Positions 1-64,000 of a stretch of DNA of 64,000 bases are shown one piece after another. The notes below the pieces were generated by a model. That model did not search any database and was not told the origin of the DNA. It saw only the letters and a list, made by a program, of their open reading frames with translations. The position numbers and the translations under genes are program-made. Each line of letters begins with the position of its first letter. Position 1 is the first letter of the stretch. The DNA is taken from contig NZ_AXWW01000024.1 in assembly GCF_000482865.1 (NCBI RefSeq), positions 1 through 64,000 on the forward strand, in the 5' to 3' direction. This stretch comes from Actinokineospora inagensis DSM 44258 (GTDB lineage Bacteria > Actinomycetota > Actinomycetes > Mycobacteriales > Pseudonocardiaceae).

Positions 1-2
1 AC

Positions 3-290
3 GCCGGCATCGCCCCCGTCACCCGCGGCTCCGGCACCTCGACCAAAGGCGAGCACCCGGCCCGCACCGGCAACCGCAAGCTCAAACGAGCGTTCTTCCT
101 GGCCGCGTTCGCCGCCCTGTCCAACCCCACCAGCAGCGCCTACTACGACCGCAAGAGAACCGAGGGCAAGAAACACAACGCAGCACTCATCCACCTCGCC
201 CGCCGCCGCTGCGACGCCCTCTACGCCATGCTCCGCAACAGCACCCACTACCGACACCCCGAGACCGTCCCCACCCCAACCGCGGCTTGA
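3..290 (+). CDS. IS110-family transposase, C-terminal fragment
   Basis: The reading frame is open from the left edge to TGA at 288-290, giving about 95 residues. It begins GIAPVTRGSGTSTKG and continues with ARTGNRKLKRAFFLAAF, the pattern of the C-terminal Transposase_20 domain of IS110/IS116/IS902 enzymes, which holds the Ser-containing recombinase half. The N-terminal DEDD nuclease half lies outside the window, so intactness cannot be judged. Third positions are G/C rich like the surrounding genes, so there is no sign of decay in this part. A 13-bp inverted repeat begins at its stop codon and probably belongs to the element end. Confidence 0.8.
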   Translation, partial: AGIAPVTRGSGTSTKGEHPARTGNRKLKRAFFLAAFAALSNPTSSAYYDRKRTEGKKHNAALIHLARRRCDALYAMLRNSTHYRHPETVPTPTAA

Positions 291-390
291 CAACCACATA
301 GGGACACCCCCCCCGGGAAGGGTGGGGGCTGGCCGGGTCGGTGGGTCGGGTGGGGCGGGCGTGATCCCTGGTTGATCATGTGGTTGTCAA
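287..390. repeat. 13-bp inverted repeat at the IS110 transposase 3' end
   Basis: TTGACAACCACAT at 287-299 is the exact reverse complement of ATGTGGTTGTCAA at 378-390. The 78 bp between them are G-rich and include one copy of the GGGTGGGGGCTGGCCGGG element. The left arm overlaps the transposase stop codon. In the IS1111 group of IS110 elements, subterminal inverted repeats and a structured non-coding RNA lie downstream of the transposase, so this may be such an element end. The assignment is inference. Confidence 0.5.
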
Positions 391-499
391 GGCCCGTGAT
401 CTGTTGAGGAAGTCGGGCCCGTCGGGGCGTCGTCCCCGGTCGTGGTTGTCCTGAGTCCGTCGGCCCCGGTGTCCGGTGACGCCGTGGTCGATCCGCGTC

Positions 500-785
500 G
501 TTTTCCGGGGGTCGCGGTGCCTGGTCCGCGTCGACGGTGTGGGATCGGCACTCGTTGGTCGGCGTGCCGGTGTTGGGGGTTGCCGCGGGAGCGTGGTCGT
601 TGACCGTGATCGCGGAGTGGGTCGTGGGCCTGGCTCAACCGGTCTTGGCGGAGTGCGGTGTGCGCCGTGATCGTGGTGTCGGCGACCGAGTCCACGGTGC
701 GCCGCGTGTTGGCGCGGGACCACGACACCCAGCACAACACTGGCGACGACCATTCCGACTACTCGACACCATCATCTGACCACCA
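500..785 (+). pseudogene. Decayed ISAs1-type transposase, N-terminal remnant
   Basis: Two plus-strand frames carry consecutive pieces of one recognisable protein. The piece around 551-660 reads VGVPVLGVAAGAWSLTVIAE, then WVVGLAQPVLAECGVRRD. A different frame at about 680-720 reads SATESTVRRVLARDHDTQH. Together they match the N-terminal DDE-associated region of ISAs1-family transposases, where a hydrophobic segment ending in an IAEW motif precedes a P-(S/T)-E-x-TVRRVLAR motif. At least one frameshift separates the pieces and no catalytic DDE domain follows. It is therefore a fragment, next to the IS110 remnant at the window edge. Confidence 0.55.
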
Positions 786-814
786 CACCGACTTTGCCGG
801 ACCTCTGCCGGATC

Positions 815-870
815 GGGTGGGGGCTGGCCGGGACTCCGGCATGAAGTGCGGCTTGAATCGTCGCCGGTCC
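815..870 (+). repeat. GC-rich dispersed repeat, copy A
   Basis: It starts with GGGTGGGGGCTGGCCGGGA and continues to a shared GTGCGGCTTGAAT block. It matches 1018-1074 at roughly four of five positions by eye. The first 18 bases also occur at about 319-337 inside the IS110 end. It lies in the gene-free stretch 291-1141, which otherwise holds only the transposase remnants. Its function is unknown; it could be IS-derived or a small mobile repeat. Confidence 0.55.
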
Positions 871-1017
871 GACCCGGCGCCCGACTCGTGGGATCGCCTG
901 GTCCGCAGGTGACCGGGGTGAGTTGTCCACATTGCCGCCGGCGGTCCCCAGCTTGTCCGAGGCTTCTCCGCCGAGCTGCCGGGCCGGTAGACTGGACCAG
1001 GGACGCCCCCCGGGACT

Positions 1018-1074
1018 GGGTGGGGGCTGGCCGGGAGTCCTGGTATGAGGTGCGGCTTGAATTGCGGTCGGTCC
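1018..1074 (+). repeat. GC-rich dispersed repeat, copy B
   Basis: Second long copy of the element at 815-870, sharing GGGTGGGGGCTGGCCGGGA and the GTGCGGCTTGAAT block. The preceding bases GGACGCCCCCCGGGA resemble GGACACCCCCCCCGGGA before the short copy near 319, so the repeated unit probably extends leftwards. Confidence 0.55.
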
Positions 1075-1141
1075 AGTGGCAGGTGCGGCTAGGGGCCAAG
1101 CTCGCGGCGTCGCCTCCGTGGGTGACGAGGTCGGGTACCCC

Positions 1142-3547
<2,406 letters not shown>

Positions 3548-3692
3548 TCGTGTCTCCGTGTCTCCACCGTGCTGTGGCTGATCTGCGCTGCTCTGATCTG
3601 GGATGACTTCCTACTGTCTACCCGATCGGGCGGGCCGACCGGGGGTGGCGCGACGCCCGTCCGGGTGAGCGGTCGGGGTCGCGCCGCCGGGC

Positions 3693-4043
3693 TCACCGGT
3701 CCTGCAGCAGCCCCAGGACGTTGCCGTCGCGGTCGGTCACGGTCGCCACCAGGCGGCCACCGCCCACGTCGCGCACCGGGTTCTGCACGGAGCCGCCCGC
3801 CGCGGTCACCTCGGCGAGCTTCGCCTCGATGTCGGCGACGTGCCAGTGCGCCACCGGACCGGTCATGCCCTGCTGCGCCCCACCCGGGACCAGGCCGATG
3901 TGCTGGCCCGCGGTCTCGTAGCCGACGTAGTACTCGGCGTCGTGGGCGGGTTCGACGCCGAGCAGGGCGGTGAACACGGCCTTGGCCGCCGCCAGGTCGG
4001 TCACCGGGTGCAGCACGGTCTTGATCCCCTGTGTCTCGCTCAT
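3693..4043 (-). CDS. VOC (glyoxalase/bleomycin-resistance fold) family protein
   Basis: This 116-residue single-domain protein has the vicinal-oxygen-chelate beta-alpha-beta-beta-beta pattern: HPVTDLAAAKAVFTALLGVE at the start, then VAHWHVADIEAKLAEV, ending in TVTDRDGNVLGLLQD. That last segment is the usual VOC C-terminal strand with aspartate and asparagine before GLLQ. Members bind metals or small ligands, as lyases, dioxygenases or drug-binding proteins; the substrate here cannot be named. The ATG follows AGGAG six bases upstream. It lies upstream of the UvrA-like gene on the same strand with 145 bp between them, so co-transcription is possible. Confidence 0.8.
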   Translation of the reverse strand: MSETQGIKTVLHPVTDLAAAKAVFTALLGVEPAHDAEYYVGYETAGQHIGLVPGGAQQGMTGPVAHWHVADIEAKLAEVTAAGGSVQNPVRDVGGGRLVATVTDRDGNVLGLLQDR

Positions 4044-4243
4044 CCGTCACTCCTGAAGTGTTCGCTGTGTTGTGCCTACTGGGCCGTGGGCCGCCTGACC
4101 AGGTGTTCGTGCCCACGACGGTCACACTATGTGCCGGTCCGGCCGGGCCGCTTCTCGAATCCTGACCGGTCTCCGCGCACTGTGGACCGCCCGTGGACTG
4201 TCCCCAGACCGTCCCCGGACTGCCCCCGACGGCCCTTGGACGC

Positions 4244-4281
4244 CGAACGGCCACCGCGCCGGGACGCGCGGTGGCCGTTCG
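4244..4281. terminator. Hairpin terminator downstream of the AA10 oxidase gene
   Basis: Arms CGAACGGCCACCGCGC (4244-4259) and GCGCGGTGGCCGTTCG (4266-4281) are perfectly complementary over 16 bp with a 6-nt loop. It sits 31 bp past the stop codon of the minus-strand AA10 gene and separates it from the VOC gene. There is no clear U-tract, as is common in actinomycetes. Confidence 0.65.
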
Positions 4282-4312
4282 GGTGGGGCGGTGATCCAGT
4301 TGACGGCGGTGG

Positions 4313-4957
4313 TCAGTTGAAGATGACGTCCGAGCAGGAGTAGAACGCCTCACCGCTGTCGGGCAGGTGCCGCTGCCAGATGCCGTAGATCAGGTTCCGG
4401 CCCGTGTGGCCCGCGGGGAGGGTCACCTTGAGCTGGTAGGCGCCGCCGACGATCGGCGGGTTGAGCTGGCTGTAGAACGGCTTGTCCTCCAGGTCGGACC
4501 ACTTGAGCGGTTTGGTCGGGTCCCAGCCCTGCTTGGTCACGTACAGCTCGAAGGTGCCCGGGTGCGCGGCGGTCTCCTTGTACTGGAACGTGTACGGGCC
4601 GCCGGCGGGCAGCGTGGTGGCGGGCCAGTCCGCGCGGGGCAGGTCCAGACCCTTGTACTTGTCGCGGCCCGCGCTGCACAGCTTGCCGTCCGGGATGATC
4701 TGGCGGCTGCGCCCGTTGGCGTTGAGGAGGTTCACCTCGTCCCAGTCGTAGAGCGGCCACGCCTCGCCCGCCTTCACAGCGGCCTTGCAGGCGGCGGACT
4801 TCGGGCTCTCCGGGCCCTCGGTGAAACAGCGGTAGATCCGGCTGGCCGGGTTGCTCATCGAGCCGTGCGCGGAAGCGGGCCCGGCGAGCAGCGCCGTCAT
4901 GGACAACAGCGCCCCCGTGATGGCCGCCAACGCGGTGGCGGCGCGGCCGATCCTCAT
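4313..4957 (-). CDS. Secreted AA10 lytic polysaccharide monooxygenase (chitin-active type)
   Basis: This 214-residue copper oxidase cleaves crystalline chitin or cellulose oxidatively outside the cell. A Sec signal peptide of 30 residues ends in GPASA, and cleavage exposes H31 (HGSMSNPASRIYRC), the histidine-brace N-terminus typical of AA10. The second copper histidine is in the YKETAAHPGTFELY segment. WPLYDWDEVNLLNANG and PLKWSDLEDKPF are AA10 landmarks, and paired cysteines fit disulfides. There is no carbohydrate-binding module, so it is a single-domain form. The ATG follows AAGGAG at 7-bp spacing. A perfect GGTCTAGACC palindrome lies about 30 bp upstream, matching the DasR operator core and implying N-acetylglucosamine/chitin control. 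A secreted M4-like gene is divergent. Confidence 0.92.
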   Translation of the reverse strand: MRIGRAATALAAITGALLSMTALLAGPASAHGSMSNPASRIYRCFTEGPESPKSAACKAAVKAGEAWPLYDWDEVNLLNANGRSRQIIPDGKLCSAGRDKYKGLDLPRADWPATTLPAGGPYTFQYKETAAHPGTFELYVTKQGWDPTKPLKWSDLEDKPFYSQLNPPIVGGAYQLKVTLPAGHTGRNLIYGIWQRHLPDSGEAFYSCSDVIFN

Positions 4958-4984
4958 CTGCGATCTCCTTCGGCTGTCGAGTAA

Positions 4985-4996
4985 AGGTCTAGACCA
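4985..4996. promoter_or_regulatory. DasR-type operator (dre)
   Basis: AGGTCTAGACCA contains a perfect 10-bp palindrome GGTCTAGACC. The published DasR consensus is ACTGGTCTAGACCAGT, so the whole core matches. It lies 28-39 bp upstream of the AA10 oxidase start and about 140 bp before the divergent M4-like gene. DasR represses chitin-utilisation genes in actinomycetes until glucosamine phosphates accumulate. Confidence 0.8.
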
Positions 4997-5133
4997 TTAT
5001 GGATCTCCGGCACCGCCAAGTCCACCGTGGGGAATTCGCGAAACACCACCGCGACCGGCGAGGATCTGGACTGTTTATCTGTTCAGGGGGCAACCCTCTT
5101 GCCCGGCGGGCGGATCGTTCCGATCCTGATCGC

Positions 5134-6162
5134 ATGACCGGTTCCCGGATGACCGTCCGCGGCGCGTTGCTGCTGTCCGCGGTGTTGACTTTGTGGTCGG
5201 GTTCGACTGCCCCGGCGTATGCCACCGGCGCCGGGACGGGTGCCTGGAACATGAACCCGGTTCCGCTGGACACCACCCACTCCGGCTCCACCTACAGCAT
5301 GCGCGACCCCCGGTGGCCCGGACTCGCCTGTCAGGACGCCGTGACCAACACCGTGTTCAGTGGTCCGGACGACGTCTGGGGCAACGGTGACCCGATCGAT
5401 CGCGAGACCGGCTGTGTGGACGCCTTGTACGCGGCGCAGAACTTCCAGCGGATGGCGGTGAACTGGTTGGGCCGCAACGGAGCCGATGGCAACGGCCGGG
5501 CGAGCCTGAGCATCCGGGTCGGTGTCGCGCAGCTCGGTCTCGGCACCAGCGGTTCGGTGATCTCGGTGGGGCACAACACTTCCGGCCAGTGGGTCGGCTC
5601 GCTCGACCTGATCGGCCGCGAGTACGGCAGGGTCATCGACCAGTACACGCCGACCGGGCCGTCGGCCAACGGCACCGCGGAGTTCATCGCGGACGCTTTC
5701 GGCACCGCCAACGAGTGGTACGCCGCGCAGCCCGCCGGTGACGTGCCGGACTTCCTGATCGGCGAGCGGGTGAACGTGCTGGGTCAGGGGCCGTTGCGGG
5801 ACATGGCCAACCCGGCCGCGACCGGCGGGCGCAACTGCTACGCCGCCGACATCCCGCGGATCGACCCGGTCGCGGCGGCGGGGGTCGGTGACCACTGGTT
5901 CGTGTTGCTGGCAGCGGGTTCGGCGAACAGCCCGACGTGTGACGGGTTGTCGGCGACCGGGATCGGCGTCCAACGGGCCATCAAGATCCTTTATGCCGCG
6001 CTGCAGTTGAAGACCTCCGGGAGCAGCTACCCCAAGTACCGCGTCCAGACCCTGCGCGCCGCGCGGTCCCTGTACCCCGGCGGCTGTGTCGAGTACTCGG
6101 CGGTGCGGGCGGCCTGGACGTCGGTGGGCGTGCCCGCCCAGCCGGGGGAGCCCGGGTGCTGA
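5134..6162 (+). CDS. Secreted M4 (thermolysin-like) peptidase homologue lacking the HExxH motif
   Basis: This 342-residue protein has a Sec signal (MTVRGALLLSAVLTLWSG) ending near PAYA. From about residue 95 it follows the thermolysin fold. SLDLIGREYGRVIDQYT occupies the active-site helix, GTAEFIADAFG the glutamate-ligand helix, and GVGDHWFVLLAAGS through SVGVPA the helical C-terminal domain usual for actinomycete M4 enzymes. The zinc motif, normally HEYGH, reads R162-E-Y-G-R166, so both zinc histidines are arginine while the catalytic Glu and downstream His remain. No FTP or PepSY propeptide is present, unlike active M4 zymogens. It is probably not a protease and may be a binding protein or inhibitor. 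Start 5134 is chosen for the signal peptide; its ribosome site is weak. It is divergent from the AA10 gene. Confidence 0.78.
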   Translation: MTGSRMTVRGALLLSAVLTLWSGSTAPAYATGAGTGAWNMNPVPLDTTHSGSTYSMRDPRWPGLACQDAVTNTVFSGPDDVWGNGDPIDRETGCVDALYAAQNFQRMAVNWLGRNGADGNGRASLSIRVGVAQLGLGTSGSVISVGHNTSGQWVGSLDLIGREYGRVIDQYTPTGPSANGTAEFIADAFGTANEWYAAQPAGDVPDFLIGERVNVLGQGPLRDMANPAATGGRNCYAADIPRIDPVAAAGVGDHWFVLLAAGSANSPTCDGLSATGIGVQRAIKILYAALQLKTSGSSYPKYRVQTLRAARSLYPGGCVEYSAVRAAWTSVGVPAQPGEPGC

Positions 6163-6254
6163 CGCCGCCGGACCGCTCACCCGATCGGCACGCCCCGATG
6201 TGATTGGTTGAACCATTTGGTGTGACCGTGGGTGCGGTTGGGCAGTTCTGCGAC

Positions 6255-6662
6255 ATGACCGCCGACACCGACCGCGACCTGGCCGTGTTCACCGCGACCG
6301 TGCCCACCCGCGCCGAGCAGTTGGCCCCGCTCCGGCACCGGATTCGCCGGTGGTTGACCCGGTGTCGGGTGCCCGCCGCTGTCCGTGGCGATGTCGTGTT
6401 GGCCGCGCACGAGGCGGTCAGCGACGCGATCGACCAACCACGCTCGGGGGACCCCACTACGGTGACGTTGCACTGGGACGAAGAGGTCGTCGTGCTGACC
6501 GCGATCGACCATTTCACCTGGACGGCGCGGGCGGCGGCGGTGGATGGCCCCGGGGAGCGGCGGTTGCGGGTGATCACCCGGGTCGCGGCGCGGGTGGACC
6601 TGGACGTGGACGCCGACCGGGGCACGTTGACGGCGTACTTCCAGGTGCCGGGCCGACCGTGA
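6255..6662 (+). CDS. Anti-sigma-factor-like (RsbW-type) ATPase, degenerate
   Basis: This 135-residue protein resembles the HATPase_c_2 proteins that act as anti-sigma kinases or switch proteins in actinomycetes. AAHEAVSDAID near residue 50 corresponds to the N-box E-A-x-x-N-A, with Asp57 where the Mg-coordinating Asn normally sits. RLRVITRVAARVDLDVDADR near the C-terminus is the equivalent of the G-box and final strands but lacks the glycine-rich lid. It probably binds ATP poorly or not at all. Upstream in-frame TTG/GTG starts would add up to 17 residues; 6255 is the first ATG. It stands alone and no anti-anti-sigma partner is adjacent. Confidence 0.6.
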   Translation: MTADTDRDLAVFTATVPTRAEQLAPLRHRIRRWLTRCRVPAAVRGDVVLAAHEAVSDAIDQPRSGDPTTVTLHWDEEVVVLTAIDHFTWTARAAAVDGPGERRLRVITRVAARVDLDVDADRGTLTAYFQVPGRP

Positions 6663-6912
6663 TCCAATCGCGCTGATCATGGAAGCGTTACAGCGGTGAT
6701 CTAGCTCGATCGGCTGCAAGAGTGCGTGATCGGGTTATTGGTTCGACCAGGAATTCCGGCGGTTCGGTGACGAATTCGCCGACTTTAATCCTCTGTGGCC
6801 ACTCTTCCGGGTGGACACTCCGCAGCACCGTTGTCGCAGGCCAGGACGGCCCTAGTCTTTGATTCCACCCAGGGAACATCCGGGCTGGTCCGACCATGTG
6901 GTGAGGTGCGGG

Positions 6913-9900
6913 ATGGGTAAGAGCAAGTCGTCCCCAGGCGAGACCGGCAGGGTGTTCCTGCCGCCCCTGGCGCGCAGACCCGGCGGTCGGGTCGCCGTGC
7001 TCGCGCTGGTGTTGGCCGCCATGGTCGGCACCGGGGGTCCGGTCTTCGCCGACCCCGACCCGGGTGGCGCCTCGACGTCCCAACCCGCGCCGTCCACGTC
7101 GGACACACCACCCGGCGCCGCCGCCAACGCCACCGGCACCGCAGGCACCGCGACGGACTCCACCACCGCGGACACCCCGACCCCGTCGGACTCCCCGACG
7201 GCCGACCCGTCCGGGCAAGCGCCCTCCCCGTCGGACCAATCACCCGCCGACTCCCCGTCTCCGGACCAAGCGCCGTCGAGCGGGCCACCCGCTGAGGCCC
7301 CGGCGCCCGCGGCCATCGACCCGCGCGCCCCGGTCGACCTCGCGTTGAGCGTCTACGCTCCCGAGGCCGCGAACGCCGGTTCCACCATCACCTGGACGTT
7401 GACGGTCACGAACAACGGCCCCGGCGCCGCGTCGGCTTTCACCGTCACCGACACCCTGCCCATCGAGGTGACCGGGATCAGCAGCCCCGGTTGTTCGGTC
7501 GCGGGCAACGTGGTGACGTGCGCGGGTGCCGCGCTCGCCGCGGGCGCTTCCACCACGCTGACCGTCAACGGCAGCACGCCGACCCCGTTCACCTTCCCCT
7601 TGGTGAACTCGGCCTCGGTGGCCACCGCGCCGACCGACAGCGACGCCGACACCGCCAACAACGAGGCGACGACGGTCACCACGACCGCCGCCCCCGCCCC
7701 GCAACTGGGCCTGCTCGCCACCGCGCACCTCAACGACACCAACGGAAACGGCGTCGGTGACGCGGGCGAGTCGATCGGCTACTCGTTCACCGTGCACAAC
7801 TCGGGCAACGTGACGCTGTTCAACCTCGCGCTGCAGTTCAACGGCGGCGGCACCACGACCTGCGCCGACACCACGCTCTCGCTCAACGAGAGCACCACCT
7901 GCTCAGTGGGGACGCACGTGATCACCGCGGCCGACGTGACCGCGGGCCAGGTCGTCACCACCAGTACCGCCACCGCGACCGCCCCGGACGGCGCCGCGGT
8001 GTCCTCCGGGCAGTCGGTGACCAACATCCCGACCTTCGCCGCGGCGCCCGCGATCAAGCTGGTCCGCACCGCCGTCCTCGGCGACACCAACGGGGACAAC
8101 CTCGGCGAGCAGGGCGAGCAGATCGACTACCGGTTCCTGGTGAGCAACTCCGGGAACGTGCCGCTGACCAACATCGTGGTCACCGGCGACGACCTGACCA
8201 CCAACCCGTGCGCGGCGGTCACGACGGTGCAGCCCAACCAGACCGTCGAGTGCGTCCGCCAGCCGGTCTACGTCATCACCGCGCAAGACGCGGTCAACGG
8301 CACCGTGGTGCACAACGCCATCGCGACCGGTGTCGCCCCGGGCGGCACGTCGGTGACCTCCGATACGTCCACCACTACGACACCCACGTTCGTGCCCGCC
8401 CCCGCGGTGACCATCGCGCAGACGTTCACCCCGGGTGACGAGAACAACGACGGCCTGGTCGAGGCCGGTGAGACCGTCCGGTTCAAGTCCACGATCACCA
8501 ACAACGGCAACGTGAAGCTGACCGACCTCGATGTCACCGTCATCGATGGCGCGCCGAGTTCCGCGGGTTGTGTTGGCGGTTTGACCGCACAACCCGGGGA
8601 AACCGTGGTGTGCAACCAATCCCTGCCGTATGTGGTCACACCGCAGGACGCGGCGGCGGGCGCGGTCACCCGCACCGTGCGCGCGCACGGCACCGCTCCC
8701 GGTGGCACGATCGTGCAGTCGACCGATGTCACCTCGTCCATCCCGGTCTTCGTGCCGCGGCCATCGATCGGGTTGACCCTGCACGAAGACCTGGTCGACG
8801 GCAACGGGAACGGCATCGGCGACCTGGGTGAGCAGGTCCGGTTCAGCGTGACCGTCAGCAACACCGGCAACGTGCCGCTCACCAACGTGATCGTCGAGGG
8901 CCAGCTCAGCGGCAACGCCGAGACCATCTGCCCGCAGGCGGTGATGATCCCCGAGCAGAGCGCCACCTGCGTCCGCCCGCTGTACACGATCAGCCAGCAC
9001 GACGTCGACGTCGGCGCGGTGCTCGGCATCGGCACCGCGGTGGGCACGGCGCCGGACGGCGCGCGGATCCGGTCGACGCCGATCGCGGCCAACATCCCGG
9101 TGTTCGACCCGGACCCGGTGCTGGCGCTGGTCAAGAACGACCACCTGCGTGACGGCAACGGCAACGGCCTCGCCGACCTGGACGAGCCGATCGACTACAC
9201 CTTCGCGGTCACCAACGTCGGCAACGTCACCGTGACCGGGCTCAACATCCAGGACGCCACCCTGTCCGGCACCACCTGCCCGACCACGACCCTGGCGCCG
9301 CAGCAGAGCACCACCTGCACCTCCAACGCGCCGCACGTGACCACGGTCGACGACATCGACGCCGCCGAGGTCATCAACGTGGCCACCGCGCGCGGCACCG
9401 CGCCGGACGGCTCGACGGTCGTGTCGCCGCAGTCGCGGACGAACACCCCGACGTTCGTGGCCAACCCGGCGCTGGCGCTGGACAAGCGGGCCGTGCTCGG
9501 CGACACCAACAACAACGGCCTCGCCGATCTCGGCGAGCGCATCCAGTGGTCGTTCCTCGTGGTGAACAACGGCACCCTGCCGCTGCACGGGCTGCACATC
9601 GCCGACCCGGTCGCGGGCGCGGTCACCTGCCCGGCCACCGACCTGGCCGTGCTGGCCGCCACCACCTGCGTCGCCGACGCGCCGCACAACGTGACCGAGG
9701 CGGACATCCTGCTCGGCAAGGTCGCCAACACGGCCATCGCCATCGCGAGCCTGGGCGACGCCGCCAACACCGAGGTCGTCTCGCCGCCGGACTCGACGAT
9801 CACCCCGACCGCGGGCCCGAACCCGGTGCTGACCCTGGCCAAGCGTGCCGACCTGGTCGACACCAACAACAACGAGTTGGCCGACAAGGGCGAGACCATC

Positions 9901-11058
9901 AACTACTCGTTCGTGCTGACCAACACCGGCAACGTGACCCTGACCAACCTCCGGGTCGACGACCCCAAGGCCGGTCCGGTGACCTGCCCGAGCACCACCC
10001 TGGCGCCGGGCGCCACGGTCACCTGCACGGCCGCGCCGTACATCGTGACCGGCGACGACATCGCCGCGGGCATCGTCCGCAACGTCGCGGTCGGCTACGG
10101 CACCCCGCCGACCGGCCCGCCGGTGCAGACCCCGCCCGCGACGGCCGAGGTGCCCATCGCCAACCCGGCGCTGGAGCTGGTGAAGAACGCCGTGCTCAAC
10201 GACACCGACGACGACAACCTGGCCAGTATCGGTGAGACGATCACCTACACCTTCGTGCTCACCAACACCGGCAACGTCCCGCTGACCGACATCAGCGTCG
10301 ACGACCCCAAGGCCGGGGTGGTGACCTGCCCGGTGACCACGCTCGCACCGGCGGCGAGCACCACGTGCACCGCGGAGCCGTACGAGGTCACCGAGGACGA
10401 CGTCGCCGCGGGGGTCGTGCACAACGTGGCCGTGGCGTCCGGACAGCCGCCGGGCACCGGTGGCCGGATCATCGCGCCGCCCGCCAGCCGCGACGTGCCC
10501 ACCACCTCGGGGCAGATCAACGGGGATGACGCCAACCAGGCGGGCAGCCCGTCGTCGCCCGCGATCGGTCTGGAGAAGAAGGCCGCTCTGCACGACACCG
10601 ACGGCGACAACCTCGCCGACGTGGGCGAGCTGATCGACTACAGCTTCGTGGTGACCAACACCGGCGACGTGGCGCTGACCAACATCCTGGTCAACGACCC
10701 GAAGCTGACCGATGTCACCTGCCCGAGCACCGCCCTGGCGGTGGGGGCGTCGGTCACCTGCACCCACGCCGGGTACGTGGTCACCCAGGCCGACATCGAC
10801 GCGGGCACGGTGCACAACGTGGCCACCGCGACCGGTGACGTCACCGGCGGCGACAGCGTCACCTCGCTGCCCGCCACCGCGGACGTGCCGGTCGACAACA
10901 AGGTCGTCGCGGCCGCCACCCCGCAGGGTGGGGTCACCCCGGCCCTGGCCGAGACCGGTGTGCCCGGTCTGGTGACCCTATTCGGCTGGGCGATCGTGTC
11001 CCTGGTCGGCGGTGCCCTGCTCCTGCTGGGCGGTCGGGGCAGGAGGAAGCGCGCCTGA
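6913..11058 (+). CDS. LAETG-anchored surface protein with ten DUF11-like beta-sandwich repeats
   Basis: This 1381-residue cell-wall protein starts with a signal peptide (VAVLALVLAAMVGTGGPVFA). A Pro/Ser/Thr/Asp-rich stalk of about 90 residues follows. The first DUF11 domain reads VDLALSVYAPEAANAGSTIT. Nine further domains of about 120 residues each open with a D-T/G-N-x-N-x-x-x-D-x-GE motif, for example NDTNGNGVGDAGE, which looks like a calcium-binding loop. Each also contains SNSGNVPLTN-like strands and a paired Cys. The C-terminus is a sortase signal: LAETG at 1345-1349, a hydrophobic span and GGRGRRKRA. LAxTG suggests a class E-type sortase, which is not in the window. It is likely an adhesin or surface-layer stalk. 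The ATG at 6913 follows GTGAGG. Confidence 0.85.
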   Translation: MGKSKSSPGETGRVFLPPLARRPGGRVAVLALVLAAMVGTGGPVFADPDPGGASTSQPAPSTSDTPPGAAANATGTAGTATDSTTADTPTPSDSPTADPSGQAPSPSDQSPADSPSPDQAPSSGPPAEAPAPAAIDPRAPVDLALSVYAPEAANAGSTITWTLTVTNNGPGAASAFTVTDTLPIEVTGISSPGCSVAGNVVTCAGAALAAGASTTLTVNGSTPTPFTFPLVNSASVATAPTDSDADTANNEATTVTTTAAPAPQLGLLATAHLNDTNGNGVGDAGESIGYSFTVHNSGNVTLFNLALQFNGGGTTTCADTTLSLNESTTCSVGTHVITAADVTAGQVVTTSTATATAPDGAAVSSGQSVTNIPTFAAAPAIKLVRTAVLGDTNGDNLGEQGEQIDYRFLVSNSGNVPLTNIVVTGDDLTTNPCAAVTTVQPNQTVECVRQPVYVITAQDAVNGTVVHNAIATGVAPGGTSVTSDTSTTTTPTFVPAPAVTIAQTFTPGDENNDGLVEAGETVRFKSTITNNGNVKLTDLDVTVIDGAPSSAGCVGGLTAQPGETVVCNQSLPYVVTPQDAAAGAVTRTVRAHGTAPGGTIVQSTDVTSSIPVFVPRPSIGLTLHEDLVDGNGNGIGDLGEQVRFSVTVSNTGNVPLTNVIVEGQLSGNAETICPQAVMIPEQSATCVRPLYTISQHDVDVGAVLGIGTAVGTAPDGARIRSTPIAANIPVFDPDPVLALVKNDHLRDGNGNGLADLDEPIDYTFAVTNVGNVTVTGLNIQDATLSGTTCPTTTLAPQQSTTCTSNAPHVTTVDDIDAAEVINVATARGTAPDGSTVVSPQSRTNTPTFVANPALALDKRAVLGDTNNNGLADLGERIQWSFLVVNNGTLPLHGLHIADPVAGAVTCPATDLAVLAATTCVADAPHNVTEADILLGKVANTAIAIASLGDAANTEVVSPPDSTITPTAGPNPVLTLAKRADLVDTNNNELADKGETINYSFVLTNTGNVTLTNLRVDDPKAGPVTCPSTTLAPGATVTCTAAPYIVTGDDIAAGIVRNVAVGYGTPPTGPPVQTPPATAEVPIANPALELVKNAVLNDTDDDNLASIGETITYTFVLTNTGNVPLTDISVDDPKAGVVTCPVTTLAPAASTTCTAEPYEVTEDDVAAGVVHNVAVASGQPPGTGGRIIAPPASRDVPTTSGQINGDDANQAGSPSSPAIGLEKKAALHDTDGDNLADVGELIDYSFVVTNTGDVALTNILVNDPKLTDVTCPSTALAVGASVTCTHAGYVVTQADIDAGTVHNVATATGDVTGGDSVTSLPATADVPVDNKVVAAATPQGGVTPALAETGVPGLVTLFGWAIVSLVGGALLLLGGRGRRKRA

Positions 11059-11118
11059 TCGTCCGCGGGGCGGGTCGGCCGGTTGATCCCGGCGGTCCAT
11101 TCCGGTAGCTGATCGACA

Positions 11119-11161
11119 AACACGGTGGCCGCGGTTAATTCCCGCGGCCACCGTGTTTTTC
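11119..11161 (+). terminator. Rho-independent terminator after the surface-protein gene
   Basis: AAACACGGTGGCCGCGG (11119-11135) pairs perfectly with CCGCGGCCACCGTGTTT (11143-11159) across a 7-nt TTAATTC loop. A run of T residues through 11161 completes the signal. This is the most classical terminator in the window, 61 bp after the stop codon. Confidence 0.85.
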
Positions 11162-11401
11162 CCAGCGTTGCCGCCGGAACTACCCGGTGGCGCAACGAAA
11201 AGCGGGCAGACTACCAGCGTCGCCTTGGGTGTCGCCGGCATTTGCGCCGATGGGTCGAACGTGCGATCGGGTGCTACCCGACCGTCGGACCGCTGTGCTT
11301 TCATGTGCCCACGGGAATGCGCTACGCGCGTAGACGTTCCACCGCGACCGGTGTGGACGTTTCCCCGGCAGGTGCGGTCGGGTCGAGTCGGGGGAGTTGT
11401 T
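11162..11401. other. Gene-free stretch upstream of the indigoidine-type NRPS
   Basis: Together with the terminator this makes 343 bp without a gene. I see no convincing ORF and no copy of the 11-bp-spaced GGCTAA/GGCTTG repeats found in the PKS promoters. The only clear element is the GGGGGAG ribosome site at 11390-11396. The NRPS promoter presumably lies here. Confidence 0.4.
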
Positions 11402-14400
11402 GTGGTCTGCACGGGGTCGAACCACGGGCGACGCGGGACGGACGCGGTCTGCCTGCCGGACCTGCTGCGCGAACAGGTGCGCGCGAGACCGGGCGCGGTG
11501 GCGGTCCGCGACGGCGAAACCGTTGTCAGCTATGCGGATTTCGCCAGCCGGGCCGATCGGGTGGCCGGGTTGGTCGCCGCCGCCGGGGTCGGTCCGGACC
11601 AGCCGGTCGGCCTGTTCGTCGAACCGTCGGTGGATTCCGTGGTGGCGGTGTGGGGTGTGTTGCTCGCGGGTGCCGCGTATGTCCCGTTGTCACCGGATTA
11701 CCCGGAGGAACGGCTGCGGTTCATGGTCGCCGACGCGCGGCTGCCGCTCGTGGTGACCGATCGGGCGCTGCTGTCCAGGTTGTCCCGGTTCGTCCCCGGT
11801 GGAACCAGGGTCGTGTGCCTGGACGACGCGACCGGTTCCGTGTCAACGGGTGTCGAGGTCGGGCCGGACAACCTCGCTTATGTCATCTACACGTCCGGGA
11901 GCACCGGGCGGCCCAAGGGGGTGCTGGTCGAGCAGCGTGGGGTGGTCAGCCAGTTGCGGTGGCTGCGCGACGCGCACGACATCGGGCCGGGCGCGGTGGT
12001 GTTGCAGAAGACGCCGTTGAGTTTCGACGCCGCGCAGTGGGAAGTGCTGTCGCTGGCCGTCGGCGCGACGGTGGTCGCCGGATCACCGGGTCTGCACCGC
12101 GATCCGGACCGTCTCATCGCGACAGTCCGATCCGCCGGTGCCACCGCGGTGCAGTGCGTGCCCACGTTGCTGCGGGCGCTGTTGGACACCGAGCGGATGG
12201 CCGAGTGCACGTCGCTGCGGCAGGTGTTCAGCGGTGGCGAGGTCCTCTCCCAGTCGCTGGCCCGGCGGTGCCTGGACGCGGTGCCGTGGTGCAGGCTGGT
12301 GAACCTGTACGGGCCGACCGAGTGCACCATCAACTCCTCCGCGTTCACCGTGGACGCCGCGACCCTGGTGCCCGGCCGGGAATCGGTCCCGATCGGGAAA
12401 CCGGTGGCGGGCACGCACTACCGCATCCTCGACCACAACGGCGATCCGGTCGGCCCGGGGGAGACCGGTGAACTGCACATCGGCGGCGTCCAGGTCGCCC
12501 GGGGCTACCTGGACCGGCCAGAGCTGACCGCGCGGCGGTTCGCCGCCGATCCCCTGTACGGCCGGGTGTTCCGCACCGGCGACCTGGCCCGGTGGAACGC
12601 GGACGGCACGGCCCAGTTCGTCGGCCGGGTGGACAACCAGGTGAAACTGCGCGGTTTCCGAGTCGAGCTGGACGAGATCCGGTTGGCCATCGAGGCACAC
12701 GCCTGGGTTCGGGCCGCGGCCGTGGTGGTCAAGGACGACGAGCGCACCGGTTTCCAGAACCTGGTCGCCTGCGTGGAGTTGGACCCGCGGGAGGCCGCGC
12801 TGATGGACCAGGGGCGGCATTCCGCGCACCACCAGTCCAAGCAGAGCAGGGTGCAGGTGCGGGCCCAGTTGTCCGATCCCGGCGTGCGCACCGATCTCGG
12901 TGACCGGCCCACCGTCGTGCTGCCCGGCCGCGAACCCAGCGAGCGGCAGCGGCGGGAGGTGTTCGCCCGCAAGACCTACCGGTTCTACGAGGGCGGCGCG
13001 GTCACCTCGGCCGAACTGCTCGCGGTGCTCGGTCGTCGCGCCGAACAGCCGTCGGAGTCCGGAGTGGTTGATGTCCCGGTTCTGGGTGCGGTGCTGCGGT
13101 ATTTCGGCCAGTTCCGCAGTGGGGAGCGGTTGTTGCCGAAGTACGGGTACGCGTCGCCCGGATCGCTTTACGCCACCCAGCTCTACCTGACGCTGGTAGG
13201 TGTGCCGGGAATGCGAGCCGGAACGTACTACTACCACCCCGCTGATCACCGGCTCGTGTTGCTGACAGCGCTACCCGGCGTAGAACCCGCGGCGCGGGTG
13301 CACTTCGTGGGCAGGCGGCGGGCGATCGAACCGGTCTACCAGGACAACATCGAGGAGGTCCTGGAGATCGAGGTCGGGCACATGGTCGGCCTGTTCGAGG
13401 AGGTCTTGCCCCGGTACGGCCTGGACATCCGGCCCGTCGGTCCGCGCACGCCCGCGCTCGCCGCCGAGCCCGGCGACCACCACATCGGCACCTTCGAGAT
13501 CGGGCCCTGGCTGCCTCGACCGGGCGACCACATCGACCTCTACCTGCAAACCCATCCTGGCCACGTGTCCGACCTCCCCACCGGGCAGTACCGGTACACC
13601 GGTCACGGCCTGGAGTGGGTGAGCGGTGAACTGGTGCGGCGCAACCACGTCATCGCCATCAACCAACGCGTCTACCAGCGCGCGAGCGTCGGCGTGACGG
13701 TGGTGGCGCGCAACCCCGAGCCGTGGCTGCGGTTCGTCGACCTGGGTCGGACGCTGCACCGGTTGTCGGCCAACGACACCGGGATCGGGTTCATGTCCGC
13801 CGGGTACAGCTCCCGTTCGGGGCACGACCTGCCGTCCGCCACCAGGATCGACGCCGTGCTCGCCGCGTGCGGGCTGCCGACCGGGCCGTCGTACTTCGCC
13901 GTCGGCGGCAAGGTCAGCGCCGACCAGCGGGCGGGCGAGGGCATGCGCGAGGACGCCGTCCACATGAAGGGCCCGGCCGAGCTGATCCGCGACGACCTGG
14001 CCGAGCAGTTGCCCGACTACATGATCCCGAACAAGGTGGTCGTGTTCGACGCGCTCCCGGTCACCGCCAACGGCAAGGTCGACCAGTTCGCCCTGCTCGC
14101 CTCCGACCGCACCGACATCGCCGCCGCGCGCCCGCTCATCCCGCCGCGCACCGACACCGAGCGCCGGGTCGCCGCCGTCTGGGCCGCCGCCCTGCGCCGC
14201 GAGGCGGTCTCGGTGTCCGACGATTTCTTCACGGTGGGCGGCAATTCGCTGGTCGCGGTCGCGTTGATCAACCGGCTGAACGCCGAGTTCGACAGCGCCC
14301 TGCCGGTGCAGGCCCTGTTCGAGGCGCCGACCGTGGCGCAGTTGGCCAAGCGCATCGCCACCGCGGCCGAGTCCACGTCCCGGTTGATTCCACTGTGGAC

Positions 14401-15166
14401 AGATGGTGGCGGTCCGCGGGTGTTCTGCTGGCCCGGTCTCGGCGGCTACCCGATGAACCTGCGCCTGCTCGCCGCCGCGGTCGGCCGCCCGTTCCACGGC
14501 GTACAGGCCCGCGGCATCAACAGCGGCGAGACCGCGCACGCCACCATCGCCGCTGCGGCGGCCGAGGACATCGCCGAGATCCGCCGCGACCACCCGCACG
14601 GCCCGTACGCGCTATGGGGGTACTCGTTCGGCGCTCGCGTCGCGGTTGAGGCTGCTCACCAGCTCGCGGGGGCGGGGGAGCGGGTCAGTGAACTCGTCCT
14701 CATCGCCCCGGGCGCGCCGACCGTCACGATCGACGGTCACCCCGTCACCGCCCGCACCGCCGCCTACACCGACCGCGCCTACATCGCCCTGCTGTACTCC
14801 GTCTTCGCCGGTCGGCTACACGGCCCCGATCTAGCCGAATGCGTCCGCACTGTCCACAACGACGACACCTTCGCCCAGTTCGTCGCCCACCGCTTCGACC
14901 TCACCCCCGACACCGTTCGCCGCATCGCCACCGTCGTGCACCGCACCTTCACCGCCGGTTACCAGATCCCCGAACTCGCCTGCCGCAGGCTCACCACCCC
15001 CATCACCATCCTCAAAGCCAACGGCGACGACTACTCGTCCCTGGAGGCAACCACCGACTACGCCACCCAGCCGCCCCAGGTCATCACCCTCCCGATCGAC
15101 CACTACGCCCTGCTCACCCACCCCGGTGTCGACACGGTCGCCGCGCACCTGAGACCGAGCCCCTAG
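11402..15166 (+). CDS. Indigoidine synthetase-type NRPS (A-Ox-T-TE)
   Basis: This 1254-residue single-module NRPS closely matches BpsA/IndC-type proteins, which oxidise and dimerise two glutamines to blue indigoidine. The adenylation core has YTSGSTGRPKG, NLYGPTE and RTGDLARWN. The specificity residues, read by aligning A-core motifs from D209, give D-A-W-Q-F-G-L-I-N-K, the glutamine code I associate with indigoidine synthetases. An FMN-dependent oxidase of the SagB/McbC type (KYGYASPGSLYATQLYLT) is inserted at about 530-830, before the final A motif (PVTANGKVD). The T domain has GGNSL with Ser949 and the TE has GYSFG with Ser1075. GTG 11402 is chosen because GGGGGAG lies 5 bp upstream. No indA, indB or phosphopantetheinyl transferase is adjacent. 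Its stop overlaps the next gene's stop. Confidence 0.93.
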   Translation: MVCTGSNHGRRGTDAVCLPDLLREQVRARPGAVAVRDGETVVSYADFASRADRVAGLVAAAGVGPDQPVGLFVEPSVDSVVAVWGVLLAGAAYVPLSPDYPEERLRFMVADARLPLVVTDRALLSRLSRFVPGGTRVVCLDDATGSVSTGVEVGPDNLAYVIYTSGSTGRPKGVLVEQRGVVSQLRWLRDAHDIGPGAVVLQKTPLSFDAAQWEVLSLAVGATVVAGSPGLHRDPDRLIATVRSAGATAVQCVPTLLRALLDTERMAECTSLRQVFSGGEVLSQSLARRCLDAVPWCRLVNLYGPTECTINSSAFTVDAATLVPGRESVPIGKPVAGTHYRILDHNGDPVGPGETGELHIGGVQVARGYLDRPELTARRFAADPLYGRVFRTGDLARWNADGTAQFVGRVDNQVKLRGFRVELDEIRLAIEAHAWVRAAAVVVKDDERTGFQNLVACVELDPREAALMDQGRHSAHHQSKQSRVQVRAQLSDPGVRTDLGDRPTVVLPGREPSERQRREVFARKTYRFYEGGAVTSAELLAVLGRRAEQPSESGVVDVPVLGAVLRYFGQFRSGERLLPKYGYASPGSLYATQLYLTLVGVPGMRAGTYYYHPADHRLVLLTALPGVEPAARVHFVGRRRAIEPVYQDNIEEVLEIEVGHMVGLFEEVLPRYGLDIRPVGPRTPALAAEPGDHHIGTFEIGPWLPRPGDHIDLYLQTHPGHVSDLPTGQYRYTGHGLEWVSGELVRRNHVIAINQRVYQRASVGVTVVARNPEPWLRFVDLGRTLHRLSANDTGIGFMSAGYSSRSGHDLPSATRIDAVLAACGLPTGPSYFAVGGKVSADQRAGEGMREDAVHMKGPAELIRDDLAEQLPDYMIPNKVVVFDALPVTANGKVDQFALLASDRTDIAAARPLIPPRTDTERRVAAVWAAALRREAVSVSDDFFTVGGNSLVAVALINRLNAEFDSALPVQALFEAPTVAQLAKRIATAAESTSRLIPLWTDGGGPRVFCWPGLGGYPMNLRLLAAAVGRPFHGVQARGINSGETAHATIAAAAAEDIAEIRRDHPHGPYALWGYSFGARVAVEAAHQLAGAGERVSELVLIAPGAPTVTIDGHPVTARTAAYTDRAYIALLYSVFAGRLHGPDLAECVRTVHNDDTFAQFVAHRFDLTPDTVRRIATVVHRTFTAGYQIPELACRRLTTPITILKANGDDYSSLEATTDYATQPPQVITLPIDHYALLTHPGVDTVAAHLRPSP

Positions 15167-15753
15167 CGGCGGGCAGGCGCCTCGTCCAACTTCGCGACGA
15201 TGGGGCCCAGCAGGCTGTCCAGTTCCCGCACCAACACCGCCACCGCCCGCCGCGCCGTCTCCGCAACGGCGTCCGCCGGGCTCTCGGGCGTGGGCGGCAG
15301 CCCCTCGAACGGCAACGGCGCCTCGACCAACAGCGACGCCCGCAGCCGCGGTGTCGTCGTCAGATCGCGCGCGGTCGGGTGCACGAACTGGCCCAGCACG
15401 CTGGGCCAGCCCCGCCAGTTCCGATCCCGCGTCCAGTCCCGTGGCCAGTCCAGCGCCGCAGGCCACGGCGACACCATCGACACCCGCGTGGTCAGCGTGC
15501 CATCCCACTCGCTGCGCGCGCACGTCACGTCCAGAATCCGGCGGTGCCACCGCACATAACCGGGGATCGACACCGGCGGCACCGCCAGCCGCCAAGCGAC
15601 ACAGGCAAAACCAACCGGCGAGATGTCCCCGAACACCCCGTCGAACTCCCCCACATGCGACTCGACCCGGCCGCCGTACTCCGCCGCCTTCGCCCGCTCG
15701 ACCCAGAACACCACGTGCCACCCCCACACCGAGCCACGACCCAGTTCGACCAT
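15163..15753 (-). CDS. Hypothetical protein
   Basis: I do not recognise this 196-residue protein. It is soluble, rich in Trp and Arg in the middle (WPAALDWPRDWTRDRNWRGW) and has a helical, acidic/alanine-rich C-terminus (ADAVAETARRAVAVLVRELD). There is no signal peptide or membrane helix. Actinomycete codon bias supports coding. Its stop TAG overlaps the NRPS stop through the palindrome CTAG at 15163-15166, so the two genes converge with a 4-bp overlap. The frame stays open further upstream, but that extension is antisense-like, Arg/Pro-rich sequence overlapping the WD40 gene, so the ATG at 15751-15753 is preferred although no strong ribosome site precedes it. Confidence 0.65.
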   Translation of the reverse strand: MVELGRGSVWGWHVVFWVERAKAAEYGGRVESHVGEFDGVFGDISPVGFACVAWRLAVPPVSIPGYVRWHRRILDVTCARSEWDGTLTTRVSMVSPWPAALDWPRDWTRDRNWRGWPSVLGQFVHPTARDLTTTPRLRASLLVEAPLPFEGLPPTPESPADAVAETARRAVAVLVRELDSLLGPIVAKLDEAPARR

Positions 15754-15830
15754 ACGCGCTACGGCCCGGCGCAGAGGGGGACGGCGCAGAGGGGGATGGC
15801 TGGGTGTGAGACGGCTCGGTGTGGGACGGC

Positions 15831-18800
15831 TCAGCCGCACGGTGGTTCGTAGGGCAGTTGCGGGACGTGGGCGCGCCACTGGTCGACGGTCAGCCTGCCG
15901 TCGGTCGAGGCGCACACCTGCTGGGCGACCCGGGCCGGGTCGAGGTCCCACCGGCGGATGACGTCGTCGCCGCTGCCGGTGATCAGGGTGTTGTCGCCGG
16001 GGCCGAAGGTGACCGAGTTGGCGCCGTTGCTGTGCGTGGTGATCGGGCGGTCCGCCGAGCGGGACCCGACGGTCCACAGGTGCACGGTGTCCTCCGCGCC
16101 CGCCGCCGCGATGGTCTGGCCGTCTGGGCTGAAGGCGACCGTGTTGAGCGTGTCGGTGGGGCCGCTCAACGGCGGCCCGACCGGCCGGGTGTGCGCCGGG
16201 TCGCTGGTGTCCCACAGCCGCACCGTTTTGTCGTCCGCGGCGGTGGCCAGGGTGCGGCCGTCCGGGCTGAACGCGGCGGCGCTGACCGACGCGGCGTGCT
16301 CGGTGAACGCCGGTCCGAGCGGCGCAGGCCGGTCCGGGACGCTGACGTCCCAAAGCTGCACGGCCCGGTCCGAGGAGACCAGGGCGAGCGTGCGCCCGTC
16401 GGAGCGGAAGGCGGCGGCGTTGACCGCGGCGTTGGTGGGCCGCGCCATCGGCTGCCCGCGCGGCCGCGGGTCCTTCGGGTCGCGGATGTCCCACAACCGC
16501 GCGGAGCTGTTGTCGCCGCCGGTGACGAGGTATCCGCCGTCGGGGCTGAACGCCAGGACGTGGGTGCGGCGGGCGTGGGTGTCCACCGGCGGGCCGACCG
16601 GGACGGGGTTGGCCGGATCGCGGATGTCCCACAGCTGGACCGTCGGGCTGGCACTGGTGGCGAGCATGGTGCCCGCGGCGTTGAGGGCGACTGTGCTGTC
16701 GGTTCCGTTGCCACCGGGAGAGCCGGTGCCGATGGCGAATGACGGGCCGAACGGGCGGGGGTGCGGCGGGTCGGAGTAGTCCCACAGTTGCGCGGTGCGG
16801 TCGACCCCGGCGGTCGCCAGGATCTGCCTGGTCCGGTTGAACACCGGGCTGAGCACAGCACCCCCGCGGCCGATCGGGGTGGTCGGCAGCGACCACAGCC
16901 GCAGCGTGTTGTCGGCGTCGCCGGTCGCCAGGGTCCGGCCGTCGGGGCTGAACCGGACGGTGAACACGCTGCCCCCGCCGCCGGTCAGCGGCTGCCCGAT
17001 CGGCGTGACGTGGGTCGGGTCGGTGACGTTCCACAACCGCGCCGTGCTGTCGCTGCTGCCACTGGCCAGTACCTCGCCGTCCGGGCTGAACGACAGCGCC
17101 CAGACACCGCGGGCGTGGCTCGCCAGGGGTTGGCCGAGCGCGACGGGGTGGTGCGGGTCACGCACGTCCCACAGCCGGATCGTCTTGTCGGCGCTGCTGG
17201 ACGCCAGCACCTGCCCGTCCGGGCTGTACAGCATGCTTTGCACGCTGTCGGTGTGCCCGGTGGGGCTGCCCTCCGCGACCGGGTGCCCGAGGTCCGCGAT
17301 TCCCCACAGTTGGACGGCCCCGTCGGTGGTGCCCGCGACGATCGTGGCGCCGTCCGGGCTGAACGCCACCGACCGCACCCGGCGACCAGGGTCCGCGCCC
17401 ACCGCGGTGACCGGCTCGACCCGGTCGCGCGGGCGTACCCGCCACACCCGCACCCCCCGCGCGTCGTTGGCGGTGGCCAGCAGGGCGCCGTCCGGGCTGA
17501 ACACGGCGACGTAGACCGGCGCGCCGCTGTCGACCGGTGGACCCAGCGGCCAGGCCCGCTGGGGGTCGGTCACGTCCCACAGCCGGATGGTGTGGTCCTC
17601 GCCCGCGGTGACCAGGGTCTTGCCGTCCCGGGTGAACGCGGCGACGCTCACCCAGCCGCGGTGTCCGGTCAGCGGCTGACCCAACTGCCGCGGGTGGCGC
17701 GGGTCGCGCACGTCCCACAGCCGCACCGTGCCGTCCTGGCCCGCGCTGGCGAGCAGGTGGCCGTCCGGGCTGAACGAGGCCAGGTAGACGGCGCCGGTGT
17801 GCCCGGTCAGGCTGGTGGCCAGCGGCGTGTTCTGGGTGGACAGCAGCCGGGTCCGCGCCGTCTCGTCGTCGGGCTGCAGCCGGTAGGCGGCCAGGTCGAG
17901 TTGAGCCGAGAGCGACGAGTCGACCTGCTGCACCCGGTCCGCCTCGACGAGCAGTTGGCGGTAGGCGGCCTCGTCGCGCTGCCGGATCGCCATGGACGCG
18001 GTGACCGCGGACACGACTGTCAGCACCGCCAGCAGCGCCACCGCGGCCCGCCGCAGCCACGCCGTGCGCTGCCGGTGCCGCACCGAGGCCCGCAGGAACC
18101 GCCGAGCCGTGTCGGTGACCGCCGCGGGTGGCCGCGCGGCGGTCTGCGCGATCTCCAACCGGCCGCGCGAGTAGAGCATCGACCGGTGGCCGCCGGTGTC
18201 CGCCCAGGCCGCGGCGTCGTCCTCCAGCCGCTGCCCGGCCAGGATGCCCGCCCGGTTCTCCGCGACCCAGCCGCGCAACCGCGGCCAGGCGTTGAGCACC
18301 GCCTCGTGCGCGAGACCGACCGAGGTGGCGTCCAGGGTGACCAGCCGGGCCGCCACGAGCGCCTCCAGCGCCGTCGCCGCCGCCTCCGGGTCGGCGGCCA
18401 GGTCCACCAACTCGCCCCGGGTGGCGTCCCGACGGGTGTCCCTGGCCTCCGGGTTCACCCGCACCAGCCGCAGCAACACCGACCGGGCGGCTGCCTGCGC
18501 GGCCGCGGCCAGCCGGGCGTAGACCTGCTCGGCGGTCACCGCGACCGCGCCGCGCACCCCACCCGCCTGGCGGTAGGCGGCGACGGTGAGCAGGTCACCG
18601 GTCCGGTCCTGCCAGACGGCCAGCAGGGTGTGCGACAGCAGCGGCAACGCGCCGGTCTCGCGCACCCGGCCGGGCAGGTCCTGCCAGAGCACGCCGACGT
18701 CGTGCAGCAGCAGGTCCACCAGCCCACCCTCCAACCGCAGCCCGGCGGCCTCGGCCGGTCGGGTGACCGCCTCGCGCAGTTCCTCGGCGGTCATCGGGGC

Positions 18801-19841
18801 GAGCGCCACCGGCCGGTCCAGCGACTCCGCCAGCGCCGGGTAGTCCAGGCACCGGCCGTAGTAGTCGGTGCGCACCCCGAGCAGCACCACGGCCCTGGGC
18901 TCCCGCTCATCGGACCGGGGCGAGCAGGCGGCGGCGAGGACGTCGATGAACAGCCGCCGCCGCGCCTCGTCCGCGCCCTGGGTGAACACCTCCTCGAACT
19001 GGTCGACCACGATCACCAGCCGGGACGCGGCGGTCGCCGCCAACCTGGTCTCGACGGCAGCGCGCACCGCGTCGCCGAGGTCGCCCGCGCCGGTCGTCCC
19101 GGGGCCGGGCAGGTCCAGGTCGGGCAGTTCGGGGAGCCGGGCGACGATGGCGGCGACCGGGTCGGCGCCCGGGGTCAACTCGACCACCGACCACGCCTGT
19201 CCCGGGCCCGGTTGCTCGCCGCGGGCGATCGCGGGGAGCAGTCCCGCCCGGATGAGCGACGACTTGCCCGACCCGGACGCCCCGGTCAGCATCACGATCT
19301 CGCCGGTCACCGCGGCCTCGCCCAGCCGGGCCAACAGCGCCGCCGTGCTGCGCTCCCGACCGAAGTACCAGGGCTCGTCATCCTGCTCGAACACCGCCAG
19401 ACCGCGGTACGGGCAGACGTCGGCCATCACCGGGGTGGCCTGGTCCTGCTCACTCCCCTCCTCGTTGGCGGACTCGTCGCCGGGGTCGACCTCGGGGACC
19501 GCGGGGCTGGACTGCGCTGCCTTCCACCACACCCGCCACGACTCGATCTCGTAGAGCCCGGTGACCGGCGGCTCGGGCACCCTGGCGCGGGCCAGGTGCA
19601 CCAGCACCTCCAGTACCGCGGCCAGCGAGGAGAACCGGGCGGGCACGTTGCGCCCGCGCCGCCAGTCGCTGACCCGCTGGTTGGACACCCGCACCACGCC
19701 GCCGCGCTCGTCCGGCCTGCGCGCCCTGGCGACCGCGTTGGCGACCCGGGTGATCGGTGGGTCGCCCGCCGCGACGTAGAGCCGGGCGAACCGTTCGGCG
19801 AACGCCGCCCTCGGCCCGGATCTGTTCAGCGGCCCGTTCAT
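15831..19841 (-). CDS. HTH-STAND NTPase with 14 WD40 repeats
   Basis: This 1336-residue signalling protein has an N-terminal HTH-like region (residues 1-100, ending VSNQRVSDWRRGRNVPARFS). An nSTAND1 NTPase module follows, starting CPYRGLAVFEQDDEPWYFGR, with Walker A GASGSGKSSLIRAG around 185-196 and Walker B LVIVVDQFEEVF. A single transmembrane helix (AAVALLAVLTVVSAVTASMA) lies near residue 600. Fourteen WD40 repeats (SFSPDG...VRLWD) run from about 650 to the end, enough for two seven-bladed propellers. STAND proteins with propellers act as ligand-triggered NTPase switches; some are antiphage or regulatory. ATG 19841 is chosen for its upstream GAGGGGG; an ATG at 19898 would add 19 residues without a ribosome site. 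A 24-bp palindrome lies 27 bp upstream. Confidence 0.85.
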   Translation of the reverse strand: MNGPLNRSGPRAAFAERFARLYVAAGDPPITRVANAVARARRPDERGGVVRVSNQRVSDWRRGRNVPARFSSLAAVLEVLVHLARARVPEPPVTGLYEIESWRVWWKAAQSSPAVPEVDPGDESANEEGSEQDQATPVMADVCPYRGLAVFEQDDEPWYFGRERSTAALLARLGEAAVTGEIVMLTGASGSGKSSLIRAGLLPAIARGEQPGPGQAWSVVELTPGADPVAAIVARLPELPDLDLPGPGTTGAGDLGDAVRAAVETRLAATAASRLVIVVDQFEEVFTQGADEARRRLFIDVLAAACSPRSDEREPRAVVLLGVRTDYYGRCLDYPALAESLDRPVALAPMTAEELREAVTRPAEAAGLRLEGGLVDLLLHDVGVLWQDLPGRVRETGALPLLSHTLLAVWQDRTGDLLTVAAYRQAGGVRGAVAVTAEQVYARLAAAAQAAARSVLLRLVRVNPEARDTRRDATRGELVDLAADPEAAATALEALVAARLVTLDATSVGLAHEAVLNAWPRLRGWVAENRAGILAGQRLEDDAAAWADTGGHRSMLYSRGRLEIAQTAARPPAAVTDTARRFLRASVRHRQRTAWLRRAAVALLAVLTVVSAVTASMAIRQRDEAAYRQLLVEADRVQQVDSSLSAQLDLAAYRLQPDDETARTRLLSTQNTPLATSLTGHTGAVYLASFSPDGHLLASAGQDGTVRLWDVRDPRHPRQLGQPLTGHRGWVSVAAFTRDGKTLVTAGEDHTIRLWDVTDPQRAWPLGPPVDSGAPVYVAVFSPDGALLATANDARGVRVWRVRPRDRVEPVTAVGADPGRRVRSVAFSPDGATIVAGTTDGAVQLWGIADLGHPVAEGSPTGHTDSVQSMLYSPDGQVLASSSADKTIRLWDVRDPHHPVALGQPLASHARGVWALSFSPDGEVLASGSSDSTARLWNVTDPTHVTPIGQPLTGGGGSVFTVRFSPDGRTLATGDADNTLRLWSLPTTPIGRGGAVLSPVFNRTRQILATAGVDRTAQLWDYSDPPHPRPFGPSFAIGTGSPGGNGTDSTVALNAAGTMLATSASPTVQLWDIRDPANPVPVGPPVDTHARRTHVLAFSPDGGYLVTGGDNSSARLWDIRDPKDPRPRGQPMARPTNAAVNAAAFRSDGRTLALVSSDRAVQLWDVSVPDRPAPLGPAFTEHAASVSAAAFSPDGRTLATAADDKTVRLWDTSDPAHTRPVGPPLSGPTDTLNTVAFSPDGQTIAAAGAEDTVHLWTVGSRSADRPITTHSNGANSVTFGPGDNTLITGSGDDVIRRWDLDPARVAQQVCASTDGRLTVDQWRAHVPQLPYEPPCG

Positions 19842-19867
19842 CTGATCGGCCCCCTCGCCACTGGAGA

Positions 19868-19891
19868 TCCCGGTCCGGTCCCGGACCGGGA
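19868..19891. promoter_or_regulatory. 24-bp palindrome upstream of the HTH-STAND gene
   Basis: TCCCGGTCCGG and CCGGACCGGGA are perfect 11-bp inverted arms separated by TC. It lies 27-50 bp upstream of the chosen start. It could be an operator, possibly for the gene product's own HTH, or a leader hairpin. The rest of the 339-bp divergent spacer up to 20180 holds no ORF. Confidence 0.45.
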
Positions 19892-20126
19892 AGGACAAAA
19901 CCGCTGGCCCCCGTCCGTTCCCGTTATAGCAGGGTGGAAATGGGGGGAGGATGGAATGGCAGGTGAGCTGCCGGAGTGGGTCGCAGTGGCGTCGGTGCCG
20001 TGGTGGGGGCGTTGTGCGCCGCCGTGCGGGCAGCTACGGGCGTCCCATTCCCGCGTGTTTTCCCGCCGCCCGCGCGTTAATCCGCCGGATGGCGGGAAAG
20101 CGGCGGCCGGTGATTGATCCACTGGG

Positions 20127-20148
20127 GTTATCGGACCAATCCGACAAC
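20127..20148. promoter_or_regulatory. Inverted repeat upstream of the SARP gene
   Basis: GTTATCGGA (20127-20135) and TCCGACAAC (20140-20148) are complementary at 8 of 9 positions around CCAA. The repeat ends 32 bp before the SARP start codon, a position suited to an operator controlling the pathway activator. The cognate regulator is unknown; the cluster's TetR protein is one candidate. Confidence 0.45.
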
Positions 20149-20180
20149 CGCGGGATGTTGATTCTGGGGAGGAATCTGGG

Positions 20181-20954
20181 GTGCGGTACGAAATCATGAC
20201 ATCGCTACGAGTCAATGACCCGGACGGGTATTCCTACATCGGCGCGCGCAAGATCGAGGTGGTGTTGGTGGCGCTGGTCATCAGGGCGGGCCGGATCACC
20301 ACCGCCGAGCAGTTGATCACCGAGATCTGGGGCGACGCGCCGCCGCAGCGGGCGACCGCCGCGCTGCACGTGTACATCTCGCAACTGCGCAAGTTCCTCA
20401 ACCGGCCGGGCAAGGCGACCAGCACCATCGTCACCCGCTCGCCCGGCTACCTGCTCGAACTCGGTGACGACGAGGTCGACGTGCACGAGTTCCAGCGGCT
20501 GGTCGACCGCGGCCAGGAACTGGTCGGCACCGGCCGCCACGCGGAGGCGGTGGCCGTGCTCGACCGGGCCAACGGGATGTGGGAGGACCCGGTGCTCGGC
20601 GACCTGCGCGACGGCCCGATCGTGTCCGGGTTCGTCGGCTGGCTCGACGAGGTGCGGCTGCGCTGCCTGGGGCTGCTGGTGTCGGCGAACCTGGAGCTGG
20701 GCAGGCACGCCCAGCTCATCGGGTTCCTGCGCGGACTGGTCGCCGAGCACCCGCTGCACGAGGAGTTCTACCGGCAGTTGATGCTGGCGCTGCACCGGTG
20801 CGGCAGGCGCGCGGAGGCCCTGAACGTGTACTTCGCCGCGCGCGAGGTGACGCTGCGCGAACTCGGCCTGGAACCGTGCCGGGCGCTGCGGGAGATGCAG
20901 CAGGCCATCCTGTCCTCGGCCGACGAGCTCGACGCGGAGTCGTTCGCGAGCTGA
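20181..20954 (+). CDS. SARP-family transcriptional activator
   Basis: This 257-residue regulator has the classic small-SARP layout. The N-terminal OmpR-like winged helix (about residues 20-95) contains LVALVIRAGRITTAEQLITE and ATAALHVYISQLRKFL. The bacterial transcriptional activation domain (about 100-245) contains DVHEFQRLVDRGQELVG and VYFAAREVTLRELGLEPCRA. SARPs bind heptamer direct repeats spaced 11 bp and switch on antibiotic clusters. Three sites with that spacing occur in cluster promoters here. The GTG start is supported by GGGGAGGAA six bases upstream; the ATG five codons later is less well placed. An inverted repeat lies just upstream. It is the likely cluster-situated activator. 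Confidence 0.92.
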   Translation: MRYEIMTSLRVNDPDGYSYIGARKIEVVLVALVIRAGRITTAEQLITEIWGDAPPQRATAALHVYISQLRKFLNRPGKATSTIVTRSPGYLLELGDDEVDVHEFQRLVDRGQELVGTGRHAEAVAVLDRANGMWEDPVLGDLRDGPIVSGFVGWLDEVRLRCLGLLVSANLELGRHAQLIGFLRGLVAEHPLHEEFYRQLMLALHRCGRRAEALNVYFAAREVTLRELGLEPCRALREMQQAILSSADELDAESFAS

Positions 20955-20983
20955 CCGGACTCACCCACCAAGCCGGTACCGAC

Positions 20984-21025
20984 GCCGGGGGCCGCGAACC
21001 ATGCTGGGTTCGCGGCCCCCGGCGC
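20984..21025. terminator. Bidirectional hairpin between SARP and P450 genes
   Basis: CGCCGGGGGCCGCGAACC (20984-21001) pairs perfectly over 18 bp with GGTTCGCGGCCCCCGGCG (21008-21025) around ATGCTG. It lies between two convergent stop codons and can serve both genes. Confidence 0.75.
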
Positions 21026-21035
21026 CGGTATCAGG

Positions 21036-22265
21036 TCACCAGGTGACGGGCACCTGGTAGACGCCGTAGAAGGTGGCGTCCTCCTTGTAGGACAGCTCGG
21101 TCGACGGCACGGCCAGCCGCAGGTCCGGGATGCGGCCGAACAGCGTGGTGAACACGAGTTGCAGTTCCAGCCGGGCCAGGTTCTGCCCGAGGCACTGGTG
21201 GATGCCGTACCCGAACGCCAGGTGGTGGCGCGCGGCCGCCCGGGTGGTGTCCAGCTCGTCGGGGTCGGCGAAGGTCTCCGGGTCCCGGTTGGCCAGCGAG
21301 TTCAGCACGATCACGCCGTCACCGGCGGGGATGACCACACCGTCGAGCTCGATGTCGGCGGTGGTGACCCGGCTGGTCGAGGTGTCGGCGATGCTGAAGA
21401 AGCGCAGCAGTTCCTCCACCACCTGCGGCGCGGTGGACGGGTCGGCCACCAGCGCGGCCCGCTGGTCGGGGTGGTCGAGCAGCGCGAGCACGCCGAGCGC
21501 GATCATGTTCGCGGTCGTCTCGTGCCCGGCGACCAACAGGGCCATCGACAGGCCGACCATCAGCTCGTGGTCGAAGGTGCCCGCGTCCTGGTACTTGAGC
21601 ACGAGCCTGCTCAGCAGGTCCTCGCCCGGGTTGGCGACCTTGTCGTCGACCAGGTCGCTGAGGTAGACCCGCAACTGCCGCCAGGCGGCGACCCGGTCCT
21701 CGGCGCCGGTGTCCCGGTTCAGGATGGCGATCGTGTAGCGGCCGAACAGGTCGCGGTCGGCGTAGCGCACCCCGAGCAGTTCGCAGATCACCAGCGACGG
21801 CACCGGCAACGCGAACGCCTCGACCAGGTCCACCGGCCCGTCCGTCGCCAGCATCCGGTCGACGCAGCCGTCGATGATCTCCTGGATCCTCGGCTGCAGT
21901 TGGCGCAGCCGCCGGGTGGTGAACTCGTTGACGACCATCCGCCGGTGCTCGGTGTGCTCCGGCGGGTCCATCCAGGTCAGCAGCCCCTTGGCCTGCGCCT
22001 TGGTGACCGGCTGGCGGGGCAGCACCGCCGGGTAGGCGGGCAGCGAGCGGTCCGCGGTCGACCGCGGGTCGGCCAGGAACCGGCGGGCCTGCTCGTAGCC
22101 GGTGATCAACCACGCCCGGTTGCCGCTGGGCAGCGTGATCCGGGTGACCGGTGCCTCGGCGTGCAACCGCGCGTAGGCCGCGGGCGGGTGGAACGGGCAC
22201 CCGCGGGCCTGCGGGAACCGCGGCGGTGTCGCTGCGGGATCTGCCACGGGGAGGTTCTGGGTCAC
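21036..22265 (-). CDS. Cytochrome P450 (CYP105/107-like), first of two
   Basis: This 409-residue soluble bacterial class I P450 shows an I-helix AGHETTANMI, a K-helix ExxR in VEELLRF, and a heme loop FGYGIHQCLGQNLARLEL with the axial Cys at residue 358. These enzymes hydroxylate or epoxidise macrolide-type skeletons, taking electrons from a ferredoxin. A [3Fe-4S] ferredoxin gene is divergently transcribed from the same 214-bp promoter region and is the obvious partner. The GTG start follows GGAGG at 7 bp. Upstream lie GGCTAA/GGCTTG-type direct repeats of SARP spacing, so co-activation with the PKS is likely. The substrate is not determinable from sequence. Confidence 0.93.
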   Translation of the reverse strand: MTQNLPVADPAATPPRFPQARGCPFHPPAAYARLHAEAPVTRITLPSGNRAWLITGYEQARRFLADPRSTADRSLPAYPAVLPRQPVTKAQAKGLLTWMDPPEHTEHRRMVVNEFTTRRLRQLQPRIQEIIDGCVDRMLATDGPVDLVEAFALPVPSLVICELLGVRYADRDLFGRYTIAILNRDTGAEDRVAAWRQLRVYLSDLVDDKVANPGEDLLSRLVLKYQDAGTFDHELMVGLSMALLVAGHETTANMIALGVLALLDHPDQRAALVADPSTAPQVVEELLRFFSIADTSTSRVTTADIELDGVVIPAGDGVIVLNSLANRDPETFADPDELDTTRAAARHHLAFGYGIHQCLGQNLARLELQLVFTTLFGRIPDLRLAVPSTELSYKEDATFYGVYQVPVTW

Positions 22266-22350
22266 GGCACTGCCTCCGGCTGGACCAGGTGACGGGCTGG
22301 TGGTGCGCGCGGCCGGGATCGGCTGCTCGCGGCCACCAGGGTGGTCGCGC

Positions 22351-22415
22351 GGGCTAAAGGCGGGCTTGCTGTTCGCGGCCGGCCGTTCCGGCTCGGATTG
22401 GCCCGCCTTTAGCGG
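22351..22415. promoter_or_regulatory. SARP-like heptamer repeats between P450 and ferredoxin genes
   Basis: On the plus strand, GGGCTAA (22351) and GGGCTTG (22362) are exactly 11 bp apart. On the minus strand, CCGCTAA (22415-22409) and GGGCCAA (22404-22398) are also 11 bp apart. Between them the region forms a perfect 13-bp inverted repeat, GCTAAAGGCGGGC at 22353-22365 and GCCCGCCTTTAGC at 22401-22413. Each half points toward one of the divergent genes, about 110-140 bp from the start codons. The 19-bp sequence GGGCTAAAGGCGGGCTTGC recurs with three changes before the PKS. Confidence 0.65.
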
Positions 22416-22479
22416 TGGTCCCTACCGTCGGCCACGGCGGGCCCGCGCCGAGTCGGGTCGCCACGGCGAGGGGACGGCC

Positions 22480-22674
22480 ATGCGGGTGGAGATCGATCAC
22501 GACGTCTGCGTCGGCGCCGGGCAGTGCGCCGCCTCCGCGCCGGAGGTGTTCGACCAGGGGGACACCGACGGCCTGGTGCGGCTGCTGCGCCAGCCCGCGG
22601 CCGCCGACCAGGCCGCGGTGCGCGAAGCGGTGTGGTTGTGCCCCTCGGGGGCCGTCCGGGTCGTCGAGGACTGA
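22480..22674 (+). CDS. [3Fe-4S] ferredoxin
   Basis: This 64-residue P450-type ferredoxin has cluster ligands C10 and C16 in CVGAGQC and C54 in WLCPSGAV. The cysteine that would make a 4Fe-4S cluster is replaced by Ala/Gly (position 13), typical of [3Fe-4S] SoyB/Fdx proteins that feed CYP105/107 enzymes. The acidic middle (EVFDQGDTDG) is usual for docking. The ATG follows CGAGGGG. It is divergent from the first P450 gene and shares its repeat-containing promoter region. No ferredoxin reductase is in the window, so reducing power presumably comes from a housekeeping enzyme. Confidence 0.92.
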   Translation: MRVEIDHDVCVGAGQCAASAPEVFDQGDTDGLVRLLRQPAAADQAAVREAVWLCPSGAVRVVED

Positions 22675-22708
22675 GCCCGCGCCCGGACGGCCCCTCCCGG
22701 GGCGGGTG

Positions 22709-24205
22709 TCAGGAGCCGGTGCCCGTGGGGCCGCCGCCGTCGGCGTTGGCGACTTCCCCGGGGCGATCGGCTCCGGACGGCCCCGGGCCCGCTGCCGCCG
22801 CGCTGGGGGAGGGCGTCGGTCGGGGCAGCAGGAGCGCGGGGAGCACGGCGACCAGGGCGAAGCCCGCCGCCCACCAGAACGTGGTGCTGAACGCGGCGTC
22901 GAGCGCGTCCGGGTGGGCACTGGTCTGGGCGGCGAGCACCAGCGCGATCACCGACGTGCCGAACGAGCCGCCGACCTGCAGCAGGATCCGGGTGGCCCCG
23001 CTGGCGTGCGGGACCTGCTCCCGGTCCAGCCCGGTGAACGCGGCGGCCAGCACCGCGATGCTGACCGTGCTGACCCCGGCACCGAACACCAGCAGGCACA
23101 GGCCGATCACGACTGGGCTGGTGCTCTGCTCCACCTGGCTGAAGGCGACCGTGGGCAACACCGTCAGCAGGATGCCGACCAGCACGACCGGTCGGGCGCC
23201 GACCCGGTCGGTGATCCGCCCGACGACCCGCCGCGCCAGCAGCGCGCCGATGCCCTGCGGTACCAGCAGCAGGCCCACGGTCACCGCGGACAGGTGCCGG
23301 GCCTGCTGCAGGTACAGCGGCACCAGCAGCGTCCCACCGAAGAGCGAGAGCCCGGACAGGAACAGCAGGACGGTCGACGCGCTGAACGAACGCACCCGGA
23401 ACAACCGCAGGTCGATGATCGGCTCGTGGCCGGTGCGCAGCGCGTGCGCCACGAACCCGACCAGCGCGACCAGCCCCGCCACCAGCACGACCACGGCGAC
23501 CGCGGTCGGCCCGCGGTGCACCGCGAACTGGGAGAAGGCGAAGAGCACCGCGGCCAGGCCGGGGGAGAGCAGCCCCAGCCCCAGCAGGTCGAGCGGTTTG
23601 CCCGGCCGCCGCGGCCCGGTGTCCAGCCCGCGCGCGGCGGCGACCAGCCCGGCGACGCAGATCGGCACGTTGATCAGGAAGATCCAGCGCCAACTGGTGT
23701 TGCCGACGATCACCCCGCCGAGCACCGGGCCGAGGATCGGGGCGACCACGGCGGGCAGGCTGACCGCCGCCATCAGTCGTCCGATGCCCTGCCCGGCCGC
23801 CGCCTGGATCACCAGGGTCTGCAGGATGGGCAGCATCAGTCCACTCGCGACACCCTGCACGACCCGGAACGCGATGAGACTGCCGATGTCCCAGGCGATC
23901 CCGGCCAGCACCGAGCTGGCCAGGAACAGCACCAGCGACAGCAGCCAGGCCCGCTTGCCGCCCAACCGCCCGGTCGCCCACCCGGCCAGCGGGATCGCCA
24001 TGCCCATGGCGAGCAGGTAGCCGGTGCCGATCCACTGCGCGGTGGACACCGTGGTGGACAGGTCGACCACGATGGTGTTCAGCGCGACGTTGACGATCGT
24101 CGTGTCCAGCAGCGGTGCCATCGCGCCCAGGATGAGGATCGCGATCAGCCTGCGCAGCGCCGGGTCCAGCCGGTCGGCTGCCTTGTCCGCCGATCGGGTC
24201 GTCAT
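22709..24205 (-). CDS. DHA2-family (EmrB/QacA) MFS exporter
   Basis: This 498-residue drug:proton antiporter has about 14 transmembrane segments. It begins LIAILILGAMAPLLDTTIVN, with the DHA2 motif D1 (LDTTIVNVAL) in helix 1. Motif A-like GRLGGKRAW lies between helices 2 and 3, and motif C (GPVLGGV) in helix 5. The C-terminal tail is Pro/Gly-rich and cytosolic. It probably exports the polyketide or gives self-resistance. It lies 56 bp downstream of the NTF2-like gene on the same strand and is probably co-transcribed with it under the divergent TetR regulator. The ATG has AAAGGGGGG upstream. Confidence 0.92.
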   Translation of the reverse strand: MTTRSADKAADRLDPALRRLIAILILGAMAPLLDTTIVNVALNTIVVDLSTTVSTAQWIGTGYLLAMGMAIPLAGWATGRLGGKRAWLLSLVLFLASSVLAGIAWDIGSLIAFRVVQGVASGLMLPILQTLVIQAAAGQGIGRLMAAVSLPAVVAPILGPVLGGVIVGNTSWRWIFLINVPICVAGLVAAARGLDTGPRRPGKPLDLLGLGLLSPGLAAVLFAFSQFAVHRGPTAVAVVVLVAGLVALVGFVAHALRTGHEPIIDLRLFRVRSFSASTVLLFLSGLSLFGGTLLVPLYLQQARHLSAVTVGLLLVPQGIGALLARRVVGRITDRVGARPVVLVGILLTVLPTVAFSQVEQSTSPVVIGLCLLVFGAGVSTVSIAVLAAAFTGLDREQVPHASGATRILLQVGGSFGTSVIALVLAAQTSAHPDALDAAFSTTFWWAAGFALVAVLPALLLPRPTPSPSAAAAGPGPSGADRPGEVANADGGGPTGTGS

Positions 24206-24261
24206 GGCGCACCCCCCTTTGCTCGTGCGGGCGCGGTGTCCCGACCGCGCCCGCGGGTGGA

Positions 24262-24729
24262 CTACTCGGCTGCCGCGGCGAGCGAGGCGGCGAAGTGCTT
24301 GAGCACGCCCGCGAGTTGGGCGCCGCGCAGCGTGTTGGTGTAGTCCTGGTAGCGGACGATCTTGCCGTCGCGGACCTGGATGATGCCGATGGACGACGGC
24401 AGCACGAACTGCTCGCCGCTGGCCAGCACCTTGCCCGCGATGGTGAACTGCGCGGTCACCACTTCGGGGTCGGCGCCGAGGTGGGTCTCGACGGTGACCC
24501 GGTTGAACTCCAGCAGTTGCTTGGTCGGGTTCTCGGCGCCGAGGTGCTCGCTGACGGCCTGGAACCCCTCCCAGCGGCTGGGCCTGCCCGCGAGCTCGAA
24601 CGGCGTCTCGTAGACGGCGTCCTCGGCGAACTGGGCGATGAAGTCCTGCGGCTGGCCGGACTCCATGGCCGCGCGCAGCCGCTCGACGACCTCGGCGGTG
24701 GTGGCGGTCTGGTCGCTGACCTCAGTCAC
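24262..24729 (-). CDS. NTF2-like (SnoaL/ketosteroid-isomerase fold) protein
   Basis: This 155-residue single-domain protein has the cone-shaped NTF2 fold. The helical N-terminal VVERLRAAMESGQPQDFIAQFAEDAVYE leads to strands ending in IGIIQVRDGKIVRYQDYTNT. Pathway members act as cyclases, isomerases or epoxide hydrolases, but many are of unknown function, and the catalytic residues cannot be assigned here. The GTG at 24729 is preferred because AGGAG lies 7 bp upstream; the longer frame would run into the operator region. It is the first gene of a probable two-gene operon with the DHA2 exporter, facing the TetR gene. Confidence 0.8.
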   Translation of the reverse strand: MTEVSDQTATTAEVVERLRAAMESGQPQDFIAQFAEDAVYETPFELAGRPSRWEGFQAVSEHLGAENPTKQLLEFNRVTVETHLGADPEVVTAQFTIAGKVLASGEQFVLPSSIGIIQVRDGKIVRYQDYTNTLRGAQLAGVLKHFAASLAAAAE

Positions 24730-24769
24730 GGAATGCTCCTGTAGTCGGTGGTTACACTGCGGATGAGTT

Positions 24770-24811
24770 GGAGGACTTTCTCCGGTTGCCACGATATGGA
24801 GAAGTCCCTCC
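24770..24811. promoter_or_regulatory. Tandem GGAG-N6-CTCC palindromes (candidate TetR operators)
   Basis: GGAGGACTTTCTCC (24770-24783) and GGAGAAGTCCCTCC (24798-24811) share the GGAG-N6-CTCC plan. Their centres are 28 bp apart, on the 112-bp spacer between the divergent NTF2-like and TetR genes. The arms of one unit also resemble the reverse complement of the other. The position fits autoregulation and control of the exporter operon. Confidence 0.5.
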
Positions 24812-24841
24812 GTATGTCAACCTGGCTGGCGAGGTGGTCGG

Positions 24842-25645
24842 ATGGTGGCGAACCGAACGGGTGAACAGGACACCGGCGACGCGGCGGCGCCCAAGCGGGC
24901 GGACGCCCGGCGCAACCGGGCCCGCGTGCTGGCCACGGCGGCCCGGCTGCTCGCGGTCGACGGCGTGTCCGTGTCCTTCGACGAGATCGCCCGGCAGGCC
25001 GGGGTCGGCGTCGGCACCGTGTACCGGCACTTCCCGACCAGGGAGGAGTTGTTCGGCACGGTCGTGCTGGACGGCATGCGGCAGTTGACCCTGCGGGCCG
25101 ACGAGTTGGCCGGTGCCGACGACGACCCGGGCGCCGCGTTCTTCCGGTTCTTCTTCCTGATGGTCGAGCAGACCGTGGTCAACAAGGCGCTCTGCGAGGC
25201 GTTCGAGGACCCCGCCGGGCCGGGTTCCGCCGCGGCCGCCGACCCGGGCGCCTCGCTGGCCTTCGAGACCGCGCTCGACCGGCTGCTGGCCAAGGCGAAG
25301 GACGTCGGGGCGGTGCGCGCGGACCTGACCGCGACCGAGGTCCGCGTGCTGGTCGTGGCCGCGGTGATGGCCGCGCGGGCGCACGAGTCGACCGGCTTCA
25401 CCTGGCGGGTGGCCGCCCTGGTCGCTGGTGGCCTGCGGCCGGACGACGGGCGGGTCCCGCTGCCTGCGCCGGGTGCCGATGTCACGAAACTCGCCCCGGA
25501 TGCCTGTCACGAAACTGGGCGGGCAGCGGCGCGCTGCGAGGTGTGCGGCGAGCCGATCGCGGTCGGCCGCCCCGGCCGCCCCGCCCGGTTCTGCGGCGCC
25601 ACCTGCAGGCAACGCGCGCACCGGGACCGGAACCGCGCGCTTTAG
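24842..25645 (+). CDS. TetR-family regulator with C-terminal zinc-ribbon-like tail
   Basis: This 267-residue protein has an N-terminal TetR DNA-binding helix bundle (ARVLATAARLLAVDGVSVSF, then IARQAGVGVGTVYRHFPTRE) at about 22-75, followed by an all-helical ligand domain to about residue 205. A tail then adds CEVCGEP, an Arg/Pro-rich loop and RFCGATCRQRAHR, with four cysteines in CxxC plus CxxxC spacing. This resembles the small CRQRAxR zinc-binding modules common in actinomycetes and is unusual on a TetR regulator. It probably represses the divergent NTF2-exporter operon through the tandem palindromes and may sense the product or an intermediate. The second P450 lies 65 bp downstream. Confidence 0.88.
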   Translation: MVANRTGEQDTGDAAAPKRADARRNRARVLATAARLLAVDGVSVSFDEIARQAGVGVGTVYRHFPTREELFGTVVLDGMRQLTLRADELAGADDDPGAAFFRFFFLMVEQTVVNKALCEAFEDPAGPGSAAAADPGASLAFETALDRLLAKAKDVGAVRADLTATEVRVLVVAAVMAARAHESTGFTWRVAALVAGGLRPDDGRVPLPAPGADVTKLAPDACHETGRAAARCEVCGEPIAVGRPGRPARFCGATCRQRAHRDRNRAL

Positions 25646-25657
25646 CGCGTCTTTGCC
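25640..25657. promoter_or_regulatory. SARP-like repeat pair upstream of the second P450
   Basis: CTTTAGC (25640) and CTTTGCC (25651) are direct repeats exactly 11 bp apart. On the other strand they read CGGGCAAAG and GCGCTAAAG, the same GCTAAAG core seen in the P450/ferredoxin and PKS promoter regions. They overlap the end of the TetR gene and lie 54-71 bp before the P450 start, a plausible activator position. Confidence 0.5.
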
Positions 25658-25710
25658 CGGCGCGCAGACGATGGTGCTCGCTCCCACCCGACCCCTGGAT
25701 GCGAGGTTCC

Positions 25711-26949
25711 ATGACGCACACCGACAGCGCGTCCGCGCGGGCGGACGACGAGAACACCGAGCTCATCCCGTCGTTCCCGCAGGCCAGGACCTGCCCGTAC
25801 GCCCCGCCGGACACCCTGCTGCGGTTGGCCGGGCAGGCCCCGCTGTCCCGGGTCCGGCTCTACGACGGCCGCGAGGTCTGGCTGGTCACCGGGTACGCCC
25901 AGGCCCGCGCGCTGCTCGCCGACCCGCGGGTCTCCGCCGACCGCACCAACCCCGACTTCCCGATCGTGGCGCCGCGGCTCAAGGCCGCGCACGCCCGCAA
26001 GGTCCCGCTCATCGGGGTCGACGCCCCCGAGCACGACGCGCATCGCAGGCTGCTCAACCCGACCTTCGCCCTCAAACGCGTCCAGGCGACCCGGCCGCGG
26101 GTCGAGGCCGTCGTCGGCGAGCTGCTCGACCGGCTCGTCGAGCACGGGCCGCCCGCGGACCTGGTGCGCGGTCTCGCGGTGCCGCTCCCGTCGATCCTCA
26201 CCGCCGAACTGCTCGGCGTCCCCCTCGACGACATCGAGTTCTTCCAGGACGCCACCGAGCGGACGATGAACTCCACCGACGCCGACGGCCTGCAGCGCGC
26301 CGCCGTCGAACTGCAGCAGTACATGGTCCGCCAGGCGGTCGAGCAGGAACGCGAACCCGGTCCCGGCCTGATCGGGACCCTGGCCGGGCACGTGCGGGAG
26401 GGGACCATCAGCCGCGCGGAGATGGTCCAGATCCTCTACGTGCTGCTCATCGCCGGGCACGAGACCACCTCGGGTTCCATCGCGCTGGGGATCGTGACAC
26501 TGCTCGAACACCCCGAGCAGTGGGCCCAGTTGCGGGCCGACCCCACCCTGGCGCCGACGGTGGTGGAGGAGTTGCTGCGGTTCGTGGCCGTCACCGACAC
26601 CGCGGGCCTGCGCGTGCTCACCGACGACATCGAACTCGACGGCATCCGGCTGTCCAAAGGGGATGGTCTGCTGCTGTCGGCGAGCCTGGTCAACCGCGAC
26701 CCCACCGTGCACGAGAACCCGCACTCGTTCGACATCCACCGGGCGAGCAGGCGCCACCTCGCGTTCGGCCACGGCGTGCACCAGTGCGTCGGCCAGCACC
26801 TGGCCCGACTCGAGTTGGAGGTCGTCTTCGAGGCGTTGCCGCGGCGTTTCCCGGACCTGCGCCTGGCCGTCCCGGTCGACCGGCTCCCGTTTCGCGGCGT
26901 TGACCTCGGGCCGGTCCAGAGCCTGCTGGAACTCCCGGTCATCTGGTAG
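25711..26949 (+). CDS. Cytochrome P450, second of two
   Basis: This 412-residue class I bacterial P450 has an I-helix AGHETTSGSI, K-helix VEELLRF and heme loop FGHGVHQCVGQHLARLEL with Cys359 as thiolate ligand. It resembles the first P450 throughout (for example ADPRVSADRTNP and VTLLEHPEQW), so both fall in the same broad CYP105/107-like group but are not recent duplicates. ATG 25711 is chosen for GAGG five bases upstream; an ATG four codons earlier is poorer. It probably performs a second oxidation on the polyketide using the same ferredoxin. It converges on the PKS operon across a strong hairpin terminator. Confidence 0.92.
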   Translation: MTHTDSASARADDENTELIPSFPQARTCPYAPPDTLLRLAGQAPLSRVRLYDGREVWLVTGYAQARALLADPRVSADRTNPDFPIVAPRLKAAHARKVPLIGVDAPEHDAHRRLLNPTFALKRVQATRPRVEAVVGELLDRLVEHGPPADLVRGLAVPLPSILTAELLGVPLDDIEFFQDATERTMNSTDADGLQRAAVELQQYMVRQAVEQEREPGPGLIGTLAGHVREGTISRAEMVQILYVLLIAGHETTSGSIALGIVTLLEHPEQWAQLRADPTLAPTVVEELLRFVAVTDTAGLRVLTDDIELDGIRLSKGDGLLLSASLVNRDPTVHENPHSFDIHRASRRHLAFGHGVHQCVGQHLARLELEVVFEALPRRFPDLRLAVPVDRLPFRGVDLGPVQSLLELPVIW

Positions 26950-26967
26950 CCGGGGCGGCTACCGCAT

Positions 26968-27009
26968 ACGAAGGACGAACCGCCGACCGATCGGCGGTTC
27001 GTCCTTCGT
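26968..27009. terminator. Bidirectional hairpin between second P450 and PKS
   Basis: ACGAAGGACGAACCGCCGA (26968-26986) pairs perfectly over 19 bp with TCGGCGGTTCGTCCTTCGT (26991-27009) around CCGA. It lies 5 bp from the PKS stop codon and 18 bp from the P450 stop, ending both convergent transcripts. Confidence 0.8.
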
Positions 27010-27014
27010 GGTGT

Positions 27015-30000
27015 TCAGGTCGCTCGGCCGAGCTCGTTGTCGATGAACGCGAGTAGGTCGCCCGCGGATGCCGTGTCGAGCGGGTCGCCTGTGTCCACCG
27101 GGTTGTCTGTCGGGGTTTCGGTGGGGACTTTGGTCAGCATGGCCCGCAGGAGGGCGGCCAGCCTGCCGCGGGACTCGGTGTCGAGGTCAAGCGAGCCCAG
27201 TGTCGAGTTGAGCCTGCCCAGTTCCGCCAACACCGCCACCGCCGGTGGTTCCGGCTCGGGCACGATCCTGGTGTAGAGGTACCGGCTGAGGTCGGCGGGG
27301 GTCGGGTGGTCGAACACGATGCTCGCGGGCAGCCGCAGGCCGGTCGCGGTGGCGAGTCGGTTGCGCAGTTCGACCGCGGTCAGCGAGTCGAACCCGAGTT
27401 CCTTGAACGGGCGCCGCGGTGCGACGGTGTCCAGCTCGCCGTGTCCGAGGACGGCGGCGACTGTCCCCTGCAGCAAGGTGAGCACCTCCGCGCGGGCCTC
27501 CGAAGTGGGCAGTGCGCCCAGTCGGTCGACGAGCCCGGTGGGCGACGGTGCCGCCACCACTCGACGTGGGTTCGGGCGGGCGAGGTCACGCAGTACCGCG
27601 ATGTCCGGGTCCAGCCGCGACCGGTCCAGCCGCGCGGCCACCAACTGCGGGTGCCCGGCGGCGACCGCGGCGTCGAACATCGCCAGTCCCTGCTCGTCGC
27701 TGAGTGCCAGCACACCGGAGGACGCCATCCGGGTCGCGTCGACGGCGCCGGTCATCGCGCTCGAACCGGCCCACAGACCCCAGTCGAGCGACACCGTGGG
27801 CAGGCCGAGACCCGCTCGGTGGCTGGACAGGGCGTCCAGGAAGGCGTTGGCCGCGGCGTAGTTCGCCTGCCCCGGGTTGCCGAGAACACCCGCCAGGGAG
27901 GAGAACAGCACCAGGGTCACGTCCTCGCCCAGGAGCGAGTGCAGGTGCCATGCGGCGTCGAGTTTGGGCCGCAGCACCGAGTGCAGTCGCTCCGGGGTCA
28001 GGTTCGCCACGAGCCCGTCGTCGAGCACGCCCGCCGCGTGCACCACCGCGGTGAGCGGCACGTCCGAGACGACCCGGGCGAGTGCGTCGCGGTCGGCGGT
28101 GTCGCAGGCGATCACGCTCACCCGGGCGCCGAGTTCGGTCAACTCGTCGACCAGGTCCGCGGCTCCTGCGGCGTCTGTGCCCGCGCGGCTGGTCAGCAGC
28201 AGGTCGCGGACACCGTGCGCGGTGACCAGGTGGCGGGCCACCCGGGCGCCGAGCAAGCCGGTGCCGCCGGTGATCATGACCGTGCCGCGCGGATCGATCC
28301 CGGTCGGGATGGTGAGCACGACCTTGCCGACGTGCCTCGCCTGCTGCAGGTGCCGGAACGCGGCGCGGGCGTCGTGCACGGGCCACGGGGTGATCGGCGG
28401 TGGGGTCAGCGCCCCGGCGGCGAACAGGGCAAGCACCTCGGCGAGCATCGACCGGATCCGGTCCGGTCCGGCCTCGTGCAGGTCGAACGACCGGTAGCGG
28501 ACCCCGGGGTGGTTCTCGGCGACGTCCTCGGCGGCGCGCAGGTCGGTCTTGCCCATCTCGATGAACCGCCCGCCGTGGGGGAGCAGCCGCAGCGACGCGT
28601 CGGTGAACTCGCGGGCGAGCGAGTTGAGCACGACGTCGACACCAGCGCCGGCGGTGCGGTCGGCGAACTCCGGCTCGAAGTCGAGCGTGCGGGAGTTCGC
28701 CAGGTGCGCCTCGTCCACTCCGAGCCCCCGCGGGACGTACCACTTGGCGGGGCTCGCGGTCGCGTACACCTCGGCCCCCACGTGGCGCGCGATCTGGGTG
28801 GCGGCGACACCGACACCGCCACTGGCCGCGTGCACCAGGACCCTCTCCCCGGCGCGCAGGTCGGCCAGGTCGACGAGGGCGTAGTAGGCGGTGAGGTAGG
28901 CGATCGGCACGGCGGCGGCGCGGGTGAACGACCAGCCCGCCGGGATCGGGGCCAGCAGCCGCCGGTCGGTGACGGCGAGCGGGCCGACCGCGTTGTCGAT
29001 CACACCCAGCACCCGGTCGCCCGCGGCGAGGTCGGTGACCCCCGGGCCGGTCTCGACCACGACCCCGGCCCCTTCGGCGCCGATGGCGATGTCGCCGGGG
29101 TAGAGACCGAGCGCCATCAGCACGTCCCGGAAGTTCAGGCCGGCCGCGCGGACCGCGACCCGGACCTCGCCGTCGCGCAGCGGCCGGGTCGGTTCGTCGG
29201 TGGCGCGGGGTGCGAGTGCGTCGATGGAGCCGGTACCGGGGGTGTCCAGGACCCAGGGCCCGCCCGCGGGCAGGTCGGTGCGCTCGACGAGCCGGGGCGC
29301 GAGCAGTCGGCCGTCGCGGATAGCCAGTTGGGGTTCACCGGTGGCGATGGCGGCCGACAGGTCCGGGTGGTCACCGTCGACCAGGTCGACCAGGGTGATC
29401 CGGTTTGGGTGCTCGGCCTGTGCGCTGCGCACCAGCCCCCACAGCGGGGCGCTCGCCAGATCGGTGACCTCGCCGTCGACGGCGACCGCCCCGCGGGTGC
29501 GGACGACCAGCCGGGTGTCCGCGGTTCGCTCGTCGGCCAGCCAGCTTTGCAGGCAGGACAACAGTTCCGCGGTTCGCGAGTGCCCGGCGGCGATGATGTC
29601 GTCGGGATCGGCGAAGATCCGGTCGAGCACGACAACAGCGGGCAGTTCGTCCAGTGTGGACAGACGGTCGAGCTCCGACGGGTCGGTGACGATCAGGTGG
29701 TCGGGGCCGGAGTCGGGTGCGGGCGCCGGGATCCAGTCGAGCTGGAACAGCGTCTGGTGGGGTGGCTTGCCCAGCCTGCCGGGGTCCAGCGGTCGGGTGC
29801 GAAGTCTCCCGATGGTCGCGACGGGCGTGTTGTCGTTGTCGGACAGCGTGATCGCGGTCGTGCCGTCGTCGTTCGCGGTGAGGCGGGCGCGCAGCGACCG
29901 GGGGCGGGTCTGGTGCAGGGTGACCGACTCCCAGGAGAACGGGAGGGCTGGTTCGGTCGGCGTCCGGGTGATCAGCAATGGGTGCAGGGCCGCGTCGAAC

Positions 30001-33000
30001 AACGCCGGGTGGACGGCGTGGTCGGCCGGGTCGACGTCCTCGGGCAGGCTGACCTCGGCGTAGGTCGTGGTGCCGTGTCGCCACGCCTTGCGCAGGCCGC
30101 GGAAGGCGGGCCCGTACTCGTAGCCCTGCTCGGCCAGTCGGGTGTGCACGTCGGTCAGGTCGAGTGGGGTGGCGTCCGCGGGCAGCCACTCGGTGGTGCC
30201 CACAGTCGGGTCGTTGGTGTCGTTGGTGTCGTTGATGAAGGTCGCGCTCGCGTGCCGCGTCCAGGTCTCGTCGGCCTGCCTGGAGTGGACGGTGAGGGTG
30301 TCGCCGGTGACGGTGACCTGCAGTTGGGCCGGGGAGTCGGTGAGGACGAGCGGCGCCTGCAGGGTGAGTTCGGCGATCCCGGCGTGCCCGGTCTCCTGGG
30401 CGGCGTGCAGGGCGAGGTCGAGGAACGCCGTCGCGGGCAGCAGGACCGTCCCGAACACGGCGTGATCCGCCAGCCACGGCGGGGTGGCGCGGGAAATCCG
30501 CCCGGTGAAGACGGTCCCGGTCCCGTCGGCCAACGGGATGGCCGCCGCCAGCAGCGGGTGGCCTGCCCGGGTCTGGCCTGCCGAGGCCACGTCGCCGGTG
30601 GTCGGCGCCGGGAGCCAGTACGTCCGGCGCTGGAAGGCGTAGGTGGGCAGGTCGACCCGCCGGGCGCCCGGGAACACGGTGTCCCAGTCGGGGGAGACAC
30701 CGTTGAGGTGGGCCTCGGCGAGCGCGGTGGTGAACTGGCGCAAGGTGCCCTGATCGCGGCGGAGAGTGCCCAGCGCGGTCGCGGAAGTGTCCGCGGAGCC
30801 TGCCGCCACGCTGCCGGTGAGCACCGGGTGCGGGCTGGACTCGATGAACACCGCGTGGCCGGAGTCGATGATCGTCTCGACGGTGTCCTGGAACCGCACC
30901 GGGTTGCGCAGGTTCTGGTACCAGTAGTCGGCGGTCAGCCGGGCGGTGTCGAGGAGTTCGCCGGTGTAGGTGGAGTAGAAGGGGATCTCGGCCGGTGTCG
31001 GCGTGATGTCCTTGAGGGCGCGCAGAAGCGGTTCCCGGAGGGCTTCCATGTGTGGTGTGTGCGAGGCGTAGTCGACGGGGATGATCCGGGCGCGCACGTC
31101 TCGCGACTCGTACCAGGTGTGCAGGTGGTCGAGTTCGTCGGCGTTGCCCGCGATGACGGTGGCCGTGGGCCCGTTGGTGGCCGCGATGTGCAGGTCGGCG
31201 TGGTTGGCGATGTCGGCGCTGACCTGGTCGGCGGCCAGGGCGATGGACATCATGCCGCCCGCGGGGGCGGTGGTGGCGATGGCCTGCGACCGCAGGGCGA
31301 CGATCTTGGCCGAGTCGTCGAGTGACAGCGCGCCCGCGATGTGCGCGGCGGCGATCTCCCCTTGGGAGTGGCCGATCACCGCGGCCGGGTGGACGTCGTG
31401 GTGTCGCCACAGCCGGGCCAGCGACACCATGACCGCCCAGAGCGCGGGCTGCACCACGTCGACGCGCTCGAGCGCCGCGGCGTCCGGCAAGACGTCGAGC
31501 AACGACCAGTCGACGTACGGGGCCAGCGCTTCGGCGCAGGCGTCGAGGTTCGCGGCGAACACGGGGGATTCGCGGTAGAGGTCGACGGCCATGCCCGCCC
31601 ACTGCGAGCCTTGACCGGGGAACACGAAGACCGGTTTGGCGGCGCTCCCGTTCCCGGTCACCACGTTCGCCGCGGGCAGGCCGGTCGCCAGGGCGACGAG
31701 ACCGGCGCGCAGTTCGGCGACCGTGTCCCCGAGAACCGCCGCTCGCTGGTCGAACGCCGTGCGGCTCACCGCCAGCGAGTAGCCGATGTCGGCCGCCGGT
31801 ACCTCCGGGTGTGTGTCCAGATAGGACAGTAGGCGCTCGGCCTGGTCGGCGAGCGAGGTGGACTTGGTCGAGAGCACGAACGCCACGGGGTTCGCACCGG
31901 GCTCGCGCTCGACCGGCCGCGCGGCGGGTGCCTCCTCCAGGATGACGTGGGCGTTGGTCCCCGAGATCCCGAACGAGGACACCCCGGCTCGACGCGGTCG
32001 CCCGTCGGCGGGCCACTCGACCGGTTCGGTGAGCAGCCGCACCGGGCCGGACTCCCAGTCGACGTGCGGGGACGGGGCGTCCACGTGCAGGGTTCGCGGG
32101 AGCGTGCCCCGCAGCATCGCCATGACCACCTTGATCACCCCGGCGACGCCTGCGGCGGCCTGGCTGTGGCCGACGTTGGACTTGACCGAGCCCAGCCACA
32201 GCGGCCGCTCCCGGTCCCTGCCGTAGGTGGCCAGCAGCGCGGTCGCCTCGATGGGGTCGCCGAGGGTGGTTCCCGTGCCGTGCGCCTCGATCGCGTCGAT
32301 GTCCGAAGTGGACAGGTTGGCGTTGGCGAGCGCCTGCTCGATGACGCGCTCCTGCGCGGGCCCGTTGGGCGCGGTGAGACCGTTGGAGGCACCGTCCTGG
32401 TTGATCGCGCTGCCCCGGACCACCGCCAGCACCGGGTGCCCGTTGCGTTCGGCGTCGGACAGGCGCTCCAGCAACAGCAGACCGACCCCTTCGGACCAGG
32501 AGGCACCGTCGGCCGAGGCGGCGAACGACTTGCACCGGGCGTCGGGGGACAGCCCGCGCTGGCGGCTGAACTCCACGAACAGTTGCGGGGTCGCCATCAG
32601 CGTCACCCCACCCGCCAGTGCCAGGTCGCAGTCGTTGTCGCGCAGTGCCCGGGTGGCCAGGTGCAGGGCAACCAGGGACGACGAGCAGGCGGTGTCCACG
32701 GTGACCGCGGGCCCTTCCAGGCCGAGGGTGTAGGACACCCGCCCGGACGCGATCGAGGCCGCGCTGCCGGTGCCGATCATGCCCTCGTACTCCGGCGGCA
32801 CCTGGTGCACGCGCGAGGCGTAGTCGTTGTACATCACCCCGGTGTAGACGCCGGTTCGGCTGCCGCGCAGCGAGCCGGGAACGATCCCGGCCCGCTCGAC
32901 CGCCTCCCACGCGGTTTCCAGCAGCAGCCGCTGCTGCGGGTCGGTCGCCAGGGCCTCGCGCGGGCTCATGCCGAAGAACGCCGGGTCGAACTCGCCCGCG

Positions 33001-36000
33001 TCGTGCAGGAACCCGCCCTCGCGGACGTAGCTCGTGCCGTGGTGCTCGGGGTCCGGGTGGTACAGGGCGTCGAGGTCCCAGCCCCGGTCGGTCGGGAAGC
33101 CGCCGATGGCGTCGACGCCGTCGGACACCAACTGCCACAGCCCTTCCGGGTCGCGCACGCCACCGGGGTACCGGCAGGCCATCGCGACGATGGCGATCGG
33201 CTCGTCCGGGACCCCGGTCCGCACCACCGCCGTCGGCTCGCCGCCGCCGCCCGTCACGAGGTCGACCAGCCGGTTCGCCAGTTCGGCCGGGTTGGGGTAG
33301 TCGAAGACGAGGGTCGCGGGCAGCCGCAGACCGGTGGCCGCGCTGAGCCGGTTGCGCAGTTCGACCCCGGTCAGCGAGTCGAACCCGAGGTCCTTGAACG
33401 CGTGACCGGGGTCTATCGCGTCACCGTCGGAGTGCCCCAGCACGGCCGCCGCGCTCTGCCGGACCAACTCCACCGCGCGCAGCCGCCGGTCCGCACCGGA
33501 GCCCCCGGCCAGAGTGCTCGTCCCCGGCCGCGTGGTGCCCCGGGTGGCGCGGACCAGACCGGCGAACACCACGGGGAGCGTGCGGGTCTCCGCCTGCCCG
33601 CGCAGCGCCGCCGGGTCGAGGGGCGCCGGGATCACCCGGGTGAGATCGGTGCCGAGGGTGGCGTCGAGCAGCCGCAGGGCCTGGGCGGTGTCGACCGGTC
33701 GGATCCCGCCGCGGGTGAGTCGGGCCAGGTCGGTGTCCGCGAGGCCTTCGGTGAGTCCGCTCGCGTCCCGCCACAGGCCCCAGGCCAGGGCGGTGGCGGG
33801 CAGACCGGTGGCGTGCCGGTGGTCGGCGAGCGCGTCCAGGAACGCGTTGGCGGCCGCGTAGTTCGCCTGACCGGGGTTGCCGAGCAGCCCGGCGGCCGAC
33901 GAGTACAGGACGAACGCGGCCAGGTCTCCGGTCAGCTCGTGCAGGTTCCAGGCGGCGTCCAGCTTCGGCCGCAGGACGGTGTCGAGCTGTTCCGGGGTCA
34001 GCGCCGCGACGAGCGCGTCGTCGAGCACCCCTGCGGTGTGGAAGACGGCGGTGAGCGGGTGGGCTGCCGGGACGGTGTCGAGCAGGCCGCGCAGCGCGTC
34101 CCGGTCGGCGACGTCGCAGGCGGCCACGGTGACCGCGCAGCCGAGCGCGGAGAGCTCGTCGCGCAGGCCGGGCGCTCCGGGCGCGTCGAGGCCGGAGCGG
34201 CTGGTGAGCAGCAGGTGCCGGACGCCGTGGTCGGTGACCAGGTGCCGGGCCAGCAGGGCACCCAGGGTGCCGGTGGCGCCGGTGACCAGGACCGTTCGCC
34301 CCGGGTCGAGTCGGATGCCACTCGATGGCGCTTGCCGCCGGGTCAACCGGGGCACCAGGAGTTCGCCGTCACGCACGGCGATCTGCGGTTCCCCGGTGCC
34401 GATCGCCGCGGCGACCAGATCGCTTGTTGCTGTATCGAGGTCGAGGAGGGTGAACCGGCCCGGGTGCTCGGTCTGCGCGGAGCGCAGCAGGCCCCACACC
34501 GGGGCCTCCGCGAGGTTCGCGCCGGTCGTGGCCCCGTGCGTGACGACGACGAGTCGGCTGTCGGCGAACGCGTCGTCGGTCACCCAGTCCCGCACCACCG
34601 CGAGCACCCGCAGCAGCACGTCGCGGGCTTGGTCGGGCAGCGCTCCGGGAGGGGCCGCGCACGACAACAGCACGACCTCCGGTACCAGGTCCGCCTTGAG
34701 CCCCGCCAGATCCGCGTCGAGTTCGACCAGGTCAACCGGGTCGACCGGGGTGGTGCCGGTGGTGTTGGCCGGGATCCAGTCGAGGCGGAGCAGGTGTTGG
34801 GTCGCGGCCAACTGCTGGGCGGACACCGGTCGGGTGCGCAGCTCGTCCACCGTCAGGATGGGGGCGCCCGCGGTGTCGTAGAGCGCGATGCCGGTGGAAC
34901 CGTCGCGGTCGGTCAGCACCACCCGGGCGGCGGTGGCCCCGGCCGAGTGGGCTGTGACACCGCCCCACGAGAACGGGAGCCGGACGTCTGTGGTCTCGGT
35001 GGTTTCGGTGGCCTGTACAGCCAGCGGGTGGAGGGCGGAGTCGAGCAGGGTGGGGTGGATGGCGTGCCCGCTGGTGTCGATGTCCTCGGGCGTGGCGATC
35101 TCGGCGTAGGTCGTGTCACCGTGCCGCCACGCGCGCCGCAGCCCCTGGAAGGCCGGACCGTAGTCGTAGCCCGCGCCGGTCAGCCGGGTGTAGGCGTTGG
35201 TGAGGTCGACCGGAACGGCTCCTGGTGGCGGCCACTCGGTGGGCGCGGCGGGCGCGGGCGGTGGCTGCCTGGTGAGGGTGGCGGTGGCGTTGGCGATCCA
35301 GGGATCCTCATCGGACTGTCGTGAATGGATGGTCGTGGTGTCCCCGGTGACGGTGATCTGCAGCCGGGTGGGGGACTCGGCCAGGATCAGCGGGGCGGCC
35401 AGGGTGATCTCCGCGATGCCTGCGTGCTCGGTGTGCCGGGCGGCGTGCAGGGCGAGGTCGACGAACGCCGCGCCGGGCAGCAGCGGTGTCCCGTTGACGG
35501 CGTGGTCGCTCGACCACGGGTGATCGCCCGCCGAGATCTGTCCGGTGAGGACGGTGGTCGAGCCGTCGGCGAGGGTGATCGCACCGCCGAGCAGGGGGTG
35601 GTCGGTGCCGGTGAGGCCCAGCGCGGCCGGATCGGCGGCGTCGGCGGGGGCGTCGAGCCAGTACCGCTGGTACTGGAACGGGTAGGTGGGCAGGTCGGTG
35701 TGCCTGCCGCCGGGGAACACCGTGGACCAGTCCGGGGTCGCGCCGTGCAGGTGCGCCTCGGCGAGCGCGGTGCTGAACTGGCGCCGGGAGCCCTGGTCGC
35801 GCCGCAGGGTGCCGATGGCCGTGACCCCGGTGAGCCCGGTGGCCAGCACCGGGTGCGGGCCGGTCTCGATGAACAGCGTGTGTCCCGCTTCGACCAGCAC
35901 CTCGGTGGTGTCGTGGAAACGCACCGGGTTGCGCAGGTTCCGGTACCAGTACTCGGCGGTCAGGTCGGTCGGGTCGAGCAGTCCGCCGGTGAGCGTCGAG

Positions 36001-38375
36001 CAGAACGGGATGTCCGCCGCCGTCGGCCTGATGCCGCCGAGGGCGGTGAGCAGCGGTTCCCGCAGGGGCGCCATGTGCGGGGTGTGCGAGGCGTAGTCGA
36101 CCGGGATGATCCGCGCCCGGACGTCCCGGGACTCGTACCGGGCGTGCAGGTCGCGCAGTTGGGCTGTGTCACCGGCGACGACGGTGGCCGTCGGCCCGTT
36201 GACGGCGGCGATGTGCAGGTCGTCGTGGCCCGAGAGGTCGGCGCGGACCTGGTCGGCCGGGAGGGCGATCGACATCATGCCGCCGGTCCCCGCGATCGCG
36301 GTGATCGCCCGCGAGCGCAGCGCGACGACCGTGGCGGAGTCGGCCAGCGACAGCGCGCCCGCGATGTGCGCGGCGGCGATCTCGCCCTGGGAGTGGCCGA
36401 CGACGGCGGCGGGGTGGACGCCGTGGTGCTGCCACAGCCGGGCCAGCGAGACCATCATCGCCCACAGCGCCGGTTGCACGACGTCGACCCGGTCCAACCC
36501 GGGTGCCCCCGGCCGGGCGTGCAGGACGTCGATCAGCGACCAGTCGATGTGCGGCGCGAGGGCGGCCGCGCAGGCGTCGAGGTGTTCGGCGAAGACGGGC
36601 GACTCGCGGTAGAGGTCCACGGCCATGCCCGGCCACTGCGAACCCTGACCGGAGAACACGAACACCGGTCGGACGGTTGCCTCGGCGTGCCCGGTGGCGA
36701 GCGTGGGCGCCTGACCGGCCGCGGCCAGCGCGGCGAGTCCGTCGCGGAAGTCGGCCAGGTCCGTGCCGACAACCGCGGCCCGGTGGTCGAACCGGGTCTT
36801 GGCCGCCAGCGAACGACCGATGTCGACAGCATTCCGGTCTTCTGCGTTCCGGTCTGCGGTGTCCTGGCCCCCAGCGGCTCGGTCTTGCGCATCGAGGTGG
36901 CGCACCAGGTCGCGGGCCTGGTCGCGGACGGCCTGCTCGGTGCGGCCGGACAACACCCACGGCACCGGTGCGAGCGCGGGTGGCGGCGGTTGCTCGATCG
37001 GCGCTTCCTCCAGGACGACGTGCGAGTTGGTGCCGCTGATCCCGAACGAGGACACCGCGGCTCGCCGCGGTCGTTCGCCGGGGTGCCAGGGGGTCGCCTC
37101 GGTGAGCAGCGAGATCCCGCCTGCGGCCCAGTCGACGTGCGGGGTGGGTTTGTCGATGTGCAGGGTGCGGGGGAGGGTGTCGTGCCGGATTGCCATGATC
37201 ATCTTGATCACCCCGGCGACGCCTGCGGCGGCCTGGGTGTGCCCGATGTTGGACTTGATCGACCCCAATCGCAGCGGCCGCTCCCGGTCCCTGCCGTAGG
37301 TGGCCAGCAGCGCGGTCGCCTCGATGGGGTCGCCGAGCGTGGTCCCGGTGCCGTGCGCCTCGACCACATCGACGTCCGTTGTGGACAGTTGCGCGTTGGC
37401 GAGCGCCCGCCGGATCACCCGCTCTTGCGCCGGACCGTTCGGCGCGGACAGCCTGCTGCTGGTGCCGTCCTGGTTCACCGCGCTGCCGCGGATCACCGCC
37501 AGCACCGGGTGCCCGTGCCGTCGGGCGTCGGACAGCCGCTCCAGCAGGAGCATCCCGGCTCCCTCGCTCCACCCGGTGCCGTTGGCGGCGGCGGCGAAGG
37601 ACCGGCAGCGGCCGTCGGCGGAGAGTCCGCGCTGCCGGGAGAACTCGACGAACAGGCTCGGTGTCGCCAGCACCGTCACCCCGCCCGCCAGCGCCAGGTC
37701 GCACTCGCCCTGGCGCAGTGCGGTCACCGCCAGGTGCGCCGCGACCAGCGACGACGAGCAGGCGGTGTCCACCGTGATCGCGGGCCCCTCCAGGCCGAGC
37801 GTGTAGGCGACGCGGCCGGAGGCGACCGAACCGGCGCTGCCGATCCCGAGGTAGCCCTCCAGGCCGTCCGGCGCCCGGCGGATCCGCGACCCGTAGTCGT
37901 CGTACATCACCCCGGCGAACACCCCGGTCGAGCTGCCCCGGACCGACACCGGGTCGATGCCCGCCCGCTCGAACGCCTCCCACGAGGTCTCCAGCAGCAG
38001 CCGCTGCTGCGGGTCGACGGTCAGTGCCTCGCGCGGGCTGATCCCGAAGAACTCCGGGTCGAACCGGCCTGCGTCGTGCAGGAACCCGCCGTGCCGGGTG
38101 TACGACGTGCCGACCCGTGCCGGGTCCGGGTCGTAGAGCGCCGCGAGGTCCCAGCCGCGGTCGGTGGGGAACCCGGTGATGGCGTCGGTGCCCGCGGCCA
38201 CCAGCCGCCACAGGTCCTCCGGTGACCGCACGCCGCCGGGGTAGCGGCAGCTCGCGGCCACGACCGCGATCGGTTCCGCCGCCTGCGCCTGGGTCTCGGC
38301 CAGCCGCTGCCGGGTTTGCATGAGGTCGTTGGTGACCCGCTTCAGGTAGTCGCGGAGCCTGTCCTCGTTCGACAT
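27015..38375 (-). CDS. Modular type I PKS, two extension modules (modules 4 and 5)
   Basis: 3786 residues. The N-terminal docking helix is [20 protein letters not shown]. First module: KS (C206), AT (S662 in GHSQG, YASH at Y761, so methylmalonyl), DH (H958 in [11 protein letters not shown]), KR (Y1506, LDD B-type motif), ACP (S1667). Second module: KS (C1897), AT (S2337, YASH at Y2436, methylmalonyl), DH (H2638 in [10 protein letters not shown]), ER ([12 protein letters not shown] near 3081, [16 protein letters not shown] near 3180), KR (Y3506, LDD) and ACP (S3664). The C-terminus [13 protein letters not shown] is a docking tail and there is no thioesterase. It should add one methyl-branched alkene and one saturated methyl-branched unit. 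It starts 34 bp after the loading PKS and receives its chain by docking to that protein's [11 protein letters not shown] tail. GAGGAGAG precedes the ATG. Confidence 0.95.
37090..37267 (-). repeat. 178-bp stretch identical to 52532-52709
   Basis: The DNA encoding the end of the module 4 KS and the KS-AT linker is base-for-base identical to that of module 1, by visual comparison. It covers [37 protein letters not shown] and the residues between. Flanking DNA diverges, so this looks like gene conversion or recent recombination between modules. Confidence 0.85.
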
Positions 38376-38409
38376 CCGGCCTGACTCTCCTCGCCTAGGG
38401 GTGCGGTGC

Positions 38410-41400
38410 TCAGCGGTCCAGCCGCGGACCGAGCTCGCTGTCGATGAAGTCGAAGATCTCGTCGTCTGAGGCCGCGGCGAGCACCGGCGCGGCGTGGTCG
38501 GCGTGGTCGACTGGGTCGGCCGGGTCGACCCGGCGCAGCAGCTCCCGCAGCCGAGCCGCGACCGCGCTGTCCGGCCCGGCCGCGGCGATCACCTCGGCCA
38601 GCCGCTCGACCTCGTCGAGCGCGGTGGGCGCGGCCGGGATGAGCCGGTCGCGCACGTGCCCGGCGAGCGCGATGATCGTCGGGTGGTCGAAGACCAGCGT
38701 CGTGCCGAACCGCAGCCCGGTCGCGGCGCCGAGCCGGTTGCGCAGCTCGACCGCGGTCAGCGAGTCGAAGCCGAGGTCGAGCAGGCCGCGCTCGGGGTTG
38801 ATCGACTCGGGTCGGGCCTGTCCCAGCACCGCTGCCACGACCAGCCGGATCCGCTCGACCAGGACCGCTTCCCGCTCGTCGGCGGGAATCGCGGCCAGCT
38901 CGTCGGCCCACGTCAGCCCGCGCGCGGGTTCGACCACCCGCGTCCTGGGCACCCGGACCAGATCACGCAGGACGGCGGGCAGGGTCCCGGACTCGGCGCC
39001 GTCGCGCAGGGCGGCCTGGTCGAACGCGGCGGGCACCAGCACCGGGGAGTCCGACCGCAGCGCGGCGTCGAACAGCTCCAACCCCTCGGTCTCGGACAGC
39101 GCCCGCACTCCTTGGCGGTGCAGGCGGGCCCGGTCGGCTCCGCTGAGCCGGTCGGACATGCCGGTGTCCCACAGACCCCAGCACAGGGACTGCCCGGGGA
39201 GACCGAGGAACCGCCGGTGCCGCACCAGTCCGTCGAGGAACGTGTTCGCCGCCGCGTAGTTCGCCTGCCCGGCACTGCCGACGATCCCGGCGACCGAGGA
39301 GAACAGCACGAACGCGGCCAGGTCGAGATCGGCGGTCAGTTCGTGCAACAACCAGGCCGCGTCGGCCTTCGGCGCGACCACCGCGGCGATCGCCTCGTCG
39401 GTCAGGCTCTCCAACACGCCGTCGGCGAGTGCGCCCGCCGAGTGGACCACCGCGCACAACGGCCGCTCCGCCGGGATCCCGGCCAGCAGGGCGGTCACGG
39501 CGCCCCGATCGGTGATGTCACACGCCACCACGTCGACCGTCTCGGCACCGGCCGCGTGCAGCGCGGCGACCAGGGACTCGTGCGCGGCTCGGCGGCTGGG
39601 CAGCAGCAGGTGCCGCACGCCGTGCTCGGACACCAGCCTGCGGGCGACCAGGCCACCGAGCGCACCGGTGCCGCCGGTGAGCAAGACGGTGCCGGTCAGC
39701 TCGGGGGCAGCGGCCCGCGCGGTGGCCGGGGCCAGCCGGGGCACGTGGACCCGACCGGCGCGCACGGCCAACTGCGGTTCGTCCGCCGCGAGGGCCGATC
39801 GCAGCACCCGCGTGGAGTCCGCGTGCTCGTCCAGGTCGACCAGCCGGAACCGGCCGGGGTGCTCGGACTGCGCGGCCCGGACCATGCCCCAGGTCGTGGC
39901 CGCCCCCAGCGAGGGGACGTCGTGGTCCGGCTCGACCGCGACCGCGCCCCGGGTGACCAGGACGAGGGTCGCGTCGCGGAACCGGTCCTCGGTGAGCCAG
40001 CGCCGCAGAACCGCCAGCGTCGCGCTCGCCGCGGGGCCGGGTTCGTCGGTCACCGCCCAGTCCAGCAGCACGGAGTCGGGGACCTGGACGGGCAGGTCGT
40101 CGAGATCGGCGCAGCGGGTGCCGGTGGTCGAGCCGCCGGGGACGGTGATCACCGGCCAGGTCAGGGCGCGCAACGACTCCGGCACCCGCCGTCGAACCGG
40201 CGATGCCGCGCGGACGACCAGTTCGTCGACCGAGATGACCGGGGCACCGGACTCGTCCACCGCCAGCAGGCCGTAGCTGTCCTGGCTGTGCCGGGTGAGG
40301 CGGACCCGGAGCAGGTCGGCCCCGGTCGCGTGCAGGTGCACTCCGGACCAGGAGAACGGCAGCCGCGGTCCGGCGTCGAGCGCCAACGGGTGCAGGGCGG
40401 CGTCGAGCAGCGCGGGGGTGATCCCGAACCCCGCGGCCGCGGGCAGGCGCACCTCGGCGAACGTCTCGTCTCCGTCGCGCCAGAGTGCCTGCAGACCTTG
40501 GAACGACGGGCCGTAGTGGTAGCCGCGGTCGGCCAGCGAGTCGTAGAAGTCCGCCACGTCCACGGTTTCGGCGTCCGGTGGCCAGGCGAGGGTGCCCGGC
40601 TGTGCCTCGCCCGCGGCGAGGGTGGCGTCGGCGTGCGGCACCCAGTCCGCTCCGTCGCGGAAGTACAGCCTGGCCGCCCGTCGACCGGTGTCGTCCGGTC
40701 CGTCGACGGTCAACTGGACCTGGACCGTGCCGTCTTCCGGTACCACCAACGGCGACCGCAGGACGAGTTCGTCGAGGTGGTCGAGGCCGACTTGCCCGCC
40801 TGCCCAGAGCGCGAGGTCGACGACGGCTGCCGCGGGCAACAGCACCGCGCCGGACACGGCGTGGTCGGCGAGCCACGGATACCGCCGGGTCGACAGCAGG
40901 CCCGTGCACACCAGTGCACCGGTGTCCGGCAGGTCGACCGCCGCCCCGAGCAGGGCGTGTGCGGCGTCCCCGAGCCCGAGGGCGGCGGCGCCCGCGACCG
41001 GTTCCGGTGCGTCCAGCCAGTAGCGGTCGCGCTGGAACGGGTAGCTGGGCAAGGTGATCCCGCGGGCACCCGGGTACACAGTGGACCAGTCGACCGAGAT
41101 TCCGTGCGCGTCCGCGGTGGCCAGAGCGGTGATCGCGGTGAGCACTTCCGGGCGGTTCCGCCGGGACAGCGCGATGGCCACCGGAGCTGACTCGGCCAGG
41201 TTCTGCGCGAGCATGCCGGTGAGCACCGCGTCCGGACCGATCTCGACGAACCGGGTGACGCCGTGGTCGTGCAGGAGTCGCACGCCGTCGGCGAACCGGA
41301 CGGTCTCGCGCACGTGCCGCACCCAGTAGTCGGGGTCGGTTACCTCGTCGGTGAACCCGCCGGTGACGTTGGAGACCACCGGGATGGTCGGCCGGTTGAG

Positions 41401-44400
41401 GCTGAGACCGGCGACCACGGCCCGGAAGTCGTCGAGAACCGGTTCCATGTGCGGCGAGTGGAACGCCCGGCTGACCCGGAGTTCCCGGGCCCGGTGGCCG
41501 CGTTCCCGGAACTGGTCGGCGATCCCGCGTACCGCGTTGGCGTCCCCGGAGATCACCGTCGACCGAGGTCCGTTCACGGCCGCGATCCCCACCTGGTCCA
41601 CAGTGGACACAACGGGGGCGACCTCGTCCTCCGGTGCCTCGATGGCGACCATGGCACCGCCTTCAGGCAGGGCCTCCATCAACCGTCCGCGCGCGGTGAC
41701 CAGGGTCGCGGCGTCGGCGAGTGAGAACACGCCCGCCACGTGCGCCGCGGCGATCTCGCCGATCGAATGGCCGACCAGGTAGTCCGGTTCCAGTCCCCAG
41801 TGCCGGGCCAACCGGTAGAGCGCCACCTCCACCGCGAACAGCGCGGGCTGGGCGTACCCGGTTCGGTGCACGGCCTCGTCCATGATCAGGTCGCGGACCC
41901 CGGTGTTCAGCCGTGGATCCAGTTCCGCGCACACCTCGTCGAACGCCGCGGCGAACACCGGGAACCACTGGTACAGCTCACGGCCCATGCCCACCCGCTG
42001 GCTGCCCTGCCCGGTGAACAGGAACGCGGTGCGTCCGGAGGTCGGGCGGCCAGACACCAGCGACCGGTGTGCAACGCCGTCGGCCAGGGCGTCCAGACCC
42101 GCAAGGGCGGTTTCCCGGTCCTCGGCGACGACCGCGGCGCGCTCGTCGAGCCGGGCCCGGCTCGTGGCCAGGGTCGACCCGACGTCGGTCAGTGCGGCGG
42201 AAGGGTTGTCGGTGAGGAAGTCACGCAGCCTGCCCGCCGCGGCGGACAGCGCTTCGGGCGTCCGGCCCGACAGGACAAGGGCGACCGGTGAGTCGGGGTT
42301 CGCGGTGGGTTCGTCGGCGGGCGGGCCCTGTTCGAGTACGACGTGGGCGTTGGTGCCGCTGATCCCGAACGAGGACACCGCCGCGCGACGCGGACGGCCG
42401 TTGTCCGGCCACTCGGTCGGTTCGGACACCAGTGACACCGCGCCGCTCGACCAGTCCACGTGCGGGGTCGGGTGGTTGACGTGCAGCGTCTTGGCCAGGG
42501 TGCCGTGGCGCATGGCCATGACCATCTTGATGATCCCGGCGACCCCGGCGGCGGCCTGGGTGTGGCCGATGTTGGACTTGACCGAGCCGAGCCACAGCGG
42601 CCGCTCCCGGTCCCGACCGTAGGTGTTCAGCAGGGCCTGCAGCTCGATCGGGTCACCGAGCCGGGTGCCGGTGCCGTGTGCCTCCACCGCGTCCACGTCC
42701 TTGGTGGACAGTTGGGCGTTGGCAAGCGCCTGCCGGATGACCTTCTCCTGGGCGGGCCCGTTGGGTGCGGTGAGACCGTTGGAGGCGCCGTCGGAGTTGA
42801 CCGCGCTGCCCCGGACGATGGCGAGCACCGGGTGCCCGTTGCGTTCGGCGTCGGAGAGCCGTTCGACCAGGAGCATGCCCGCGCCCTCGGCCCACCCGGT
42901 GCCGTCCGCTTCGGCGCCGAACGCCTTGCACCGGCCGTCGGGGGACAGGCCGCGCTGGCGGGCGAACTCGACGAAGGTCGCCGGGCTGGCCATCACGGTC
43001 ACCCCGCCTGCCAGCGCGAGGTCGCACTCGCCGCGCGCCAACGCCTGCGCGGCCAGGTGCAATGCCACCAGCGACGACGAACACGCCGTGTCGACGGTGA
43101 GCGCCGGGCCCTGGAAACCGAAGGTGTAGGCGACCCGGCCGGAGGCGATGCTGCCCGCGCTGCCGCTGACCAGGTATCCCTCGTAGTCCGGTGTGGACGA
43201 AGTGCTCTGGTGCAACCGAGCGCCGTAGTCGCTGTACATGATGCCGGTGAACACCCCGACACCGCCGCCGCGCAGCGAGGTCGGATCGATGCCCGCGTGC
43301 TCGAACGCCTCCCACGAGGTCTCCAGCAGCAGCCGCTGCTGCGGATCGGTGGTCATCGCCTCGCGGGGACTCATGCCGAAGAACTCCGGGTCGAACTCGG
43401 CGGCGTCGTAGAGGAACCCGCCCTCTCGGACCGACGACTTGCCCGGCTCATCGGGCGACGGCGAGTACAGGTCGGTCGGCCAGCCGCGGTCGGTGGGGAA
43501 CGGACCGATCGCGTCGGTGCCCGCCAGCACCAGCCGCCACAACTGCTCCGGATCGCGTACCCCACCGGGGTAGCGGCAGGCCATGCCGACAATGGCGATC
43601 GGGTCGTCGGCCACCGGTGCCGCGCGCGCCACCCGGGCCTGTTCGTGTCCACCGAGCACGAATCGGGCCAGCGCGGCCGGGGACGGGTGGTCGAAGACGA
43701 CGGTGGTCGGCAGCACCTGCCCGGTCTCGGCCATCAGCCGGTTGCGCAACTCCACCGCGGTCAACGAGTCGAACCCGATGTCGAAGAACGCCTGCCCCGG
43801 CTCGATGTCGGCCGCCGAGCCGTGCCCGAGTACGGCGGACACGTGGCCGCGCACCAGGTCGAGCACGTAGTCTTGCCGCTCCCGCGCGGGCAGGTCCGCG
43901 ATCCGGCGGGCGAGGGGAGCCCGCGCGGTGGAGCGGCGGGTACGGCGGGCCAGGCCGCGCAGCGCCACCGGGAGCGCCGGGTTGTCGGCGTCGAGCGCGG
44001 CCCGGCTGATCCGGGCGGGCACGAGCGCGGGAAGGCCCGTGCCGAGGGCGGCGTCGAACAGCGCCAACCCGTCCTCCGGCGACATCGGCAGCAGGCCCGA
44101 CCGGGCGAGCCTTGCCCGGCCGGTCTCGCTCAGCCCGGCCGCCATGCCGGTGCCCTCCCAGAGCCCCCAGGCCAGGGCGGTCGCGGGCAGGCCCCGGGTG
44201 TGCCGGAGCCGGGCGAGTGCGTCCAGGAAGGCGTTGGCGGCGCCGTAGTTGGCCTGGCCGGGGTTGCCGAGCGTGCCCGCGACGGAGGAGAACAGCACGA
44301 ACGCCGACAGGGGAGTGGCTGCGGTCAACTCGTGCAGGTTCCACGCGGCTGTCGCCTTCGGGTCCCACACCGTGTCGACGCGATCACCGGTCAGCGACTC

Positions 44401-47400
44401 GACCGCGCCGTCGTCGACGACACCGGCCGCGTGCACGACCACCGTCAACTGAAGGCCCGCCATGACCTGCGCCAGCGCGGCCCGGTCGGCCGCGTCGCAG
44501 GCGACGACCCTGACCCGGGCGCCCAGGTCGTTCAACTCGGCCACCAACTCGGCCGCGCCGTCCGCGTCCCGGCCGCGCAGGCTGAGCAACACCAACTCGC
44601 GGAAACCGTGGCGGCGCACCAGGTGCCGGGCGATCAGGCCACCCAGCCGTCCGGTGCCGCCGGTGATCAGCGCGGTGCCCACGGTCAGCTCGGCGGCCGC
44701 AGGATCGTCTACTGTGGTCAGTCGAGGCCGGTGGACCCGCCCGGTGCGCACGAGCGCCTGCGGTTCGGTGGTCACCGCCGGGTCGGCGCCGATGTCGCTG
44801 TCAGAATCCACGAGGCCGAACCGGCCGGGGTGTTCGAGCTGGGCGGCTTGGACCAAGCCCCACACCGCTGCCGCGGCGGGGGCGGGGTCGACGGTGTCCG
44901 CTTGCAGGTTGACCGCGCCCCGGGTGGCGAAGACGAGCCGACCGGGCGCCGTGGCGAGCCAGTGCCGCACCAGTGCCAGCGCCCGGTGTGTCAGGGAACG
45001 CGCGTCGGACGTCGTCGGGACCGCGGTGACCAGGACCGCCGCCGAAGTGTCCCAAGTGGACTCGTCGGACCAGTCCGCGGCGACGGCGGCGACCGGCTCG
45101 GGGTTGGTTTCGGTCCAAGACAGGGCGAACAACTCGCCCGTCCGGCCTGCCGGGACCAACTGGTCGGTCGGGACCGGTCGCAGCGTGATCCCCGCCGCCG
45201 ACAGCACGGGGACACCGGTCGGGTCGGCGACCACCAGGGCGTACGAGTCGGGGCCGGTGGCGGTCAGCCGGACGCGGACCCGGTCGGGAGCGGCCGCGTG
45301 CGAGCGGACCCCGGACCACGCGTGCGGCAGCAGGACCTCGCCCCGGTCGAGCCGTTCGACCGCCAGGACGTGCAGCACCGAGTCGAGCAGCGCGGGGCTG
45401 ATGGTGAACGGCTTTACCTCGGGCGGGAGCGCGACCTCGGCGAACAGGTCGTCACCGGCCCGCCACGCCGCCACCAGTCCGCGCAGCGCGGGACCGTAGT
45501 GGTAGCCGCGCTCGGCCAGCCGGGGATAGGCGTCGGTGAGGTCGATCGGGGGAGCCGCGGGCGGCCAGGTGGTGAGGTCGTCGGGATCGGCGGTGGGCTC
45601 CGGGTCCAGCACCCCCACCGCGTGCCGGGTCCACGGTCGGTCCTCGGTGGTACGGCAGTGGATCTCGAACGCCCGCCTGCCCAACTCGTCCGGCACCGCC
45701 ACTGCGATCTGCACCGATGGGGTCGCCTCGGTCAGCACCAGCGGCGCGGTGATCGTCAGATCCGCCACCGCGCCCGCGCCGAGGTGCCCGGCGACGTGCA
45801 GGGCGAGGTCGACCCAGGCGGAGCCGGGTAGCAACACCGTGTCGGCGACAGCGTGGTCGGCCTGCCACGGGTGGCTGCCGGGGGACAACGCGCCGACGAA
45901 CAGGTGTCCTTGGTCGCCCGCGAGGTCGACGGCCGCGGTCAGCACCGGATGCCGGATCCCGCCCGGGGCGACGGGGCGCTGCTCGGCGGTCAGCCAGTAC
46001 CGCCGCTCCTGGAACGGGTACGTGGGCAGGTCGACCGCCCGCGCCCCCGGGTACACCGTGTCCCACCGCACCGGCACACCCCGCACGTGCGCGATCGCCA
46101 ACGCCCGGTTGACGGTGCTGCTCTCCGGGTGTCGGGGGCGCAGCAGCGGGACGGCCACGGTCGAGTCGTCCGGCAGGCAGTCGGCCGCCGCCGTGCTCAG
46201 TGTCGCGTCCGGGCCCAGTTCGAGGCAGGTGGTGACTCCGTTGTCCACCAGGCACCGCACGCCGTCGAAGAACCGGACGGTCCGCCGGATGTGGGTCACC
46301 CAGTACTCCGGGTCGGCCAGTTCGGCGGCCGCGGCGATCCCGCCGGTCACGTTCGACACCACCGGGATCGTCGGCGGGTGGTAGGTCAGGCCCCGAGCGA
46401 CCTGGCGGAACTCGGCCAGCACCTGGTCCATGTGGGCGGAGTGGAAGGCGTGGCTCACCCGCAGCCTGGTCACCTTGCGCCCCATCGCCCGCCACCGGTC
46501 GGCCAGCGCCAGCGCGACGTCCGGATCACCGGAGACCACCGTCGAGTCGGGACCGTTGACCGCGGCGATCGACACCGCCGCCGCGTGCTCGGCGATCTCG
46601 GCGGCGACCTCGGCCTCGGCGACCCGTACCGCGATCATCGCCCCGCCGGTCCGGGCCGCGCCCATCAGCCTGCCCCGGGCGGCGACCAGCACGCACGCGT
46701 CCCGGAGCGAGAACACCCCGGCGACGTGCGCGGCGGCCAGCTCACCGAGCGAGTGCCCGAGCAGCAGGTCCGGTGCGACGCCGTGGTGTTCCAGCAACCG
46801 GAACAGCGCCACCTCCAACGCGAACAGGGCGGGTTGGGCCAGGTCCGTGCCGCTCAGCACGTCCGGGTCGTCGGCGAACATCTTGTCGCGCAACGGCTGT
46901 CCGACAAGCGGGTCGAGGAGCGGGTCCAGGTGCGCGCACACGGCGTCGAGTGCCTCGGCGAACACCGGGTGCCGTTCGTAGAGGTCCCGACCTGCGCCGG
47001 GGCGCTGGCTGCCCTGACCGGTGAACAGGAACGCGGTCTTGCCGGAGTCCGCCGACGCGGTCGCCGTCCAGGCGTGCTCGGACAACGCGGTGACGAGTTC
47101 GTCCCGGTCCCGGCCGACCACGGCGGCCCGCCTGGGCAGGACGGCACGACCGGTGGCCAACGTGAACGCGACGTCGGACGGGTCGGTGTTCTTGTCGCGC
47201 AACCAGTCCGCCAGTTGGTCGGCTTGAGCGCCCAGCGCGTCGTCGTCGTGCGCGGACAACGCCAGGACCAGGTCGCCGAGCGGTGCGGATCCGGATGGAG
47301 CGGCTGGCTCGTCGCCGCTGTTGTCGGGCGACTCCAGGATGGCGTGTGCGTTCGTGCCGCTGATGCCGAACGACGACACGGCGGCCCGGCGCGGCCGATC

Positions 47401-50400
47401 CCGCTCCGGCCACGCGACCGACTCGGTCAGCAGCCGCACGCCACCGGCGGCCCAGTCCACGTGCGGGGACGGCTGATCCGCGTGCAGTGTGCGCGGCAAC
47501 CGGCCCGCCTGCATGGCCATCACCATCTTGATCACGCCGCCGACCCCGGCCGCGGCCTGGGTGTGCCCGATGTTCGACTTGATCGATCCCAGCCACACCG
47601 GGTCGGCCGCGGGGCGCGCCCGGCCGTAGACGGCCAGCAGCGCCTGGGCCTCGATCGGGTCGCCGAGCGCCGTGCCGGTGCCGTGCGCCTCGACCGCGTC
47701 GACGTCGGCGGCGGTCAGGTTCGCGGCCGCCAGCGCCTGGGTGATCACCCGCTGCTGGGACGGCCCGTTCGGCGCGGTCAGCCCGTTGGAGGCCCCGTCG
47801 GAGTTGACCGCCGTGCCGCGCACCACGGCCAGCACCCGGTGCCCATTGGCCTTGGCGACCGACAGACGTTCCAGCACGAGCACGCCGACGCCCTCACCCC
47901 AGCCGGTGCCGTCCGCGTCCGCCCCGAACGACCTGCACCGCCCGTCCGGGGACAACCCGTGCTGCCTGCTGAACTCCAGGAAGATGTGCGGGTCGGCGAT
48001 CACCGCGACGCCACCGGCCAGCGCCAGGTCGCACTCGCCCGAGCGCAGCGCGCCCGCCGCGAGGTGCAGGGCGACCAGTGAGGACGAGCACGCCGTGTCG
48101 ACGGTGAGGGACGGCCCTTCGAGGCCGAAGGCGTAGCTGATCCGGCCGGATGCCACGCTCGCCTGGTTGCCCACCAGCAGGAACCCCTCGAACCCGGCGG
48201 GGGCCGGGCGCAGCCGCGAGCCGTAGCCGCTGTCCATGACCCCGGTGAACACCCCGGTCCGGCTGCCGCGCAGACCGCTCGGGTCGATGTTGGCCCGCTC
48301 GAACGCCTCCCAGGCCGCGCGGAGCAACAGCCGCTGCTGCGGGTCGGTCGCCATCGCCTCCCGCGGGCTCATCCCGAAGAACCCCGCGTCGAACAGGTCC
48401 GCGTCGGCGAGGAAGCCGCCGTGCCGGGTGGCGACCCCGCCCGGGTTGTCCGGGTCCGGGTCGTAGAGCTCGGCCAGGTCCCAGCCCCGACCAGGGGGGA
48501 ACTCGCCGATGGCGTCGGTGCCGGTCGCGACCAGCCGCCACAGGTCGTCGGGCCCGCGGACCCCGCCGGGGTAGCGGCAGCTCATGCCGATGATCGCGAT
48601 CGGCTCGTCCGCCCCGGTGGCGGTGACGGCGGGCGGCCGGTCGGTCGACCCGCCCAGCAGGGCCGCGCGCAGGTGGGCGCCGAGCAGGGCGGGAGTGGGG
48701 TGGTCGAAGATCGCGGTGGGGGAGAGCCGCAGGCCGGTCGCGGTGGTGAGCCGGTTGCGCAGGTCGACCGCGGTCAGCGAGTCGAACCCGAGCTCCTTGA
48801 AGGCACGGGCGATGTCCACCAGCGCCGGGTCGGGGTGGCCGAGCACGGCCGCGGCCTGGGCGCGGACCAGGTCGAGCACCAGTCGGTCCTGCTCGGCGTC
48901 GTCGACCCCGCGCAGGCGCGCCACCCACGACGGGTCACCAACGCCCGCTCGAGCGGCCTGGCGGATCCGAGGTGGGGCGAGCGACCGCAGCACCGCGGGC
49001 ACGTCGTCGCGGGTGCGCAAGGCGGCCAGATCGAACCGCACGGGTAGTTGGTGCGGCGCGGGATCGGCGATGGCGAGGTCGAGCAACGCCAGCGCGGGCT
49101 CCGCCTGCATCGGCTGGATGCCCGACCGCGCCAGCCGGGCGACATCCGCCGCGGCGAGGTGCGCGGTCATGCCGCTCTCGTCGGCCCACAGACCCCACCC
49201 CAGCGCGGTCGCGGGCAGACCCGCGGCGGCGCGGTGGTGGGCCAGGGCGTCCAGGAACGCGTTGCCCGCGGCGTAGTTGGCCTGACCGGCGTTGCCGGTG
49301 GTGGCCATGACCGACGAGTAGAGGACGAACGCCACCAGGTCGAGATCCCGGGTCAGCTCGTGCAGGTGCCACGCCGAGTCGACCTTCGGGCGCAGCACCC
49401 GGTCGAGCCGGTCGTCGGTGAGCGCGGTGACCGTGGCGTCGTCCAGGACACCGGCGGTGTGCACGACGGCGGTGAGCGGGTGCGCGGCCGGGATGGTGTC
49501 GAGCACGGCGCGCAACCGCTCCCGGTCGGCGGTGTCGCAGGCGGCGATGGTGATCTCGGCGCCGTGCGCGGTCAGCTCGGCCTCCAGCTCCAGCGCGCCC
49601 GGCGCGTCCGGACCGCGCCTGCTCACCAGCAGCAGGTGCCGCACGCCGGCCGCGTGCACCAGGTGCCGGGCCAGGTTCGCGGCCAGCACCCCGGTGCCGC
49701 CGGTGATCAACACCGTGCCCGACCGGTCGAACTCGACCGGGTCCGCCGCGGCGGCGGGTGCGCGTACCAGCCGCGGCACCAGGGTTGTCCCGCCGCGCAG
49801 CGCGACCTGTGGCTCCTCGGTCGGTACGGCCTCGAGGGGTTCGGTATCGGTGTCGGCACCACTGTCGCCGTCGACGAGTGCGAACCGGCCGGGGTGCTCG
49901 GACTGCGCCGAGCGGAGCAGGCCCCAGACCGGCGCGGCGGCCAGGTCGAGGACCGGGTCGTCCGGCCCGGTGGCCACGGCGTGCCGGGTGACCACGACCA
50001 GCCGCACGTCGGCCAGCCGGTCCTCGGCGAGCCACCGGCGCACCAGGTCCAGTGCGCTGCGCGCGGCCTCGTGCGCGGACTCCGGCAGCGCGCCGCCGCC
50101 CGATACCCGCACCGCCACGGTGGTGGGCAGCGGGTCGGTCAGCAGCGTGCCGAGGTCGTCGGTCGGGGTGATCCACCGGTCCGGCGCGGCGGTGCGCACC
50201 GGGGTCGCCGACCAGTCCACTGTGTACAGGCAGTCCCGGCGACCGGTGCGGTCCCGGTCGAGCAGTTCGGCGGACATCGGGCGCAGGGACAGCTCGTCGA
50301 CCGTGATCACCGGGGCGCCGTCGGCGTCCACCAGGGAGATCTCCACCGTGCCCGGCCCGATCGGTCGGATCCTGGCCCGCGCGGCGGTGGCGTCGGTGGC

Positions 50401-53400
50401 GTGCAGGGTGATCCCCGACCACGAGAACGGCAACCTGGTGGGGCCCGGGTGGTCCGCCGTGAGCAGACCCGCGACCACGGGGTGCAGGGCGGCGTCGAGC
50501 AACGCGGGGTGGATGCCGTGGCCGGTGGGGTCCGTGTCGTCGGGCAGGGCCAACTCGGCGTACACGGTGTCCCCGTGGCGCCAGGCTTCGCGCAGGCCCT
50601 GGAAGGTCGGCCCGTAGTCGTAGCCCAGGGACACCAGGTGTTCGTAGAGGTCGGTGAGGTCCAGGCGTTCGGCGCCTGGGAGCGGCCACTCGGCGTCGAC
50701 GGCGGCGGCCCGGGGACTCCCGAGAACGCCGGTCGCGTGCCGGGTCCACGGCTCGTCCCCGTCCCCGGAAGGTCGTGAGTGGACGGTGACAGTGCTCCCG
50801 GTGACGGTGACCTGGAGTTGGACCGGGGAGTCGGTGAGCAGGAGTGGCGCCTCCAGGGTGAGTTCGTCGACTGTGATGTTGCTGGTGTTGCCGACATTGC
50901 CGATGTTGCCCGCGTGCCGTGCGGCGTGCAGGGCGAGGTCGACGAACGCGGTCCCCGGCAGCAGCGGAGTCCCGTGCACCGCGTGGTCGCCCAGCCAGGG
51001 GTGCGAGGTGAGCGAGACCCGGCCGGTGAGCACCGTGCCGGTCCCGTCCGCGAGCGGGATCGCCGCCGCGAGCACCGGGTGGTCCACTGTGGACTGGCCT
51101 GCCGAGGTCACGTCGGTCGCGATCGCCGCGGTGAGCCAGAACCGCTCCTGCTGGAACGGGTACGTGGGCAGGTCGACCCGGCGGCCACCGGGGAAGGCGG
51201 CGGACCAGTCCGGGGTGGCGCCGTGGACGTGGGCCTCGGCGAGCGCCGCGGTGAACTGGGCCAGGTCGCCCCGGTCGCGGCGCAGGGTTCCCAGCGCGGT
51301 GACCCCGGTGAGTCCGCCGGTCAGCACCGGGTGCGGGCTGCTCTCGATGAACAGCGTGTGCCCCGACTCGACGATCGCCTTGACCGCAGGGTGGAACCGG
51401 ACCGGGTTGCGCAGGTTGCGGAACCAGTAGTCGGCGGTCAACTCGGTGGTGTCGAGGAGTTCACCGGTCAGCGTGGAGTAGAACGGGACGGTGGCAGGCT
51501 GGGGGTTGGTGCTCGCGAGGAGGGTGAGCAGCGGCTCTCGCAGCGCCTCCATGTGCGGGGAGTGGGAGGCGTAGTCGACGGGGATGATCCGGGCCCGGAC
51601 GTCGCGGGACTCGTACCGTTCGTGCAGTCGTCGCAGGTCGTCGGCGGCACCGGCGACCACGGTGGCCGCGGGCCCGTTGATCGCGGCGAGGTGCAGGTCG
51701 TCGTACTCGGCGATGTCACCGCGCACCTGGTCGGCGGGCAACGGGATCGACATCATCCCGCCTGTGCCCGCGGTGGCGGCGATGGCCTGCGATCGCAGGG
51801 CGACGACCTTCGCCGAGTCGGCCAGGGTGAGTGCGCCCGCGATGTGCGCGGCGGCGATCTCGCCCTGGGAGTGGCCGATGACGGCGGCGGGTCGCACACC
51901 GCGGCTCTCCCACAGCCGCGCCAGGGAGATCATCATCGCCCACAGCGCGGGCTGGACGACGTTGACGCGGTCCAGTCCGGGCGCGCCGGGACGGGCGTGC
52001 AGGACGTCGACCAGCGACCACTCCACGTGCGCCGACAACGCCTCGGCGCAGGCGTCCAGGTGCCGGGCGAACACCGGCGACTCGCGGTAGAGGTCGACGG
52101 CCATGCGTTCCCACTGCGATCCCTGACCCGGGAACACGAACACGGGCTCGCGGTCCGTCGTGGCGGGTACCGGGGTCGTGCCCTCGGCCAGCGCGGCCAA
52201 CCCGGCTCGGAGTTCGTCCAGGTCCCGACCGACCGCGGCGGCCCGGAACGGGAACCGTGCCCGGCCGGTGGCCAGCGAGTAGCCGACGTCCAGCGGGTAG
52301 CCGACGTCCTGCGAGCGCACCGTGCCGTACACCCGGTCGCGCAGAACCCGGGCCTGTTCGCGGACGGCTTCCTCGGTGTGGCCGGAGAGCAACCAGGGGA
52401 CCGCGGCATCGGGGAGTTCGCGGTCGGCGAGCGGTCGCGCCGGCGCCTCCTCGATGATCAGGTGGGCGTTGGTGCCGGAGATGCCGAAGGAGGAGATCCC
52501 GGCTCGCCGCGGCCGTTCGCCGGGGTGCCACGGGGTCGCCTCGGTGAGCAGCGAGATCCCGCCTGCGGCCCAGTCGACGTGCGGGGTGGGTTTGTCGATG
52601 TGCAGGGTGCGGGGGAGGGTGTCGTGCCGGATTGCCATGATCATCTTGATCACCCCGGCGACGCCTGCGGCGGCCTGGGTGTGCCCGATGTTGGACTTGA
52701 TCGACCCCAGCCGCAGTGGCCACTCCCGGTCTTGGCCGTAGGTGGCCAGCAACGCGTCGGCTTCCATCGGGTCGCCGAGCACGGTCCCGGTGCCGTGCGC
52801 CTCGACCACATCGACGTCCGTTGTGGACAGACTGGCGTCGGCGAGTGCCTGCGCTATCACCCGTTCCTGGGCAGGCCCGTTCGGCGCGGTGAGGCCGTTG
52901 GAGGCGCCGTCGGAGTTCACCGCACTTCCCCGGATCACGGCGAGGACCGGGTGTCCGTTGCGCTCGGCGTCGGACAACCGCTCCAGCACCAGGACGCCCG
53001 CACCCTCGGCCCACGCCGTCCCGCCCGCCGACGCGGCGAACGACCGGCACCGTCCGTCCGCGGCCAACCCGTGTTGGCGGCTGAACTCCACGAACATGCC
53101 CGGCGACGCCATCACCGCCGCACCGCCACCCAGGGCGAGCGTGCACTCGCGGCGCCGCAGCGCCTGGACCGCCAGGTGCAGGGCCACCGCCGACGACGAG
53201 CAGGCCGTGTCGACGGTCAGCGCCGGACCCTGCAGGCCCAGCGTGTAGGCGATCCGGCCGGACGCGACGCTGATCGTGCTGCCGGTCAACAGGTACCCGC
53301 CGTGCCCGCCTGCCGCGTCGTGCAGCCGCGGCCCGTAGTCCTGGGCCATCGCGCCGACGAACACCCCGACCCGTTCCCCGCGCAGCCCGGTCGGATCGAT

Positions 53401-56400
53401 GCCCGCCGTCTCCAACGCCTCCCACGAGGTCGTCAACAGCAGCCGCTGCTGCGGGTCCATCGCCGCCGCCTCACGCGGGCTGATCCGGAAGAACCCGGCG
53501 TCGAACCGGTCGGCGTCGTGCAGGAACCCGCCGTGCCCGGTGGCGGACGCGGTCACCCCGTGCCGCAGCGCGTCCAGATCCCACCCCCGGTTGGTCGGGA
53601 ACTCCGAGATGGCGTCCACCTCGTCGGCTACCAGGTGCCACAGGTCCTCGGCGGACGCGACACCCCCGGGGAACCGGCAACCGATGCCGACAACGGCGAT
53701 CGGGTCGTCCACGGCGACCGCCGCCGCTGTCGTGGCGCGGCTGGTCTTGCCGAGCAGTTCATCGCGCAGGTGCTCGGCAACCCGCGCGGGTGTGGGGTGG
53801 TTGAACAGCAGCCCGGCGGCCAGGCGCAGGCCGGTCGAGGTGCCCAGCCGGTCCCGGAACTCCACCGAGGTCAGCGAGTCGAAACCGAGGTCGGCGAAAC
53901 CGGCGTCCCCGGTCACCTCGTCCCGACGGTGCCCCAGCACCGCGCCGACCTGGGCGCGCACCAGGTCCAGCAGGAACCGGCGCTGCTCTGGCTCGCCCAT
54001 CCGGGCCAACCGGTGCGCCAGGCCCTCCACCCCGTCCACTCTGTCCACCGTGTCCACTCTGTCCACCGGGTCCGCGGAGTCCGGTGTTTCGGCCGGACGC
54101 TGCTCGCGGGGGAGCGGGGTGACCGGGTCGCCTATCCAGAAGCGCCTGCGCTGGAAGGCGTAGGTGGGCAGGTCGACGGTGTCGGTGGGGCCGAAGAACG
54201 CGGCCCAGTCCACGGTCGTCCCGCGCACGTGCAACCCGGCCACAGCGGACACCACGGCCTCCGGTTCGTCCTCGCCGCGCATCGCGGGCAGGAACGACGC
54301 ATCGGGGGCGACCTCGCGCCCCATCGAGCACAGCGTCCCGCCGGGCCCCAGTTCGAGGTAGGTGGTCACCCCGGCGTCGTCGAGCGCGCGGATGGCGTCG
54401 GCGAACCGCACGGTCCGGCGGACGTGGTCCACCCAGTACTCGACCGAAGTGGTGTCGGCGGCGGGGGTGCCGGTCACGGTCGAGACGATCGGGATCCGAG
54501 GCGGGTGGAACGTGACGCCCTCGGCGACCGCGCTGAACGCGGCCAACGCGGGCTCCATCAGTTCGGAGTGGAACGCGTGGCTGACCACCAGCCTCGTGGT
54601 CTTGCGGCCACGGGCGGCGAACTCTTCGGCGACGCGAACGGTCACCGCCTCCGCGCCGGACAGCACGATCGACCGGGGGCCGTTGACCGCTGCGACGGAC
54701 ACGCCGTCGGGAAGGTCGGACACCTCGTCCTCGGCGGCCGCCACGGAGATCATCACGCCACCTGCGGGCAGCGCCTGGATGAGCCTGCCGCGGGCCGCCA
54801 CCAGGGCAGCCGCGTCCGACAGCGACAGCACACCGGCCACGTGCGCGGCGGCGAACTCGCCGACCGAGTGCCCGGCCAGGTGGTCGGGCCGCACTCCCCA
54901 GGACTCGACCAGCCGGTACGACGCGACCTCGATCGCGAACAGCGCGGGCTGGGTGTACCGGGTCTGGTGCAGCGCTTCGGAGTCGGCCCACAGGACATCC
55001 CGCAGCGGCACGTCCAGGTGTGGGTCGACCGCGGCGCAGACCTCGTCCAGCGCCGCCGCGAACACCGGGAAGGTCTCGTACAACGAGCGACCCATCCCCG
55101 GTCGCTGGGTGCCCTGTCCGGTGAACAGGAACGCCAGCGCACCCGGAGCGGCCACGGCCGAGTCCACGCCCGCTGCCGGTTCTCCCGCGGCCAGTGCGCG
55201 CAGGCCGTCGACCAGGCGGTCACGATCACCGGCGACGACGGCGGCGCGGTGGTCGAACGCCTCCCGGGTGGTGGCCAGCGAGAAACCGACCCCAGCCGCC
55301 TCGATGTCCACAGTGGACAGCAAGCTGGCCGCCTGACCGCGCAGCGCGGCCGCCGACTTGGCGGAGAGCAGCAAGGGGACCGTCGCGGGAGCAGCGGCCT
55401 GCCGGGGCTCGGCGGTCGCCGCCTCGGTGAGGACCAGGTGGCAGTTCGTGCCGCCCATGCCGAACGAGCTGACACCCGCGTACCGCGGGCCACCCGGCCA
55501 GGGCGTCAACTCCTGTTGGACCCGCAGGCCCAGGTCGGCCAGCGGGATGTCCGGGTTCGGCGTGCTGAAGTTCAGGCTCGGCGGCAACTCGCGGTTGCGG
55601 AGGCTGAGCGCGGCCTTGAGCAGGCCGACGATCCCGGCCGCGCCCTCCAAGTGGCCCACGTTGGTCTTGGCCGACCCCACCCGCAGCGGCTCGGCGCGAT
55701 CCCGACCGAGCACCGCCCCCAACGCCGCTGCCTCGACCGGGTCGCCGACCTTGGTTCCGGTTCCGTGCAACTCCACGTACCCGACTCGGTCCGGGGAGAC
55801 CCCGGCGTGCCGGTAGGCCGCTCGCAGGACCTCCTGCTGGGACTTGACTCCCGGCACGGTCAGGCCCTCGGTCGCGCCGTCGTTGTTCACCGCGCCGCCC
55901 AGGATCACGCAGTGCACGCGGTCCCCGTCGGCCAGGGCGCTCGCCAGCGGCTTCAACACCACGACGCCGCCACCCTCGCCCCGGACGTAGCCGTTGGCCC
56001 GCGCGTCGAAGGTGTGACACCGGCCGTCCGGCGAGAGGCCGCCGAACCGGGCCGCGGCCATCGTGCTGTCGTCGAGGATGTTCAGGTTGACCCCACCGGC
56101 GATGGCCACGGTGGACTCACCGCGGCGCAGGCTCTCGCACGCCAGGTGCACCGACACCAACGACGACGACTGCCCCGAGTCCACGGTCACGCTCGGCCCG
56201 TGCAGGTCGAGCACATAGGACAGCCGGTTCGCCAGGATCCCCCGGTGGACACCGGTGATCGTGTGCGAACTGATCGCCTCGATGCCTTGCTGGTAGGACA
56301 ACCTCGCGTAGTCGTCCCAGATCGCGCCGACGAACACACCGGTCGCGGTTCCCCGCAACGCCGACGGACGCAGCCTGGCGTCCTCCAGGGCCTCCCAACC

Positions 56401-56709
56401 CAGCTCCAGCACCAACCGCTGCTGCGGGTCCATCGCCGCCGCTTCCCGCGGCGAGATCCCGAAGAACGCGGCGTCGAACTCGTCCACCCGGTCGAGGAAC
56501 CCGCCCAGCCGGTGCGGCAGCGCCGGATCGGTCCACCGCCCGGCGGGCGCTTCCCCGATCGCGTCCCGACCCGCGCGCAACAACTGCCAGAACGCGGCGA
56601 CGTCCGGTGCCCCGGGGAGCCTGCACGCCATCCCCACGACCGCGACCGGGATGGCGACCGGTTCCCCGTCCACCGTGGAGGTCACCTCAGCGGAGTCGAC
56701 CATCGCCAC
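38410..56709 (-). CDS. Modular type I PKS: KSQ loading module plus modules 1-3
   Basis: 6099 residues. The loading module has KSQ, with Gln180 replacing the Cys in [12 protein letters not shown]615 in GHSVG and HAFH at H711 (malonyl); and ACP S945. Decarboxylation should give an acetyl starter. Module 1: KS C1170, AT S1614 with YASH (Y1713, methylmalonyl), DH H1909, KR Y2479, ACP S2644. Module 2: KS C2874, AT S3320 with HAFH (H3420, malonyl), DH H3619 with Asp at the motif glycine ([10 protein letters not shown]), KR Y4155, ACP S4315. Module 3: KS C4543, AT S4982 with RAFH (R5081, probably malonyl), DH H5283, KR Y5818 with LAD instead of LDD, ACP S5983. The C-terminal [11 protein letters not shown] is a docking tail. 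Start is GTG 56709. All extension modules lack ER, predicting conjugated double bonds. Confidence 0.95.
52532..52709 (-). repeat. 178-bp stretch identical to 37090-37267
   Basis: Partner of the identical segment in the module 4 KS-AT region. The module 1 copy lies 15.4 kb away in the adjacent gene, in the same orientation. Recombination between the two would delete modules 1-3. Confidence 0.85.
54034..54069 (-). repeat. Tandem repeat in the loading-module to module 1 linker
   Basis: The 18-base unit GTCCACTCTGTCCACCGT is present almost twice, with a 6-base GTCCAC sub-repeat. It encodes a [12 protein letters not shown] linker after the loading AT. Similar 9-base repeats encode NDTNDTND near 30210-30236 and GNIGNVGN near 50878-50905 in DH regions. 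Confidence 0.7.
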
Positions 56710-56803
56710 GTTTCACCGCCTGTCTGCTCGACCGGTGCGCTGCCCACCGCGGCTGGTCGCGGGGCGCGCGGAACTCGGCGCTCGGAAGCCATGCTGGGAA
56801 ACC

Positions 56804-56864
56804 GGGCTTAAGGTCGGCTTGCCACCGGCTAAAGCTCGCCGCGGCAAGGGGTTCTTTAGAACCC
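56804..56864. promoter_or_regulatory. SARP-like heptamer array between the loading PKS and the barrel-MFS cassette
   Basis: Plus strand: GGGCTTA (56804), CGGCTTG (56815) and CGGCTAA (56826) are three direct repeats at exact 11-bp steps. Minus strand: GTTCTAA (56862-56856) and CCCCTTG (56851-56845) are also 11 bp apart. A 7-bp inverted repeat GGGTTCT/AGAACCC with a 2-bp centre covers 56849-56864. The array lies about 95-150 bp from the PKS GTG and 50-110 bp from the divergent barrel-protein ATG. It matches the P450/ferredoxin element in sequence and spacing. Confidence 0.7.
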
Positions 56865-56910
56865 GTGCCTAGTCTCGCGCTGTCCGGTGCGGCCGACGAG
56901 GGGTCCGACC

Positions 56911-57444
56911 ATGGTCATTGCCAAGCCTTTCCGCGCGCTTGTGGTGCTGGCCGCCGTCACGGCCGGGGTGGCGGCGGTGTCCTCGTGCGGTGCGCCCGGT
57001 CCGGCCGCGGCTGAGCCGTCGTCGGGGTGCGCGGTGTGGGACCGGCTGGTGGAGAAGGTCGTCGGGGCCTCGGTCAACGAACTCGGCGGCCCTCACCCGG
57101 CACTGGGCGACAGCAGCGCCTACGTCGCCGAGCTGCGAGACGCGACGGGCGCCAAGGTCGGCTCGATCACCGGCCGGACCGACATCGCGCACCGGCTCGC
57201 GGGCGGCGGTCTCCAGGAGCACCTGGTCGAGACGGTCGAGCTCCCCGGCGGCACGATCCTCGCCCAGGGCGTCTACGACCCGGTGCGCAAGGCCGCCGGT
57301 GACCGGCAACGCGTCGGCGTCGTCGGCACCCGGGGCGGCTACACCGGCCACCTCGGCGACCGCTACGCCCAGGCCGTCGGACCGGACGAGTTCGCCGTGC
57401 GGATCGAGATGTGCCCACCCGGGATGCTGCGCTCCGGCCGCTGA
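56911..57444 (+). CDS. Lipoprotein with allene-oxide-cyclase-like beta-barrel, paralogue 1
   Basis: This 177-residue protein starts with FRALVVLAAVTAGVAAVSSC, whose VSSC lipobox predicts lipid attachment and surface display. The mature part reads GCAVWDRLVEKVVGASVNEL, then LGDSSAYVAELRDATGAKVG, and ends FAVRIEMCPP. It looks like a small eight-stranded AOC/dirigent-type barrel. The paralogue at 58943-59458 aligns over the whole barrel, including the Cys pair, NELGGP, GD-S and RIEMCP. Such barrels include the Diels-Alder-type cyclases AbyU and PyrI4, though those are cytosolic. A role in cyclising or binding the product outside the membrane is inference. ATG 56911 follows GAGGGG. The MFS gene starts 22 bp downstream. 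Confidence 0.75.
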   Translation: MVIAKPFRALVVLAAVTAGVAAVSSCGAPGPAAAEPSSGCAVWDRLVEKVVGASVNELGGPHPALGDSSAYVAELRDATGAKVGSITGRTDIAHRLAGGGLQEHLVETVELPGGTILAQGVYDPVRKAAGDRQRVGVVGTRGGYTGHLGDRYAQAVGPDEFAVRIEMCPPGMLRSGR

Positions 57445-57466
57445 TCGGGACGAACGGGAGGCGAAG

Positions 57467-59458
57467 ATGGCAGGCAAGCCCCGCACCGCCCTGGTGATCA
57501 TCGCGGCGTCGCTGCCGATGTTCCTGGTGTCGTTGAACAACCTGGTCGTCACCAACGCGCTGCCCGCCATCGGCGCGGGCCTCGGTCTGTCCCGGGTGGC
57601 CGACCTGCAGTGGGTCGTCAACGGCTACATCCTGGCCTTCGCGGGCCTGCTGCTCACCGGCGCCGCCCTCGGTGACCGGTACGGCAGACGGGCGGTGTTC
57701 CTCGGTGCCCTCGTGGTCTTCGGGATCGGGTCGGTCGGCTGCGCGCTGGCCGACAGCGCCGTGCTGCTGGTGGTCGCCCGCGCCGTGCAGGGGATGGGCG
57801 CCGCCGCCGTGCAGCCGTTGTCGCTCACCCTGGTCGCGGGCGCGGTCCCGGCGGCGCGGCGCAGCATGGCGATCGGCCTGTGGGGCGGGATCAACGGACT
57901 TGGCGTCGCGCTGGGCCCGCTGGTCGGCGGCGCGGTCACCGAGGGCCTCGCCTGGCAGTGGATCTTCTGGATCAACGTGCCGATCGTGCTGGTCGCCATC
58001 CCGCTGGTGCGCGCGGTGATCGCGGAGAGCACCGGCCGCGACCGCGAACTCGACCTGCCCGGCGTCGTGCTCGCCACCGCCGCGGTCACCACCGCCGTCG
58101 TCGGGATCGTCCGCGCCAACGCCGCGGGCTGGACCTCCCCACTGATCCTCGGCTCCTTCGTGGCCGCGGTGCTGCTCGGCGTCGCGTTCGTCTGGTGGGA
58201 GCGCCGCGCGCCCGCGCCGCTGCTGCCCCTGCGGTTCTACCGGGTGCCCGCGTTCGTGCTGAGCAACCTGGCGTCGCTGGCCATGTTCTTCGGCGTCTTC
58301 GGCGCGATTTTCCTGCTGGTCCAGTACTACCAGGGCCCACTGGGGTTCTCGCCGCTGGAGTCCGGTCTGCGCACCCTGCCGTGGACGGCCATGCCGATGC
58401 TGGTGGCCCCGGTCGCCGGTGCCGTCGTCGACCGGGTCGGCGGCGGGCGGCTGATGGCGCTCGGGCTGCTCCTGCAGGGCGGGGCGCTGGTGTGGATCGC
58501 CGCGATCAGCCGGATCGACCTGCCCTACGGCGACCTGGTGCCCGCGCTGGCCATCGCGGGGGTCGGTATGGGGCTGGTGTTCGCGCCGACCATGACCGTC
58601 GTGCTCGGCTCAGTGCGCGAGGACGAGTACGGCAAGGCGTCCGGCGCCAACAACACCGTCCGCGAAGTCGGCGGCGCGCTGGGGGTCGCGGTGCTGTCCA
58701 CCGTCCTGGGCACCGTACTCGGCCACGCCAAGATCCTGTCCCCGGTCGACCTGGCTCGCGCCTTCACCGGCGGCATGACCACCGCGCTGTGGATCGGTGC
58801 CGCCGTGGTGATCGCGGGCGGCCTGCTCGCCCTGTTCATCCCGCGCCACCGGCTGGCTCCACCCTGCCCCGCCGCCCCACACCGAGACCACGGTCGCCGA
58901 CGAGGTCCACGCCGATCCCGTCCAGGCAAGAAGGGAACCACCATGTCCGGCCACACCCGCGTCCGCGTGATCGTGCCGCTGGTCGCCGTCACCGCCGCCC
59001 TGCTCACCGGCTCGGCCACCTCGTCAGCCGCGCCGCCGCAGGGCTGTGTGGTGCTGGACGACCTGTCGGAGACCATTGTGGACGGAACCGAGAACGAACT
59101 CGGCGGCCCGTTCCCCAGCGTCGGCGACAGCGGCACCTACCTCGACCGCCTCCACGACCGGTCCGGCAACCAGGTCGGCACCGTCTACGGTCTCATCAAC
59201 GTGCCGTTCGCCCTGCCCGACGGCGACCTCGTCGAACACTCCGACGAGCGCATCGACCTGCCGGACGGCTCCGTCGAGGCCGCGGGCTTGTTCAACGTCA
59301 CCCAGGCCGATGGCCACAAGGCGTGGCAGTTCCTGCCGCTGGTCGGCACCAGCGGCCGGTACCGGGGGATGGTCGGCAAGCGCCACTTCCAGATCCTGGA
59401 GTTCCGGCACTCGCTCAACGCACGCATCGAGATGTGCCCGGCCACCGGCACTCCCTGA
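57467..59458 (+). CDS. MFS transporter (DHA2-like), apparently fused to barrel paralogue 2
   Basis: One open frame of 663 residues. Residues 1-465 are a 14-helix DHA2 exporter: helix 1 ALVIIAASLPMFLVSLNNLV, motif A GDRYGRRAVF, motif C GPLVGGAV, ending FIPRHRL. A tail rich in Arg/Gly/Pro (DHGRRRGPRRSRPGKKG) follows, then a complete secreted barrel protein starting at the internal ATG 58943. Between about 58878 and 58968 another frame shows far better codon bias (HTETTVADEVHADPV) and stops at TGA 58968-58970. The fusion may therefore come from a one-base indel in the C-rich tract near 58862-58880, real or from sequencing. GGGAGG precedes ATG 57467. It probably exports the polyketide. Confidence 0.75.
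   Translation: MAGKPRTALVIIAASLPMFLVSLNNLVVTNALPAIGAGLGLSRVADLQWVVNGYILAFAGLLLTGAALGDRYGRRAVFLGALVVFGIGSVGCALADSAVLLVVARAVQGMGAAAVQPLSLTLVAGAVPAARRSMAIGLWGGINGLGVALGPLVGGAVTEGLAWQWIFWINVPIVLVAIPLVRAVIAESTGRDRELDLPGVVLATAAVTTAVVGIVRANAAGWTSPLILGSFVAAVLLGVAFVWWERRAPAPLLPLRFYRVPAFVLSNLASLAMFFGVFGAIFLLVQYYQGPLGFSPLESGLRTLPWTAMPMLVAPVAGAVVDRVGGGRLMALGLLLQGGALVWIAAISRIDLPYGDLVPALAIAGVGMGLVFAPTMTVVLGSVREDEYGKASGANNTVREVGGALGVAVLSTVLGTVLGHAKILSPVDLARAFTGGMTTALWIGAAVVIAGGLLALFIPRHRLAPPCPAAPHRDHGRRRGPRRSRPGKKGTTMSGHTRVRVIVPLVAVTAALLTGSATSSAAPPQGCVVLDDLSETIVDGTENELGGPFPSVGDSGTYLDRLHDRSGNQVGTVYGLINVPFALPDGDLVEHSDERIDLPDGSVEAAGLFNVTQADGHKAWQFLPLVGTSGRYRGMVGKRHFQILEFRHSLNARIEMCPATGTP
58943..59458 (+). CDS. 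Secreted allene-oxide-cyclase-like beta-barrel protein, paralogue 2
   Basis: This 171-residue protein can be translated from ATG 58943, with AAGGGA nine bases upstream, in frame with the MFS gene. A Sec signal (VIVPLVAVTAALLTGSATSS) ends near SAA and there is no lipobox Cys, unlike paralogue 1. The barrel runs GCVVLDDLSETIVDGTENEL, then VGDSGTYLDRLHDRSGNQVG, to HSLNARIEMCP. It shares NELGGP, GDS, a central EH.DE/ETV-ELP/DLPDG strand and the terminal EMCP with paralogue 1. Whether it is made alone or as the C-terminus of the MFS fusion depends on the frame question described for that gene. A ligand-binding or cyclase role is inferred only from fold resemblance and cluster context. Confidence 0.7.
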   Translation: MSGHTRVRVIVPLVAVTAALLTGSATSSAAPPQGCVVLDDLSETIVDGTENELGGPFPSVGDSGTYLDRLHDRSGNQVGTVYGLINVPFALPDGDLVEHSDERIDLPDGSVEAAGLFNVTQADGHKAWQFLPLVGTSGRYRGMVGKRHFQILEFRHSLNARIEMCPATGTP

Positions 59459-59479
59459 TCGACCGCGCCGCTGATCGAG

Positions 59480-59525
59480 ACAGCACCGGGGCCCGGTGGC
59501 AGCCGCCACCGGGCCCCGGTGCTGT
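59480..59525. terminator. Bidirectional hairpin between barrel cassette and PKS
   Basis: Perfect 21-bp arms at 59480-59500 (ACAGCACC...) and 59505-59525 (...GGTGCTGT) enclose an AGCC loop. It lies 21 bp past the barrel stop and 8 bp from the convergent PKS stop. Confidence 0.85.
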
Positions 59526-59533
59526 GTCCGCGG

Positions 59534-62500
59534 TCAGCCCGCGGCGGCCGTCGCGAGGTGGCGGGCCAGGGCTGCCGGGGTGGGGTGGTCGAAGACCGCG
59601 GCCGGGGTGAGGTCGATCCCGGTGTGGTCGCGGACGACGGTGGCGAGTTCGAGCACGGTCATCGAGGTGAAGCCCAGGTCGAGCAGGTTGCTCTCCGGTG
59701 ACACCGGCGCGGTCCCCAACAGGGACTGGGCCTGCGCGGTGAGCAGCGAGACGGCCAGTTCCTCCCGGTCGGCGGGGGAGCGGTCGGTGAAGCGGCGGCG
59801 GAACTCGTCGGCGCGGTCGGCGTACTGCTCGGAGCGGGTACCGGCGGCAGGCGAGACGACACTGGGGGCGGTGGTGACCGCGGCGAGCAGCCGGGCCGCG
59901 CGCGGGTCGGCGGTCGCGGCGACCTCGTCCCAGTCGACGTCGGCGACGATCAGGGACGCCGCGCCGCCGTGCCACGGGAGGCGGTCGAACACCAGGTCCG
60001 GGTGGACGGCGTGATCCGCGGGCTGGTCGGACCAGGGACCCCACACGACGGTGAGCGCGGGCCGATCGACAGGGTCCGCCCAGCCGCGCAGCAGGTCGGT
60101 CAGGCGGGCGAACACCACGAGCGAGCAGTCCGCCGGCAGGTCCGGCACCCAGCCGCCCGCGCAGATCAGCGTCCGGCAGTGCACCGCCTCCAGCGCTGCG
60201 GCCAGGTCGGGTACCACGGTCACACCGGGCTCCGACCCGGCGTCCGCGACCAGGACGACGTCGGGCACACCGCGGCGCGCCAGCCACCGGGCGACGCGCA
60301 CCCCGAGACCGCCCGCGTCCCCGAGCACCACGACTCCACCGTCCGGCGGCGGCGTCGGCTCCGGAGGCCCGACCGGTTCGATGCGGCGGGCCACGATCCC
60401 CGCCGGTCGCAGCGCGACATCGTGCTCGCCGGTCGCGCCGGACAGCACCCGGGCCACCCGCGCCCGCCCGGTGGCGTCCAGCTCATCGGGTACCTCGATC
60501 ACCCCGGTCGCGCCGTGCGTGGGCCCGGTCGACCACACCGGCACCCTGGCCGCCACCAGTCCGGCCGCCAACACGGCGGAACCGACACACACCACCCCGG
60601 TCACAGACTCGTCCACCGCGTCGGCCACACCGTCCGCGCCACCGTCCGCAGCGACTGCCACGACCTTGCCGCCGTGCTCGGTGATCGCCTCGACGATCCC
60701 CGGGTGCCGCCCCACGACCAACCAGGTCCCGCGCAGGGTCGCCGGGCCGTCCGGGACCGGGCGCAGGCCGAGCCGGTGCCAGTGCCGCCGCTGCCGCCGC
60801 CACGAGGACAGGGCAGGCAGGAGCTTGGCCAGGGCGCCGCCGTCGACCCGCAGCGCGGCCGCGATGGACTCCCGGTCGCCCGACTCGACCGCCGACCAGA
60901 ACCAGTCGTCCGCGGTGGCCCGGTCGGCCGGGTCGAGCCAGTAGTGGTCGCGTTCGAACGGGTAGGTCGGCAGGTCGACCCGCCGGGAACCGGGTGGGAA
61001 GGCGGCGGCGACGGTCACGGCGTGCCCGTCGACGTACAGCCTGCCCAGCGCCGTGGCCGCGGTGAGTCGTTCGGACCTTCCGCGCTTGAGCAGCGGCACC
61101 AGCGTGGTCGACCTGTCGTGCGCGAGGCAGTCGTGCGCCATCGGTGTCAGCACCGCGTCCGGGCCGAGTTCGACGAACGTGCGCACGCCGCGGGCGTGCA
61201 GGGCGGTGATCCCGGCGGCGAACCGGACTGTCCCGAGCAGGTGGTCCGCCCAGTAGTCCGGGTCGGTCAGCGACTCGGCCGGTTCCCCGGTGAGCGTGGA
61301 GATCACCGGGACAGCGGGTGCGGTGAACCGGAGTCCGCGGGCCACCTCGGCCAACTCCGCCGCCGCGGGCCGCATCAGCGGCGAGTGGAAGGCGTGGCTG
61401 ACGGTGAGCCGCCGGGTCTTGCGGCCCTGACCGGACAGGATCCGCTCCAGCTCGTCGATCGAGTCCCGACCGCCGGACAACACCACCGCCGCCGGACCGT
61501 TCACCGCCGCGATCCCGACGTCGGCCCGACCGGCGATCAACGGCAGGACCGCCTCCTCGGTGGCGCGCACGGACAGCATCGCCCCGGCCGTGGACAACGC
61601 CTGCATCACCCGACCCCGGGCGGCGACCAGCGTGGCCGCGTCCGGCAGCGACAGCACGCCCGCCACGTGTGCGGCGACCAGTTCGCCCACCGAGTGACCG
61701 GTGACGAAGTCCGGGCGCAGGCCCCACGACTCGACCAGCCGGTACAGCGCGGTCTCCACCGCGAACAGGGCGGTCTGGGTGTACTGGGTCTGGTTGAGCG
61801 CGTCCGCGTCGGTCCACATCACCTCGTGCAGCGGGCGCTCCAGCAGCGGGTCGAGGTGCGCGCACACCTCGTCGAGCGCGTCGGCGAACACCGGGAACGT
61901 CCCGGCCAGTTGTCTGCCCATGCCGAGCCGTTGGGACCCCTGGCCGGTGAACATGACCGCGGTGGCGCCGGTGGTCGCCGCCGTGCCGCGCAGCACGGCG
62001 GCGGAGGTCTCCCCGGCGGCCAGCGCCTTGAGCCCGAGCACGAACTCCTCGTGCTGCTCGGCCACGATCGCCGCCCGGTGCCGGAACGTGGACCTGGTGG
62101 CGGCCAGCGAGTAACCGGTGTCGCCGGGCTGTTCGTCCACAACGGACAGCAGTTGGCCCGCCCGCGCGGCCAGTGCCGCGGGCGTCTTCGCCGAGATCAC
62201 CCACGGTCCGGCGACCGGGCGCGCGGAGCGGGGCTGCTCGGCCGCGACCGCCGGGGGTTCCTCGACGATCACGTGCGCGTTGGTGCCGGAGATGCCGAAC
62301 GAGGAGACCCCGGCCCGCCGTGGTCGCTCGCCCGCGGGCCACGGCACCGCCTCGGTCAACAGCGCCACCCCGCCGGACGCCCAGTCGACGTGCGGGCTCG
62401 GCGCGTCGACGTGCAGGGTCTTCGGCAGGGTGTGGTGCCGCATCGCCATGATCATCTTCATGATGCCCGCGACCCCGGCGGCGGCCTGGGTGTGCCCGAT

Positions 62501-63637
62501 GTTCGACTTGACCGACCCCAACCAGAGCGGGCGCCCGCGGTCCCGGCCGTAAGTCGCCAGCAGTGCCCGCGCCTCGATCGGGTCGCCGAGGGTGGTCCCG
62601 GTGCCGTGCGCCTCCACGGTGTCGACCTGGTCGGCACCGATGCGGGCGGCCGCGAGCGCCTGCCGGATCACCCGCTCCTGGGCGGGGCCGCTCGGTGCGG
62701 TGAGCCCGTTGGAGGCGCCGTCGGAGTTGACCGCGGTCCCGCTGATCACCCCCCACACCCGGTGGCCCAGCCGCCGCGCGTCGGAAAGCCGCTCCAGCAG
62801 CAGCAACCCCACGCCCTCACCCCAGCCGGTGCCGTCGGCGGACGCGGCGAACGACTTGCACCGACCGTCCGGCGCGAGCCCCCGCTGCCTGCTGAACTCC
62901 ACGAACACGTGCGGCGATGCCATCACCGTCACACCGCCCGCAACGGCCAGCCCGCACTCCCGCCCGCGCAGCGCGTTCGCGGCCAGGTGCACCGCGACCA
63001 GCGACGACGAGCACGCCGTGTCGATGGTGACCGCGGGCCCCTCCAGGCCAAGCGCGTACGAGACGCGACCGGAGGCGATCGAGCCCGCGCTGCCGGTGCC
63101 CAACGATCCCTCGTGCTCCGGCGGCACGTGCCCGAGCCGGGTCGCGTAGTCGCCGTACATCACGCCGGTGAACACCCCGGTCCGACTGCCGCGCAACGAC
63201 ACCGGGTCGATGCAGGCGCGTTCGACCACCTCCCAGGTGGTCTCCAGCAGCAGCCGCTGCTGCGGGTCGACGGTGACCGCCTCGCGCGGGCTGATCCCGA
63301 AGAACGCCGGGTCGAACTGGGCGGCGTCGTGCAGGAACCCGCCGCGCCTGCTGTAGGTGTGGCCGAGCCGGGTCGGGTCCGGGTCGTAGAGTTCGTCGAC
63401 GTTCCAGCCACGGTCGCGCGGGAACTCGGTGGTCGCGTCCCGCCCCTCGGCCACCAGCCGCCACAGGTCCTCCGGCGACCGCACACCCCCGGGGTAGCGG
63501 CAGGCCATGCCGACGACCGCGATGGGCTCCTCGGCGGCCGCGGTCAACTCGCGGTTGCGCCTGCGCAGCCGCTCGGTCTCCTTGAGCGCCGAGCGCAGCG
63601 CGCTGACCAGCTTGTCCTGGTCCTTGGCCGTCGTCAT
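59534..63637 (-). CDS. Type I PKS, single terminal-type module with inactive KR and no TE
   Basis: 1367 residues. The N-terminal docking coil [20 protein letters not shown] leads to KS (C209 in DTACSSS), AT (S649 in GHSVG, HAFH at H748, malonyl), a shortened KR-like region (about 930-1240) and ACP (S1325 in LGFTSM). The KR keeps a degenerate nucleotide loop [18 protein letters not shown]. Where active KRs have the catalytic Ser and Tyr it reads [12 protein letters not shown] and continues without a Y-A-A-N motif, so the unit should remain beta-keto. The protein ends HLATAAAG directly after the ACP, with neither docking tail nor thioesterase, suggesting the last module with TE-independent release. 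ATG 63637 is chosen for GGAG six bases upstream and a normal docking start; it overlaps the upstream PKS end (stop TGA, one base, ATG). Confidence 0.92.
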
Positions 63638-63638
63638 C

Positions 63639-64000
63639 TCAGACTCCATCCGTGAGGGCCACCTGGTCGGCCCGGTCATCCCCGGTGTCGCTCTCGTTCT
63701 CGTCGAGTGCCAGCCGCACCAGCGCGTCCACCGTCATCAGCTCGATCTCCTCGGGTTCGGCGTCGTCCGGCCCGGTCGGGGCGGGGCCGTCGAACCCGGC
63801 CAGGCGCAGCAGCGGGTCCAGCAGACCGGCGTCGCGCAGCCGGGCCAGCGGGATCGACGCGACGGCGTGCCGCAGGACGTCCTCGTCGGGGCGTTCGGCC
63901 GCCGGGACCAGTTCGTCGTGCAGGTGTTCGGCGAGGGCGAGCGGGGTCGGGTGGTCGAACACCAGCGTCGCCGGGAGGGCCAGTCCGGTCCGGGCGACCA
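63639..64000 (-). CDS. Type I PKS, C-terminal end (ACP end and docking domain), partial
   Basis: The frame is open from the right edge to TGA at 63639-63641, about 120 residues. It starts with the last third of an ACP ([20 protein letters not shown]), downstream of its phosphopantetheine Ser, which is off-window. About 70 residues of docking linker follow, containing [20 protein letters not shown] and a final [20 protein letters not shown] segment. That tail is the usual partner of docking coils like [18 protein letters not shown] on the next gene, so this PKS should hand its chain to the TE-less module. The genes are translationally close: the stop is one base before the next ATG. Confidence 0.9.

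Follow-up and report, generated by a model that had tools for sequence, protein, structure and literature searches.

Which regulator reads the short repeats that recur at exact 11-bp steps in the promoters of this biosynthetic cluster, and how many genes does it reach? The preliminary description of the window (the whole stretch of 64,000 nucleotides analysed here) had taken the repeats for GGCTAA/GGCTTG heptamers in three cluster promoters, forming the regulon of a SARP encoded at 20181. Reading the letters directly, we found the 11-bp steps at 56804, 56815 and 56826 (GGGCTTA, CGGCTTG and CGGCTAA) and at 22351 and 22362 (GGGCTAA and GGGCTTG), and, as claimed, the 19-mers starting at 22351 and 56804 have 16 of their 19 letters in common. 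The pair at 25640/25651 also keeps the 11-bp step, but reads CTTTAGC/CTTTGCC on the forward strand, not GGCTAA/GGCTTG, and resembles the other pairs on the opposite strand only. As the strand complementary to GGCTAA/GGCTTG has a constant spacing to -10-like hexamers before start codons, the original strand was abandoned; the sites function in the opposite orientation, which makes the heptamers GCAAG and CTTTAG types. The repeats are real and non-random, and the SARP regulon reading is supported with this change of strand, while the number of promoters had been underestimated: there are seven in four intergenic regions, three of which had been noticed.

Putative operator architecture and proposed targets

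On the transcribed strand, each site consists of an nGCAAG-like half, 4 bp, an nCTTTAG-like half, 10 bp and a -10-like NANNNT hexamer (Table 1). The half-sites are unequal across the operators, the upstream one being poor before the ferredoxin gene. Two of the seven promoters lie outside the window (C19:74.1-74.2 kb), so that the predicted regulon would extend to 74.2 kb. Behind the sites lie three single-gene units, for two P450s and a ferredoxin, as well as two giant PKS operons, the barrel/exporter unit and an operon with a tetronate-type KASIII. Counted from the end of the candidate -10, the start codon follows after 35-81 nt in six of the seven units, and in the seventh after 79 nt only if an internal start at about 74036 is used. 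No site was found upstream of the indigoidine-type NRPS at 11153, in agreement with the preliminary description.

Table 1. Proposed activator, putative operators (on the strand given, with candidate -10 hexamers) and proposed target units
Feature	Coordinates	Strand	Details
SARP gene, proposed activator	20181..20954	+	257 aa; OmpR-type DNA-binding domain and BTAD
Cytochrome P450, proposed target	21036..22265	-	Pfam p450 3.2e-33
Operator and candidate -10, P450 21036-22265	22338..22371	-	CAGCAAG cccg CCTTTAG N10 CACCCT
Operator and candidate -10, ferredoxin 22480	22395..22428	+	GGATTGG cccg CCTTTAG N10 TACCGT
Ferredoxin, proposed target	22480..22674	+	Pfam Fer4_19 8.9e-11
Operator and candidate -10, P450 25711	25639..25672	+	GCTTTAG cgcg TCTTTGC N10 GACGAT
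Cytochrome P450, proposed target	25711..26949	+	Pfam p450 4.4e-30
Two giant type I PKS genes (38410-56709, 27015-38375), proposed operon	27015..56709	-	
Three-repeat operator and candidate -10, giant PKS genes 56709-27015	56791..56835	-	GCTTTAG ccgg TGGCAAG ccga CCTTAAG N10 CAGCAT
Operator and candidate -10, barrel/MFS/barrel unit from 56911	56842..56875	+	CGGCAAG gggt TCTTTAG N10 TAGTCT
AOC-like barrel, MFS exporter, second AOC-like barrel, proposed unit	56911..59458	+	Pfam AOC_like 5.1e-15 and 1.5e-23, MFS_1 1.1e-48
Type I PKS genes 59534-63679 and 63639-74117 (extends beyond window), proposed operon	59534..64000	-	59534-63679: Pfam ketoacyl-synt 6.9e-95
Out-of-window operator, PKS genes 59534-63679 and 63639-74117	C19:74116-74149	-	

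The published rule for SARP operators places the repeats 11 or 22 bp apart and the 3' repeat 8 bp from the -10, and AfsR contacts the initial 8 bp of every repeat (PMC10936776). The heptamers here repeat directly at 11-bp steps, the 3' one lies at a similar distance from the candidate hexamers (the 10-bp gap between CTTTAG and NANNNT becomes about 9 when counted after an 8-bp AfsR-type repeat), and the sites stand before secondary-metabolite genes of a cluster that has its own SARP.

Among the target genes, 38410-56709 and 27015-38375 were called PKS by a text search for KS/AT active-site motifs, and 63639-74117 was likewise recognised by motifs. Tetronate (spirotetronate/abyssomicin) clusters combine KASIII, an FkbH-like protein, an ACP, an E2-type acyltransferase and a hydrolase with modular PKS. 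Of this set, Pfam recognises the KASIII, a PP-binding protein, a 2-oxoacid_dh acyltransferase and an alpha/beta hydrolase here, while L009:11303-13207, a frame to which no Pfam family was assigned, is, as judged by eye, presumably FkbH-like. The AOC_like barrel, matched twice here, may correspond to an AbyU-type spirocyclase. The cluster also contains a TetR-family gene at 24842, and the stretch separating it from the SnoaL gene holds an inverted repeat (24770-24811) unrelated to the operators.

Distribution in the genome and in related clusters

The whole genome was searched with fixed patterns, and contig C19 (233,488 positions) with a matrix. The 18-mer GGCTWAAGGYSGGCTTGC has two exact matches genome-wide, the 22351 and 56804 sites; at two mismatches it has two, one of them 10 kb beyond the window end, 5' of another cluster PKS, and at up to three mismatches it is not enriched over the whole genome (19 versus 112 in the reversed control). 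GCAAG-N5-CTTWAG-N11-A-N3-T matches exactly at three genomic positions, all in the cluster, and at up to two mismatches shows no excess in the genome (15 versus 58 in the control). A relaxed pattern that fits four of the seven sites, WRG-N4-SCTTWRS-N11-A-N3-T, has four matches in the 7.28-Mb genome, all in the cluster, and five in the reversed control. It is therefore the location of near-exact sites, not their count, that is informative. The hexamer CTTTAG has 61 copies in 7.28 Mb, seven of which fall within 51.8 kb (22354 to 74185), where 0.43 are expected (binomial P 3e-7, with span limits set by the outermost sites). With a matrix built from 26 sites of other genomes, the seven sites rank 1-7 of all C19 positions, that before P450 25711 being first, a test that is partly circular because the 26 sites are the best matches of the seven-site matrix. 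An 18-bit match at C19:97172 lies beyond the cluster.

In 80 related loci, which are not independent of one another, CTTTAG occurs upstream of KASIII in 16 cases, with [AT]AG exactly 11 bp 5' of it in 13. NANNNT follows after a gap of 10 in 10 of the 16 and of 21 (10+11) in the other six, where an extra repeat-like heptamer lies in between (clear in five, weak in L062). The seven-site matrix reaches at least 10 bits in 27 of the 80 KASIII-upstream windows versus 234 of 10,286 control windows; among the 53 loci below 10 bits, 39 have at least one site of at least 16 bits elsewhere in the locus and 14 have none. A hexamer count over the 80 windows, an unbiased check independent of this matrix, found GCTTTA in 17 (0.75 expected) and CTTTAG in 16 (0.73 expected). 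GCTTTA was outranked by TCGACT, and CTTTAG also by AAGGAC and CGACTC; these three presumably reflect PKS 3' ends and ribosome-binding sites.

Amycolatopsis sp. CA-126428, whose SARP is 75% identical to 20181 and adjoins a P450/ferredoxin/MFS block, retains both the repeats and the -10 in the promoters compared, which were those of the P450/ferredoxin pair (including the 22338..22371 site), the second P450 (25639..25672), KASIII and the adjoining PKS. Furthermore, promoter spacing is retained in several genera with apparently unrelated flanking DNA. A strict GCAAG/CTTTAG/ANNAT pattern, insensitive in that it has no match in the source genome itself, gave three matches in 394 class genomes (control 0), with no SARP, KASIII or FkbH-like match in the 16, 20 and 6.4 kb around them. 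A relative scoring at least 200 bits (by BLAST within the loci and by HMMER across whole genomes) accompanies 27 of 27 motif-positive loci versus 10 of the 52 motif-negative ones searched, out of 53. The notion that the operator goes only with the 20181-like clade was dropped, as whole-locus scans also detected it ahead of other genes where the cluster's SARP is of the other clade; recognition helices were therefore compared instead, one of these comparisons leaving out matches under 600 nt.

The probable regulator and alternative readings

SARP 20181 has the family's N-terminal OmpR-type winged helix followed by a BTAD (PF00486 1.3e-11 and PF03704 2.8e-44, both over cut-off), in line with its earlier assignment, and its closest solved structure is AfsR (1.4e-32). 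Its recognition helix, HVYISQLRKF, carries the triad V-S-Q, found in 20181 alone among the genome's 17 SARP-domain loci, one other of which has T-G-D. The contig encodes another SARP, 87854, which is located 8.5 kb beyond the last tetronate-type gene and has the triad T-L-R. In SARPs from genomes with tetronate-type loci, V-S-Q occurs in 45 of 57 and V at the first place in all 57, a set biased by 16 members that are best matches to 20181.

Two further regions, one with a type II PKS and one of terpenoid/sugar type, also have sites near V-S-Q SARPs. Outside the KASIII loci, we compared 34 regions: at 16 bits, five of 10 V-S-Q regions (183 kb) carry eight matches, whereas the remaining 24, which total 430 kb, carry none (Fisher P 0.0009, with a cut-off picked after the scores were known), and at 13 bits the figures are five of 10 versus five of 24 (P 0.12). 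Just below 16 bits stand the non-V-S-Q regions L169 (V-S-H; 15.9 and 15.0) and L177 (15.9). V-S-Q is confounded with overall similarity to 20181; in the V-S-Q regions at 39-43% identity (L163, L181 and L171), two of three have a match. We tentatively propose, at rather less than even odds, a SARP code in which V64-S67-Q68 specify the asymmetric operator GCAAG/YWAG-N5-CTTTAG-N10-NANNAT, common to SARPs from many genera whose clusters are of tetronate, type II aromatic or terpenoid-sugar type. Such a code, if true, would allow the regulons of silent clusters to be deduced from their DNA, and a valid link between helix and operator would let sequence guide the choice of which activator to overexpress.

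Clusters with a SARP closer to 87854 in overall similarity also have the operator, so co-occurrence alone cannot name the regulator, and 87854 itself shares about 45% identity with the SARPs of operator-bearing Streptomyces clusters. That it is the main protein on these sites, or shares them with 20181, is nevertheless improbable, given its T-L-R triad against the V-S-Q prevailing in the SARPs compared, and given that 20181, not 87854, is kept beside the P450/ferredoxin/MFS block in Amycolatopsis. Divergent sites do make inverted repeats (22351/22415 and 56804/56862), which could be palindromic operators of the TetR-family protein or of a LuxR-type regulator. We consider this very unlikely: the single promoter at 25640 and the KASIII sites of related loci have direct repeats in 11-bp phase with a fixed -10 gap, and the inverted repeat beside the TetR gene is a separate one.

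The constant distance from CTTTAG to the -10-like hexamer could equally suggest the -35/-10 pair of an alternative sigma factor, a reading to which we give just as little credence, since 10 bp is too short for such a pair and the gap-21 sites, with their further heptamer, indicate that the element shifts by whole 11-bp repeats. The motifs are short, the related loci non-independent and the mismatch searches without excess, as expected of chance or common ancestry of GC-rich promoter DNA; this explanation is hardly credible in view of the clustering of the rare CTTTAG, the near-exact full sites found mostly within the cluster and the spacing held across genera.

The published operator rule, the recurrence in related clusters and the nearby SARP gene together make the SARP regulon the best reading. 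On this sequence-based evidence, the repeats are very probably operators through which SARP 20181 would co-activate the seven units of a putative spirotetronate/abyssomicin-type cluster, and we infer that 20181, not another regulator, acts on them. The protein would bind as a dimer whose protomers lie side by side, each on one 11-bp repeat, occupying the position of a -35 box, and may pass sigma region 4 and RNA polymerase to the weak -10 (NANNNT) 10 bp downstream, so that all seven transcription units would be turned on together. The repeats would thus form the probable switch for an entire antibiotic-type pathway, with a predicted membership that includes the tetronate-type operon and excludes the indigoidine-type NRPS, and offer a pattern with which dozens of related clusters can be searched for this switch.

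Comparison with known SARP systems

The literature matches listed, in which subscription journals are thinly covered, include no such CTTTAG-type SARP operator, an absence that is unproven. ChlF2, the SARP of the spirotetronate chlorothricin, activates chlM and five other promoters, as determined with reporters because the protein was never soluble for gel shift (PMC7471628). The abyA1-A5 genes are described as homologues of chlM and chlD1-4 (PMC3625739); when the two sets are matched in order, chlM is the KASIII gene. Deletion of abyI abolishes the product, and abmI is a positive regulator (PMC3625739, PMC5819245). ChlF2 and AbyI/AbmI are cluster SARPs of spirotetronate pathways, as 20181 probably is too; the available portions of these three papers give no operator for them (PMC7471628, PMC3625739, PMC5819245).

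PimR, SanG and PolR share the consensus CGGCAAG with 4-bp spacers (PMC3367932), to which the upstream halves CGGCAAG at 56842(+) and TGGCAAG at 56824(-) correspond. Here, in contrast, the second half is CTTTAG-like, and the sites are placed at the candidate -10 of structural genes. The PimR site has no overlap with the -35 of its target, which is another regulator gene (PMC3367932). The closest architecture is the afs box bound by AfsR at the afsS promoter of Streptomyces coelicolor, likewise two 11-bp direct repeats 5' of a weak -10, CACTGT (PMC10936776, PMC10972967). Its repeat, CGTT(T/C)ATC, shares the third and fourth T with GCTTTAGC, but the repeats here end in AG, often with GCAAG or CTAG in the upstream half. 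SARP 20181 is small, without the NOD and TPR parts of AfsR, and has V64-S67-Q68 where AfsR has T88-S91-R92; by alignment, V64 and Q68 take the places of the base-contacting T88 and R92 (PMC10936776).

A repeated operator-like design on the cluster contig

Direct reading of the sequence bore out the heptamer-like repeat positions of the preliminary description. Read on the opposite strand, the repeats resolve into one design occurring seven times on contig NZ_AXWW01000024.1 (C19), consisting of two heptamers at an 11-bp step with a 4-bp spacer, N10 and a -10-like NANNNT hexamer. In six of the seven sites, 35-81 nt separate the end of the hexamer from the start codon; in the seventh, the hexamer is overlapped by the first start codon, and starting instead at an internal Met (about 74036) would make the distance 79 nt. 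Gene 59534-63679 encodes a type I PKS (Pfam).

Operator-like sites on contig C19
Gene	Strand	Site	Remarks
P450 22265	-	CAGCAAG cccg CCTTTAG N10 CACCCT	
Ferredoxin 22480	+	GGATTGG cccg CCTTTAG N10 TACCGT	
P450 25711	+	GCTTTAG cgcg TCTTTGC N10 GACGAT	
PKS 56709	-	TGGCAAG ccga CCTTAAG N10 CAGCAT	additional repeat, GCTTTAG, another 11 bp upstream; three-repeat site 56791-56835
Barrel/MFS unit 56911	+	CGGCAAG gggt TCTTTAG N10 TAGTCT	
PKS 74117	-	CCCTAGG acag CCTTTAG N10 GACGAT	outside window
KASIII 74272	+	CCTTTAG cggc TCTTTGC N10 GACGAT	third repeat GGGCAAG at 74168; outside window

CTTTAG occurs 61 times in the 7.28-Mb genome, with seven copies inside a 51.8-kb span where 0.43 would be expected (P 3e-7). 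Four of the seven sites fit the relaxed pattern WRG-N4-SCTTWRS-N11-A-N3-T, and its four genome matches are all in the cluster, compared to five for its reversed control; mismatch-tolerant fixed patterns showed no genome-wide excess over reversed controls (19 vs 112; 15 vs 58). A matrix built from 26 sites of other genomes placed the seven sites at ranks 1-7 of 233,488 C19 positions, a partly circular result as the 26 had been picked with a matrix from the seven. Rank 8 (C19:97172, minus strand, 18.1 bits) lies far from the cluster, and rank 9 drops to 8.7 bits.

No site was found upstream of the indigoidine-type NRPS gene 11153, as had been noted before, nor upstream of the SARP, TetR, SnoaL and MFS genes. 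The single-module NRPS at 11153-15166 (adenylation, carrier and thioesterase domains) is consistent with the indigoidine synthetase proposed earlier, and an nSTAND1 NTPase with WD40 repeats (15831-19898) is encoded immediately ahead of the SARP gene. The interval separating the SnoaL gene from TetR-family gene 24842 holds an imperfect 14-nt inverted repeat (24770-24811, 79% complementary) around the SnoaL start. By comparison with the palindrome reported between abyC and abyD (PMC3625739), it is a candidate operator for the TetR protein.

Recurrence in related clusters

Using the KASIII protein as query, we collected 80 loci in named genomes. Sites of at least 10 bits were present in 27 of the 80 320-bp KASIII-upstream stretches versus 234 of 10,286 control windows from the same loci, part of the control matches being additional sites ahead of other genes. 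Of the 16 CTTTAG copies upstream of KASIII, 13 have [AT]AG exactly 11 bp upstream; at 22 bp the count is three, and at every remaining shift in the 6-24 range it is zero or one. NANNNT follows in all 16, at a gap of 10 in ten and of 21 in the remaining six. Among the 53 loci below 10 bits before KASIII, 39 carry at least one site of at least 16 bits elsewhere in the locus, a count including the AT-richer cyanobacterial L080, whose match is not trusted; when the 27 positive loci were shuffled (first order), no site reached this threshold.

An example from these 39 loci is CCGCAAG aggg GCTTTAG N10 GACGAT, ahead of another gene in L039, L042, L047 and L051. Amycolatopsis sp. CA-126428 shares a gene block with this cluster (identities: SARP 75%, P450 83%, MFS 70%, SnoaL 69%, TetR 61%, second P450 65%). 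Its sites stand before the P450 and the ferredoxin gene of the divergent pair, before the second P450 and before KASIII. Three strict operator matches among 394 sampled genomes (L142, L143, L144) all belong to one genus, with no SARP, KASIII or FkbH-like match within the fetched 6-20 kb.

The recognition helix of the candidate regulator

SARP 20181 combines an OmpR-type domain with a BTAD (Pfam), and its nearest solved relative is AfsR, which makes base contacts through T88 and R92 (PMC10936776). In the alignment these become V64 and Q68, while W74, P79, S91, R94 and K95 of AfsR are kept. The comparison took in 57 SARPs (54 distinct) of genomes that have a KASIII locus of the tetronate type: 41 lie within 39 of the 80 loci and 16 are best hits. 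V64 is present in all 57 and the triad V64, S67, Q68 (V-S-Q) in 45. Only 20181 has V-S-Q among the 17 SARP-domain loci of its own genome (E 1e-10); SARP 87854 has T-L-R. The latter (C19:87854-88660; L010:3854-4660; helix QTYVLRLRR) lies 8.5 kb beyond the last tetronate-type gene. We infer that 20181 is the regulator, binding the sites as a dimer and activating these promoters.

Outside KASIII loci, sites of at least 16 bits occurred in 5 of 10 V-S-Q regions versus 0 of 24 others, with the cut-off picked afterwards, the difference not significant at 13 bits and V-S-Q confounded with overall similarity. The V-S-Q regions include L163, a type II PKS region (ketosynthase, cyclase, own SARP) with a site (L163:4459, minus strand) ahead of the polyketide cyclase gene, and L165, a terpenoid/deoxysugar region (DXS, LytB, C-methyltransferase) with one ahead of a LytB-type gene. 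A helix-operator correspondence broader than this cluster is a testable proposal; we found no description of it among the literature matches listed, mainly openly accessible papers.

Proposed mechanism and characterised counterparts

The repeats, their phase and gap, gene context, recurrence and the helix match are features of the sequence itself. The SARP regulon suggested in the preliminary description is ordinary in kind and, at the sequence level, well supported. Taking the AfsR initiation complex (PMC10936776) as a precedent, we propose that two SARP protomers sit side by side on the two repeats, replacing the -35 box and keeping core polymerase and sigma region 4 at a weak -10. Where there are three repeats, an extra protomer may be accepted.

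AbyI and AbmI are reported as positive regulators (PMC3625739, PMC5819245), and the portions available of these two papers and of PMC7471628 give no operator for them or for ChlF2. ChlF2 activates chlM (PMC7471628), which probably corresponds to abyA1, a KASIII gene (PMC3625739); the KASIII gene here is preceded by a three-repeat site.
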